Below, one piece after another: positions 1 to 64,000 of a stretch of DNA of 64,000 nucleotides. A program made the translations under genes and the position numbers. Location: the NCBI GenBank assembly GCA_002197995.1, contig NGZR01000002.1:6262001-6326000 (forward strand). The letters are read 5' to 3'. How positions within the stretch are numbered: the stretch's first letter is position 1; each line of letters starts with the position of its first letter. Below the pieces are notes generated by a model. It saw only the letters and a program-made list of their open reading frames with translations. It had not been told where the DNA came from and did no database searches. The DNA is from Gaeumannomyces sp. JS-464 (Eukaryota; Ascomycota; Sordariomycetes; Magnaporthales; Magnaporthaceae).

Positions 1-750
1 TTCTACCACAACTTGGTGGAAGCTGTGTATTGACCTTCCAAGTCCCCAAGGGAACCCTAGCTAAAACAGCCGGCAATCAAAGTCACATATTTAGTGTAAC
101 TTGCCTGGCTTGCCGCCCGAAAAAAAGAACTAGAAAAAATAGCCAGTCCTCCCAAGACCTTGCGCCTAGAAGAAACGCAAAATTGACTCAAAAGACATAC
201 CCCAATTGTCGAGAGTGTAAGCGAGACGGAAGGAGAGAGAGAGAGAGCACGAGACGAAGCCACAATGTCCTGGACGCCTGCCTCCCTGCGTGTTTGATCT
301 CGCACCCATCACAAATACCGTCATTACATTTCTACCAAGCCCGCGCCCTTTACGTCTCTCGCGGGTGGTGGTATAGATCCATCATCACCCGGCCGAGCCC
401 GGATCCGCCAAAGACGGGCCTTTCAGAGAAGCCACTAGCGCCACGAGCTGCCAAAAGAAGACTAAGAAAGAGAAAGAAGAAGAATTGCTCGACTTGGTAA
501 GAGGAGGCAAAAAGAGGTAAGAAAAGAGAACAAAACAGAGAAAACGAGACGGAGAGAGAGGTGGTGAGGTAGAAGAGTAAACAAAGAAAAGAAAAGGAGG
601 CCCAAAACCTGATAATAAATACACATCTCGCTGACCCCTCCGTATCGTCCTTGTTTCGTTCCTTGCTTCGGGGAAACCACGCCTGCCGGTGTCTTGCCAT
701 CGATAAAACTCGTGTAGTTCCGCCCTAGGAGTCTGGCGAAGCATCATGTC
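1..750. other. Non-coding 3' flank, purine-rich
   Basis: No gene is supported here. The stretch lies downstream of the stop of the Snf2-type ATPase and holds a short GA microsatellite around 231-249 and long A/G-rich runs between about 470 and 600. The open frames in it are low-complexity and have no recognisable domain. Confidence 0.6.
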
Positions 751-3700
751 TCAGTCATCCTCGGCACTGACACCATTAGTTGTAACCCCGTTGGGCTGGC
801 TGACACCGTTGGATATTATCTTGATCCTGGGTGTCGTCGCCGATGGCTGGGGCGTGCCTGTGCCTGCCGAGGGGGCCACCGATGCCTCTTTGTCTTTGAC
901 GCGAGGATCTTCCAGCTCCATCAGCTCGGGATGCGCGCTGAGCTCCGCCTTGAATCTTTCGTTGAAGAATGCCTATCCGCCAAGTTCACACATAGTTAGC
1001 ATATCAAGCCTGTACCAAATCGGCGCCGATCCATCTCCTTCATCCCCACTCTGCGTCCTCGCATAGCACACGAGACCACACTAACCTCGATGGTATTCGC
1101 ATCCGAGTAAAGCAGGCTACCGTCCTCGTTGTACTGGCGGCAGTTGTTGCAGAGCAGCTCGATGTCGGCGCGCATGTCGCTAAGGCTTCCGTACTCCTCC
1201 TTCTTGATCTTGCTCTCGATCTGCTTCATCGCGATAGGCTTGGCGATGATGACATAGTAGTCTGCATAATCGCGCTTTGGCGGAAGCTTGACAAAGGGTC
1301 CGATGATGAGGCGCTTTATCGGCCCCTCATCGTCGTCGTCGTTCGCCTCCGGCTCGGGCTCTAAGTCGTCAACCTCGAGCTCCATCAAACCTTCGTAGAT
1401 CCGGTGGAGGCTCTTCTGAAGCACGTCGCGGTGCGGCGTCCCTTGCTTGCCTGCGCCTGATCCCGAGATCGCCTTTGGCCGGCCTTGGGGCCCTCTACGC
1501 TTCTTGGCCGGCGGCTCATCATCGCCGTCTTCCGCCTTCCGCTTCTCGTGCTTGCCGCCAGGCTTGCGCCCGCGCTTCTTGACCGGGGTCTCCTGCTCTT
1601 CGGTGCTCGCCCGGCTTGCTGACGGAGAGTTATCCAGCGACCCGTTGGATGCGGCCAGCCGCTTGAGCCGGTTCGCCTCCCTCTTGTCTTTGCGTGCCTG
1701 CTTTCGGGCGGCGGCGGCTTCGGGTGTGTCGTCGTCGTCGTCCACCGCCATAAGCCACTGCTCCTCCGTGAGACCGTCGTCGTATCTGACCTTGGTCCTC
1801 TCGCGCGCGCCACGGCCAAAGACCGTCTCCTCTACCTCCTCGACCGGATTGCCCTCCGACATGTAGATCTCGGGCAGTTCGCTCTCCACCATCAGACGAG
1901 GGACACCCTTGCATCCCGGGGCCGTTCCGTATATTGGATCATTGATCCGCTGCTCATCCAGCTCCTGGAACTTGACGAGTTCTGACTCATCACGCGCCAA
2001 TATCATATTGAGCTCCTCGTCGTCCATTTCTTCCTGCTCACCGGACTCGGCCATGTCCGCCGTTTCGAGCAGTGTCCGCAACATGGCGTCACGATCCGTC
2101 TCGGATGACTTGTTGTCGAATCGGCCGGCCTGAATGATCTTGCCATCCATGTCCAGCTTGAACCGTGCCCGGTCCAAGATCTTCTCCTCGACAGAATTGG
2201 AGTGGATGAGCCGGAGAATTCGGACCTCGTTCTTCTGCCCGATACGATGCGCACGATCCTGGGCCTGCAGATCCTGGTGAGGGTTCCAGTCGGAATCGTA
2301 AATGATGACGGTATCTGCCGTCTGCAGATTCAGACCCAGGCCACCAGCGCGGGTCGAGAGAAGGAACATGAAATAGGGTGAGTCGGGCCGATTGAACTGG
2401 TACAGCAGGTCCGAACGGTCCTCTGACTTGGTTGTACCATCCAGGCGCAGATACTGAAGCCCGCGGAACCGAAGGAAGTCTTCCATGATGTCCATGATGG
2501 CCGTCATCTGGAAGAACATGAGAACACGATGACCAGTGGCCTTGTACTTGGGCAGGATGCGATCCAACAGCTCGAACTTGCCAGCCGTGCGCCAGAGGAG
2601 GTCGTTGCTTGTGTTGCTCGGGTTCATCTGGTTCTCAACCTCGTCAAACACAAATGGGTGGTTGCAGAGCTTGCGGAGTTGCATGATCATGTTGCTCAGG
2701 CCACGCGCGCCCGTCTTGCCGCCCTTGCCATCGCTCACGACGAGCTTCTGGTGTTTTACCATTTGGTTGTACACACGAGCCTGCAGCGCCGAGAACTTGC
2801 ATTTGATCACCTTCTCGGTCTTGTCTGGCAGATCCTTCTCGACATCCTTCTTGAGACGGCGCAGCAGGAACGGGCGGAGAACCTTGTGCAAGCGACGAAT
2901 GACCAGGATCTGCTCTTCTTCCGTCAGCTCCATTTTGTCTTGACCGCCCGTGTTGGCAAACGGCGTGTTGAACCACTCGTCGAACGTCTTGGCCGACTTG
3001 AAGATGTTTGGGAGGGTGAAGTTCAGCATAGCCCACAGTTCCGCTAGGTTGTTCTGAAGCGGCGTGCCCGTGAGGATGAGTCTGAAGCGAGTCTGGTAGT
3101 ACTGCTGGATTGTCGACGTCAGTTTGGAGTTGCTGTTCTTCATCCTGTGCCCTTCGTCGATGATCATGTGAAACCACTTGATCTTGCTGAGAATCGGGCG
3201 GTCCTTGATAATGTACTCGTAGGTCGTGAGCAACACCTGGAACCTGCCCTGGCGGATCTTGTCCTGCTGCTGCTTTCGTGCGTTTGGTGGGCCCTTGTAG
3301 ACCACCTTGGTGACCGAGGGAGCCCATTTCTCAAACTCGAGCGTCCAGTTCGTCAAGGTACTCAGGGGTACGATGACCAAGTAAGGACCCAGCTGCTGCT
3401 TGCGCTCGATGAGGTACGTGATCAGACTGATGGTCTGGATAGTCTTGCCGAGACCCATCTCGTCTGCTAGGATACCGTTGAGGTTGTTGTTGTTGTACAG
3501 AGAGATCATCCACTGAGACCCTTGATCTGGTACTCCTTGAGCTTGCCACCGACAAGGATGTTTGCCTGTTCCGTCACCTCCTCCTTGATACGGTGGGCGA
3601 CGGCGTAGTAGTCGATCTTGCGCGCGCTCTCCTCGTCGTCGTCCGACCCTTGTGAGTCCTCATCCTCGACCACCTCCTCCCCACCATACCGCTCGGCTGC

Positions 3701-5207
3701 CTGCCGTTGCTGGGCCTTAACTGACGCGGCAAGCTGATGAAGGAAACCGTCTGTTTGCCGCAGGAGGTGAGTGATGCGAGTATCCTTGGCCTGGTCAAGC
3801 AGCTTGAGATACGCTTCTTCGTCGTTGGCCTTCAGGGCCTGCAGACGCTGCTTGGCGTTACGCTCGATGCGCTTCTGCTCCTCCTTCTCAATATTACTGT
3901 GATGGTTGGTCATCCAGCGGCCGAGCTTGGTCATCTTGGACTGCTGAGCCTGCGCGGACGAGTGCATCTCGGCGCGGTGGTTGAAGATGGCAGACAGGTA
4001 GTCCGAGTGCTTCTTCTTCTCGCGGTGCTCCCGGGCGTCGCGCTGCTGCTTCTCCAGTTTTTCGGTAATGCGCGCCTCGCGCACACTCTGCTTCTTCATG
4101 CGACGGTAGTGGCTTCGATTCGTTGTCATGGCCAGGTTGTCGTAGTTCACCATGAGGCGGCCAGTCTTTTCACGGAAAGCGCGCTGCTTGGAGTAAAGCT
4201 GGATCTTCATCATCTCGATGATCGCTTTCCGCTTCAGCGTCTCGTCAGGGATGAGCTCGTCTTGGGCGGTGTCCCAGTGAGCGATGTTGCCGGCGATCTT
4301 TTGCAGCTCATTGTACCTAGTGCTCATGCGGTTGAGGATGATGGTTTCCCCGCTCCGACCGAAGCTGCTCGAAGTCGATCCCTACTGGGGTGATCCCTGG
4401 GACGATGTAACGCATGTCGCGGTGGCCATGATCAAAGTGTGTTATGCTCCCACGGACATGACCCATCTCCCAGGGTGACTTGAATTGCCTGAACTTCTTT
4501 CCCTGTGTCGCAGCCGCAGCGGAAGCCGCATGCGAGGCATCGATTCCATTCGAGAGTCCTTTGGGCTGGCTGCTGGTGGGGCTAGGCTGAATGGCAGAAC
4601 CTGGTGTTGTCCGATCGTTTTGCTCCGCTGCTCCCGCTGCTGCCGCTGCGGCGGCGGCTTGTCTCTGTTGGCGGGCGGCAGTGATCATGGCCGTAATATT
4701 TGGCGGTACCCCGGTGTTCTTGACCAGCACCTTGTATGCAGTGAGTTGGTTCCTCAAAAGGGCCAGTTGCTGCGGGGAGAACGCGCCGTTGGCACCTGGG
4801 GCGGCGGATGGAGACGAAACGGATACGGAGCTTGCAGAGTTGTTCGGTGCAGCCGGCAATGTCGAACCAGTTGGGGCAGCCGAGGCGGGTTGGGCCGGTT
4901 TTCCGTGCATATGATCGTTCGGCCCAGGAATGTGGTTTGCTGTTCCATTAGTAGCAGCATTCTGCATCTGTTGCTGCTTCTGCTGCTTTCGGTAGTTCTG
5001 CTGTGCTTGAACGTTCCGCAGAAAGTTGGAGAGCTTGTTGAGCTCGGGGTCTGTGTGAGGAACGCCCTGCTTCTTCAGCTGCTGATACCGAGAAAACACA
5101 TCTTGAATCTGTTGGCTACTCATCCCAGCAGGCATCGCGCCGCCGCCCAGCTGCTGCTGGGTTGGCGGCTGTTGCTGGGACGCGGGCATTGCTTGGACCG
5201 AAGCCAT
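751..5207 (-). CDS. snf21: Snf21/Sth1-type SWI/SNF-RSC chromatin-remodelling ATPase
   Basis: ATP-driven nucleosome remodeller, the motor of an RSC- or SWI/SNF-type nuclear complex. In order I see a QLQ-like segment (residues about 30-65), a Q/A-rich linker, an HSA region (about 330-410), the Snf2 ATPase with DEMGLGKT (about 583), DEGH, the LTGTPLQNN motif and QAQDRAHRIGQ, a basic K/R-rich stretch, and a C-terminal bromodomain (about 1280-1380). The last intron is 1085-973, with a perfect TGCTAAC branch site. The final exon ends at TGA 753-751. Two single-base frame breaks must be bridged: an extra base in the C4 run at 4348-4351 (frame resumes at residues ETIILNRM) and a missing base near 3515 (GLQWMISL). 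Bridged, the product is about 1,447 aa, normal for the family. Whether it is the RSC or the SWI/SNF motor cannot be settled without a tree; length favours Snf21/Sth1. Confidence 0.93.
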
Positions 5208-6316
5208 GTTAACGGCGACCTCCCCAAGCCTATCGACGAGCCGGTCGATGAACCGAGCGTGGCAACTTCAAGGGCTATTTCTGCGTCGGTCGCATAGCGG
5301 AAAGGGGGGCGCGGAGGGGCGGCGCGTGTTGTCGAGTCGCAGGAGTGCTGCTCACACAAAATCGGGAGGCGCGTCGAAGGGTGTGCCGTCGTTGTGGGTT
5401 GGCAAATTGTCAAGCGCAGCGATAGCGCAGAAGCAATGCACGGGATTCAGTCGCGTCGAGTAGGGTAAGTATGGTTATGGCCGAGCCACGATGGTCGAGA
5501 CGTGACGGTGCGTTGATTGATGAGTGGGGGTCCAGGAGCACCAAGCCGTGCGACCGCGGTTGCTTGGGGAAGAAAAAAAATAAAAAGAGCGAAAGCGTGC
5601 ACGTATGCCAGACGGGCAATAGACAGGCTGGGGGACAACGAATGGTGGTTTCGGGTAAAGTATGGGGGCCGAAATCAGGTGGAGATGAAGCCTCCGACTT
5701 TTTGGTGATGGCTGCCGATGATCGCGAGGCGGTTTGGCGATTTTTTTCGATGCGCGCACCTCGTCGCCTTTGATGATGGGGAGTGAAGGCCACGACCGAC
5801 CGACAAGATTCGTGTGTGATGGGACTGGAGGTAGCCACTCATCCAAACCCCACTTAATGTCAATGCCTGAGGCAGTGACGCTTGGGCCCCATTCCGCGCT
5901 AATCCCAACTCAGCAGCCCCGTCCAGAATTCCCAGCCGTTCCCAGACTGGGACATTCCAGCCGCATTCAAGGAACCACCTATGGAGAGGGAGCTCCCAAT
6001 TGCGCCTGCTTTGATTACAACATGCATCTCAGAAGCGACTCCATTTTTCTCACCTTTATGACTTGTACGCACGGCGAAAGCTCGTTTGTATCGGTTATTT
6101 TACATGGCAAAGCACAGCGACCTCTCCTGGTCACGGCCATCTGTATGTCGGTCTTCATCAGTCTCCCTCCTGGCACAGTCACCACTAAGGCAACGAGGTT
6201 TCCTCGTGCTTGGGAATCCAAATCAAATCGCCACCGATAGCAGAGACGTGGTAGATTGTGCACATTCACCCCCATGGACTTGTTAGCCTCGTATCTTCCA
6301 TTTCCATTAAATTCCT
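5208..6316. other. Intergenic: promoter side of snf21 and 3' side of wdr70
   Basis: About 1.1 kb upstream of the snf21 start and downstream of the wdr70 stop; both genes are on the minus strand. I see no conserved coding potential. The overlapping short ORFs on both strands lack domains. Confidence 0.6.
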
Positions 6317-8048
6317 CTACTTTTTTTGCCGCTTCTTATCTGGGCCTTCATCAGCCTCCTCGTCACTCTCCTCCGTATACTGCGTGACTGGCTGGGTGTC
6401 CTTCCAAGCATTTGTAAACATGGGATCCCTGGTAGCGATGTCGGCATACTTCAGGAGGGCTTCGCGAGGATCCTCGTGTAACATGCGGCTAAGAGGAATG
6501 TTCTCTTCGATATGCCGTTCATCTGGCTGACTCTTCTCGAAGGGTGTGTGCTTGGGGACCTGCGGCCTCCTCGGGTCCAGCGATCTTCCAGAAGCAGTGA
6601 CGCCGCCGCGTCGTGTCCCCACGCTGGCCCCCGGTGTGATGATGGAGTCGGCCGAAATTCCGACGCTTTGATCCATGGTCAAAGATGGATTGTCGTCGAT
6701 GTGCCGTTTCTTGGGCGCCCGTGACATGACCTCGAGAGCGCCGCGCGAGGACATAGACGGATTGTAGAGAACGTGGGTCTCGGCGTTCGCAGACCCTGTG
6801 ATGATCTGGTTCAACTTCGCGTGCCAATCGACCACAACCAGAGGGGATCCAGGTGTGATCGGAGTAACAAGCTCTGGCCGCAACGTCCCAGGGTTCAGGA
6901 TGTGCAAGTCGCCATTTGCGGACCCGGTGATGATACTGGTGGAGTTTGGTGAGTACTTGATGTTGGTCATGCGAAACCTGTCTGCCGTAGACTGGTGCGA
7001 CGCGACAACGAGCGGTTCCCTGAGCTTGCGCGTGTCCCAAAGCTTTATGAGGTCATCCCCACCCCTGGTAACGACCATGCGGCCGTCGGCACTGATATCG
7101 AGGCCACTCGTCCAGGTGTCGGGCTTGTGCGCGTCTCTCACCTCGGCAGCCGGTCGCGTGAACGGGCCTTCGCCGCCGTACATGACCAATGAGCCATCTA
7201 GTGCAGCCGCCACGAGGATGCTGCTCCCCCCTGGGCCGGCGACCCCCACGCAACAGCCGTCATCTTGGAGCGGCCAGCAGCGCCAGCAGCCTTGGATTTA
7301 AAGACAATCACGTCTTTCTGTGACCTTTTGTTGTTGATATCCCATATCCGCAAGGTGCTGTCAGACCCTGCCGTGACACATATGTTCTTGTCCGTTGGGC
7401 TCCAGGCGCCGGTTGCGATCTCCCCGATGTGTCCCTTAGTATTATGCATATCTCGAAGGTACATGTCCCCCTTGACGAACTCTGTCAGGATCTGACCATC
7501 CCTGGAGAGGATCTTGGCCTGAGGGTGAGCCGATATGCAGAGGAAGACGCTCCCGAAAGGGGACTAAACTGGACGAGGTTTATCGGGTGCGACTCGGCCG
7601 ACGCAGCCGACTTCTTGGTCTCCCACGGGTCAACACTCTTGAAGGCGCGGAGAGTCGTCGGTGTCATCGAAGCAAAGTCATGCATTTTGATGGTGCAGTC
7701 GAGCGAAGCGGACACGAGCCGAGAGCCGGCCGGATCCAGCGAGACGGTCGTGACCGCCTTGCCATGAGTCTTGAGGACCAGCTCGTGGGATACGGGGTAT
7801 TCATCGGCATCGTCAGAGTCGGAGTCGGAGTCGGAATCATCCGAGCTGTTGTCGTCAGAATCAGGCTTTGACGTCTTTGGTTCGGCGTTGTCCTGCACCT
7901 TCTTAGCTTGCTTGTTGTCGATGTTGCGTCTGCTTCTCTCTATTTGAGCGGCAATGTCTGCTTCCTTGTCCTTTTTGCCAAATGATGTCGGAAGAAAGGC
8001 GCGCATCTGGGCCTCGTCCGCGACGAGCGCTTCCTCGGAGTCACTCAT
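6317..8048 (-). CDS. wdr70: WDR70-like WD40 repeat protein
   Basis: WD40 beta-propeller protein of the WDR70 family, nuclear and linked in fission yeast and human to CUL4-DDB1 and histone H2B ubiquitylation. Shared family signatures are visible: the YPVSHELVLK entry into the propeller after a D/S-rich tract, NTKGH, the RGGDDLIKLWD repeat, the LNQIITG segment, and a C-terminal PREALLKYAD segment followed by an acidic, lysine-rich tail. No intron is needed. The frame breaks twice by one missing base: in the CCC run at 7552-7554 (conserved residues FSPLSG precede it) and in the C5 run at 7243-7247 (after TAVAWG). Bridged, the ORF is 577 aa. Both breaks sit in conserved propeller blades and resume exactly in register, so I read them as sequence errors. 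The gene is absent from budding yeast. Confidence 0.88.
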
Positions 8049-8497
8049 GGTGAGTGTCTAGGCGGGCAAGCCTTGTCGCATCCGTGTAATATTAATTAGA
8101 AGCCACGCAGCGAGGCAAAAGACGAGCCGGTAAGGATGTGTCGAGATGCCAACGACCTATGTCGAGAGGCGCGTAGCGAAAAACATGGGTATAGTAGGAG
8201 AAAGGCGTTTAGAAGATTGAGAGACAAGAGACGGGTGCAGAAGATCGCCTCGGTCGGTGAGCAGAATGCGATCCAAGTAGTATTCCCCTTTAATGGAGTT
8301 GGTTCTGTTCTCTCAGATGGACAGGGCCGCCGGACTTCGGTGCCCACACCTCAGCCCAGTGACGTGTGATGGCTGGGGTCTCAATGGTGCAGTTTTAGGT
8401 GGACTCTGTCGCGTTTTGTGCTAACACGGTGCATACACACTGTTTCCTCATGTCGTGCCTCGCCGCACCGGGCCCTGTAGGCCTGATCAATGAACCG
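8049..8497. other. Intergenic: promoter side of wdr70
   Basis: 449 bp between the start of wdr70 and the stop of the dioxygenase gene, both on the minus strand. I see no coding potential or recognisable site in it. Confidence 0.6.
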
Positions 8498-9645
8498 CTA
8501 CGCCGTCGCCTGTGCCTTTGCCTTTGCCTGCTCCATTCTCCGAGCCTCTTCTTGCTTCATTTTCTCCCATCTCTTGACCCGTCCAGGTACTATCCGCTGC
8601 CTAGGAGCTTTGATCTCCCAGTCCAAAGGGGGTTCCTTCCCGAGGGCCCGCAAAGTCCTGAGCTCGACGAGACTGTAGTCACCATCCGGCCTGTTGAAGC
8701 AGAAAGGCGACCGCAGCAAGACTGGCGGGTTCGTGATGATGCGAACACGGCGGAGCGGGTTTGACGACGCCGAATGCAACATCAGCGGGTGCAGCAAGTA
8801 CACGTCCCCTACGTCGCCCGTCGCCTCCACAAATTGCGTCGAACTAGCGGCCAGGTTGTTGAACCACTCCAAGTTTCTTTCTTTCTCAAAGTCTGGCTCT
8901 CCGCGAGGGACCATGCGAGGCGATACACCTTCGGGGTGCTCGTACAGATGGCGCGCGATTGTTGGCATTGCGTCAGGCGCAATCACCGTACCCCCTCCCC
9001 CTTCCACAATGTCTGTGAAGAGAGGTATTATCAGGAGGCCCTGCTCAGGGCTGTCTAGGTACTGTGTTGTATGTTCTGTATTAGCTAGGTTCCTAGGCAA
9101 GGTAGTCAACACTCCAACAGGCGCCGCCCACGATCGCCTCGGTCAGGCCTTGACATACGTGGACAAAGAAGTCGCCGTCGATGTGCCAGCCGTCCAGATC
9201 CCGGGGCGGGACGTCGACACCACCTTCACTCCCGAGGTTGACTATGAATGTGTCTCTCCAGCTGCGGCATGTCGGTTCGATACGATCCTCGCCACCACAG
9301 AGCTCGCTCGCCGCTTCCCACGCCCTCGGGGCAAATTCGGAGGCATCAAAAGTGCCATGTTCGGGCATGTTGATGCGCTTTTCTGTCCAAGTGTTTTTAT
9401 CCGTCGGAGACATACCAAGACGCACCCAGACGTCCTTGGTCATCTCCTCGGCCTGTTGTCTGGTGAATGCACCCTTGATCCTATCGGCCGGGACATGGTC
9501 AGTAGCTCAGCATATGCAGAGGCACAGAAGAATTCGTTGATGAATTGACCCTTGAACGCCGCCAGCCGGTGGTGACATGCCTGATCCAACCATGTTGAAG
9601 GAAATGCTCCTTTTCAGCATCAGTCAACACACTTTCATGAGCCAT
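8498..9645 (-). CDS. PhyH-family Fe(II)/2-oxoglutarate dioxygenase
   Basis: Member of the phytanoyl-CoA dioxygenase family, which hydroxylates substrates using Fe(II), O2 and 2-oxoglutarate; the substrate here is unknown. Three exons: 9645-9581, 9480-9159 and 9061-8498, giving 316 aa in a clean frame. The N-terminus (LTDAEKEHFLQHGWIR) is typical. The metal-binding HxD is HID in WHIDGDFFVH, the distal histidine lies in LHPLMLHSAS, and an arginine-rich segment (RRVRIITNPPV) follows that could bind 2-oxoglutarate. The basic, E/K/Q-rich C-terminal tail is variable. The first intron is of GC-AG type; the second is ordinary (GTATGT...CAG). It is transcribed away from SWC5 across a 520-bp gap. The catalytic residues are intact, so it is probably active; I cannot say which metabolite it serves. 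Confidence 0.85.
9481..9580 (-). other. GC-AG intron 1 of the PhyH gene
   Basis: The intron starts GCATGT after exon bases ATCAG, has a CTGAC branch site about 20 nt before its end, and closes with GATAG. Only this junction joins the conserved HGWIR to IKGAFTRQQ in frame (split AG/G arginine codon). A GT donor nearby would break the reading frame. Confidence 0.8.
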
Positions 9646-10165
9646 GATTTCTACTCGAACCAGTCGCTCAGAGTGATCACTTTCGAGGGCGCATGCGCTA
9701 TCTCTCGAGAGCGGCTGGTGTCCCGTCTCAACGTCAGGTATTTATACCTCCTCAAGATTCACGAACTCCAGCTCCAGTCACCCGTGCCGCCTGTGCGGGG
9801 AATATACCCAAGCTGCATTACAGATCATCGGGTATTGCTTATTCCCGTCTTACCCAAACACGGAGAGTTGTGATGCGAGGTTGACCGCATGCATTACCGG
9901 CCCCTCTTTTCGATCAACTAAACTTGATGTTGGACCCACATATTTTTCTCTCCTGTCGCGACCAGGTCAACGCGCTCGACTGGGAGAGCTCATCCCACCA
10001 CCCGTCTAGCCAGAGGCACGCAAAGCACCAGAATACATCCATTATTCGACATCTACCCGTTCTCTCAGCACACTGCGCGCATGAGCAACGCCAACGAACG
10101 AACCTGAACAACCAAACATCACCTACATCTGCTTTTGGCAGTCAGGAAGCACCTCACCTGCCAAA
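9646..10165. promoter_or_regulatory. Divergent promoter region, PhyH gene / SWC5
   Basis: 520-bp gap between two head-to-head start codons, so it must hold both 5' leaders and both promoters. I see no clear TATA box or known operator in it. Confidence 0.55.
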
Positions 10166-11252
10166 ATGGCGCTCGCGGCGGATCCAGAGGACCAGTACAT
10201 CTCCTCGGAGGATTCGGACTTCGCACCTGACGAGGATGGTGTACGCGATGCTTCGCCCGAGGACCCAGACGACGATGATGCCCAAGATGCGGGAGCGACA
10301 AAGCGGAAACGAGCGTCCGGGGAGGACGAGGCCGATGACGCGGGGTTCGAGAATTCCGGAGACGAAGCTATCATTCAAAATGCAAAGAACAAACGGCGCA
10401 GGAAAGGAAAGGAGCTTGAACCTGGGCAGGATGACGAAGGTGGAGGGCAGGGTGGGTTGATCAAAACTCGCAGCCAGCGCGCATTGGAGTATGTCTATAC
10501 ATCTCTTTGATCAGTCATAATCTTCCCCAGTTTTTGCCGCCGAATTTGCTGACGAGGTCCCCTAGAAAATCCGAACGGAAAGCCTTTGCCGCCAGTGGGC
10601 AGGTGACCATCGATGTCGATTTGTTGTGGGCGGAGATGAATCGGCCCCAACCCTCAGCACGGCCAGAGTTGCCGGAAAAGCAAGCGAGCGAGACGGCCAC
10701 AGGTGCTGTCCGCAGCACCGGAGACGCCTTCACTGTGTCGCAGACAGCCGTGGCCAACAAGTCTCCTGACCAAGACTCATCCCCTATGGTCAAGATAAAA
10801 CGGACATACAACTTCGCGGGTAAAGTCCACATCGAGGAAAAGCTCGTTCCGTGGGACTCAGCGGAGGCAAAGCTCTATACGGAGACCTCGACTGAAGATA
10901 CGGATCCGAGTGCCACTGATCAGCCAAAGCGTAGACCAAGGAAGGCGTTCAGATCAATCTTCGAACCGGCTCCGGAGCAACTGATGCAACGAGCGGACCT
11001 AAACCTGGGCATTGCGGCAAGAATGAAGGCAAGAGAAGGGGGCAAAGAAGGATCCGAGCCCAAGAAGCTCACCACTTTGGAAAAGAGCCGTGTGGATTGG
11101 GCTGGCTAGTGGACAAGGAAGGTATTCAAGACGAGCTCAAACTCGCCGGCAAGTCAAAGCACTCGTACACAGAGCGCCAGGGTTTCTTAGCTCGCAGCGA
11201 GGCCCGCAGAGAAGAAGACGCCAGGAAGGCTCGGCTGGCTACCCGAGCGTGA
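10166..11252 (+). CDS. SWC5: SWC5/BCNT-domain subunit of the SWR1 complex
   Basis: SWR1-complex subunit needed for exchange of histone H2A.Z into nucleosomes. Exon 1 (10166-10488) encodes an acidic, D/E/S-rich N-terminus, as in yeast Swc5. The intron is 10489-10565 (GTATGT, TGCTGAC branch, CCTAG). Exon 2 carries the basic middle and the diagnostic BCNT-C domain: LTTLEKSRVDWAG, then VDKEGIQDEL, HSYTERQGFL and the RREEDARKAR helix, ending at TGA 11250-11252. Between DWAG and VDKEG the frame slips by one missing base at about 11109, producing an in-frame TAG. Restoring one base gives 336 aa with the domain continuous. Because the break falls inside the most conserved block, an error is likelier than a pseudogene. 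The stop lies 113 bp from the convergent dehydrogenase gene. Confidence 0.87.
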
Positions 11253-11365
11253 TGGGCGCCACTTATTTACGAGGTCTCCTGTACGCAGCCATCTTGGCAT
11301 CAGTTCGCGCTGAGCTCGGAATATTGCTTATGCATTGCCTGGGCAACCTCTGTCGCCATTGAGAG

Positions 11366-12594
11366 CTACAGCTTCGACCCACCCGCTATCTTGGAGCTAT
11401 CATGCCTCTTTCCCTCATCATCTTGCTCCTCGACCGTCAGGTCGGGGAGCTTGGCGGGCATTATCCTTCGGGGACTGGCCCCTGGGACAACAGAGTATCC
11501 AGAGAAATTGGATACACCCCCATGGAGCCGAAGGAAATCCTCGTCAAGTGCCAGAAGCCCATTTACGATGGATGCAGGAGCCCTGAGGATGGCCAAGATA
11601 GCATCCGAGAAGATGGTCGGTTTTACTCAAGTCCTTGGCCTCATCAGGGTGTTCTTGAGTAAACCTCGCTGTGGCCGCCGACTCGATAGCCTGAGATAAC
11701 GACGGCGGCAAGAATATCTATGGTTAACGGAGATAAGATCTGTGCGGAGACGGGAAAGGAGAGGGTATACTGACAACAGCAGGCCATATACTCGTGATTG
11801 CCATATCGCAGAGACCCTCTCTTTGGAGATCCATGGCCAGGCCAATGGTAAGAACTGACATGGCCATCTTTCCCATGGCGTAGGCAGTTTTACCCCTGGC
11901 GAAGCGGCTGTAAATGGGTGGACTCACAACGACCAGACGCCCAGCTTTTCTCTCCTTCAGATAGGGCAGAGATGCCTGAACAACGCCGTACAGCCCTTCT
12001 GGGTTGACTTGCTGCATAAGCTGGAATCGTTTCATAGGGGTATCTTGGACCGCGGCCCACCATATAGCCCCCGAATTATAAATCACCACATCGACGCGAC
12101 CATATACCTGTGTGAAATCCACGGTTACCATCATGACTGCTCTTCCACCTCGCAACCGAGCAGGCTAGATGATGTTAACCATCTTCGCCCTACCTTGATT
12201 GTTCGATTAGCTGCTTGACAGAGCTGAAGTCCCTTGTGTCCACAGGGATGGCGGTTGCCTCGCCGCCGGCCTCCCTTATTTCCCTTTCCACTGTATTGAT
12301 CGTAGACTCGCGCGAGTTCGGATCTGGCGGGAACGGTGTGAGGGTTTTCGCGTCGCTAGTAGACTTGGCGGCCACGACGACTTTGCCAGATGCCATCAGG
12401 GATGAGTTAACTCATATCGGCGAGCACTCAAGATGAGTAGGACCCTCGCAATTCGCCCTGCACCTGCACGGATGCACTGTGTCGGGGTCCAAACCTTTGT
12501 ATTGGTTCCTCGCAAGGTCAATCGCAACTTGGCGCCCTATTCCCCTTGACGCCCCGACGACGACGGCCACTTTCATGTTTGTTGATGGTGTCAT
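11366..12594 (-). CDS. Short-chain dehydrogenase/reductase (SDR), HSDL2-like
   Basis: NAD(P)-dependent oxidoreductase of the SDR superfamily. The dinucleotide-binding GASRGIGR motif, the YNSG motif (NNAG equivalent), and the catalytic S...YxxxK region (VVVSPPIYSRFARGKTAYAMGKMAM) are all visible. It continues with WPAVAIESAAT and a C-terminal LRAPASIVNGLLALDEDFL segment as in HSDL2-type enzymes. Exons: 12594-12495, 12380-12194, about 12107-11775, and 11690-11366. Two problems remain. The phase at the exon 2/3 junction is off by one base with the best acceptor (CACACAG). One extra base in the AAAA run read from 11634-11631 breaks exon 4 between DLSK and PTIFSDA. With both bridged the protein is about 314 aa. 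The substrate is unknown. It is divergently paired with the GST-kappa gene, which suggests shared control. Confidence 0.78.
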
Positions 12595-13002
12595 GGGCAC
12601 AGTTTCCCCTGCGCCCTCTGGTGGGTGAACAATTCTTAACCCTGCACCGTCTGGAGGCCGGAAGTGAAAGCCCAGACGTTCCTGTTCACCATGCCGGCGC
12701 TACTTACAATTGAGATTAGTACGACCACCCATGCCCGCAAATGGAATACAATACGTATGCTGCACCGCCCAAATGTAATCACGTCACATGCTCTTACAGA
12801 CGGACACCTCGGGTCTCACGGTCCTGGTGTGGACCCACCTCAACCCAGGCTCCACGCCTTCTCCTCTGGCATCAGAGGCAACGGACGACATTACAATGAA
12901 GAGGCGCGCACCTGCTCCCGCATGAGCAAGACCCGACAACCAACAGCGTGCAAAGTGCCAAATACTACTCGAGGCCCGAAAGAAGGAACTAAACGAAGAA
13001 CA
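12595..13002. promoter_or_regulatory. Divergent promoter region, SDR / GST-kappa
   Basis: 408 bp between head-to-head start codons, short enough that the two detoxification-type genes may share elements. An ORF crossing it on the plus strand has no domain. I see no known binding motif with confidence. Confidence 0.5.
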
Positions 13003-14105
13003 ATGTCCAACGGTAAAATTGATTGTTACGTCGACATTGGTACGGAACTTCCACACGGGGACCTTCACTCCTTGCAGCCCTGGCTGACCTCGCTTCCACG
13101 AACCCGGTAGCCTCGTTCTACAGCTACATCGCCTTTGTAGACATTCTCAAGAACCAGGCTCTGCTCCAATCGCATGGTGTTGATGTAGAGTAAGTTTGGG
13201 ATTGGCTTCGCGCGAGCTATGCATCCTCGTGCTTTCTAGAGGCGGAGGCAGGGAGGCCGTGTTTGCCATGGTCTTGTTTGTTCATCAGACCCCAAACTCG
13301 CAGATTCATCCCCGTCTTGATTGGCGGCATCAACTCCAAGTCCGGAAACAAACCGCCCTGGACGCTCCCCGCGAAAGCCCAATATGCCCCCTTCGATGCG
13401 ATGCGGGCGGCCGAAAGGGTGGGGAAAACCGGCATCACCATGCCTGAGGATCTCATGTCGAGGAGCCTGACCGTTCTTGTAAGACCCGGTTGTCTTTGCC
13501 TTTTCACAGCGCGGCTCCGAGGTGGGTCACGGCCTCTCGCTAACCACGATGGGGAACCGGTCCTGGGTTATACAGCCGATGCGGGCGCTTCTTTTCATCA
13601 AGGCGAGCTACCCCCGCGAAACCTTCGAAACAGTGCTGCATTATATATTCCACAGTTTCTGGACTCCTCGCACCGCGACGTGGCTGCGAAAGAGGTTTTC
13701 CAGGAGGTCCTGGCTGAAGTCCCTTCCGTTTTCCCCGAGTCCAGTCAACAAGGCCGCTCTTCCAAGCCCCTGTTTGGACCGAGCGATAGGGAGAAGATAC
13801 TCGAGGCCGCCGCCTCGCCCGAGTACAAGGACGCACTGAAGAGAACTACCGACGACGCTGTGGGCAAAGGCGCCTTTGGTGCTCCTTGGCTCTGGGTCAG
13901 AAATAGGCTGGGGCAGGAAGAACCCTTTTTCGGGAGTGACAGGTACCTAAGTCTCTGCCCGCCCTGCCGCACATCGTGATTCAGTTTCAGGGGTTGACGT
14001 TCTTGAAGATCGCATTTTGTCTACAGGTTCCTTGGCCTCCCCTACGAGGACATCAAACTACTGCCTCCGTCCGCCAGCGATCCAGCCAGCCGCCATAAGC
14101 TTTGA
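13003..14105 (+). CDS. Kappa-class glutathione S-transferase / DsbA-like oxidoreductase
   Basis: Thioredoxin-fold protein of the DsbA/GST-kappa (2-hydroxychromene-2-carboxylate isomerase) family; kappa GSTs act in mitochondria or peroxisomes on glutathione conjugates. Exons: 13003-13039, 13111-13189, 13304-13478, 13576-13942, 14027-14105. Splicing rebuilds DIASFYSYIAF, in which serine rather than CxxC occupies the active site as in GSTK1. It also rebuilds SGNKPPWTLPAKAQY (the glutathione-site SGNKPP), GKGAFGAPWLW with its cis-proline region, and FFGSDR. Exon 4 loses frame by one missing base near 13669, between FHSFWTP and HRDVAAKEVF. Corrected length is 245 aa, the usual family size. The 37-nt first exon and the first splice (G/CC, alanine) were chosen because they alone join the conserved strand. 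The exact substrate cannot be inferred. Confidence 0.85.
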
Positions 14106-14855
14106 GCTGATGGGAGGCGGGGATTTACGTCTTGAACTGGGGAGGAGCAGATCGGTCTCAAGGTAAAACCCGATACCAGAGCAGCCGTGCAGCCATTGAC
14201 AGATAAACATGGAAGCTGAAGGGTACGTTGCTTCGCAGATTTTCGTATACTTCCTCAAAGGTAGGCAGATGTAGTTCAGAGAAACACATGCTAGATGCGT
14301 TTATAAAGGAAAGTGACGCGCATAAAAATACTCATCCCACACGCTACTATGTAAAAACTGCCAGTGTGCGACCAATACAGAGTGCCTAGACTCTCAACTT
14401 TGTGATTGCTACTAGGTACTGACCACCTGACCTAGGCACCCGAGGTTGAACGAAGTCCGTGCCCTCGTGACGTCTGGCCCCTCCCCCACCAGTGTCCAGA
14501 AAGCGCGCGCCAAAGACGGGACGACCTTACCAGAGACGATGTGGTCACGTGGGAAGGGTTGACGCCCTCGAGGAAAACCTGCCCCACTTCTGGCAGTCCG
14601 TCCCCTACCTCTTCAAGTCGCATCTCGCTTTCGAAGTTCCTCCCCAAACGATCTCAATCACCAACACAATCTCATCAACGAACAGGTACGTAAATACCCA
14701 GCAACATCGCGCGCACGCCGGCGGTGCTTGCATAACTCCATTGCCACACGGAGAGCATGCGCTTCGCTTCCCTATCCTGATTTGCGAGCTACTCCTCGCG
14801 CCGCGCCCGCATCTCGTCGCTAACAGGACCACTCCCACAGCACTCCTCGTTCAAG
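14106..14855. promoter_or_regulatory. Promoter and 5' leader of the eL41 gene
   Basis: The 750 bp between the GST-kappa stop and the eL41 start contain no protein-coding signal. The 3' part is a leader with a probable non-coding intron at 14686-14826 (GTACGT donor, CGCTAAC branch directly before the terminal AG). Leader introns are common in fungal ribosomal-protein genes. A TAGG-rich patch lies at about 14385-14440. Confidence 0.55.
14686..14826 (+). other. Putative 5'-UTR intron of the eL41 gene
   Basis: The donor AACAG/GTACGTAA and acceptor CGCTAACAG/GACC flank 141 nt that end 29 nt before the start codon. Both sites match the consensus of the coding introns in this window. Transcript data would be needed to confirm it. 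Confidence 0.55.
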
Positions 14856-15060
14856 ATGAGAGCCAAGTGGAGAAAGAAGCGAGTTCGACGCCTCAAGCGC
14901 AAGAGAAGAAAGATGAGAGCCCGGTCGTAAGTCCTCGTCGCCCTGCTTTTTGCTTGATCCTCGCATCTCCCCTCCCCCTCTTCTCCCCGCACTTCGTCGA
15001 TCGCTCGCATGACTTCGCATATAGACCTGACCATTTGCTGCTCCAATATCCAGCAAATAA
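14856..15060 (+). CDS. RPL41: Ribosomal protein eL41
   Basis: Smallest ribosomal protein, an arginine/lysine-rich helix at the intersubunit bridge of the cytosolic ribosome. Exon 1 (14856-14926) begins MRAKWRKKRVRRLKRKR and continues to the invariant KMRAR. An intron at 14927-15053 (GTAAGT...TCCAG) splits the serine codon (TC/C). Exon 2 (15054-15060) is only 7 nt: the last base of serine, AAA and TAA. The product is 25 aa, the universal length. The gene is too short for ordinary ORF finding and is easily missed. A second intron probably lies in the leader. Confidence 0.95.
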
Positions 15061-15933
15061 ACAAGCCACCAAGCACGCTCAACCACTCCAGCTAGAATAG
15101 CGCAGAGCACAACAGCTATCGTCGACTCTGGCAACGACACCAAGTTCATACCTACCCACGCAGAACATGGCTTGGACATTCACCAATCGATCACATCAAT
15201 TCCTACAGTGGATGGAACAGGAGGACTGATGGATGGCACTTGAAAGAGAGGCTTTGTCAAGGCTGGACCCGTCAATCGGTGGTTTGAGTAGCACCTGGAG
15301 GCGTGTTTGAGGGCCAACATGCGCAGTGGGGTTCTACAGGTTGCACCCTGCATGAGCAAACAGTATGAACCTATGACGCCATAGTTGAATGAACAAGAAA
15401 GAAAAAAAAAGGTGGACGCAAGTCCTGCCCTCCCACACATCATTGAACTGCCCCTTCCTGGCTGTGATAAACCCCCTCTTTGATATTTCAAGACACCCGC
15501 AATGCTAGTCAAAGGCGAGAGCTGAGGCGGGTGGGTGAAGTCTCGTCAAGAGGTTGCTGGGCCCATTTGCGGCATTCGGATGGGCTTTGTGTTCGTGAGC
15601 TCGTGCGCTGCTGCAGGAAGCTCCTCCATGCATAGGTACAGTGTAAATGATGAGACTGCCTGGCAGCCCCATCTTCAGTGAAGGACAGTGGGGAAGCCCC
15701 ACCGTCAATTGCGACCAAGCTCCTGGGAGGACGGAGGCGGTGGAGGTGGCTCTGGCGGCAGAATAAAAAAAAAATTCTTTGACAAACTGGTCGACTTTGG
15801 CAAAGCAGAAACCCAAGGCTCTGGCTACCCGGCACGTATAATGTTTTACAATTGAAGCCTTCTCTCGAAGCCATTCCTCCAACTTATTGCCCCTGGCCAC
15901 TTGTTTGCCTCAGGGAGCTGCGCGCCGCAAACC
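15061..15933. other. Intergenic: eL41 3' side and RPA49 promoter
   Basis: About 870 bp. A 131-codon open frame on the minus strand (15505-15900) shows no domain or family resemblance and contains an FFF-rich patch read from an A-run, so I do not call it. No other structure was recognised. Confidence 0.55.
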
Positions 15934-17413
15934 ATGTCTGAAAGGAAGAGGAAGCGGGCGGACGAGCCAGCCCAGAAGACGAAGAAGGTCGCCACGGAAA
16001 AGTCACGCGCGGAGTCCAACCCGCATGACATTAGAGTATCTTCGCTGATTAGGCCAAAGAATTTCCCGCCGGTCATAGGTATTGTCTCTCCAAACCCTGA
16101 TTGGGGGACCTAACGCCTATGAGAAGTGTAAACCACTAACCCAGCTAAACGTATCCATCTAGCGACAACGCCGGGGCTGTGCCTACCCTCTTCGCTCCAG
16201 TTCCAGCCGTACAGCAAAGCGCGCGGCACCGGGGGAAAGAGGAGGAAGTCAGATCCTGCCGACCTGCTCCTGTACTCGTCCGGCCACAAGACTCTCAACT
16301 ATACTGGTCGTGAAGATCAGTCCAAAGATGGGGATGGCCTCCTGCGACACTACATCGGCATGTTCGATCCCAAGACTGGGGAGCTTGAGGTGGTCGAGGC
16401 GAGGAAGGTGACTGTTCGAGGCTCTGTCCGAGCCCAAAAGGCATCAGCCGAGGCCATGGGCAAGCAGGGAGAACAGGTAAGCGCAACGCCGCCCCCGCGC
16501 TCATGGCAGCAGTGCAGTGGCGGGGCTGGTTTCGGGGTCGAATTCCTGCTAATGCACTTTTTTTCAGGCGACTACGGATCTTCGGACAGAGCTTGGCCAG
16601 GCGTTCGGAACCAAAAAGGCGAAGAAGGCACTCGTTGCCCGGGTGGAGAATGCCATCACTCCCAGAAACAAGGACGCTGCTTCAGGTGCCGATGCCAGCG
16701 AGGCCGCTCTGATGGCGTCAATACGAGAGGCCGCGGCAAGCATGCCGACTAGGGAAGACCTGCAGGCCGCAGTTGACGGGGCGAAGCCGGTGCCCAAAGG
16801 CAACTATGACGCAGCTGAGATCCAGGACGTCTATGACCCTGAGCAGATCATCGGGCTGGATGTGCTCAATTCCATCCCCGTCCGGGACTGGCAGGAGGCT
16901 GTCAAAAACAACGAAGCCGTCCAGGCGTTCTCCAAGTTTGTGGTCAACCGAGTCCGCCGAGTCGGTGAGCACGAGGAGTCACTCAAGAGGCTGCGGATCT
17001 TGCGGTACCTATACTTTCTGATGCTCTTGCTCCTGCATACCAAGTCTGGCAAGCGTGGGGTGAGAAAGCTGCCTCCGAGAGACAAGCTCAGAACCGACTT
17101 GAAGCCTGCTCCAGATGTTGTTCTCGACAGCCTCAGGAGGAAGTTCTCTGACAATGGCGAGATGCGGAAACCCCACATCGACCTTCTTATGACGACCTGC
17201 TGCGTGCTCGCGTGCATCATTGACAGCTTTGAGCTCGATACGCAGGAGCTCAGGGATGACTTGAGGCTGGAGCAGAAGCAGCTGGACCAGTACTTCCGCG
17301 AGGTTGGAGCGAGAACGAAGCCCCTGAAATCCGGAGAAAGGCAGACAACCATCGTGAAATTGATACTGCCCCTCGACTTTCCAAGGTTGAGAATGCAGAG
17401 GAGGAAAAATTAG
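15934..17413 (+). CDS. RPA49: RNA polymerase I subunit RPA49
   Basis: Pol I-specific subunit that forms, with RPA34.5, a TFIIF/TFIIE-like module supporting rDNA initiation and elongation in the nucleolus. Exons: 15934-16078, 16163-16476, 16568-17413; 434 aa, clean frame. The N-terminal dimerisation domain shows TTPGLCLPSSLQFQPYS, then the LLLYSSGHKTLNYTGRE strand pair and the HYIGMFDPKTGELEVVEA segment. The C-terminal tandem winged-helix half includes DVLNSIPVRDWQEAV, VNRVRRV and the HIDLLMTTCCVLACIIDSFELD block. The start at 15934 follows an in-frame stop-free leader but matches the family's basic N-terminus (MSERKRKRAD). Both introns have standard sites. Its rRNA-transcription role complements the ribosome-biogenesis genes nearby. 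Confidence 0.93.
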
Positions 17414-19236
17414 TCATGGCATCTACGCCATTGACACCACGAGCAGGCAATCATTTCATCGGTAGGCTCTCGGAGGGATGCTCTCTTAGACACTTGCCTG
17501 CCAAACCATGTACCTTATCTGTATCGAGCTAGCAAAGCAGGGGCGCTGTGGCCCCTAGAAACAAGCATTGGACCAGCCGGAGCCGATCGCTTCGAGGCTT
17601 CCCAATCTCGATTGGCTGGCTGGACCCTGTATCTTCAAGACACGGACATTTGTAAACGGTGACCTGTACACTCTGCTTTTGGCTTCCTATTATCCATGTC
17701 ACCTGCCTAAGCTAGCACAACCACCAGACTCGGGGTTTGCCAGCACCAGGGGATGATGGACGGGTCTTGGCCCGAAACGCCATGGGGACGGGGCTAAGAC
17801 GAGGTATCCACGGCAGCCAAATAAAATCTGCAGTTCCGATGACGCTAATTGCAGGAACTTATCCTGCAGGTCTTTTTACCTGTTTCCTGTATCCTTTCCG
17901 GTTTCCGATGTCCATTTCCGTTTTATTTTTATTTTGTTTTTATATATATATTTTGTACATCTTTTCTCATTTCTTATAATCTTTCCTATTTTTGCAGTTT
18001 ATGTTTATACGGGCTGCGAGCTTTTATTTGGGGAACGTAGTATCATCGTATGTGGTATCAGCTAGGCAGTCACCCCTACCAACTCCCTGTCTACCTACCT
18101 GCCCACCTGTGTACCTAGGTAGGTAGGCAGGTAGGTAGGTAGGTAGGTACCTATGTAATAATGTAAGGTCAAGCACCTGCCGCGTAGGTGGCTTAGGTTG
18201 ACAGCTGTCCGATCCACCCAAGCGTGGGCGGGCGCAAACCCGCATCGGCCCCATAACGCTGGATACCGACCGCCATGGCTCTTACCTTACATGTGGGCTG
18301 ACCGGCGGCTTCGGTAGGGCTGAGCCGAACCCAACCCCCTGACCGGGCCGTTGCAAAAGCCAAGGGTTTTGTTTTGCGACCGGCGTCACTGTCGGACCCG
18401 GGGAAATCCAACTGACAATATCTTGTTGGACATCTTCTGGCAAGCGGGAAACTGGATCACGACCTGCGCGATCAATGTCTTGGCGGGTGTCTTCCATGGG
18501 TTAGTAGGTCTGTACCTAACTAGGTAGGTATATACCTAGATAGGGGTGTGCATTTTCTGAATAGCTCTACCTGGAGGTCAAGTTGGGCAATGTGGGTTCG
18601 CGATAATGTCTTTTTGAATCCTGGATGATCTTCTCCCGGGTTCCCGGCTACCTATGTCGCACGTAACGTCGCGTTGGTGGGGAGGGCGCTTGGGCCCCAC
18701 TGCTGAGGAGCTACCGCGAGTGTGGATGCTGGTCCTGCATGGGGATTGGAGGCGGGTGGAGACTCTGTGTGGCTGGCGCGAACGCGACAAGACCTCTTGG
18801 ATTTTTCGCTCTCTCGATTCACGTCGCCGGACAGCTCGGAGCACGCACTGCACATCTTCGTTCGCTGCGCTCCCCCCGTCAAATCCGATTTTTTTAGATT
18901 CAGCGCGCGCTTGGTTGCACATTAACATTCTTCGATTGCTCGCTCATTGATAATCACACCGCCACCAAAACCCTTATTCCAGGGAGCTTCTTGGTGCTGC
19001 TTCTTCCAGGAAGCGGCTCGAGGGCCTGTGCAGGAGCCCATCATATTGCGCCGTCGGAGAGCGCATCACAACATTGAGCTTCGCTCAAAGACATTGCATG
19101 CCATGCCTGTGTACTACCGTCGCCGCCTCTGATACCGCTGCCGCCGAACCCGCCTGCCTATTACGAATCCGCTAGGCTCTGACTGCGCCGCCGTGACTGC
19201 GCCCACTCTCAATTCAATTAACGGAAGCACGACACG
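17414..19236. other. Long intergenic region with TAGG-type repeats
   Basis: 1.8 kb without a supportable gene, downstream of RPA49 and upstream of YTA7. It contains an AT-rich patch (about 17915-18000, T/A-rich with TATATATA) and the TAGG/CCTA inverted repeat listed separately. A second TACCTAACTAGGTAGGTA patch lies at about 18510-18545. The last few hundred bases are pyrimidine-rich and probably hold the YTA7 leader. Confidence 0.65.
18091..18150. repeat. Imperfect inverted repeat of CTAC/GTAG units around CCTAGG
   Basis: The left arm (about 18091-18116) is built of CTACCTAC and ACCTG units; the right arm (about 18117-18142) is their near-complement, made of AGGTAGGTAGGCAGGTAGG units. The arms meet at the palindrome CCTAGG (18114-18119). 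The right arm is also a tandem run of GGTA. Such a sequence can fold into a hairpin or slip during replication. Confidence 0.8.
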
Positions 19237-22200
19237 ATGCCTGCCAAGCGCAAACGGGACATCCTTGATTTCGACGTCAACAAGTCCGACTCGGACGACG
19301 AAAACTTCGAGCCCGGTCTCGAAAGGGAGGAAAAGCCTCGCCGCGGTGCCGGCAAACGATCACGCTCTACCAAGGGAAGGGCTCCCGGGAGGCGACGAGA
19401 TCGGTACGGTGGCTCCGACATTGACGACGACGACGACGACATCATCGAGGATAGTGAACCCGATTACATGGATGACGACGACGACGAGGATGACGAGGAC
19501 GTGCCCGTAAACGCAACAGGGCGCCGTATGAGGAAGGTCGCGGCTCAGCAGCACAACTACAAGGAGACCAGCGAGGAGGAAGAGACCGACACACCTCCAG
19601 AGGACGAGGACGAGGACGACGACGTACTCGCTCACAAAAAGAAAAAACAAAACAAACGTGCATCGAGACCGTCAAGAATTGTCACTCTAAAGACTGACCC
19701 CAAGAATTTGCGGAGCGCTAGAGCCCAGAATATGGAGCCTCCCACGCCGGGGGTCTCGACGCGGCGGACGCGTGCACGCACAGAGGAAGCCGAAGAGTTT
19801 GTCGAGCTTACCGCTTCTGGCAAACACGCTCAGTCCACCAGGGCAGCCACGAGGAGTAAGAGCCCCGAGGCTTTCTCTCGTGCTGCTAGGGCCACCAAGG
19901 GCGTGAAAGGGCTCAAGAAACTCCCGCCCCCCATTGAGGAAGTCACCCAGGAAAGCAGCGTACCAGATCCGCCCCAGCCGGAGGAGCTCACACCCAGGCC
20001 TGAGGGTGAATCCGCTGGTGACGAGGGCGGCCAGCCCGGTGTGGACTCTGTCCAGGACTCGGGAGTTGAGACGGCGGGCGGGGGAAGTGGTTCGGGTGAC
20101 GCAGATGCGGTTCGGGGCTCTGGAGACGAAGCCGAGGACGTCATGGAATCAGCAGAAGCAACAGAGGAAGCAGCAGCGGCGGCCGTTGAGGAAGATGACG
20201 ACGACGACGACGACGCACCCGTCACACGGCGCACAAGGGCCTCAAGGGCCGCCAACGTTGCCCGCGAGGCGGACGAGGAGGCTGAAGAGACAAGCGAGAA
20301 CGCGGCGCCGGGGAGACGGCTGACGCGGCGTGCTCTGCGCCGGAAAAAGTCGACGCAGGAGCCCAGTAGCGATTTCGACCCGGGCGAGGAGGACGAATCA
20401 GGCGAGGGCGAAGGGTCGGCCTGGGATGCGTCATCGCGCAAAGGTCGGCAAGCCCGTGCGGAGCCACAAGACGACGGCGACGAGGATTACTCAGGCCAGC
20501 CGTCACGTGGACGGCGGACGTCGCAAGCCAAGAGGACCAAGAAGCGCGTGGGCAAGGACTCAGGGGACGAGGAGGTGGAGCTGAACCAAGACGAGATGCT
20601 CGAAGAGCTGGAGGAACTTAGGCAGAGCTCCAGGTCTCGGCGGCGTCGGCGTTCGCCATCGATAGCGTACGAGCAGCCTCTGCCAAAGAGGCGACGTGTA
20701 GCGGTGGACTACTCCATCAAGCCCCTGGACCAGCTCATGGACCAGGAGGAGGAGGAAGATGCGGCACCCACGCCAGCGAAAGGGCGACGTGGAGGACGAG
20801 CCGGGGCCAGTACTACGTGGCAGCGCAGCTTTGCAGCGACGTATGGCCCATTCGGAGGCGGTGGCGGAGCGGGGTCGCTCCTGGGCGGACCCTGGGGCAC
20901 GGGAGCGACGGGCGGGGTGGAGGAGGACAGCAGCGACGACGAGGCAGCAGCGGTGGCTCGTGCCGGAGTCGGGGGCGCGGTGGGTATGACACCGACAACG
21001 GCAACGGCACCAAGCTTCGGGCAGGCCGCGGGCGGGCTGGATGGCGTGGGCGGAGTGACGGCAACGCCGAACCTGGGCAAGGTTAAGAACCAAAAGGCGT
21101 TTGCGGACGCGGACCCGCTCGGGGTCGACCTCACGGTGGATTTCAGCAAGGTGGGCGGGCTGCAGGGCCACATCGACCAGCTGAAGGAGATGATCATGCT
21201 GCCGCTGCTGTACCCGGAGCTGTTCCTCAAGTACAAGGTGACGCCGCCGCGCGGAGTGCTGTTCCATGGCCCGCCGGGCACGGGAAAGACGCTGCTGGCG
21301 CGGGCGCTCTCCAACGCGGTGGGCATCGGCGGGCGCAAGATCACCTTCTACATGCGCAAGGGCGCTGACGCGCTGAGCAAGTGGGTGGGTGAGGCGGAGA
21401 AGCAGCTGCGGCTGCTCTTCGAGGAGGCGCGCCGCACGCAGCCCAGTATCATCTTCTTCGACGAGATCGACGGCTTGGCACCGGTGCGCTCTAGCAAGCA
21501 GGAGCAGATCCATGCCAGCATCGTGTCGACGCTGCTGGCGCTGATGGACGGCATGGACGGGCGCGGCCAGGTCATCGTCATCGGCGCCACCAACAGGCCC
21601 GACAGCGTGGACCCGGCGCTGCGGCGGCCTGGCCGCTTCGACCGCGAGTTCTACTTCCCACTACCCGACCTCGAGGGCCGGCGCGCCATCCTCGACATTC
21701 ACACCAAGGACTGGGGCCTGTCACCCGAGTTCCGCGACACTCTGGCGCGGCGCACCAAGGGGTATGGCGGTGCTGACTTGCGTGCGCTGTGCACTGAGGC
21801 GGCTCTCAACTCGATCCAGCGCACGTACCCGCAGATCTACTCGTCGACCGAGAAGCTTGTCGTCGACCCAGAACGCATCGCCGTGCATGCCACCGACTTC
21901 ATCATCTCCATCAATAAGATGGTGCCGTCGTCAGAGCGGTCAGCGTCGTCAGCCGCCGCGCCATTGCCGCCTAGCGTCGAGCCCCTGCTCCGCCAGCAGC
22001 TGGCGGCCCTCACGCGTACGCTGGATCAAATCCTGCCGCGGAAGAAGAAGATCACGGCGCTGGAAGAGGCCATGTTCGAGCCGTACGAGGATGACGATGA
22101 CGGATTCGGACGCGAGAATCTGGGCCAGGAGCTGGACCGCCTGCGCATCTTCAGGCCGCGGCTCCTCGTGTCGGGCCTGCCGGGCATGGGTCAGGAGTAT

Positions 22201-24484
22201 GTCTCGGCCGCCATGCTGCACCACCTCGAGGGCGTCTTTGTGCAGAACTTTGACCTGGCCACATTGCTGGGCGACCTGGCACCCATGGAGCAGGTCATTG
22301 TGAGGCTCTTCACCGAGGTCAAGCGCCACCGGCCCGCCGTCGTCTTTGTGCCAAACGTAGCGGCCTGGTACGCGACTCTGACCGAGTCGGCTTACCGCAC
22401 TTTTGTCACCATGCTGCGATCTATCCCGGCGACGGACCCGGTGCTCCTGCTAGGCACGTCTGAGTGCGAGGCGTCCGCGCTGCCAGACGCACTGGTCAAG
22501 GACCTCTTTGGCTTTTCCAGGAAGAACCACAGGGAAATTGCGCGACCAAACCCAGTAAGTGTCTGTTGTTACTCTCGTTGACGCAGAGCCCCCCTGACTG
22601 ACAAACTGCCCGCAGGAAAACCGGCGCGAGTTCTTCACAAACATCGTTTCGCGAGTGCGGCTGTCGCCCGCAGACTTCCCAGACCCGGCGAACCGCAAAA
22701 AGAGGGTGCTGGAGGAGCTGCCGGTGGCGCCGCCGCCGCCACCACGAAAGCGCACGCGCGAGGAGATGCAGAAGGAGCGGCACGCGGACCAGATCGCGCT
22801 CAACCACCTCAAGCTCGCGCTGCAGCCCATCATGGACCAGATCAAGCAGAAGTACCGCAAGTTCCGCAACTCGGTGATACCCATGCAGCAGATCGAGTAC
22901 CTCTGGCACGAGGCTGACCCAGCCTACGTCCGTGCCGATCTGGCCGAGGGCTCACCGGCGCGGCCCTACGTCATCGACCGCGACAAGAACGGCGTCGAGG
23001 GCCTGCACGAAGTTGCCAGCGGCCGCTTCTTTTACAATCTTGACGTTGCCACCATAGAGGAGCGCTTGTCCAATGGTTACTACGCCCGTCCCGGCGACTT
23101 CTTCAACGACATCGAGTCGCTGGCCAAGGATGCTAGAAACATCGGCGACCGCGAACGTACCCTGAAGGCCAACGAGCTCGTTAGCAACGTCCGTGTCGAT
23201 GTGCACGAGATCGCCACCAGGATGCACTACATCGACTTCAATGCCCTTCACGAGCGCCAGAAGCAGCGCGCTGTCGAGGCCGAGGAAAAGCGCAAGAGGC
23301 GCGAGGCCATGCAAAAGGTCGTCGACCTGACCCAGGCCGAGGCCGCTGCCGAGGACGCCGCCGGCCCCGTTACCATCGGTGCCCCAGTTCCTGGCGGTGC
23401 AACAACGACGACGAGCGCCCGCTTCCGCGTCATGAGCCCAGTCCCCGACGCCTCAACGGCGACGAGCTCTCAGCAGCCGCCGAGCGGCCTTAGCAACGGC
23501 AACTCGGTGCCCTCGCGCGCCGGCGCCGACGTGGTCATGGGCGGCACTGGCGGTGGCCACGACGGCAATGAAGACGCCGCCACCAACAACCACGCGGCCA
23601 ACCCCAACCAGAGACCCGCCCACATGAGGCCGCCGCCGCCGCACCCCCAGTGGCCGCCTAGGATCCGTGCCGGGCAGACGCAGCAGTACGCAGCCATTTC
23701 TCAAGTCTCGGCACTAACGACGGTGCCCCCTGGCGTGTCACCGTCAGCCATGCTCAACGACGCGTCGACCACGGGGTCGGCTGATGTGTCTAGCAGCAGC
23801 AACCGGTCATCCCTGGGCCGCTGGGATCGGCTGTCGCAGGCCACCAACGGTGCCGCGCCGGCGTCGGGGCAGGGCTCGAGCGGGCAGAGCAACTCACAGA
23901 TGCCAGATACGCAGTCTCTGGGCGGGCCGAGCCAGTCGACGTCGAGCGAGTCGCAGTGGGCGCACTCGCAGGCGCAGGCCATGGCACGGGGCGAGCTCGG
24001 GCCTCGCGGCCACGGCTCTGGCTTCGGCGGCGGCTACGGCGACCTCAACGGGCCGACCAGCCCGACGTCGTCGCAGCAGGCGCGGAGGGGCTCGCTGCTC
24101 GGCGTGTCGTCGTCGTCGTCGCGGCGCGGCACCGTCAGCCTACTCAACGAGACGGGCGACGAGTCGCATTCGTCGTCGTCGCTGGCGCGCGTGTCGGCGG
24201 CGTCTTCGCAGGGCCCCGTGCTGGACCAGGTGCAGCTGCAGCAGTTCCTCCAGAGCCTGACCAACCGCACGTCAGGCTGCACCGTCGAGCAGCTCGAGCA
24301 AATCAACCGCGAGCTCATGGAGGAGGTCTGGAACACGCGCCACGAGTGGAACCGCAACAAGGTCCTTGGCCGCCTGACCTCAGTCTACAACGAGACCATC
24401 CAGGACATCGAGGAGGTCCAGGGCTCCTTCCCCAACACCCAGGAGACGGCCTCGAGGACCCATCGCGAATACGGGACCCTCTGA
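19237..24484 (+). CDS. YTA7: Bromodomain AAA+ ATPase, Yta7/Abo1/ATAD2 family
   Basis: Histone-H3-binding AAA+ ATPase that evicts or deposits nucleosomes at chromatin; it works as a hexamer. Two exons, 19237-22554 and 22616-24484 (intron GTAAGT...CGCAG), give 1,728 aa in an uninterrupted frame. The first 650 residues are acidic and disordered. AAA1 is complete: GPPGTGKT at about 677, IIFFDEIDGLAP at about 738, and a [22 protein letters not shown] arginine-finger region. The second AAA module (about 975-1090) is degenerate, with GLPGMGQEY in place of Walker A (no lysine). A family-type bromodomain lies at about 1215-1320 with the RTLKANELVSNV helix. A long S/P/Q-rich region separates it from a conserved C-terminal helical piece (VEQLEQINRELMEEVWNTRHEWNR). 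It is longer than the yeast protein mainly through disordered sequence. Confidence 0.95.
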
Positions 24485-25428
24485 GCGACTTTGTCTTCTT
24501 GATTCGTCGTTTTTTATCCTGTACTTTTGCGTATATGGGGTTGGTTTCGATAGCTTTTTCTCTCTTCACCTTCCTCTCTCTCTATCTCTTTTAACCCTCT
24601 ACGCAATACGGATTTTTCTTCTTTGTCTGTACCCCACAGCTTTGCTTAGAGACTGCTAGGCAACACACACCACCCCCACGCCTTGCCATGACAATTGGAC
24701 GCGTTTTTTTCCCCCTCGATTTCTTGTAGCCATCTGTCTCGCTGTATTCGTTTTGGTATCACCACTACATGTGAGCCTTTCATCCTGGGCGTGCTTGCTG
24801 GGCTTAATAGGGAACTCGGTGGTGCCTTTTCTCATCTCTTTCTTTCTTTTTAGTTTTGGGTCACAAAAACCAAGGAGGGCCCTTTCTTCTTCCACCAACC
24901 ATCTCGTTCTTGTTCTTCCTTTTTCGAGTTCAAAGATAGGATTCTGATAGAATGAGAAACGTGTTCAGGCTAGAGCGTCTCGTTTGTTCGCTTTCCAGAT
25001 TGGAGGGCTTGTGCCAGACCGTGACCATCCTTGAACCTTTCCGGTGAGGCAGGACTCGCTGCAAGCAGGTCATCAAACGGTCTGTAATAGATATATCAAA
25101 GGATTTGGGCAGGTAGGCATCAATTCGGATTCTTATTCGAACCGAGCAACGTGATTGTATAGAGAAAGACATCCGTTGGAATCTAAACACACATATATTT
25201 GATCTACCTGGGTGCATGAAAACGTATTGTGGGCGGCTCGCATTGAACAAGAGTCAAAAGAAAGGAAAAAAAAAAAAAAAAGGAAAAAAAAAAAATCATG
25301 GTTCTGAAAGTCGAAGTACTTTTTGTATCCGCGCCCTGTAACCCTCTCTGAATGCACAATAAAACCAAGGTGAGGGAAAAAAAGAAAATAAAAATCGGAA
25401 ACAAGAAAAAGCGCATGGGTCCAAGAGC
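24485..25428. other. Convergent 3' intergenic region, YTA7 / MDN1
   Basis: 944 bp between two stop codons facing each other. The sequence is T-rich on the YTA7 side and contains A-runs at 25266-25281 and 25284-25295 on the MDN1 side, as expected of untranslated 3' ends. No coding signal was seen. Confidence 0.65.
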
Positions 25429-28400
25429 TCAAGAGTTAACCTCGGCGAACCAAGTGCGTAGCAGGCCGGCGAGGGCGTTGGGAAGGTCCTCGAGGTGGTG
25501 GACGATGAGGTAGTAGGGGAAAGGGAAAGTGTCGAGGTAGCGCTCCAGCACGACGCGGCTGTTGCCGGCCTCGTCCTTGACGAACCTGGCCTCCTTGAGG
25601 TCGAGCACGCTGTCGCCGGCCCTGTCGCCGCCGCCACAGGCATGGTCGTCCATGACGATGAAGACGGGCATGATGCGCTGCTCCATGGCCTCGCGCAGCA
25701 GCCGGCGGATGCGATCGTGGCTCGACGACGGCGTCAGGCCGTCCGACATGATGAGCGCGAGCTGCCAGAGGTCGTGGTGCTGCGACGCGCCGCCGCCGCC
25801 GCCGCCGAGCCGCGCCTCGGCGAAGTGGTCGATGACGCGCCGCATCAGCAGCGCCACGTCGGTGCGGTCCTGGCCGAAGCCGAAGCGCTGCAGCACCCGC
25901 CCCCCGGCCTCGATGGTCGTCAGCGGCTCCGACAGCTCGCGCGCCACAAACACGTCGGACCCGAACCCGAGCACGCCCACCTGGCCCACCTCGAGCATCG
26001 ACAGCGCCCGCGAGACCATGACGAGCGCCTCGAGAGCGAGGGCGCCGGGGCCAGCCACCACGTCAGGCCCAGCAGCAGCAGGCCCAGACCCAGGCGCCGG
26101 CTCACGCCCGCCCATGCTCAGGCTGTCGTCGACACAGAGCAGGATTTGGTACGAGCGCTTGGTGGGCACGCTGCGACGCATCCAGATCTTGTCGCGCTTG
26201 TAGCCCGACGCGATGTAGGGGATGATCTTCTTGATGTTGAGCCGCTTGCCGGTGCGGTGCGAGCCCGAGAGCTTGGTGGCCTGTGACGGGGCCAGGATCA
26301 GCCGCAGCTGCGACGTCAGCGACAGCGACATGGCGTGCGTCCGCGCCTGCAGCCCACTCCACCACGAAACGCACTGCCCGAGCTCGCGATGCTCCCGGCC
26401 CGCGTCGTCGCTGCCGTTTATGTGAGTGCTCGACAGCTGCGTCGACGTCTCCTTCACCTCCGCGTCTTCCTTGTCCGACCCAGCCTCCTCGGCCGGGTCG
26501 ACGTCGTGCTGCTCGGTGTCGGCATCGTCTTTGTTGAACGCCCCCTGCTTTGTCGAGACTCCGGTGCGCCCTTGGTCGCGCTCCCCTTTGCCGCCCCGCT
26601 TGCCCTCGCCTTCATCGGCACTGCCCTGCTCGGTTTCTGCTACAGGCGACGGTTCTCGCATTTGGTCATCCTCGCCGCCATTGTTCTCAGTGCATCAGGC
26701 AGCAACTGTGGTTTGTCCTTGCCCGTGGCGTCCGTGGTATCGTCTATCGCCATCGAGTCGTCCACCGGACGGGCCTCCTCGTCAGTCGCCGCGCCCAGTG
26801 CCTGCGTGTCGGCCGGCGCGTCCTCGTCTTGCAGATGCTGGAACTCGTCTGGCACGGCCTCTTGGTCCCGCTGCTGCTGCCGGCCGGCGCTGCCTTGGTC
26901 ATCCTTGGGGGCGTGGCTGATGTCCTTGTTGTTGCGGTACCACTTCTCCAGGAGGTCTCCTAGCTTCTTGAACGGTGGGGCCGCTTCGGCTGCCGATGAC
27001 GGGCTAAGATCCTGCTCCCCGTCGGGCTGGGGCACTTCTTGCATGTCGTCCCGCATGGACGCGGTCCCCCTGCTGCTCGCCGCCGCGTCTTTCTCGGCGC
27101 CCGTCTCGCTGATATCGCCCTGCTCTCGCTGGCCCGACTTGTCGGCCATGTCATCTCTGCTTTCCTGCTCCTGGCCGTCGGCCTGGTCCTGTCCGCCACC
27201 ACCCGCCGGCTGGCTGGTGGTGCCTTTCTCCGCTGTGTGGTCGTTTGCCTGCACCTGCTCCTTTTGTTCCGCGTCCTTCGCCTCCTTCTCGTCCTGCTCA
27301 TCATCACCCTCGGCCATCTCCTCGTCGCCGCCATCTTCCGCCATCCCATCTTCGGCGCCAGAAACTTCGATATCGTCCTGAGCCTCTTCATCTTCATCAT
27401 CCTGGACCTCAGCTTCCCCGGAGTCTTCCGCCCCTTGGGGCTTGCCGTCTTTCTCTGTGATGCTCTCAGAATCTGATTCAGCATCGGCTCCATGCTGCTC
27501 CTCGGGCTTGTCAATGTCAGCGGCGTCCTCGAGGCCATCGCTATCCGATCCCGCCGCATCGTCAACTTCGCCGTCGTCTCCGAGGTCGAGGTCCATCTCG
27601 TCGGGGAGAGCCAGAGTCTCCGCCTCCTGGACGTTCTGGTCTTGGCGGTTCAGCTCCTCTTGCGCCTTGGCCTGTTCCTCCTCCGGCCCCATCTCCTCGG
27701 CTGCTTCCGCGTCTGCAGCCTCTTCACTCTCTTGTTGTTGCTCTGCCGGTGCCTGCTTTGTCGAATCGGTCGCGCCCATCTCCTTCTCCTTCTGCTCCTT
27801 CCCCTTCGCTACGTCTCCCTCTTGGTCCTTGTCAGCCTCTTCGCCGTCGTCATTCCACATTTTTTCGTCGACGGCCGTGGGATCCAGGTCGTCCACGTCG
27901 CCCGCCTGCTCATCCATTTCGTCGTCGCCGTCTTCATCTCCTGAGCCCGCGGCGCTCTCCTTGTCGTCACCCCCATCGACACTGCCGAGGTCTCCCTCCA
28001 GCTCATCCATTCCCCATATCGATCGCGTCCTCGGCATCGTCCATATCGCCCTTGTCCTGCTGCTGGTTTGGTTCTTGGGCCAACTCGGTCAGGTCCTCGT
28101 CTTCTCCGATGTCCTTGCTAATATTCTCAGCACCCTCGCCATCCCCTAGGCCAGTTCCGCCCTCCATCCTGCCCTTGCCGCCAGAGGACTCGTCCGACTT
28201 TTCCTGAGGCATGCAGAAGCCATGTGACGCCACATCCAAGAAGGACCTTCCAAGCTGGTGCCCCATTCTGCACACCGACGAATGCAGCTGGATCAGACGC
28301 GTAAGGGTCTCGCGACACACCGCCGAGTAACTCTCAAAAATAGGCAGGGCCGCCGCCAAGATGGTTGTCGCAGCTCGGTTTTCAGACTTGTCCTCAAGAC

Positions 28401-31400
28401 TGAGCCTCTTGAGCACAGCAAGGCAATCGTCGACGGCAGCGGCCACCGTGTTGACATGCAAAGATCTAAGGGACGTAGACAGCCCATTACTGTACTCGAC
28501 CAGCCAGGACGCCGTGTCTATGGACAAAGGCAAGGCCGCCATGTTCCGAGACGCGTTTTGGGCGGCACTGAGGACCTTGCGGACCACGGTCAGGACCTCG
28601 TCGTAAAGGTCTGACGTGGCTAGCGGCGGCGGCTCTGTCCCGGAGTGTACCCTGGCGGATGGCTCTTCGACTTCTGTCCACAGCAATATTTGATCTAGCA
28701 CAAATGACAGATCTGGCCGCTGGCGGGAAAGGTCGCTCACGTCTGACTGGAGGCCCCTTAGCAGGTCGCGCGCTTTGGTTGTAGATACCCACCCGTCCTG
28801 GGCGCAAAGACCGACCGGCAGCTTCGGAAGAATGCGAATGCTGGCGAGAAGCGAAGACGATTTTGCTGTCCACGCCTGGAGGGACTCTTGCACAGGCTTG
28901 TTGTCGAGCTTGCCTAGAGTGGCATGCGCACCAACCACGTCAAGCGCAAGCTTCAGCACCTGCACAAAGCCACTCGAGGACGTGACCGAGGTCGGTTGTT
29001 TGCTGCCCCTGGGTGGAGAGCAGCGCACCGGCTTCCTGGCCCCGGCAGGGGCGAGCTTGGCAATGCTCTTTATCATGTTGAGCGAGCCGGTAAGGTGGGG
29101 ACATAGCTTGGCTCCCGTCCCCGGCGGTATCCCGCTGCTGTCGAGCGACGAAGAGGATGCCCTCAAGGTTAACCGGCGCTCTTGCGAGCCGTTTCATGGT
29201 CCACATCTGCGTGGTGGTCGTGTACGGCTTGCCTCCATTTCGGCGCAATGTCAATCAGCCTGTCGAGCTGGTACTCTGCAAAGGCCTTGTGCGGCCCCAG
29301 GTCGCCGAGCGGCCGAGTCCCGGCCAGGATGGTTGTCGTGGAGTTCTGCCGTGAAAGTCGGTCCTGGCTGAGGTTGGAGCTGAAGCCCATCTGGCGGACC
29401 GACTTGACCGTGTCGCTGAAGAGCTTGGCTTTCATGAGCTTGAGGTGCTTCGCCCGGTCTTTGTTCTCATCGTTGAGGAAGGCAGGCGTGTCCTTGCGCA
29501 GCTCGGCGATAGATGAGGCCGTGTCAGAAAGGAACGTCTCCAGCAATTCGACAGCCGCCACAGCCGAGTCTGGCATGGCTCCGAGTTTGATCATCTTCTT
29601 TGCAAATTGCCCGGCCCGCGAAAGTCGGATAGCCCCCGTATCTTTGCCCTTGCTCGCCTCGAGCTGCTCGCAGCTTTGTGAGACCTCCTCCCAGGCCGTG
29701 GCCGAGGCGATACTGTGGAGGGTGGCGGAAGGCATGGTACTAAGCTGGCTATCGCTCGGAATGCCCTGCTCGGCAATGATGGGCACCATGGGCTGCCCGA
29801 GCACGGAACGGAACTTGCGCACCAGTCTGAAGAGCTTGAGGTGAGATTTACGGGAGCTCTCCCTGAGGGCCACAACGTTGGTGTCCTTCCAGCTTGCCAG
29901 GAACAGCACGTCCCGCATTGTCTTTTCCAGCGGCGTTCTCCCGCGCTGTATCGCTTCGGCCGCCTTCGGCTCGAACCGCGAGTAGAAGGTAATGAAGTTG
30001 CGGATGGCATCGTTGATGGTTTCGAGCGGCTGATGCTCAGTAGCCAGAAGCTCTAGGTGTCTCTGCAGTTGCCTGAGCAGCCTCAGGCGGCTGGCGAACG
30101 CGCCGGTGGTTGAGTTGACAAAGTACTGCTCTAGCTCCTGCAGGAGAGCAGGCGTGTGGGCGCGCAAATCCACGGCCTTCTCCATCAGCGCCAGCGGCCC
30201 AGCGATGACGGCCTGGTAGGCAATAAAGTACCACGAGTCGGCATCTTCCTGGCACATGCGAACTTCCGAGTCCAAAAGCCCGGCCCATGTCGAAAGCTCC
30301 AGGCGTCGCCAGCGAGATGGTGTCGGTCAGCCTGTCGTAGAGCGCGGGGGCTGTGTATTGGCGGCTGGCGTATCCGCGGAACTGCCACTCGTACATGAAC
30401 TCGTGCAGCTTCTCCACCGGAGGAAGCATTTTGGCCACGGGCTCGGCATAGCCAAGCTCCAAAACACGCTTGCAAGCCTCGATGACGTCAGCAATGGGCT
30501 GCAGGTGGCCGATCTCGTCTATCTGCCCGAGCTCGCCGAAGCGCTCCATGATCTTGTGAACAAGATCTATGAGCTTCCGGGCCTCTACGAGGTTGGGGTC
30601 CTTGTAGAAGTTGTATGTGGCAGCGGCAGTGGCCGAGTGCACCCTACCGCTCGTCTTGGAGCGCCAGTATGACAGCGGGGAGCAGCGCCTTGTCCCGGCC
30701 ACGGAAGCCGGGTAGTTCGATTCCGAGTCTGGCAGCGTTGCGCCCAGCGTCCTTGCAGAGTGCCCGGACGTTTTCCTCTGCGGGGCCTTGCTCAAGGAAT
30801 ATGGCCCTGTGAATCTGGGCCAGCTGGATCGACACGTCTCGGACCTTCCGGGGCTGCTTGGCCAGCGCGCGGCCCTCCGTCGTGGGCGCCTCGGTAGTGG
30901 TGGTATAGTCAGGGAACAAGTCGTCGAATTCCGCCCGGTCGTGCTCTTCCTCGTCCTCGAAGCTGCCCCTGAACCGGTATAGACTGCTTTTGATTTCTTC
31001 CGCCTTTCGCTCAGAGGCCAGCTTTTTCCCCCACTCCTTGTAAAGGAAGTGGAAGCATTCGAAGATGGACTGCCGCGCCTCAGGGCACAGGCCCTCGAAG
31101 CCTTGTACAGTTGCGTACGTCTTAGCTATGGAAAGGAACTCAAGGGATCGTGTGGGAATATCATGGACGGCTGGCTTCCACATAGAGCCACCAACGAGAG
31201 GCGTCACAGTGAGCAATGCGCTTTCGCTACACTCGCCCTCGGGGCGGCTCACTACGCAGTGCTCTGTAAGAGACAGACCGATCTGCAAGCCTCGGAGGAA
31301 GTTGACCAGTGGCACCGTTAGATCCTGATATGCGACGGAGCTCCCAGTAAGTCGGCCGATGAGCTGCGCCACGTTGGCCTTGAGCAGCTGGAGTCCTTCC

Positions 31401-34400
31401 AGCGCCTCCTCCGGTGTCGCGTCTGTGAGGATCTTGAAGTGCAGTGAGGCCACATCTCGCTTGACAATGGTGTTAAGGACATTGTTGAAATCGCCCTGGA
31501 TCTTGGAGTGCTCCTGGCCCGAGAGCCTGAATATCGGGCGTGCTCCAGGCGGCCCATCTCCCATGGCTGTCACTTCATCCGCCACGAGCGTAGTCCGCCA
31601 AGAGCGAGCACCGTCGCCAAATTTTCCGTCAAAACGAATCAGAGCGGAGAGCTTATGGCGCAGAGATTGGAGAAGGTCCTCGTAGCTCTCGCGCTCAACC
31701 TTAGCCCTCAGATGAGGATCAAAGGCCTTGTCTGGAACGTACAGTCTCAAACAGCCGATGGCAAATTGCACCCAAGCGATTGCGGAGAAGGTGTGGCTGG
31801 CGCCGGGCGACAACGTTGTGTTGGACACTGCCAGGGCGAGGATTGCCGGAAGGAAATGTTCGCTCATGATGCCCTCGGCGGCCACGGCTGCCGCCCGCGG
31901 GAAAGACGGCCGGAAAGGCTCTATTGTATTCGAAATCCAAGTTTCCGTCGCTTGTATCTGCAGGACGTCGTCAATGTGCCCCACAAATTCGTTGTACATC
32001 AGGGCCAGGTCGTCTTTCGTATGGTTGCCGTGCGCGACAACTGTGGTCACTAGCAACTCCCACAGGACCCTGTTGAGCTGTGAGACTGCGTCTGTTGATA
32101 GTTCTTTGGTTGTTGTGGCGAGCGCTTGGCCCAAGAGCGGCGTCTCTACTTCGAGAGATCGAAGGGACGCGAGGGTGCCAGACCTGATATCAGCCATCGC
32201 CAGCAGGAGCGAGGCCGAAGTGCTCCCGGTCCAAGGAACCACGCTCGACTCTTGGCAAAGGAGGTGGTCCAGCATTTGTAGCTGCTCGGCAGAGCCACTG
32301 GAGCTCTGATACCGCATCAGCGAGGTTGTGGGGGCGTCGCAAAGCGCCATCCAGACCCCTCGTGTCCGTTTATTTCCGTCCGAGGACCCATGGAGCACCT
32401 TCATCTTGCGCAAGGCCTCAAACTGGCGAGAGAAGACGGGAGCAACCCCTTCAGACCCTTCAGTCTTGGATTCAAGAGCAGATATCTCGCTAGCGGCAGC
32501 ATCCAGCAGGCCTTGCGTGTCCGCCGTGGAGAATCGGACAAGGGAATAAGCCTTGGCCAGGCTCGACGTGACTTCGTATAGTCCGCTTGGAGTTGCACTA
32601 GTTTTCCAGCGCGTTGAATCGAATCTCTGAGCAAGGCGCTCCATCTCCACAACCTGGGTGAACCTCTCGAGGTCGGGGATAGGCAAGGGGCGGAAGGTTT
32701 TCCACATGATTTCCATGCTGAGGCCTGTACCTAGTCTGAAACCCAGTTCGAAAGCTGCTGTGAAGTTCGCCGCGACGGTAGAGACGAGAGCTTGGCCCCG
32801 AGGCTCGAACTTGCTGGCGAGCTGTGCCAGGAGCTCCGTTCCATGCAACAAATGGGCCTGGAATGTGGCCTCCTCAAAATCTTGGGCCGAGACAAGAGTA
32901 AAAGTCCTCCACCAATAGTGCATCACCAGGCGGAAGGCCCCCCTCTTTGCCAGCCAACCATCTGCATCGTCTAGCGAGGCTCGGAGATATTCTCTAATGG
33001 CTTCGACAATGGAGGAAAGGAAGTCTGAAACGGATGCCGTCGAATCCTTGGTCACGACAGCGACCTGCCTTGCAATGCACGATCTCTGGAACCGGTTGAG
33101 CGAGGAAGGCTTGGTGATATTGACTGTCCGCATCTGGCTTGCCATTGCTTCGTCCGCCAGGCAGAGCTCGGTGTACAGCTCTAGACAGGTGGCCAGCCAT
33201 TGAGGCAGACCGGGGGTTTTGCAGTCTAGAAGCGCTGCGACAGTAGAGTCCTGCAGGGGGTGGACTGGCTGCATTTCCACGAAATAGCGCCTCTGGCTGG
33301 GTTCCTCAGTGTCCAAGGGCACGCTATCTGGGATGGAATTGTATAGGTTGAACACGGCCGTGCCCAGGGTAGATGCGAGACCGGGCGAGCCCTGTGCCTG
33401 GGTATATGAGATCAGAATATTCATGTACCTCAGCAAGTTCGGTGGCGGAAGTGTCAGGCTAAGTAGGCCTTGACTTATGGACGCGTGGAAGCGAGGAAGT
33501 GAGGATAAGTCGCTGAGGGAGAGGCCGTCCGCCGCGACGAGAGCAGCGTCCGGGGCCCCGGCGTCCAGCACATCGACACACGAAACTGAAATGATCTCGT
33601 GGTACCTGAGCATGCCAGCTTCGATGTGGTCAAGGTATTGGGTATAGCTTTCCATCTGCGGCTGCGCATCATCCAAGAAAATCTCGACCGAGCGATTCCT
33701 CATAGCCCGAGAAAGCTCGCCATAGCGCGGGTCCATTGTCAGGAAGACTCGAAACTCGGGGTGCGGCACTATGATCCGCGGCTCGCCGTTGGGCCCACTA
33801 TGCTCGTTGATGCTCAAGAAGCCTCCCGGACGTTCGAGCAGTGAGTTGAGGCGGTCCAGTACCGATGCGTTACACAGATTTGCGTTGTCCAGTACCAGCC
33901 ACTGGCCCGCCTCGGCTGCCTTGACGATAATGCCATCAGTCCATTCGAACCGCGGGTTCTCCAAGTAAAGAGGCTGCTGTAGGAGCTTGAAAGATCGCTC
34001 CAAAAGACTGCCAAGTTCAGACTCCGCCGAGACTTCTGCTGCAAGCTGCTGGATCGCAGCCGTGATGGCGACGACATCAAAACCACCGGCCTGGCGGTTG
34101 CCGCGGATATCGTCAAGGAGACGGAGCAGGCCAGAGGCCGGCGTTGATGTTCTTATAGGGTCTCGCAGGGACGTAAGACCGGAGGCACCGGTAAACATCG
34201 GCTAGGCTGGCGATGACTTCCCTCATCGGATCTGCCTGTTCGAAGCCTCCTACCAGGTCCATGGTATCGATATCGGCGTTGAGATGGAAGACGATGAGGC
34301 TCTTGCCCGCCATGGCCGAAGCACGCTGCAAGAGATACGATTTGCCAGCCCCAGAGGCTCCGACGAGGATACAGGGAAGGTCTTGCCTAACGCACATCAG

Positions 34401-37400
34401 GAGTGACTCGAGGTCGCCGAGCCGTGAGGCAGTATTGTCCGAGTCTGACGGGTTCAGGGGGCTGAAGGTGATGTCCCGCCGCACAATTCCGGCCCCGACA
34501 CGTGAGAACAGCGAGTTGGTGCTGCGGAAGCGACTGTAGCTCACGGGATCCCGGCCGAAAAACTGGCGGAAGAGCCTCGTCACCTCTTCTTTGTCCGAAG
34601 GAGTGCGGAAACGCTGGCGAATTACCATGTCAACAAAGTCCTCTGGCCGCCTGGGGCCCAGAGACGACGTGGGAGAACCGAGCAGCTCAAGCCATCGGAG
34701 GGTGTCGCGGAGATTGAACTCCCAGGGTGAGCCATGAGACCCAAAGAGCTTTTTTGTCACAACCTGGTCGTCGAGGGCCGAGATGAAGCCAATCAGCTGT
34801 CCAACTGTCTCCTGAGGCACCCCGTCGGCTCTCTTAGAGGCAATCGCCATTTGGTCCTCGGGCGTAAACACATCGGCGTAGACCAGAATGAAACGGTTGA
34901 CGAATGAGCTGGGGAGTCCCTTGCGGCCGCCGCCTTGCTGGTGTGGATTCTGAGCGGCGAAGATGCGGAAGTCGGGGTGGCGCTTGAAGACATGGTCGAG
35001 CTCTGAGATGTGAACCTCACCTCTATGGTCCAGGCACGCATTCAGCCCCTCCAACACGGACTGGGATGCGAGGTTCATCTCGTCAAGGAGGACCCATTCG
35101 CCCTTCTGCATTGCCTGCAAGAACGGCGCGTCGCGCCAGGCAAAGTTTCCTGCCTCAGCACCCTCTACTGGGACGTCGGCGCCGAATAGGTCCATGAGGT
35201 CGGTCTGGTCTGAGAGATTGATGCGAGTGAGGTTCCTCCCGCACGCTGTGGCGATAGCGCCGACCAGCGTTGTCTTGCCCACGCCAGGGTTGCCCTCAAG
35301 TAGGATTGGCTTGTTGATCTGCAACGCCCGGACGACCCGCATCGCGTTGAGCTTTGTTGTCCGCGCCTCAAAGGCGAATGCGCTACGCCGTATGTCCAGA
35401 TGGCCGGTGCCGCATGTCGGGACAGTGAACCCGCCCGCCGAGAAGCTGGCGGGCGTGATGTGGATCTCCGGCTCGGCGTTGTAGAGTGCCTCGACCGCGG
35501 CCGCATCTCCCACAAGCTCTACCAACTTGGCCAGGCACATCTTCTTCTGTTCTGCCACGCTCTTGGAGTCGACGGAGACCAGGGCGGAGGGGTTCGCGCC
35601 GAGCGTGTCGATGAAAACGGCTGCAGCTCCATGTACCAGAGCAAAGCCAGGAGGCCTGCCGGCGCACTGGTTGGCGAAGGCCACCCACACCAAGATCTCG
35701 CGGATAGAGATGGCTGTGGCGGAGTACGCACGGAATGTGTGGCCAAACCAATGCGAGAACTCAACGATTGGGCTCGCCAGGGCAGCGAACTCAACATCCA
35801 ACTTGGCGACCACAATGTCTTGGACGTCTTGCTTGTCCGCAAGTGGCGGCACCCAGATCTCAGTGAACCGATTCCTCAGAGCAGGCGACAGCTCTTTCTT
35901 GCCGAAGTCGCCTCCGGGGTTCATTGTCGCGAAGAGCTGGAACCCCTGGGCCGCCTCGATCAGCTCATTATCAACCCCTTTCTCCGCGAGAAGGAGCGTT
36001 CGTTGGGGCTCCAGCACCGAGTTCAGCCTCTCCAATACCGAGTCATCGGCGAGCGAGATCTCGTCCAGGAGGAAGAAACTTCCAGTTTTCATCGCGTGGA
36101 CGAGGCTTCCGTCGGCCCACTCAAAAAGAGCTTTGCTCCTGGCCATGTTGGCCCTAATCCGTTCCCTAGTATCGCCAGGAATGAGGTCTAGGTTCTCAGA
36201 TGACAGGCCGTTGTATGCTTCCAGCAGCTGCTCGACCGAGCCGTCAGCTGGAATGGAGAGGCCCTCGAGGACGTGAACAAGATCCCCCCTCAGCGTGTCC
36301 GTGATAGCGCCCCGGTTGCGCACAGGTCTCTGGGAACCCAGGAGGTCAGCTGTCTCGGTGTTCTGATGGGCGTTGACAGTATGCAGCTCCTTGCCCGTCG
36401 CTTCGGCGGGAGCTGAACACGGTTGTCTTTCCACAACCCGTTTCTCCGACCAGGATAACAGGCTCGTTCTTCCGAAGTGCTTGTGACACAAGAACAAAGA
36501 TGCGGCGCATGGCCCAAGTCCATGTTACACCCTGAGCGTTGTTCTGCAGCCCATACTTCTTCGCTTCCTCGGAGAATAGGCGATCATAAAGGGCTCTAGG
36601 ATCAATCTGCACCTTGAACACGTCTTGGATCACACCCTGCACGGCAAGTCTCTCCTCCTCGTTGCGCACGCGCTCTGCAAGAAGCATATAGCCGTTCTGC
36701 GCCACCTGATCGCGGTTGTCAGCATCGCGCATCGCCCACCTGAATAAATCTCGCAATGTCGCAAAACTGTCCTTCTGCTCAAACACTCTGCTGGTTTGCC
36801 GGAGACGCGAAAGCTCTTTGTACACGGCGACGATTCTCCTGCAGTCAGGAGGCGAGGTACCGCGGCATCTTCTCTGCAGGATCTCCTCCAGCTCGTCCTC
36901 GGGAATGTCGTCGAAGTGGAGCTCCAGAAAACGGTTGCGAAACGCGCGAGAAAGCAATTTCCTGCCGCCGTAAAGCCCCGGGGATTTTGAGTCGCGAAGA
37001 GAACAAAGTTCTCGTGCGGCCGTACGACCTCCTGTTCTCCGGGATCAGAAGCTCGCGGTTGTCGTCGAGAAGGCGGTTCAGGGCTTCGAGGACATCTGTA
37101 GGCGCCAGATTCAGCTCATCAAGAACGACCCATGAGCCTTGGCGCATCGCTTGGACTAGGATGCCTTCTTGGAACACCAGCTTCCCGTCGGGACCCGAAA
37201 CGTAGGCGCCCAAGTACTCCTGCAAGTCCGTGTGCTCGTGGTTGTTGATCCGCAGAAACTTATTTCCGCTGTAGTTTGCAAGGTACTCGATCATACTCGT
37301 CTTCCCTGCTGAAGTCGGCCCCCTGGATCAGGATAGGGAAGCGTCTGGTGGAGGTCGCGCGGACGAGGTTCAATAGGTTGCGCTCCACGTATCGTGTCCT

Positions 37401-40400
37401 GATATAATCTGGACGCTCCTTGGGCTCCTCGGCACCTTGAAGAAGCCAGTACTGGCGGTCCTTCTCCATGCTCACAAACTTGACATATTGCCTGCCGTCT
37501 TCGGGCCGTTTGGGAGGCTTTGGAGCAGCCCCGGACAGACGTTCTGTAATCAGAGGCAGCACGAGATTTTCTGATTTGCGGTCGAGATGGGTGAGAAAAC
37601 CCATGCAGAACCCCTCGAACAGTGATCGGTATAGTCCGTAGACAGGAGCGACGTCGTCGACGTAGGTAAGGACTCGCGTCAAGGTCCGGAGGCTGAAATG
37701 GGGGACTTCGTTTGCTCCGTCGACCAGTGCCTTCTCCTCGGCGAGCTTCCTGATGGCCATGTACAGACTGGCAACGCGATCGGCAGCCTTGTCGATGGTG
37801 CTGTTATTGCCTTTGAGATATGTCTTGATGATGACAATCAGGTCTTTCAGGTCTCTATCTGGGCTGCTGACGTAGAACTCGGTGAAGCGGGAGCGGAGTC
37901 CAGGAGGTAGGTCTCGCTTGCCGACATCGGTTGCTGGGTTCATTGCTGCGAAAATGCGGAAGTCAGGGTGTGCCTGGATCCTCTCAATTTCTCCCGTCTC
38001 TGAGAGCAGAATTGACGGGACTTCCGTGGGATCCGACTGCAGGAGGTCCGCGATACTCTCGAGGGTGTCGGCAGACGCAAGGTTGATCTCATCAAGCAAG
38101 ACCCAATCACCATTCCTGACAGCCTTGACGATGTTTCCCTCGCTGAATGCAAAGGCAAAGGCGCCAGAGCCGCCCGACATCTGCATCTCAAACTGCGCAA
38201 GGTTTTCTAAAAACTTGTCCCAGCGGGGTTTCAGCTCGAGCAGCGAGTCCAGCTTGGAGGTGCCCGTCTTCCGTCGTTTGGCAGGTTGGCCTTCCGCTGC
38301 TCTCATGTCCGGCTGGCGCTGCTTCTCCTGTAGTGCCTTGATGATATCGTCAAACATCTTGGGAGCCTGGCGCCAGAGCTTGCTGACGTCTGTCCACTTG
38401 CCCTTGGCGAGGCTCCTCGATATCTGGCCCAGATACTTTTGGTTCCGTTCAGTGGAGATGCCCGTGGCGGCAAAAAGATCTTCGAACTCCTCCCTCAGTG
38501 GTAACGCAAGGCTCCTCGGGTTCACTGGCTTGAAGCCGCCTAGAAGGTCTCCAACCTCGCTTTGTTGTGAGAGATTGACGGCGACGAGTTTGCGGCCGAG
38601 ACAGTCGGCCAGTTGTTGCGCCACAGTTGTCTTTCCGATACCCGTCTCGCCGACCAGGAGAATGGGCTCCCTGAGCTTTGCCGCCACAGCGATCTGCTCA
38701 AGCAATCTCTTGGCATGTGCGGTGCTCGCAAAAGGCCGCCTCGGTTTGGCCAGCCGGTTAGGCCGTCTGGGCTTAGTCAGGACGGCACGCCCGGCGACCA
38801 GTTGGGACTGGCCATCATCAAAGGCTGGCAAATAGGCCTGGAGGATGTGGGAGACACGTTCAGGTGACATGTGCATCTCATGTCCGATTGTGCGAGCGAA
38901 AAAGCTCCGGCAGACTGGTCCTTGACGCTTCCAGGAAGCAGTCCACGGCTTCCATGAACATATGATCGACCGTGGTGTCGCTGATGGGTTCGTCGCCCGA
39001 CCTGCTGCCGGCCGATATCAAGACTTGTTCGAGGCGCCGGCACCACCTGAAGAGGTCCCTCGCATTTACGGGACGCTCCAGGGCGCTGCGGCTTATTGGC
39101 ATCGCAGAGGGATTGCGCAGCAGGTGGGTGAGCCCGTTGAACACGGATAAGATCGAAGGGGCGAGCCGGGTCAAAAGTGGAAATTTTCCGTTGACTACCT
39201 GCAGTAACTCTTGCTGCGGAAGCTGCTTGACTGATAGGCGTTGCCAGAAGCGATGGCCCAGGAAGGAGGGCAGGTTCTCCTGGCCATCCATGCCTAGTGA
39301 TGTCCTGACAGTCGCAAACATACGGAAGCTACTTGGCGCGCGTACAGTCTCCCCCCGACTGGGCACCAGAAGCTCTCCGCGCTCAATAAGCGGGAGGAGC
39401 GTGCTCATGACCTCGGTGGGTGCTCGGTCAAGGTCCTCGATCAACACCCAGCGGCCCTCCTGCACAGCGGTGGTCAAGATGCCTGGTCTCCACTGAAATG
39501 AGCCCGGTTTGGAGTCGGCTGTGTACAGGCCTATCAGCATCTTGGCATCCGTCTGCTCGTTCAGATGCAGTGCGACAATCTTTCGATCCATGCCGAGCTC
39601 TGCCGCCGCCTCTTGAATCAGCGAAGTCTTCCCCGAGCCCGACAGGCCGTGTAGAAGGATGGGTCCTGGCTTCCGCAGACGCATTGCCAGCTCCTCGAGA
39701 TTAGATATGGTAGTAGGTGTCGAGATGAGTGGTGGGCGCTTGTTAGGAGTAGCTACGCCTGCGGCCGGAGCTAGACGAGGAATAAGAACCTTCCCCCATG
39801 AGACAACAGACGAAGTAAGGGTCTGGAGAGGGAACGTAGACGGAGTTTCGTTCTGGAGGGCCTGTTCAGAGGCGGCCAGGTCAAGATAGCGATGAAGTTT
39901 CTTTGCTCGCGCGTGTTCGAGCAGACTGAGAAACATATAATCGACATCCTGGCCGTCGAACTTGGCCTCCAGAGGCTGGTTTTCTCCTACGTGTTCCCGG
40001 AGCAGGGTTTCCAGGGTGAAGTCCGAGGCCGAGAAGAGCTGGCAGTAAATCCGGATGGCTAGATACCTGACCACGCGATCCTGGTGCTTGAAAAGCGATT
40101 CGAGTCGCAGAGGCACCAGGCAAGAGTAGGCCTGCTTGTCGAAGCTCATGAGCCTCCAGACCGAGAGAAGCAACGAGACTGGATCCGACAGAGCAGATGA
40201 GTCTGAGGCACCGCCATTGTGGTGCTGACACTGTAAAACCAGCTGCAGTCCTCCGCCGTCCACAGGCTCAAGTACCACGGTTGTTCCGCGGAGATAGTCC
40301 TCGAGGAATACAGATAAGTAAGGGCCGAACGGCAGTACCCTCGCAAAGGCTGAGATCACCCGCTCCAGCCTGAGCACATGATGCGCCACGCGGCCGCGAA

Positions 40401-40617
40401 CCCATCTCGCCGCGACATCTGCGAAGACGGGCTCAAAATGGGCGAAGAGCCTGTCTGTCAGCTGCGGCTGGTCAAGGGCCGCCTCGGCGACAGCGTCTAG
40501 AGCACTTGTCGAGCTCTCCCACCAGCCAATATTCTGCAGCTCTGGAGGCAAGAGCCCGAATGTGGCCGCATCACCGAGCAGAGAGCGGATCTGCGGGCTC
40601 GCGTCGATTTGCGGCAT
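25429..40617 (-). CDS. MDN1: Midasin, dynein-like AAA+ ATPase of 60S ribosome assembly
   Basis: Giant nuclear ATPase that strips Ytm1 and Rsa4 from pre-60S particles. The 15.2-kb coding frame (about 5,060 codons) appears intronless. All six AAA+ Walker A motifs are present, read on the minus strand: GLSGSGKTS (39648-39621), GETGIGKTT (38651-38623), GPTSAGKTS (37323-37295, broken), GETGCGKTT (36447-36421), GNPGVGKTT (35294-35266) and GASGAGKSY (34360-34331). These are followed by the helical linker, a D/E-rich tract (about 28050-26700) and the C-terminal MIDAS/VWA domain with DDSLSMG (26130-26110). About a dozen single-base frame breaks interrupt it, near 38900, 37321, 37033, 36981, 36408-36420 (two), 34130-34200, 30660, 30312, 29190, 28013 and 26695. 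At most of them a one-base change restores conserved residues. The gene is essential wherever tested, so these are read as errors. It is head-to-head with the bL12m gene. Confidence 0.95.
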
Positions 40618-41141
40618 GTTCGTGGGCTGCGCAGGCTTGCGCCGCCTCTGAATCAGAGTTGTATGGCGTGAAGAATTTTGAAGATGTGCATCGAGGCAGA
40701 AGTCTGTGGCTCTTTAGATCTCATTTATTCCGGACGGTGCCTTTCGTGTGCGCATTCATCCATTCTGCTTCGTGAAGTTCATTCCTTTTTTTCTCTTTTT
40801 CTTTCCTCCCACCCAATTTTTTTTCTTGACCTCAACCTTCAAGAAATTTCCAAAAGAGGCAAGGAGCTTGGACCACATACGCAAAGAAAACTGGTCCCCG
40901 ATTACCCCACCGTTGTAGCTGCTGTGCCACACATGGAGGAGGGAATAGGTTACGCCACAGGGCGGGAAAAACGAAGTGAGCAGCCACAATTTTGGAGTCG
41001 ATCGCGGCGCGGGAAGCCATTGATGGGTACATGAAAATCTATCGAAATCTCGTCAACGAGCTCAAGCCCGGCCTCACCTCGGCGCCCGCGACCTCCACAT
41101 CACCCGGCAAGGCCCCTTGGACTTCCTTTCCAATTTCGACC
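40618..41141. promoter_or_regulatory. Divergent promoter region, MDN1 / mitochondrial bL12
   Basis: 524 bp between head-to-head starts of a 60S-assembly gene and a mitoribosomal gene. A pyrimidine-rich patch with T-runs lies at about 40785-40830. A possible in-frame extension of the bL12m ORF begins near 40992, but its residues do not look like a targeting peptide. No known motif was recognised. Confidence 0.5.
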
Positions 41142-41756
41142 ATGTCTCTTCCCTGCCGATACGCAGCACAGCGCTGCGCCCGCCAGCTGCGTGTGTCCGC
41201 AGCCCTCGGCGCACCCAGCTACCTTTCCCAGCAGAGGATAGGCAGGCGGCACAACACGACCGATGCTGCGAGCCCCAAGATTGCCGGGATTGTCGACCAG
41301 ATTAGCCAATTGACACTGCTAGAGACAGCGGAGCTTGTCACCAGCTTGAAGGCAAGTCCCCAAGCGCATATGCGGGCAGAGGCTGGGCGGGCACCTGATA
41401 TTGACGGAAGCCCACCCATCTAGTCACGGCTGAACATCCCCGACATGCCCGTCGGCGGCTTTGCGGCAGCCCCTGCGGCCCCGGCCGCTGCCGCCGCCGC
41501 CCCCGAGGAGGCTGACGATGCAGCCCCGGCTGCCGCCGAGAAGACTGTCTTCACCCTCAAGCTGCAGTCATTCGACGCCGCCGCCAAGGCCAAGATTATC
41601 AAGGAGATCAAGGGCCTGCTGGGACTGAGTCTGGTCGACTCGAAGAAGTTCGTCGAGAGCGCACCCAAGACCATGAAGGAGTCGGTGCCCAAAGAGGATG
41701 CGGAAAAGATCATGGCAACTATGAAGGAGCTTGGCGCTGTTGTGACGATGGAATAG
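41142..41756 (+). CDS. MNP1: Mitochondrial large-subunit ribosomal protein bL12m
   Basis: Mitochondrial counterpart of bacterial L7/L12, the stalk protein that recruits translation GTPases. Exons 41142-41351 and 41424-41756 give 180 aa. The N-terminal about 45 residues are R/S/A-rich without acids, fitting a matrix-targeting peptide. The dimerisation helix (ISQLTLLETAELVTSLK) is followed by an A/P-rich hinge and the L7/L12 C-terminal domain (EKTVFTLKLQSFDAAAKAK, GLSLVDSKKFVESAPK). Upstream ATGs at about 41031 and earlier are in frame but would bury the presequence, so 41142 is preferred. The single intron (41352-41423) is a GC-AG intron with the strong donor AAG/GCAAGT. Confidence 0.92.
41352..41423 (+). 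other. GC-AG intron of the bL12m gene
   Basis: The donor AAG/GCAAGT is the ideal GC-type donor and the acceptor is ATCTAG/TCAC, with a TTGAC branch-like site about 20 nt before the end. It joins SLK to SRLNIPDMPVGGF, a junction conserved in the family, in phase 0. Reading through hits a TAG at the acceptor. Confidence 0.85.
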
Positions 41757-42054
41757 ACGACCAGGGCCGACGACCATTCTTCGTCCGCGGAAACGCCAGC
41801 CGGAGCATGCTCGGGTGTGCCTCTGGCAACTTCGCAGGGGGTTACAGCCACAACCACAACTGTAGGAACACGCCAGATGTATCATTATGCTATAAAGCCT
41901 TCCGTGCCCATATCCCACCATGCATTTGTCTCCCTTCCAGCCCCCCGCTTGATCGTATGCGAGGTGGGATCTCATATCCGACGGACGAAGCGCATGTGTC
42001 TCCATATGCCAGGTCTTCCCCTCCACGAATTCCGCACCACAGAGGCATCATCAG

Positions 42055-43011
42055 CTATTTCGAGAGTCGGCCATTGGTCTGCGACTCAGCTTGTTGATGC
42101 GCACAGGATCTGCGAAGCCATTCCAGACGCTCAAGACGTTCCTCGTCGCCCATTATGTGGTCATCCTCACCCATGTCGCTGGTCTCCTCCCACATCTTCT
42201 CCATCTCAGCGTCGTAGCCCTCCTTTGGGATGGCCCAGATGTCCTCACGCAACCGCTTGTGGCGTTCGCGATCCTCTTCTATGCGCTGCTCAACCTGCTT
42301 TCTCTCTAGCCGCGGCGGTGCTGGACCCCTACCAGCCCGAGGGATGGTCTGTGACGGGGGCATGTCGCCTATGTCGTCATCGCCAGGTGCGGGCGAAGTC
42401 ATGCTGATGTAGTGGCCAGCCGTCTCCCGTTCTCTCAGGACCTCATCAATCTCGCTGACGGTCTGTGCTTCGAGGAAGCTCTTGTTCTGAAGGCCTTGCA
42501 GGACCTGTCGGCGGTATTCAGCATGACTGTGTGGCCAAGCACAGAGGATTCAGGGAGCTCGGAATGGTGGTGGCATGTAAATACCTTGCGAACAACCTTG
42601 ACGTTGGCGGCGCCGGACCCGTTCTCCGGAGCGACGGCGTCAACGACGCGGATGATATCCCGCTGCAGCATGCGGGCATAGTCGACATTGCCCTCCTTGA
42701 GCGCGATTTCCAGAAAGTGCTCGATGAAGTACATAATGTTGGCCCTCGTGTTGACGGGGGTTTCGGGCTGCGCTCGCAGTTAGTATCACCGTTTCCAGCG
42801 AGCGGCAGCGCAAGGGTTTGCAGGCCATGTATGCGAATTGGTCTGACTAACTTACTTTCTCAAGCTGCTCCAGGATGCACGAGTGGAGATCCTCGTCCAA
42901 GTCTTTGTACTTGAGCGCGTAGGCGGCTGCCTTTTGGGCCGACGCAACCGAGGCATTGAGGTTTTGCAGCTGGGAGCTGAAGCGCACCCGGACCTCGAAA
43001 GGGTCCGCCAT
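42055..43011 (-). CDS. CTK3: CTD kinase I gamma subunit
   Basis: Regulatory subunit of CTDK-I, which phosphorylates Ser2 of the RNA polymerase II C-terminal domain during elongation. Exons: 43011-42856, 42767-42585, 42504-42055; 262 aa with no frame break. The N-terminal CTK3 domain resembles a CTD-interacting helical fold: FEVRVRFSSQLQNLNASV, YALKYKDLDEDLHSCILEQLEK, NIMYFIEHFLEIA and DYARMLQRDIIRVVDAVAP. The last exon carries a charged helix (KQVEQRIEEDRERHKRLREDIW). Introns have GTAAGT or GTATTT donors; the first has a perfect TACTAAC branch site. It is divergently arranged with the proline biosynthesis gene and convergent with bL12m (298 bp between stops). Confidence 0.9.
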
Positions 43012-44005
43012 GTCCAACACCTATTGCCTGCGTCAGGGGTGTCGTTGAAGGTCTGCCTGCGGCGAGCCTCTCCACGCTCTTTGGAGCGATTGGTCGGCGG
43101 CTTGCTGCGCGAACCAACCGCCAGACGACCGCTTCAGCTGTCGACGGATACGTATCTTCCAGCGTCAAGTGTCAGCCGAAGTGGGCACCAGGAGAGACGC
43201 ATATTATGTGACGTTTTGGTATCGGTTTGTGGACGTATCGAGCCAACTGACCTCGACAGTCTTAGCCCGTCGCACGCACAATGGAGGCCAGGTAACGGGG
43301 CCCTGATATGGCCTGCATCCCAGGGTTTTGCGTGGCAGGGGGCGATGCGTGAGCGGGGCGATCCAGCCTCCCGAGGCCTCTGGGGAGACTGGGCGAGACC
43401 GAGATTATGTATGTGGTAGTCTAATCGGGGAATTCTTACCAGAAAGCTGGTGCTCAGATTGATATCCTCCAGCCATCCATTTGGCGGCTCTACGAGGTCG
43501 GCCTCGCCGACTTTCGAGGGTTGGCGCTAAAACAGCGGCAGCCAGGGTCGGGCTTCGGGAGCCCGCGGATATTCTGCACGGTGCACGGTGCACTCCTAAG
43601 GGGGCAGAAACATCAGCTTTTATTTTTTTGACACTTTACCTATTTTTGGTGGTTTTTTTTCTTCTCGTCCCTGGGCTCCAGAGAAAAAAAAAATCAGAGT
43701 GGAGAATGGGACGTGTGTAAGGTTGAATCCAATGGATCCCTCAGCATAAACGTCTCCTTTCAGGTTCTCTCTTTCTGATTTACGTTACACGTCGTTAGAG
43801 TTAGGTACTCATCTTTCCAACACTCCCTCCAACGTACAACCTACTCAAGCATTGGCCGGGCCACAAAGGGGCACCCTGATCCAGATAGTTGTCCAGAGGC
43901 AGACACTCGCAGTTGTGTTGCCCCTCTCCAACTTTAATCGCACACATTTGTCACGGACACTTATCGAAAGTGATCTACTCGGCCCGCAAAGCACTACCCA
44001 TCAAA
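43012..44005. promoter_or_regulatory. Divergent promoter region, CTK3 / P5C reductase
   Basis: 994 bp between start codons. A T-rich patch lies at about 43618-43665 and an A-run at 43682-43692. I looked for a Gcn4/CPC1-type TGACTCA site upstream of the proline gene and did not see a perfect one. No coding signal was supported. Confidence 0.5.
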
Positions 44006-45004
44006 ATGCCCGACACAGCAGGTACCGAGTTGACCATGGCGGTCTTGGGATGCGGCACCATGGGGATTGCTATCCTGTCGGGAATCCTGGCCTCGCTCCA
44101 GGACATGGCCGGTCCCCGGCCGCTGCAGGCGCCGTCCTCATCAGGCACCTCTACCCCAGTGCACGAGGAGGTGCCCGAGCGCCTGCCTAGCCGCTTCATC
44201 GCCTGCGTGCGGCGTCCCGAGAGCGCCAAGAAGGTCAAGTCCGCGTTGTGGGAGCACTCGTCGGTGCTCAAGGTTGTGCAGAACGACAACCTCGCGGCCG
44301 TCCAGCAGGCCGAGGTCGTGCTGCTGGCCTGCAAGCCGCAGATGGTCAAGGATGTGCTGTCGCAGTCGGGAATCGCCAAGGCCCTGCACGGCAAGCTGCT
44401 CATCAGCATCTGCGCCGGCGTCTCCGTCGCCCAGATCGAGCTCCACCTGCACGGCGCCGTCCCCAACCACGACCCGGACGTCGACGGCCGCTGTCGCGTT
44501 GTGCGCGCGATGCCCAACACTGCCTCCATGATCCGCGAAAGCATGACCGTCATCGCATCCACCGACCCGCCGCTGCCTCTCCAGACGTCCAGTCTTGTGA
44601 CCTGGATCTTCAAGCGCATCGGTGACGTCGTGTACCTCCCGCCCAGCACCATGGACGCGTCCACCGCCCTGTGCGGCTCCGGCCCGGCCTTCTTCGCTCT
44701 CATGCTTGAGGCCGCCGTTGACGGCGCCGTGGCCATGGGTCTACCCAGGGCTGAGGCGCTGCGCATGGCGGCCCAGACTATGAAAGGGGCCGCGGCTTTG
44801 GTGCAGCATGGTGATCACCCCGCTCTCCTGAGGGACAAAGTCAGCACCCCGGGCGGTTGCACTATCGGCGGATTGTTGGTTCTTGAAGAGGGCCGCGTGA
44901 GGGGAACGGTTGCCAGGGCCGTACGAGAGGCCACTGTTGTTGCCAGCCAGCTTGGTAAGGGTGTGCAGGGCGTGAATGGCACCAGATTCTCCAGTCAGCA
45001 ATAG
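44006..45004 (+). CDS. PRO3: Pyrroline-5-carboxylate reductase
   Basis: Last enzyme of proline synthesis: reduces delta-1-pyrroline-5-carboxylate to proline with NAD(P)H. Single exon, 332 aa. The Rossmann motif is MAVLGCGTMGIAILSGIL at the N-terminus. CKPQ and the RAMPNTASMIRESMTVI block follow, then CGSGPAFFALMLEAAVDGAVAMGL and the signature DKVSTPGGCTIGGLLVLEEG. Between beta-1 and beta-2 there is an extra P/S/T-rich loop of about 30 residues (around residues 38-65) with no counterpart in bacterial enzymes. The start at 44006 lies directly before the motif. The frame is clean. The 3' end faces HAT1. Confidence 0.95.
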   Translation: MPDTAGTELTMAVLGCGTMGIAILSGILASLQDMAGPRPLQAPSSSGTSTPVHEEVPERLPSRFIACVRRPESAKKVKSALWEHSSVLKVVQNDNLAAVQQAEVVLLACKPQMVKDVLSQSGIAKALHGKLLISICAGVSVAQIELHLHGAVPNHDPDVDGRCRVVRAMPNTASMIRESMTVIASTDPPLPLQTSSLVTWIFKRIGDVVYLPPSTMDASTALCGSGPAFFALMLEAAVDGAVAMGLPRAEALRMAAQTMKGAAALVQHGDHPALLRDKVSTPGGCTIGGLLVLEEGRVRGTVARAVREATVVASQLGKGVQGVNGTRFSSQQ

Positions 45005-45659
45005 GGAATGTGGTAGGCCGAGCGACCTTTGGTGCTGCTGCGATTCGAAGGCTGCTATGCACATCCCAGCAGATGCTTATCGCCCTATGAAGCCTCCTGG
45101 CCTAGCCCGTTCGGTGGTTACGTGAGTTAGACCATGAAACGAATACAGAACGGATGTGAACAGAGCAGAGACGAAATGGAAGAAGGAAAAGGGAGAAATG
45201 TGAACCAAAAATTACAAACTACAGGCATGATATGATGCACTCGGATTGAAAGTAGAGTGCAGTGCTGTCTGCAGGACGTTAAAAAGGCCACCATTTTCAT
45301 ATTCCCGCATTCCATCCTGGGTTAAGATAGTGGTGCCCCAGGAAGATTGAACCAAATTCCCAAACTCCGATGCCGAGGACCAGACCAACAGAAGCCCAGA
45401 CCGGGCACAATATCCCGTGGGTCCTTGATTCGCGAAGATCGTACACATACATAACACGAGAGACAGTCGTGCGGACCATTCAAGCTACCTGTTTAGTTAG
45501 CCAGAAACCTCCTTGTCTTCTCATTCAAGAAACCAACCCCTCTCCCCCACCACCACGGTGCGGACAACCAGCCCTGAGCCTGAATTCCTGTTTTGGGCGT
45601 CAAATGCTGAAAAGCCGGGCTGTGGTGGTACATGGCGGGATCCGCAGCCGGATAGATTT
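45005..45659. other. Convergent 3' intergenic region, PRO3 / HAT1
   Basis: 655 bp between facing stop codons. Short ORFs on the minus strand (e.g. 45297-45479) lie in the likely HAT1 3' untranslated region and show no family resemblance. Nothing else was recognised. Confidence 0.6.
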
Positions 45660-47236
45660 CTAGCTATCATCGACACGGGCCTTTTTGGCAGGGGGCGAGG
45701 CGCGGTTCGCGTCGCCCTCCAACTTTCGCTTCCCGTTGGATACCAGGTCCGGGGCGCGCCTGTCCGCCAGGGCAACTAGGCGGGCATATTCCAGCTCCAC
45801 GCTCCCCAATGTCTCGTTGAGCTTCTCTATGCGCTCCGAGCGATCGAGTTGGCTTAGAAGCTCTTTGTTGTGGCGGTACAGTCTCTGCTTGACAAATAGT
45901 TTCCACAAGTCGTACTCATGTGTCTCGGCTTTAGTGGCCTTTGGGCGATCGGTGTCCTCGGCCAAGGTCGGTCGGACAGAACCCGCAAGCTTTGACATCA
46001 GGTGCATCTCGAGGACCCTGGAGAATTGCCTCGGCGCAATCCGGTAGAGGCAGCGAGTCTCCTCCCTTGACTTCATCAACAACGCCACGGGGCGCTGCGC
46101 CCTCTCTTGGGATAACGGGATATCCGTGTTGAGCACAAGCGCGGTGAACTCGGGCTTCTGCCGCAGCATGAGAAGGTCTGTGACGTCGCGCATATCATCG
46201 AACGCCTCGTTAGGGTCCTCCACAGTCACCTCGATGACGTGGGGATCGCGGAGACAGTGCTCATATATGGCGCTGTAGAGGCGGGAGCCATTGCCCGTCT
46301 TCTGGAAGTTAGGCAAGATGATGAATTGTGATATGCGCGAGCGACTGCGCAGGCCCGACAGGGGAAACTCCCCGGCTGGGAGCTCAAGGTCCTTCCGGGG
46401 CGCTGCCTTGGCGCCGAGAGGGTAGCGCTGCAGTGGAAAGAACTTGTAGACGGTCGAATAGCCCGCAAAGCGGTATCTGGGGGGACCAGAGGCGCCGTCC
46501 CGGTTGCTCCTATGGTATAGGAAGTAGATGTCCCATCGGTCACAATCCGAGTCTTCTGTGTTGATGGGGCTGCCGCCTTCGATAAAAAGAAGGACAAGGA
46601 TCTGAATGCGGTTCAGGGTCTGCTTGACGGCAAGATCGGTAAGGCTACCACGGCGGACCTCAAAGGTGCCGCCATCCTTCGCATCGAACTCGGATATCAC
46701 CTCGCCAGGCGGAACCCAGTCTTGTGGGAGCTGGCGGACGGCTTCCTCGAAATCGCGGCTACTCGTGAAGGCGACTGATGCGAGTCGAGAGGGGGGTTAG
46801 GGGGACGTTTTACGAGCGCAAGGCGATATGGCACGAATGTGAGTATGTGCGCGCTTACCTGCAGGAAGGTGCTCGCGTAGGAGGCCCTCGATATCGGTGG
46901 GCTCGGTGGCGCCAACAGATCTGAATTGTTTGCTAGAATTCACCTTCAGGTGCGGTCGCATGTCGGCGACATGGTATCTGAGGCTGATTTGGAGGCCCTG
47001 GTAGCCGAATATGCGCTCGTCGTCTCCGAAGATGGGGTAGGTGAAGCTGGGATTGAAGCGCGCTACAGTGTTGAGCCCATCCGCGGACGGCTCTACAAGG
47101 CTCAGTTCTAAGGACGCATTGGCGTCCGCCGACCCTGGAGGCAAGCGGTGTTAGCACGAGGTGAGGTCAGGATGAGAAAGCGGTATCCGAAAACCGTTGG
47201 TCGCCCACACTTACAGTTGCTGTCGGCCTCCGCCAT
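45660..47236 (-). CDS. HAT1: Type B histone acetyltransferase HAT1
   Basis: Catalytic subunit that acetylates newly made histone H4 at Lys5 and Lys12 before deposition. Exons: 47236-47215 (22 nt), 47134-46859, 46774-45660; 470 aa, clean frame. The HAT1 N-terminal domain shows FNPSFTYPIFGDDERIFGYQGL and the RYHVADMRPHL region. The catalytic domain has YRFAGYSTVYKFFPL, the acetyl-CoA loop ISQFIILPNFQKTGNGSRLY, and the EVTVEDPNEAFDDMRDVTDL block that includes the conserved glutamates and aspartates of the active site. The C-terminal extension is basic and K/R-rich, suggesting nuclear import. The tiny first exon was chosen because it alone supplies an in-frame ATG and a T/GG tryptophan codon ahead of the conserved second exon. 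Confidence 0.93.
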
Positions 47237-48034
47237 CGCTCTGGATGTCCGGGAGGTTGGAGGTGGCTGTCGTGCCAAAGCAAATCACATGCACCAATCG
47301 CGGCAGGTTGGAATCGCACCCGTGTATAATCGGCGCACTGCGCGAAGGTAAGAGAGCGCCCAGTGGCAAACGATGGTAGAAAAGTTCGTTCAGTCTTGGG
47401 CTGAGTCGATGCTGAAGTGACGACTTCCCGTCAGCCACTTCCGTTCAGTCGCGCACTGGGGGGCGAACGCGTCTGGTCCTGATCCACCGGTGCCTGCATT
47501 GGGAGGAGCCAATTTAATGCACGGGCCATCGTGTCTAGTGGACCTCGGAGCGGGCGCAGGCAGGCAATTGAGCCCGCCAAGCAATGGATTGGAACTCCAT
47601 GCAAGCCACCACGTCGTTCTGCTGGAACTTTTGCCGATTGCATGGCGCACACACAGCAGAGCTGTCCCCGTCCAGCGATCAGTTGATCTTTTCACCCAAG
47701 GTTGATTTGAGCTGGCCTCACGCGCTTCTGTTGCCTCGACTCCTTTTTCTGCTCGGCTTGCTCTTTCCATAGGCTCGACGATGGGCTCGATGACTCGGTA
47801 ACAATCCGGTCTGCTTTCCTTCCTGCGCCAAACACAACGAACCGACGAAGCCGCCCGTCCATCTTGCGCCTCCGGATGGGCATTGCAGCCTGAAATCCGC
47901 CTGGCTGTATCGGGTTTTCTGGAGCGTCACAATCCCTTTTATATCGCGAGACGCACCGCTCGGCGGCTGCTCCTGTGCGGAGTGACTGGTCCCTTTTTGT
48001 CTCTCTTCTTTTGCTCACGCACACTCTCGCCGCC
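47237..48034. promoter_or_regulatory. Divergent promoter region, HAT1 / ZIP9-like gene
   Basis: About 800 bp between head-to-head starts. Overlapping short frames on both strands carry no domain. The last 100 bp before 48035 are pyrimidine-rich, consistent with a fungal leader. No known operator was identified. Confidence 0.5.
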
Positions 48035-49706
48035 ATGGGTGGCATACTACTTCTCTTGGCCCTCTGTGTAAGTCGTCCGCCAGTTTGGGCCGCCCCTGTC
48101 ACTGTAGTTCTAGACGATCAATATCTACATGTCAATTGGTGTCTCCCTGCTCTGCGCGCATGGCTTGTTGCTAATTATCGGGCGCGCATACAAAAAGGTG
48201 GTCATGGCCGTCGCGTACGTTCAAGCAGCCATCTGAATTTACTGGCATCCGACACCGACATTATGTCGCTCCTGGCTCTCTAAGCCGCGATCACCCCTGG
48301 CCCTCCTAGGACCAAGTCGCCCGACCTTTTTTGGAGCTCGCCCACACGGTGCGCCACAGTCGGAGTAAGATGCTAACATTGCAGTCGCTCGATCAGATCA
48401 TTTCTTGCTGGGGCATTACCGCTATCGCTAAGCCTATCGCAGTCACAACTCCGACTAATATCGAGCATTGGCGTCGGGATCCTGGTTGGGACATCCCTTA
48501 TCGTTATAATACCGGAGGGGATCGAGGCAATTGCAACCACCGGGGCCCATGCCGGATCGGCATCCCACTCCCACGGTCCCAGACACGCCCCGCCTGGGGT
48601 ATGGACGCTCGGCCGACGAGATATCGCGGGCGTTGTAGGGCTGTCGGAGCGTATGCCTAGCGAGCAACGAGATACTTTGCCGTTTATTCGAATCGGGGGG
48701 ACTGCAAAGCTTCGCGCGCGTGGGAGCGATGACAATCAACAGTCAGCCCGAGGGCGGCTCGCTGAGGAAAACGCTGCTGTGGCGATGACCGGCGAAGTCC
48801 AAGGTCGAGATGACCCAAAAGCAACACCCTCAGAGGGTAGCTCTGGGTCGAAACAAGAGACCAAGGAACGCGAGGCGCCATCGTTGCCGACCTTTTACAT
48901 CGGCTTCTCGTTGGCACTAGGCTTCGTCCTTATGTTCTTGATCGATCGTCTTCCCCGTCAGGCTATGGACCAGTTCCAGACGGCACCCGCTACCAGGCAT
49001 ATCAGCTTGGATAACTTGGCATCTTCGAGCGTCGGTCCTGAGGAGGAGTCCGAAGGGTTTCTGGGCTCCCTTGCGCCGACACCCAGGCAATCTCGGAGTC
49101 TGGCTACGACAACAGGGCTTGTCATACATGCCGCGGCAGACGGCATAGCTATGGGGGCGTCAGCTACAACATCCAACATGAAGCTGGGCCTGATCATATT
49201 TGTCGCCATCATGATTCACAAGGCGCCGGCGGCCTTCGGCTTAACATCTGTTCTGCTCAAACAGGGCCTTTCCAAGCGAGCCGCCCGGGGACATCTCATC
49301 GTGTTTAGCCTCGCTGCGCCAGTGGGGGCTCTCGCCACATACCTCTTCGCATCGATGCTGGGCGGCCAGAGCCTGGACGGTGAGTCCGGGCAGTGGTGGA
49401 CTGGAATGCTTCTTTTATTTTCTGGGGGCACATTTCTGTAAGTCATGCCTCCTGACCCAGGCGCTCGTTGGAGATGCCGTCATCCATAGCGCAACTGACC
49501 CGAATGATGCGCCCAAGCTACGTCGCTATGCACGCAATGCAAGAGGAGACGAACTCGGCTCACGAGCACCATGGAGCTATGAATGGCTATGGAGACAGTG
49601 GAGGTCTGTCACAAAAGAAACAATCCCGTCCCCAGATGCGAGATACTGTCGCGACGGTTGTGGGTATGCTTCTGCCCCTGATCACCCAGTTCATTTGCAT
49701 CATTGA
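48035..49706 (+). CDS. ZIP-family metal transporter, ZIP9/SLC39A9-like
   Basis: Multi-pass Zn2+/Mn2+ transporter, probably of Golgi or other internal membranes like yeast Atx2 and human ZIP9. The start MGGILLLLALC (48035-48067) is the usual ZIP9 N-terminus. A tiny exon (tentatively 48114-48138, MSI) and then the main exon from about 48397 follow: SFLAGALPLSLSLSQSQLRLISSIGVGILVGTSL, IIPEGIEA, a His-rich loop (HAGSASHSHGPRH), GLVIHAAADGIAMGA with the metal-binding H...D, and IMIHKAPAAFGL. The intron at 49438-49517 joins GGTFL to YVAMHAMQEE. One base missing near 49690 separates LPLIT from the terminal VHLHH, and one base is probably missing at the end of the second exon. Bridged, the protein is about 429 aa. 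The 5' exon structure is the least certain part. Confidence 0.8.
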
Positions 49707-52174
49707 AACGGTGGCATTGAGAGCGCCCTCCAAAGCCGTGGTTGGGAACTGCGAGGTCACCAGCATGAATCTGGTGGTTCGCGGGCAGTCGGCCAGATTG
49801 CCGGCCAACATCTTCAAGTGCCATGTTATAATACAGATCACGGTTTGAATATAGAAGGCAGAACAGTCTGCAGCATGCTCGCGGCCAGAAGTTTTGGCTG
49901 ACCGCTGGGTATGTGTCGAAAACATCGGCTCACCAGCGGCCTGGGAAACGCCGTTGGTGGGGCAGATCAATTATGTGTGAATAAGGGGTAACGAAGAAGA
50001 CATGGTCAATGGCAGTTATACCTGCAACATTTCTGCATATCATCCCCTCTTGGAGCCTGAGGAGGACTGTTCTCCAGACAGATGTAGATATTGCCTTGTG
50101 CGGGCTCATATATTGGCCCTTGTTCATTTCTCCCTGAGGCAGCAATAGCAATAGAGCCCCCGTCTAGCAATGCACTTCAGCCCACGATGCGTGTTGCTTG
50201 AGGCCAGCACTGGGGATTCAGCCGGCTGTCAAATGTTCAGAACTCTCTCCTGACGCTTATCCGTTGTAGAAGTCTGAGCCTCCAATGTGGTATTCCTGCC
50301 GCCTCGCATGAGATGAGCTGCGGGTGAGCCACCATCATACACCGTGCCAAGGGAGGCTGCGACGTTTTTACAATGCCACGTCCGTAGATCGGTTCCTACC
50401 TGGGGAGGTACTTACGTAGATGGAAGCTCCCCACCTCGCAGATACCAAGCCCCCAAGGTAGAGACTCTATGTTCATGTATGAACTTCGCAGTCAGCAACA
50501 AACTACCTACCTAAAGTAGGTGGGCGCACGATGTGCCACGCACCAATACCAAAAACTGTTAACCAAGGAAGTCTTCGATGGGACAGGCACATGGTTTTGA
50601 GCCAATGATCCGTACCTAGGTAGGTTCGTAGCCACGTTTAGCGGTACTCATCCGCCCCCGCTAGGTGCCGCCCAAGTGCTTTGAAATACCTAGGGTGCAG
50701 CCAACTTGACGTCTCTTGATGGAGCGTTCGTCTGGCGCTCGGGCTTGCTGATTCGCTTATTCTCCTGCCGTCGAGTTTCTCAGGTGCTCTTCAGCTCCCC
50801 CTCCCCGCCCTTGGGTCTAGGGGGTCTAGGGGGCCTAGGGGTCTCCCTGGTCACTACGTGATGGCCGACGGAATTTTCTTTCGTGCCGAAACCAAGGGAG
50901 GGGAGGGATCGGTTGGTTTCTTGACGGATAGCTTACTTTCTATATGTGTATTGAATCTGACGGCTTGGTAAGGGGCGTCCCCTCCCACGTAATTTTGGAT
51001 GGCAAGCTGCTCTGTCGCATGAAGATTGCCGACAGACGGGCCCCTGTCGGTGCTAACGCGTGTCATCCTCTCCCTCGGTTGGCTCGCCCAATTCTCAACG
51101 GCTAGGAACCTAGATGGGCATACTGGGGGTACGGACACCATGGCTAAACATGTTGATATTTTTGCCCATCCAAGGCAGGTACCTCGGCGGGTGCAGTGTA
51201 GCAAAGCAGTATCATGGTCCATGTAATGCCCTGGCTCCATTGGCTTTGGGAGGGCGGATGCAATTTGATGGTGGTCGAGAGTCTGCTGTCAGTGGTGCCA
51301 GCGCCTGGGCTGGCGTGGTGGCGCCGCATCCCCTGCTTTCCCACCCCTGCCGCTCCCTAAAACGAGTGAAATCGTGCCCGATTCACTCCCGTTTCCCCTT
51401 TTTTTTTTTTTTTGCCAATCCAGGACAGGGAGGCGGTACCTTGCCCGCGCGGCTGCGACACTGCAAAGCCCAGGTACATGTTTGCACCTCCACAGCGCCC
51501 AGAAAAACCCACCCTTTCCACCCCCGTCCGAATCCACTCATGGTTTCCAATCTCCTCTGTAGTTCGTTCCCCGTCCCATCCCTCCTCGACCTCAGCCAGA
51601 CCTCAACCACCGCCCTCGGCCTTCCGATCGCTCTCACGACGCCGTCACACGCATCTGCTGGATGCTGCCGATCCCAGCGTCGGGCCTCAGCCTCGTTCTC
51701 GCCCGCCACAGATTCACTGTGCACCCTGTGCAGGGCTGGCCAGCAGACAGCGCCGCGTCCCAAGTCTGCTCGTTTTAAGACCCCCGAGTATTTACCTCGA
51801 CGATACGGCCTGAGGTTAGCGCTCCTTCGCCCATGTTCACACGGCCTGCCTAGAGGCACTCCTGTATTGTGCCCGCGCCGAAAGCCGTCCAGTGCCGCCG
51901 CGCCTGCTTCTGTCTTCGCGCCTCACTGACTCGGTCCTCGGACAAGCAGATTCGGCAACCAGCGAAGACGATACCCCACCGCAGCCGAATCAGCCGATGC
52001 TCGCCGGCCGCCACGCTTTAGAAGCATCTGTAAATAAAACCCACCCGCTCGTTTCGATCATCTCGATTTTAGAATCTCCACAAACTGCCGTTGTCGCCCT
52101 TTCTGTTTGTTTTACTCGGAGCCGTCGAACTTTGAACCACCACCCTCTTGGTTCGAGCCTCGGACCAGGGCGAC
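49707..52174. other. Long intergenic region with TAGG-type motifs
   Basis: 2.5 kb with no supportable gene, downstream of the ZIP9-like gene and upstream of the F-box/WD40 gene. Palindromic TACCTAGGTA/CTACCTAC motifs are scattered between about 50390 and 50700, a tandem CTAGGGGG-type repeat lies at about 50813-50842, and a T15 run at 51399-51413. From about 51420 on the sequence is C-rich and pyrimidine-rich and probably holds the long leader of the F-box gene. Confidence 0.6.
50813..50842. repeat. Short tandem repeat, unit GGGTCTAGG
   Basis: Three imperfect head-to-tail copies of a 9-10 base unit (GGGTCTAGG, GGGTCTAGG, GGGCCTAGG). It is not the TTAGGG telomere unit. It sits within the cluster of CCTAGG-containing motifs in this intergenic gap. 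Confidence 0.7.
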
Positions 52175-54545
52175 ATGGCCGGATACCACAGACCTCTCAG
52201 TTTCTCGGAGAGGCGAGGGAGCACCTTCAATGGCGAGGAGTTGAACCTCAACACCGCTGGCGGCGTCAAACTTCAACAACCTCGCCCTCCCCGGGGCCCG
52301 CCGACGCCGAGCATGAACACCCCCGCTGCCGACTTCGACCAGACTCTCACAGGGTCGCCGCCGCCGCCTCCTACGCCCGCCGCCTCCCCCGGCCCGTCAC
52401 ATAGCCAGCTAGACTGGAGCAGATGCCGCGGATGACGAAGACTTTTTTCTCGCCAAAGTGCGCCAGCACTTCCAGAACTGCACCGGTCCCCAGCGGACCC
52501 GGGTCCTCGCCGACCTCCTGAACCTCTGCACAAGCCAGCAGCTCAGCTTTGTTCATCAGTTTGTCAGCCCGTTGCTGAAGAAGGACCCCTTCACAAGCCT
52601 TCCCGACGAGCTATGTCTCAGGGTAAGCTAGCATGTCGTTTGCAACGGCGTCGTGTTTGGGGCGAATCTGGCTTCGTTTCGGAACTGACGCTGCGCGCAC
52701 GCTCACTAGATTCTCTCTTTTATCGATGACCCCAAGGTCCTGGCCCGGGCTTCGCAGGTCTCCAGGCGATGGCGAGATCTTCTGAGCGACGACATGACGT
52801 GGAAAAACCTGTGCGTGAAGCACGACTACGGACGTAGGTTGTCCGAGGTGCACCCGCCAGCATCCAGCCACTCGCTCAGCCGCCCCTCCGCTTTCCCTCT
52901 CAGCATGGGAGACTCCGATGTCTCGAACCGCAGCTTCCCGGGGGCCCTTCCTACACCTTCGCTACGGTTGCCCACATCTCCCAGTTTCGATGGGGTGTCG
53001 CCATCGCTAGGCACATCTCGTCCGACTCTGAAAACGTACAAGTCTCACTTCAAACAGAGATATCTTGTGGATGCCGCTTGGAGGACGGGAGGTCAGAACG
53101 TGACTCGCAATATCACTCAGGAGGGGGGTGTCGTGACAAGTCTCCACCTCACGCCCAAGTACATCATCGTGGCTCTGGATAACGCCAAGATCCATGTGTT
53201 TGACACGGAGGGGAATGCCCAGCGCACCCTCCAGGGCCACGTTATGGGAGTCTGGGCCATGGCTCCCTGGGAGGATATTCTGGTCAGCGGCGGTTGTGAC
53301 CGTGATGTCAGAGTCTGGGATCTATCTACAGGGTATGGTAGCCCATAACGGTCTCCTCCCGTGCGCCTTGCTTGTAAGTTTCGCGCTGACAACTGTTGGT
53401 TTTCTACAGTATATGCCTCCACATCCTTCGTGGCCATACCTCGACTGTGCGGTGTCTCAAGATGTCCGACTCTAACACGGCGATATCGGGCTCGCGGGAC
53501 ACCACTCTGCGTGTCTGGGATATACGGTCAGGGCTCTGCCGCAACGTTCTGGTCGGTCACCAGGGCAGCGTGAGGTGCCTGGAGATCAAGGGCGATATTG
53601 TTGTTTCTGGCAGCTACGACACATATGCCAAGGTCTGGAGCATCTCGGAAGGTCGCTGCCTACATACGCTCCAGGGCCACTACAGCCAGATCTACGCCAT
53701 TGCATTTGACGGCTTCCGGGTCGCTACCGGAAGTCTCGACACTAGTGTTCGCATATGGAACGCCACAACAGGGTTTGTCTTTTCCTCCCTGCCACCCTAA
53801 ATGTGCTCCTGACCCTGAGGCAGAGTACTAATGCCTCTTCACGCTGTGCAGAGAGTGTCAGGCTGTTCTGCAGGGACACACCTCGTTGGTTGGGCAGCTG
53901 CAGATGCGAGGCGAGACCCTCGTGACTGGCGGATCGGATGGGTCGGTGCGGGTGTGGTCTCTGTCAAAATTCTGCCCCATCCACCGGCTTGCCGCCCATG
54001 ACAACAGCGTCACGAGCCTGCAATTTGACGATACGCGAGTTGTCAGCGGCGGTAGCGATGGGCGTGTTAAGATATGGGATCTGAAGACGGGCCATCTCGT
54101 GCGCGAGCTCGTCGCTCAGTGCGAAGCCGTATGGCGGGTTGCTTTCGAGGACGAGAAGTGCATAGCGATGGCATCGAGAAACGAAGGACAATTATGGAGG
54201 TAAGCATCAATTTTTGGTGGCGCAAATTTTTTTTTTTCTTTTCTTTTTTTTTTTTCCTGGCTGGGACCTGTTAGAAGTGCTCACTAACTCGACCTTTCAC
54301 CCCCGTAGTTATGGTCCTTCTCTCCACCAGAAGAGATCATGCACGAGCGGCCACTTTCTCTTCCACAGAGGCCGCACGAGACGTCTACTCGACCCATGAG
54401 TGCCTTGCCTTTGGACTACAGGAAATCACATACTTTGATTCCTGGCATCCCAAGACGGGACAGCCAAGACGTCGACATGAGGGATGCCGGCCCCTCAACC
54501 GCACCTTTGCAACAAGGCAACGCATCGTTTTTCCGCGAAGACTAG
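52175..54545 (+). CDS. F-box/WD40 protein, Cdc4/FBXW7-like SCF substrate receptor
   Basis: Substrate adaptor of an SCF ubiquitin ligase: the F-box binds Skp1 and the WD40 propeller binds phosphorylated targets. Exons: 52175-52622, 52710-53332, 53410-53772, 53852-54199, 54309-54545. After a P/S-rich N-terminus comes a conserved helical block (FFLAKVRQHFQNCTG, QQLSFVHQFVSPLL). The F-box is DPFTSLPDELCLRILSFIDDPKVLARASQVSRRW at about 135-170, then a linker and seven WD repeats with typical GH...WD spacing (DRDVRVWD, TTLRVWD, AKVWS, SVRIWN, SVRVWS, RVKIWD). Two one-base breaks are bridged: an extra base near 52420, and a missing base near 54317 at the head of the last exon, which restores a tail ending ASFFRED. 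The length is then 672 aa. The orthologue (Cdc4, Pop or FWD-1 class) cannot be fixed without a tree. Confidence 0.88.
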
Positions 54546-55564
54546 TACACGGGCCTGACTTCTGCACGCCTTGAACATAGACGCTACTGTTATGGATTTT
54601 TAGGGTGGACTAGTGACCCGTCGGGCCATCCATCCAGCACGGTGTTACAAGACGCAACAGTCCGGGGCGTCTGCAGCAGTATTATTTTCTCTCAGCATTC
54701 CATTTCCTTTCCGACTTGTATTTTTCCATCGTCTCAACACTAATGGGTTCTGATCTTGTCATCCTTATTTCATTTTTATACTGGGCCGGGTCTATCTGTC
54801 TTGTTTTGCTTTCGCTATTTTTCATCTTCCTCCTCTTATGTCTCTCTTCTCTTCCTAATGCGCATCGCAGCATCTCGCAGCTCCATGGGCCTGTTTGGCA
54901 TCTGGCTAGCGATGGGAAGCATTCTGGGTTATAAAAACACGGGTGGGTTGCTGGCAATGACGACCGAGGGCGGATGGGCTTCATAAAACAATACACAGTC
55001 GGCCTACATCAGTGTCATCTGCGTTAGCACTGGTCCGCAAGTTATGTTTGTGCCTGTGGGGTAGGGGAAATTTTTCCTTTGGGGGTTCACGATTGGAACC
55101 TTTTGCCAACTCTGGTAACCTAAACCAACGAGAGATGGGTTAAGAAGTTACAATTGGTCTCATTTGATTAATGAGCGGAAATAAAACGAATCTTGGGGAA
55201 TGAACCACGGCCTCGATATGTGTATCAACGTGCACGATATCAGAGGGGCTCCCGTAGGTAGACTACGCCGAAAGCGAGACGAAAGGCGGACGACCCCACG
55301 TGATCATGCCGGACTCAATGGGGGAAAATTCCAGCCCAGTGACGGGAATCCAGCACGCCCCAAACGAAAACTCCCGGGCTGAGCTCCACACTAGCCCATA
55401 CTTGGACTAGCGGCGTTCAACAAGACGCCCCAAGAGCTGAGCTTGATTCCCCAACCCCAAAAAGTTTTGGTGGTTCAAGAGGCCGCTTCGACAGAGCCCT
55501 TGCTTCCATCTTCCGCCGACAACCACGACAGCAACTCTCGCCAGACTCGAGCGCCAGCGTCACC
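54546..55564. other. Intergenic: F-box gene 3' side and PDA1 promoter
   Basis: About 1 kb without a supportable gene. The first half is AT-rich and likely a 3' untranslated region; the second half is the PDA1 promoter and leader. No known regulatory motif was recognised. Confidence 0.6.
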
Positions 55565-57238
55565 ATGCTCTCCAGAGGCCTCAGGATAGGTCGGGCAGTG
55601 CAGGCCCCGCTGCGCCAGCGCACATATGTTCCCACGATCGCTGCCGCTCGCAGGAGCGTCACGACGGATGCCGCTTCTTCGCATGTCGAAAAGGGCGCAG
55701 TTCCCAAGGTCAGTTCCATCTAGGCCTCCCGAACCACGCAGCGGCGTCTCGGGCCCCCGAGCAGGCCAATTGTGTCTCCCTGCCTGCCTCGCCCTGTCCC
55801 AGACTTGGGGTTGGAGGTTACTTCGCGCTGGCAGACGCAAATGATAAGCGCCATATGGTGCTGTAAGCGGACGGCGATGGCTGATCGTACCCGCACGATT
55901 CCAGTCCGACGATGAGCCCTTTACCGTCAACCTAAGCGACGAGAGCTTCGAAACCTATGAGCTCGACCCGCCGCCATACACTTTGGAGGTGACCAAGAAG
56001 GAGCTTAAGCAGATGTACTACGACATGGTTGTGGTTCGGTACGTTGTCGCGAACACATACGCTGTGTTATTTTAACGGGCTGCGCTGGTTGTCCCGTTAC
56101 CTCCGCGACTCATAGCCTGCTTTCCGCTAGGCCCGGCTAACGCCGATTCTGTACGACCAGGCAAATGGAAATGGCGGCGGACCGGCTGTACAAGGAGAAG
56201 AAGATTCGGGGCTTCTGCCATCTGTCGACAGGGCAGGAGGCGGTTGCGGTCGGTATCGAGCACGCCATCAATAAGTCGGACGACGTTATCACATCGTACC
56301 GATGCCACGGCTTCGCCTACATGCGCGGCGGCACGATCCGCTCCATCATCGGCGAGCTGCTGGGCCGTCGCGAGGGTATCGCCTACGGCAAGGGTGGCTC
56401 CATGCACATGTTCGCCAAGGGCTTCTACGGCGGCAACGGTATCGTGGGCGCTCAGGTCCCCGTCGGTGCGGGCCTGGCCTTCGCTCAGAAGTACACCGGC
56501 GGCAAGAAGGCCACTGTCATCCTGTACGGCGACGGTGCCAGTAACCAGGGTCAAGTGTTCGAGGCGTTCAACATGGCGAAGCTGTGGAACCTGCCCGCGC
56601 TTTTTGGCTGTGAGAGTAAGTCGGCCCCTAATGTTCCGAGCGGTCCGGTGCACCGTGCGCACGCGACTGTGCCGTATAGCGGCCGATCCGAGCTACGTTG
56701 CTGACGTTTCGATCCTACTTCTATAGACAACAAGTACGGCATGGGCACATCCGCCTCGCGCTCGTCGGCTCTGACGGACTACTACAAGCGCGGACAGTAC
56801 ATTCCCGGTCTGAAAGTGAACGGCATGGACGTGCTCGCGGTCAAGGCTGCGGTCAAGCACGGCAAGGAGTGGACCGAGGCGGAGAACGGCCCGCTGGTTC
56901 TCGAGTACGTCACGTACCGCTACGGTGGCCACTCCATGTCGGACCCCGGCACGACGTACCGCACGCGCGAGGAGATCCAGCGGATGAGGTCGACCAACGA
57001 CCCGATCGCCGGGCTCAAGCAGAAGATGATCGATTGGAGCGTCGTCTCGGAGGACGAGCTGAAGAACCTGGACAAGGAGGCGCGCAGCTTCGTGAATGAG
57101 GAGGTCAAGGCGGCCGAGGCTATGGCCCCTCCCGAGCCGACCCAGCAGATCCTGTTCGAGGACATTTACGTCAAGGGCACCGAGCCGTCACACATCCGTG
57201 GCCGCACTCCGGATGAGCTTTTCTACTTCAACAACTGA
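55565..57238 (+). CDS. PDA1: Pyruvate dehydrogenase E1 component, alpha subunit
   Basis: Thiamine-diphosphate enzyme subunit that decarboxylates pyruvate in the mitochondrial pyruvate dehydrogenase complex. Exons: 55565-55708, 55905-56038, 56161-56615, 56727-57238; 414 aa, clean frame. The N-terminus ([14 protein letters not shown]-rich, no acids) is a mitochondrial presequence. [35 protein letters not shown] is the family opening. The ThDP/Mg2+ motif runs from GDGASNQGQ to ENNKYGMGT, with intron 3 splitting its asparagine. The regulatory phosphorylation loop [21 protein letters not shown] holds the serines used by PDH kinase. The C-terminus [13 protein letters not shown] is normal. Because of intron 3, a simple ORF scan would miss the complete cofactor motif. 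Confidence 0.96.
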
Positions 57239-58093
57239 TTTGTGTTGACAATTAGGAGATGCACCGAAGGACTGTTCTTTTCTTGTGTTCAATGCCCTAA
57301 CGTAATAAGCATGGATGGATTGGTCGGTTACGCTTGGGCCAGGTAGACTATGAATTCGTATGTATGTACAATAGATTGCCTCGGCGCCTCTTTCTGCAAG
57401 GCTATTGCGCGTCTTTTTTGTTCTTCGATCGGCAAAATTATCCCCTGATCATGGTTCAGGAGATGCGGGAGCCAACTTAGGTGGTGTGTAACTGGCACAG
57501 GGGAGAGGTCCTAACCATACAGGATGAGCGTTGCGATCATTAGTGTCCGTCAGGGTGTAACGGCGGCTGGGAAGGATGGAATCACACGCTGCAAACTCCA
57601 TGTAGGAGACGTGCGCGTTGAGACTTGTAATCACTACCACTTGTAACTCCATGCTCAAGAAGATCTGTGTGCAAAAAGTGGGCCCGTTCTAGGCTAGCTG
57701 GTGGCAGTTTCCTTTTCTTGCGGGTCCGCCGTGTAACGGGCTCTCTAATTGGCCTATCCCTGTGAGTCGCGTCGCGTGTCGGGTGCTATCCATCATCGAG
57801 GGCACCTACCTGCATCTAAGTCTAGGGTGAATTGGTGTTGGTCCCCTCCCGACGATAGGCAGCAGCTGAGTGATTTGTCCAATTTCTGATTTTGCCTGGG
57901 GAGTTTCTTCTCCTTCTTTGCCTGTTTTATTGTCTTCGACGTACCTCGTCGAGAAGGCCGAGGGAACTTGGATCCAGGAGTGGCAACAGCGACAATCCCG
58001 GTACGCAAACTTCTCGATCCGCCACAATTCATCGTGGCTTCGAAGCAGCTCCTCACCCTGGCCGTGACGAGCGCTGCTCGCAGACCAATCAGG
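57239..58093. other. Intergenic: PDA1 3' side and LIG1 promoter
   Basis: 855 bp between tandem plus-strand genes. Nothing coding is supported; the long minus-strand frame from about 57806 runs antisense into the ligase gene. I did not recognise a cell-cycle box with certainty. Confidence 0.55.
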
Positions 58094-61000
58094 ATGGCCC
58101 CCAAGCAGGCCACCTTGGGGTATGTCAAACCTTCGCAAACCACTTTGGGGCATGTTCACGGTTGAATCAGGTTTGCTTCGCTGCGTGCGCAAGGGTGACG
58201 AGTGTTGTGCTGACCGGCGCATGTTGCGGCTTGCAGAAAGTTCTTTGGAAAGGCCTCCCAGCCCTCTCCCGCACAGCAGACCAAGCTCTCCTTCTCTCCC
58301 AAGGCGGGCGGTTCGAGCTCCAAAGCCAAGGGGCCCCCAGAGGGCCCTGAGGCCACGGACGCCGACGCTGCTGCCGATAACGATGACAAGAAAGAACCCC
58401 GCACCGTTGCCCTTTCTTCCAGGCCGAATCCGAAACAAGCTGCTAGAAGCAACCGCACGGCAGTGAAACGTGAGGAGGCCGAGGATAATGCCCTCGAGGC
58501 GGATCAGCCCCCGGCCAAAAAGGCTCGCCGGGGACGCAAGGTCGTGGACGAGGACGAAGATGAGGACGAAGTGATGGAGGCTGCCTCCGAAACCCAGCGC
58601 ACCCGGAGAAAGTCGCAGGACTCTATCACCAAGGAAGATGAGGGGAGCACAACTGCAGCGAAGAAGAAAAAAAGCAGGAAATGGCCGAGGGTGTGCCATC
58701 CAAACCCAGCAGCCCCAAGACAACAGCCCGGGCGGGAGCCACATCCGGAAAGTCGTCCAGGGGCCGCAAGGCTAAGGCTGCTGCCGTGAAGGAGGAAGAG
58801 GAAGAGGATGGTGTGTCTGGAAAGGAGGTCTCGAGCGCAGAGTCTGCTTCAGAGGCTGAGAACAGCATGAGCGAAGACGAGAAGCCAGAGGTGACGGCCA
58901 AGGTGCGCAAGTCGGTCCAAAAGGCGCTGTCCAAGCCCGCGGCGGAGGACCCCTTCCCGGATTGGAACCCGGGTGAGCCGGTTCCCTACGCGGCCCTCTG
59001 CACAACGTTTTCGCTCGTCGAGCTCACCACCAAGCGGCTCATAATCATGGAGCACTGCTCTCTGTTCCTGCGTCAGGTGCTGCGGCTGACCCCCAGCGAC
59101 CTCCTCCCGACTGTGCTGCTGATGATCAACAAGCTGGCCGCCGACTATGCGGGCATCGAGTTGGGCATCGGTGAGTCGCTCATCATGAAGGCCATCGGCG
59201 AGTCGACAGGGCGCAGTCTGGCGGTGATCAAGCAAGACCAGAAGGAGATTGGGGACCTTGGTCTAGTTGCCGTCAAGTCTCGGTCGACGCAACCTACCAT
59301 GTTCAAACCGAAGCCGCTGACGGTCCGAGGCGTGCACGCGGGCCTCATAGGGATCGCCACGGTGTCGGGAAATGGTGCACAGGGGCGCAAGGTCGATATG
59401 ATCAAGAAGCTGCTGTCGGCAGCCGACGTCAACTTGACCGGCAAGGTTGACATCGCCAAGGACAAGGGCGGTCCCAGCGAGGCCAAGTATCTGGTTAGGT
59501 TTTTGGAGGGGAAGCTGCGCCTGGGACTAGCCGAGAAGACGGTCCTAGTCTCACTCGCGCAGGCAATTATAGCCCATGAGGCGTCAAAAAACGGCACCGT
59601 GCCTAGCACATCAGATGTCGAAAAGGCCGAGGCGATGCTCAAGACAGTGTACAGGTATGTTCCCCCGTCAATTCAGATCCCGACAACGGACTACACCAAA
59701 GGCCGCGTTTCTGATTGCTATCCTGGACGTGCAGCGAGTTGCCCAGTTACGAGATTATCATCCCGGCAGTCCTAGATCATGGCATCATGAATCTTAAGGA
59801 GAACTGCAAGCTCCGGCCAGGCATTCCCCTGAAGCCCATGTTGGCCAAGCCCACCAAGGCCATTACTGAGGTGCTGGACCGGTTTGAGAACCAGACTTTC
59901 ACTTGTGAGTACAAGTACGACGGTGAGCGGGCGCAGATCCACTACGTGGCCAAGGACGCCGATGAGGAGCTCAGCCAGGCGCTGCCAGGAGCCAACAAGA
60001 CGACTGGAGCGGGCGTGGCTGCCATCTTCTCGCGCAATTCCGAGGACCTGTCCAAAAAGTATCCTGATATCCTGTCCAAGCTGCACACATGGATCAAGGC
60101 CGACACCAAGAGCTTTGTGCTCGACTGCGAGACGGTCGCCTGGGACGTGGCCGAGAAGAAGGTGCTCCCCTTCCAGCAGCTCATGACGCGCAAAAAGAAG
60201 GACGTCAAGATCGAGGACGTCAAGGTCAAGGTCTGCGTCTTCGCCTTCGATCTGCTATACCTCAACGGAGCTGCCGTGGTGGAGAAGTCGCTGCGCGAGC
60301 GGCGAGAGCTGCTCGCGGCCTCGTTCGAGCCTGTTGAGGGCGAGTTCGCCTTGGCCACGCACATGAACGGCCAAGAGCTCGACGAGATCCAGACCTTCTT
60401 GGACGAGAGCGTCAAGGCCTCGTGCGAAGGCCTGATGGTGAAGATGCTGGACGGAGCCGAGAGCGGGTACGAACCCAGTAAGAGGAGTCGTAACTGGTTG
60501 AAGGTATGTCGTTTTTGCTGTACGCCCATCCCTTTCAGTCGCATACATCACAGGCTGCCTCCCCACCTCCCTCACGGGTATCCAACTAACGCCTGCGGTT
60601 GCGACATCTCAGATCAAGAAAGACTATCTCTCGGGCATTGGCGACTCTCTTGACTTGGTGGTACTGGGCGCGTACTACGGCAAGGGCAAACGCACGTCGG
60701 TGTACGGAGCGTTTCTGCTGGCATGCTACAACCCGTCAAGCGACACGTACGAGACGATATGCAACATTGGCACTGGATTTTCGGAAGCAGTGCTGGAGGA
60801 GCTGCACTCACAACTCAAGGACACTGTCATCGACCGCCCCAAGCCCTTTTACTCGCACAGCTCGGGCGGGCAGCACCAGCCAGACGTCTGGTTCGAGCCC
60901 CGGCTGGTGTGGGAGGTCAAGACGGCGGATCTCACGCTCAGCCCCAGGTACAAGGCCGGGTGCGGCGAGGGTGTCGACCCGGCAGGGACCAAGGGCATCA

Positions 61001-61149
61001 GCCTGCGGTTCCCTCGCTTCATCAAGCTCCGCGACGACAAGAAGCCTGACCAGGCCACATCGAGCCGACAGGTGGCTGAAATGTACCGCAAACAAGAGAG
61101 CGTGTCCAAGAGCAAGGGGCCCTCTGTTGACGACGATTTCGAGTATTGA
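58094..61149 (+). CDS. CDC9: ATP-dependent DNA ligase I (Cdc9-type)
   Basis: Replicative ligase that seals Okazaki fragments. Exons: 58094-58119, 58237-59654, 59735-60503, 60613-61149. The N-terminus reads MAPKQATLGKFFGK, a perfect PCNA-interacting box (Q5, L8, F11, F12), split by intron 1. A long acidic/basic disordered tail follows. Next come the DNA-binding domain (PYAALCTTFSLVELTTKR onward), the adenylation domain with nucleotidyl-lysine in EYKYDGERAQIH (about Lys542), FVLDCE (motif III), FAFDLLYLNG (IIIa), CEGLMVKML (IV) and RSRNWLKIKKDY (V), and the OB fold ending VSLRFPRF-like (GISLRFPRFIKLRDDK). One A is probably missing from the A7 run at about 58666-58672, in the disordered region. 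Bridged, the protein is 916 aa. It is the only replication enzyme in the window. Confidence 0.95.
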
Positions 61150-61495
61150 TCATGATGACGGTGATGAGGATAATGACGAGTATAGACGCATCAACCATTT
61201 TCCATGTATCTTTGATCTTGAGGACAAAAGAAGCTAAAAGAAAGCCAAGTTCTATGTGTACATGGCATGAACAGAAGAAAAAAACTCTCGTTGAATCATA
61301 ATCATGTCTGTATGTGTGTTTAGGTGTATGGGGTTATTGCTTTTTCGGCAACGGGAAAAGGGTAGCATGATGTTCGTCAATGGTCGTAGCTCATAGCTTC
61401 ATGCGATATATATCTCTATATCTCGCCCCTCGGGGAATGATGAACTTTTTTTTTTTTTTTTTTTTTTCTTCTCTCGAATTCCTGTCCAGTGGGTT
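61150..61495. other. Convergent 3' intergenic region with T22 run
   Basis: 346 bp between the stops of the ligase and the CorA-like gene. It contains an uninterrupted run of 22 T at 61446-61467. No gene is present. Confidence 0.65.
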
Positions 61496-63258
61496 TCAGT
61501 CTTTTTCCTTTACCTTAACACCACCATTCTTGTCGTCCTGTTTGAGCTTGTCGGACTTTACAACGTTCCCAGGGCCAAAGGTGCGGACCTTGCTCAGGGT
61601 GCGCTGGCGCATGGCGGCCATGATCTGGAGCTCCATCTTCTCGATGCCGCTCTCGAGGTCGGCGTCCTCGGCGGCGTAGTGGCGCTCGCGGCGGCGGTCC
61701 CAGACGAGCCAGCAGACGACGATGGCGAGGGTCAGAGGCACGGTCAGGGCAAAGTATATCCAGAGCGAGTCGGCCACGACGGGCTTGCCGTCCTGGGCCT
61801 TGAAGTCGAAAAAGGTCATGCTGAAGACGGAGGCGAGGAAGGTGGCGGGCAGGAAGATGGCGCCGAGCAGCGACAGCGTCTTCATGCTGTTGCTGTCGCG
61901 CTTGGAGGCGTGGGCCAGGCGGCGCTGCTGGCTCGCGATCTCGAGGCTGAGGCGCGACTCCTTCTGGGCGAGCGTGTTGTAGAGGGCGGCGCGCTGGATG
62001 CTGAGGCGCTCGAGCGTCGTGTGGGCGTAATTCTCGATGCCGCGCAGCTTGGCGCGGTAGAAGTCGAGGCGCGCGAGCATGCTGCGGTGGGTGCGGTCCA
62101 GGTCGCCAAAGGGACCCCCGCCGCGCTCGCGGGGCACCAGCTGCAGGCGGCCGCGGAACAGGACCAGGGCGTCCTCGACGGCGCGCACGATCTCGAGGTA
62201 GGCCTGGGGCCGCTTCCACAGGACCTGCGAGTGGCACTCGACCAGGTCGCGGTTGAGCTGGTCGAGGTCGAGGTCGAGGTTGCGCACGTAGCTCTCCTTC
62301 TCGTGTATCTCCTCGCGCATGCTGACGGCGTGCTCGAGGCGGCGCAGCCAGTCGCGCGCGTCGCGCTGCTTGACGTCGTTCTTCGGGCTCAGGTCGTGGC
62401 TCAGCACGACGACGGGCAGCAGCAGCGGGTGGCCGACGTGGGCGGCGCAGGCGCGCACGTGCCGGACCGCCTCGACCAGGTCCGACGACTCGGTGCCCTT
62501 TGCGTAGCCCGACGTGATGCCGGTCCGGAACGAGTGCGACAGCATCAGCTCCCAGCCCCGCGTGCGGCCCTTCTTGCGCACGTCCGACTTGCGGAAGATG
62601 ATCTGCAGGTGCGGGTCCGCGTCGTCCTGGTCCAGCGCGCACCAGAAGAAGGGGCCGACCACGGCGGTGCCCTCGATGGCCCGGAACGGCAGCCGCATCC
62701 CCCGCACCATGGTCTCGTACTCCTCCGCCGTGAAGGAGATGACGTTTGGCGCGAAGGTTTCGGGGTCCTGCGCCTTTTGCTGCAGTCTGCGAGCGTCCCG
62801 AGACGTCGGTCAGCCAGCCCGTGGCTCTGCGTCCCTGGACAGGCGCCCTGCAAAAAAAAAAAAAAAAAAAAAAACATTTCCTTACACTAGGCGCAGGCCG
62901 TTAAGAAGCTTTGGCTCCGTTCTTGGGACTTGGCGGCTCAAAGACTCCCTGAACGGCGGGTTCGAGTCTGCTTGTCAGTATAGAGAGCACATATTCTTCC
63001 TCCCTTTCTTGGATGTCAAAGACCAACCCTGCGGTGAATAAAGTTCTCGAACTCGGACATGGGGAGCGGGTGCTCCTCATTGCTTTTCATGGTCGGGTCC
63101 TAGAGCACGACACACATGCATCAGCATCAGAAACGGGCGCCCCGAGCAGGAACCGGGCGGGTTGGGCGAACCGAGTAGTTGAGAATCTCGAGGTAGCTCG
63201 TCGCCTCGGTCACATTTCTGCAGTCCTGTACCAGGTTCTCGAACATGTAGTCGTCCAT
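61496..63258 (-). CDS. CorA-like Mg2+ transporter domain protein
   Basis: Member of the fungal branch of the CorA/ZntB superfamily. The main exon (62786-61496) starts LQQKAQDPETFAPNVISFTAEEYE. It continues with WELMLSHSFRTGITSGYAKG, a long helical cytosolic domain, and two C-terminal membrane spans (SLLGAIFLPATFLASVFSM and LWIYFALTVPLTLAIVVCWLVW), the topology of CorA. The loop after span 1 has MTFFDF where bacterial CorA has GMN, as is usual in the fungal family. Upstream I propose exons 63258-63172 (MDDYMFENLVQDCRNV), 63099-63029 and 62948-62886. The last intron (62885-62787, GTAAGG donor) contains an A23 run (T23 in the sense strand). The exon 2/3 junction needs one base removed from a GGG, so the 5' part is tentative. 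Modelled length is 503 aa. The transported ion is not proven. Confidence 0.8.
62852..62874. repeat. A23 homopolymer inside a CorA-like gene intron
   Basis: Uninterrupted run of 23 A on the plus strand, read as a T23 pyrimidine tract in the last intron of the minus-strand gene. It precedes a decoy GCAG; the acceptor that keeps the frame lies about 60 nt further on. Confidence 0.85.
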
Positions 63259-64000
63259 CGCTTTTGGGGGATGTCGGGCGGTACCGCCGCGCCAAGAGAT
63301 AGCTCGTGTGGGCAGAGACGGACAGGCAGTCGAGGCTGGCGGAGCGAGAATGGATTCAAGGAGGTGGTTGAGATTCCAACTGCTGCTGTCAGCTCGACGG
63401 ATTTTCTCAGAGTAGGGTTTGTAAGCAGTGACAGCAACAGAGTGAGCAGAAAAATAAAATAAAAATGCGAATGAAAACCAGAAATATGCAATGAGAAAAA
63501 AGAAGAAAAAAAATCTATGGAGAGGATGAGAGACAAGTGAGATCCAACGGCGGTTGGCTGGAAAATGGAGAGAGGGAGAGGTCAGTATCGGGACTAGCGC
63601 GGTCCATGTGATTGCGAGAGAGAGACCAAGTCATGGAGCACGCAGCAAAGCAGCCGCGGCGGCGCGGGGGAGCTCGAAAAGGCCGACGAAGCTGGCAGGG
63701 CTCTTGGAGGCCTGCAGTTCTTCTACCGACGCCAGTCCAACCAAGCTTGGCTTACCGCCTGCAGGCGTTTGGTGACCTGCATGTCGACACACGGCGGCCG
63801 GCCCCTCCTCCCCATCCGGGCCGGCAGGCCCAGCTGCTGCTATCGGCTGCCCCGTAGGTATAGGCGGTGGGCGACATGGACCAGACATGTCCCTCAAGCA
63901 GAGGCAGGAAGAGCCAGGGGGGCCCAGTCCAGGCTTTCCGCCTTGGCTCAAAAGGGGCTAGTGCTGTCAGCGTGGGAGCGGGGATCAGCAGCCGAACCCC
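63259..64000. other. Right-edge flank upstream of the CorA-like gene
   Basis: 742 bp that include the promoter and leader of the CorA-like gene. Short frames on both strands have no domain. I see nothing further that can be supported up to the window edge. Confidence 0.55.

What the first reader, a model, noticed from the sequence alone, without database searches (positions are those of the whole stretch)
751..63258. Window-wide single-base frame breaks in conserved genes
At least ten conserved genes (snf21, wdr70, SWC5, SDR, GST-kappa, MDN1, ZIP9-like, F-box/WD40, CDC9, CorA-like) are broken by one-base gains or losses, mostly in runs of 2-7 identical bases. In most cases a one-base change restores conserved residues exactly. 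YTA7, RPA49, CTK3, PRO3, HAT1, PDA1 and the PhyH gene are clean. Several broken genes are essential in relatives, so the pattern points to an uncorrected consensus (for example homopolymer-prone reads), not gene death. Automatic annotation would yield dozens of false short genes here.
Basis: partly seen in the sequence, partly recalled or inferred. Interest (0 to 1): 0.75.

Follow-up and report, generated by a model that had tools for sequence, protein, structure and literature searches.

The report
Uncorrected base-count errors in assembly
Several conserved genes of this fungus look broken, most likely because the assembled sequence carries small uncorrected base-count errors, so the pattern is a data-quality fault and not new biology.

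Summary
The frame breaks are in the sequence; the best explanation is residual insertion/deletion error in an assembly consensus. The window lies on a 9.6 Mb contig of a 53 Mb, 34-contig assembly of a Magnaporthaceae fungus (relatives). Frameshift- and intron-aware alignment to relatives finds 14 breaks in MDN1, 2 in snf21 and 1 in CDC9, of both signs, one or two bases, without in-frame stops, at 88.7-95.5% protein identity. Searches found no second MDN1 or snf21 copy. Reading frames by eye adds wdr70, SWC5 and the F-box/WD40 gene; SDR, GST-kappa, ZIP9-like and CorA-like were not tested. The same happens elsewhere: a coding model frame changes in 96.8 coding kb outside the window, on 7 of 9 contigs sampled, and 14 in 38.3 kb inside (some are introns). 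So it is a property of the assembly, not of the window. Homopolymer enrichment is real but modest: 6 of 16 sites near a run of 4 or more. Four RNA genes on small contigs also lack one base, suggestive only. No reads were available.

The parts
754..5208 (-). snf21/STH1 chromatin remodeller; 2 frame breaks (about 3516 and 4349) and one 113-nt GT-AG intron (973-1085)
   Evidence: 1379 of 1444 codons identical to G. avenae protein P0001; same breaks with three relatives; separate pieces 1-288, 287-568, 564-1376, 1375-1447; next match in the genome only 43% identical
6317..8057 (-). WDR70-like gene; two frame breaks between about 7200 and 7600, read by eye
10085..11300 (+). SWC5/BCNT-like gene; one frame break near 11105, read by eye
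19222..24484 (+). YTA7-like gene, clean: two long open pieces with no model-called frame change
25432..40618 (-). MDN1/REA1 (midasin), no intron with the two closest relatives, 14 frame breaks at about 38916, 37322, 37035, 36982, 36420, 34169, 30649, 30315, 29171, 29098, 29048, 28966, 28014, 26692 (placement uncertain by tens of bases)
   Evidence: 4475 of 5043 codons identical to G. tritici P0122, 4319 of 4797 to M. poae P0121, no in-frame stop; no other copy found
42055..43020 (-). CTK3, consistent with three exons; the model's frame change at 42488 is probably an intron
43889..45004 (+). PRO3 (pyrroline-5-carboxylate reductase), clean
45660..47150 (-). HAT1, no frame change in the tested piece; Hat1_N split over two pieces in one frame
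52136..54200 (+). F-box/WD40 gene; one frame break near 52421; the other frame jumps look intron-sized by eye
56141..57238 (+). PDA1 (E1 alpha), two blocks in one frame (profile 2-159 and 161-299) with a stop between, presumably in an intron
58093..61146 (+). CDC9/DNA ligase 1; one frame break near 58660 and three introns (58120-58236, 59655-59734, 60504-60612)
   Evidence: 846 of 911 codons identical to M. poae P0241

Best explanation
The breaks are residual one- and two-base insertion/deletion errors in the consensus of an assembly of a Magnaporthaceae fungus, probably from long reads (inferred from contigs of up to 15.7 Mb). The real genes are very probably intact. Shown: breaks of both signs in strongly conserved genes without introns or nonsense codons, and similar frame changes on other contigs. 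Inferred: that reads from the same isolate would not carry them, and that local drops in coverage or consensus quality explain the uneven spread.
For: 17 breaks in 22.2 kb of aligned codons, 0.77 per kb. MDN1 alone has 14, in a gene essential in yeast (recalled), with no second copy found and no in-frame stop with any of four relatives. Genome-wide, of 36 neighbouring-piece junctions in all 29 TCP1-family and all 51 SNF2-family matches, 12 change frame with no room for an intron, 4 are unclear, 17 are intron-sized and 3 stay in frame (TCP1, SNF2 recounted). The coding model frame changes in 96.8 coding kb outside the window and 14 in 38.3 kb inside. Runs of 4 or more are over-represented at breaks, 6 of 16. 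Among RNA genes, 3 of 19 ordinary 5S copies and 1 of 33 tRNAs with sister copies (L104) lack one base.
Against: Ten of 16 break sites have no nearby run of 4 or more. The three 5S losses are at one site and may be an inherited variant; the tRNA list holds the best-scoring candidates only, so it cannot give a rate. Long A/T runs of 12-23 nt are present in the window. Density differs between contigs (p=0.027): no frame change was called on C33 or C34, and few on C30. Residues beside MDN1 breaks are slightly less conserved than the gene as a whole.
Confidence: 0.95

Rival explanations
1. Introns were mistaken for frame breaks.
For: True for several junctions: CDC9 59655-59734 and 60504-60612, snf21 973-1085, probably CTK3 near 42488.
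Against: The aligner allowed GT-AG introns from 40 nt and still placed 17 breaks with no extra DNA.
Confidence: 0.02
2. The genes are decaying pseudogenes.
For: Frame breaks are what pseudogenes show.
Against: No in-frame stop in any of the three aligned genes, protein identity of 88.7-95.5% to the closest relatives, no second MDN1 or snf21 copy found, and similar frame changes across the genome.
Confidence: 0.01
3. The breaks are real in the DNA and the cell corrects them by programmed frameshifting or transcript editing.
For: Not excluded by the sequence alone.
Against: Gains and losses of one and two bases occur side by side, four breaks within about 205 nt of MDN1. As placed with G. tritici, the old frame stays open for 52-278 nt past five MDN1 breaks (37322, 36420, 34169, 30315, 26692; placement uncertain by tens of bases), unlike Euplotes, where stop codons specify +1 shifts (PMC10235951, start of abstract seen in the listing). 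Full-length predicted proteins exist in relatives.
Confidence: 0.01

Closest known systems
Gene-fragmenting indel errors of long-read assemblies (Kastor paper, PMC12007338; abstract and passages seen)
   Same: Small indels that split conserved genes across an assembly; the paper reports pseudogenes falling from 23.3% to 5.6% after correction, with detected errors under 0.05% of the genome
   Different: Its examples are bacterial, and it finds deletions highly associated with homopolymers; here that association is modest and gains (8 of 17) are about as common as losses (9 of 17)
Programmed +1 frameshifting in Euplotes (PMC4759687, PMC10235951; search listing only)
   Same: Many genes need a frame change
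   Different: Here signs and sizes are mixed, and several sites are not at a stop codon of the old frame
Magnaporthiopsis poae and Gaeumannomyces midasin, snf21 and DNA ligase 1
   Same: Same genes; 88.7-95.5% of aligned codons identical
   Different: Their records are full-length predicted proteins

Membership tests
Residual consensus error of an assembly | Small indels of both signs inside otherwise conserved frames | tested here: met
   of 17 breaks, 7 fit as +1, 5 as -1, 4 as -2, 1 as +2 (with the closest-used relative; a -2 could also be a +1 with a lost codon)
Residual consensus error of an assembly | Enrichment at homopolymers | tested here: met
   6 of 16 sites within 4 nt of a run of 4 or more, 8.4% expected, p=0.0011; but mean longest run only 2.9 against 2.4
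Residual consensus error of an assembly | Genome-wide, not gene-specific | tested here: met
   model-called frame changes on 7 of 9 contigs sampled; 12 clear frame-changing junctions in two protein families
Residual consensus error of an assembly | Indels of similar density in non-coding RNA genes | tested here: inconclusive
   3 of 19 ordinary 5S copies lack one base, all at one site; 1 of 33 tRNAs with sister copies (L104) lacks one base; 40 of 62 listed tRNAs fetched, and the list is of best scorers
Residual consensus error of an assembly | Reads contradict the consensus | not testable with these tools
   no reads held
Pseudogene | In-frame stops and relaxed conservation, or a working copy elsewhere | tested here: not met
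   (MDN1, snf21; for CDC9 stops and conservation only)
Euplotes-type programmed frameshifting | One direction of shift, at stop codons | tested here: not met
   mixed signs; five MDN1 breaks placed 52-278 nt before the old frame's stop
Spliceosomal intron | Extra GT-AG DNA at the junction | tested here: not met
   for the 17 breaks; met at four other junctions in snf21 and CDC9

The most novel reading that the evidence does not exclude
The breaks are real in the nuclear DNA, and this fungus restores frames across a large share of its genes by insertion/deletion editing of transcripts or by two-way programmed frameshifting.
Probability: 0.01. Interest if true: 0.97.

Novelty: not a real feature. 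Interest (0 to 1): 0.08.

Why it matters
It is a warning about the assembly: gene counts, pseudogene calls and protein lengths from it would be wrong, at roughly one frame break per 1-2 coding kb (0.77 per kb by alignment in three genes, 0.51 per kb by the rough model elsewhere). Gene-loss studies that use it uncorrected would report false losses. There is no new biology in the likely reading.

Tried and rejected
Local-error idea: rejected, because the model's density outside the window (0.51 per coding kb) is not lower than inside (0.37). Second gene copy: none found for MDN1 or snf21 (best candidates only are scored). The ligase domain has matches at three other places besides CDC9, taken as other ligase genes and not examined. 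Mitochondrial genome as a high-coverage control: only two short COX1-like pieces on contigs of 1.4 and 3.0 Mb. RNA genes as non-coding controls: suggestive, not decisive. Homopolymer-length spectrum to name the sequencing technology: no clear signature. Source paper of the assembly: not recognised in the listings. The coding model was trained on the same DNA that it scored, so its controls are in-sample. Inside the three aligned genes it called 12 frame changes: 11 lie within about 40 nt of an alignment break and 1 is an intron; it found 11 of the 17 breaks (compared by reading the lists). Dropped before the count: overlapping loci L009, L010, L012, L032; L001 and L014, which overlap the window; L055-L065. 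The odds of the best explanation were left as they were; the odds of the frameshifting rival were set equal to those of the novel case, which is the same reading.

Full report
What the window is. It is G000:C12:6262001-6326000 of a 53.0 Mb assembly in 34 contigs. C12 is 9.6 Mb, and the nine large contigs met in this work sum to 52.1 Mb (lengths). The snf21 piece is 97% identical to a Gaeumannomyces avenae protein and 90% to Pyricularia oryzae; a midasin piece is 93% identical to Magnaporthiopsis poae and 92% to G. tritici; a DNA ligase 1 piece is 96% and 95%. So it is a Magnaporthaceae fungus near Magnaporthiopsis or Gaeumannomyces, and by this divergence not M. poae itself.

Checking the breaks. 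I wrote a protein-to-DNA aligner that allows frame shifts, GT-AG introns and gaps, and ran it with relatives' proteins. snf21: 2 breaks and one intron, 1379 of 1444 codons identical, same breaks with three relatives; an independent six-frame search gives the same pieces. MDN1: 14 breaks with G. tritici, 15 with M. poae, 13 with P. grisea, 12 with Colletotrichum orchidophilum; 11 sites are common to all four within 100 nt, and three are found with two or three of them. P. grisea also gives one extra break beside a 274-nt 'intron' that no other relative supports. None of the four shows an in-frame stop. CDC9: 1 break, in the N-terminal tail, and three introns. Of these 17 breaks 12 fit as one-base and 5 as two-base changes; with M. 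poae one of the latter becomes two one-base losses 23 nt apart. By eye, wdr70 has two further breaks, SWC5 one and the F-box/WD40 gene one. SDR, GST-kappa, ZIP9-like and CorA-like were not tested.

Context of the breaks. Within 10 codons on either side, 38 of 39 residues are identical in snf21 and 235 of 280 in MDN1, the latter 84% against 88.7% over the gene. Six of 16 sites lie within 4 nt of a run of 4 or more identical bases, against 8.4% of codons (p=0.0011), but the mean longest run is only 2.9 against 2.4 (p=0.014). Breaks in MDN1 are somewhat clustered: 4 of 13 neighbouring gaps are under 100 nt (p=0.017); gaps under 350 nt are not significant (6 of 13, p=0.09). Clean genes such as YTA7 lie beside MDN1. 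This suggests uneven consensus quality (inference).

Genome-wide test. Matches to the TCP1 family (29) and the SNF2 family (51) were examined for neighbouring pieces in different frames. TCP1 gave 19 junctions: 8 clear frame breaks, 2 doubtful, 8 intron-sized, 1 in frame. SNF2 gave 17 junctions from all 51 matches: 4 clear frame breaks, 2 unclear, 9 intron-sized or longer, 2 in frame. A coding model trained on this DNA made no frame change in seven open pieces totalling 15.7 kb, an in-sample control. It called 49 frame changes in 96.8 coding kb of 48 loci outside the window (0.51 per kb) and 14 in 38.3 kb inside (0.37 per kb), with calls on 7 of 9 contigs. Some of these are introns: within the aligned genes 11 of 12 calls were true breaks. 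Density differs between contigs (p=0.027): highest on C32 (4 in 3.6 kb) and C23 (18 in 19.4 kb), low on C30 (2 in 13.1 kb), none on C33 and C34, where little coding DNA was sampled. The window is therefore not special.

Non-coding check. Of 21 high-scoring 5S rRNA copies, two are diverged; of the other 19, three lack one base, all at the same run of four, two on C32 and one on C33. Of 62 listed tRNA genes, 40 were fetched and 33 have sister copies among them; one, L104 on C32, lacks one base in its acceptor stem against its sisters. Three of these four losses are thus on the contig with the highest model rate. This fits consensus error and would not fit a mechanism that acts on reading frames, but the 5S losses may be one inherited variant and the tRNA list is of best scorers, so it does not decide.

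Could it be biology? Pseudogenes are made unlikely for MDN1 and snf21 by the lack of stops, the conservation and the lack of another copy. Programmed frameshifting would need gains and losses of one and two bases side by side and several sites away from stop codons. Introns are excluded for the 17 breaks.

Comparison with the known. Frame-breaking indels in long-read assemblies are well described. A 2025 paper reports that correcting detected errors in under 0.05% of a genome lowered pseudogenes from 23.3 to 5.6%, with deletions highly associated with homopolymers and insertions less so (PMC12007338; abstract, passages). The rate here, about 0.08% of coding bases in three aligned genes, is of that order. 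HiFi assemblies of Gaeumannomyces exist (PMC11905480, passages) and would serve as sister references. Verdict: a real pattern in the file, most likely an artefact of the assembly, ordinary.

Noticed in passing
   Followed up: partly
window 25432-61146: The M. poae midasin and DNA ligase 1 records both name a contig of 2,136,023 bases, and the G. tritici ones carry locus tags 006393 and 006401, so the MDN1-CDC9 neighbourhood looks conserved.
   Followed up: no
G000 contigs C31:2170651-2170854 and C33:374184-374543: Only two short COX1-like pieces were found, one with a TGA (not a stop in the mitochondrial code of these fungi, recalled) and one with a TAG, so the mitochondrial genome seems absent from the assembly.
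   Followed up: no
L034, L037, L050 (5S rRNA copies) and L104 (tRNA): Three of 19 ordinary 5S copies and one of 33 tRNAs with sister copies lack one base; three of these four lie on contig C32, the contig with the highest model-called frame-change rate.
   Followed up: partly
window 25266, 25284, 51399, 54244, 61446, 62852: A/T runs of 12-23 nt; no C or G run in the window is longer than 6.
   Followed up: no
L011 (C23:1545730-1549068): A TCP1-family gene with six model-called frame changes in about 900 nt, the densest patch; some of them may be introns.
   Followed up: no
window 9096-9142 (-): Two open pieces of the putative PhyH gene, in different frames, overlap here; break or intron was not resolved.
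   Followed up: no
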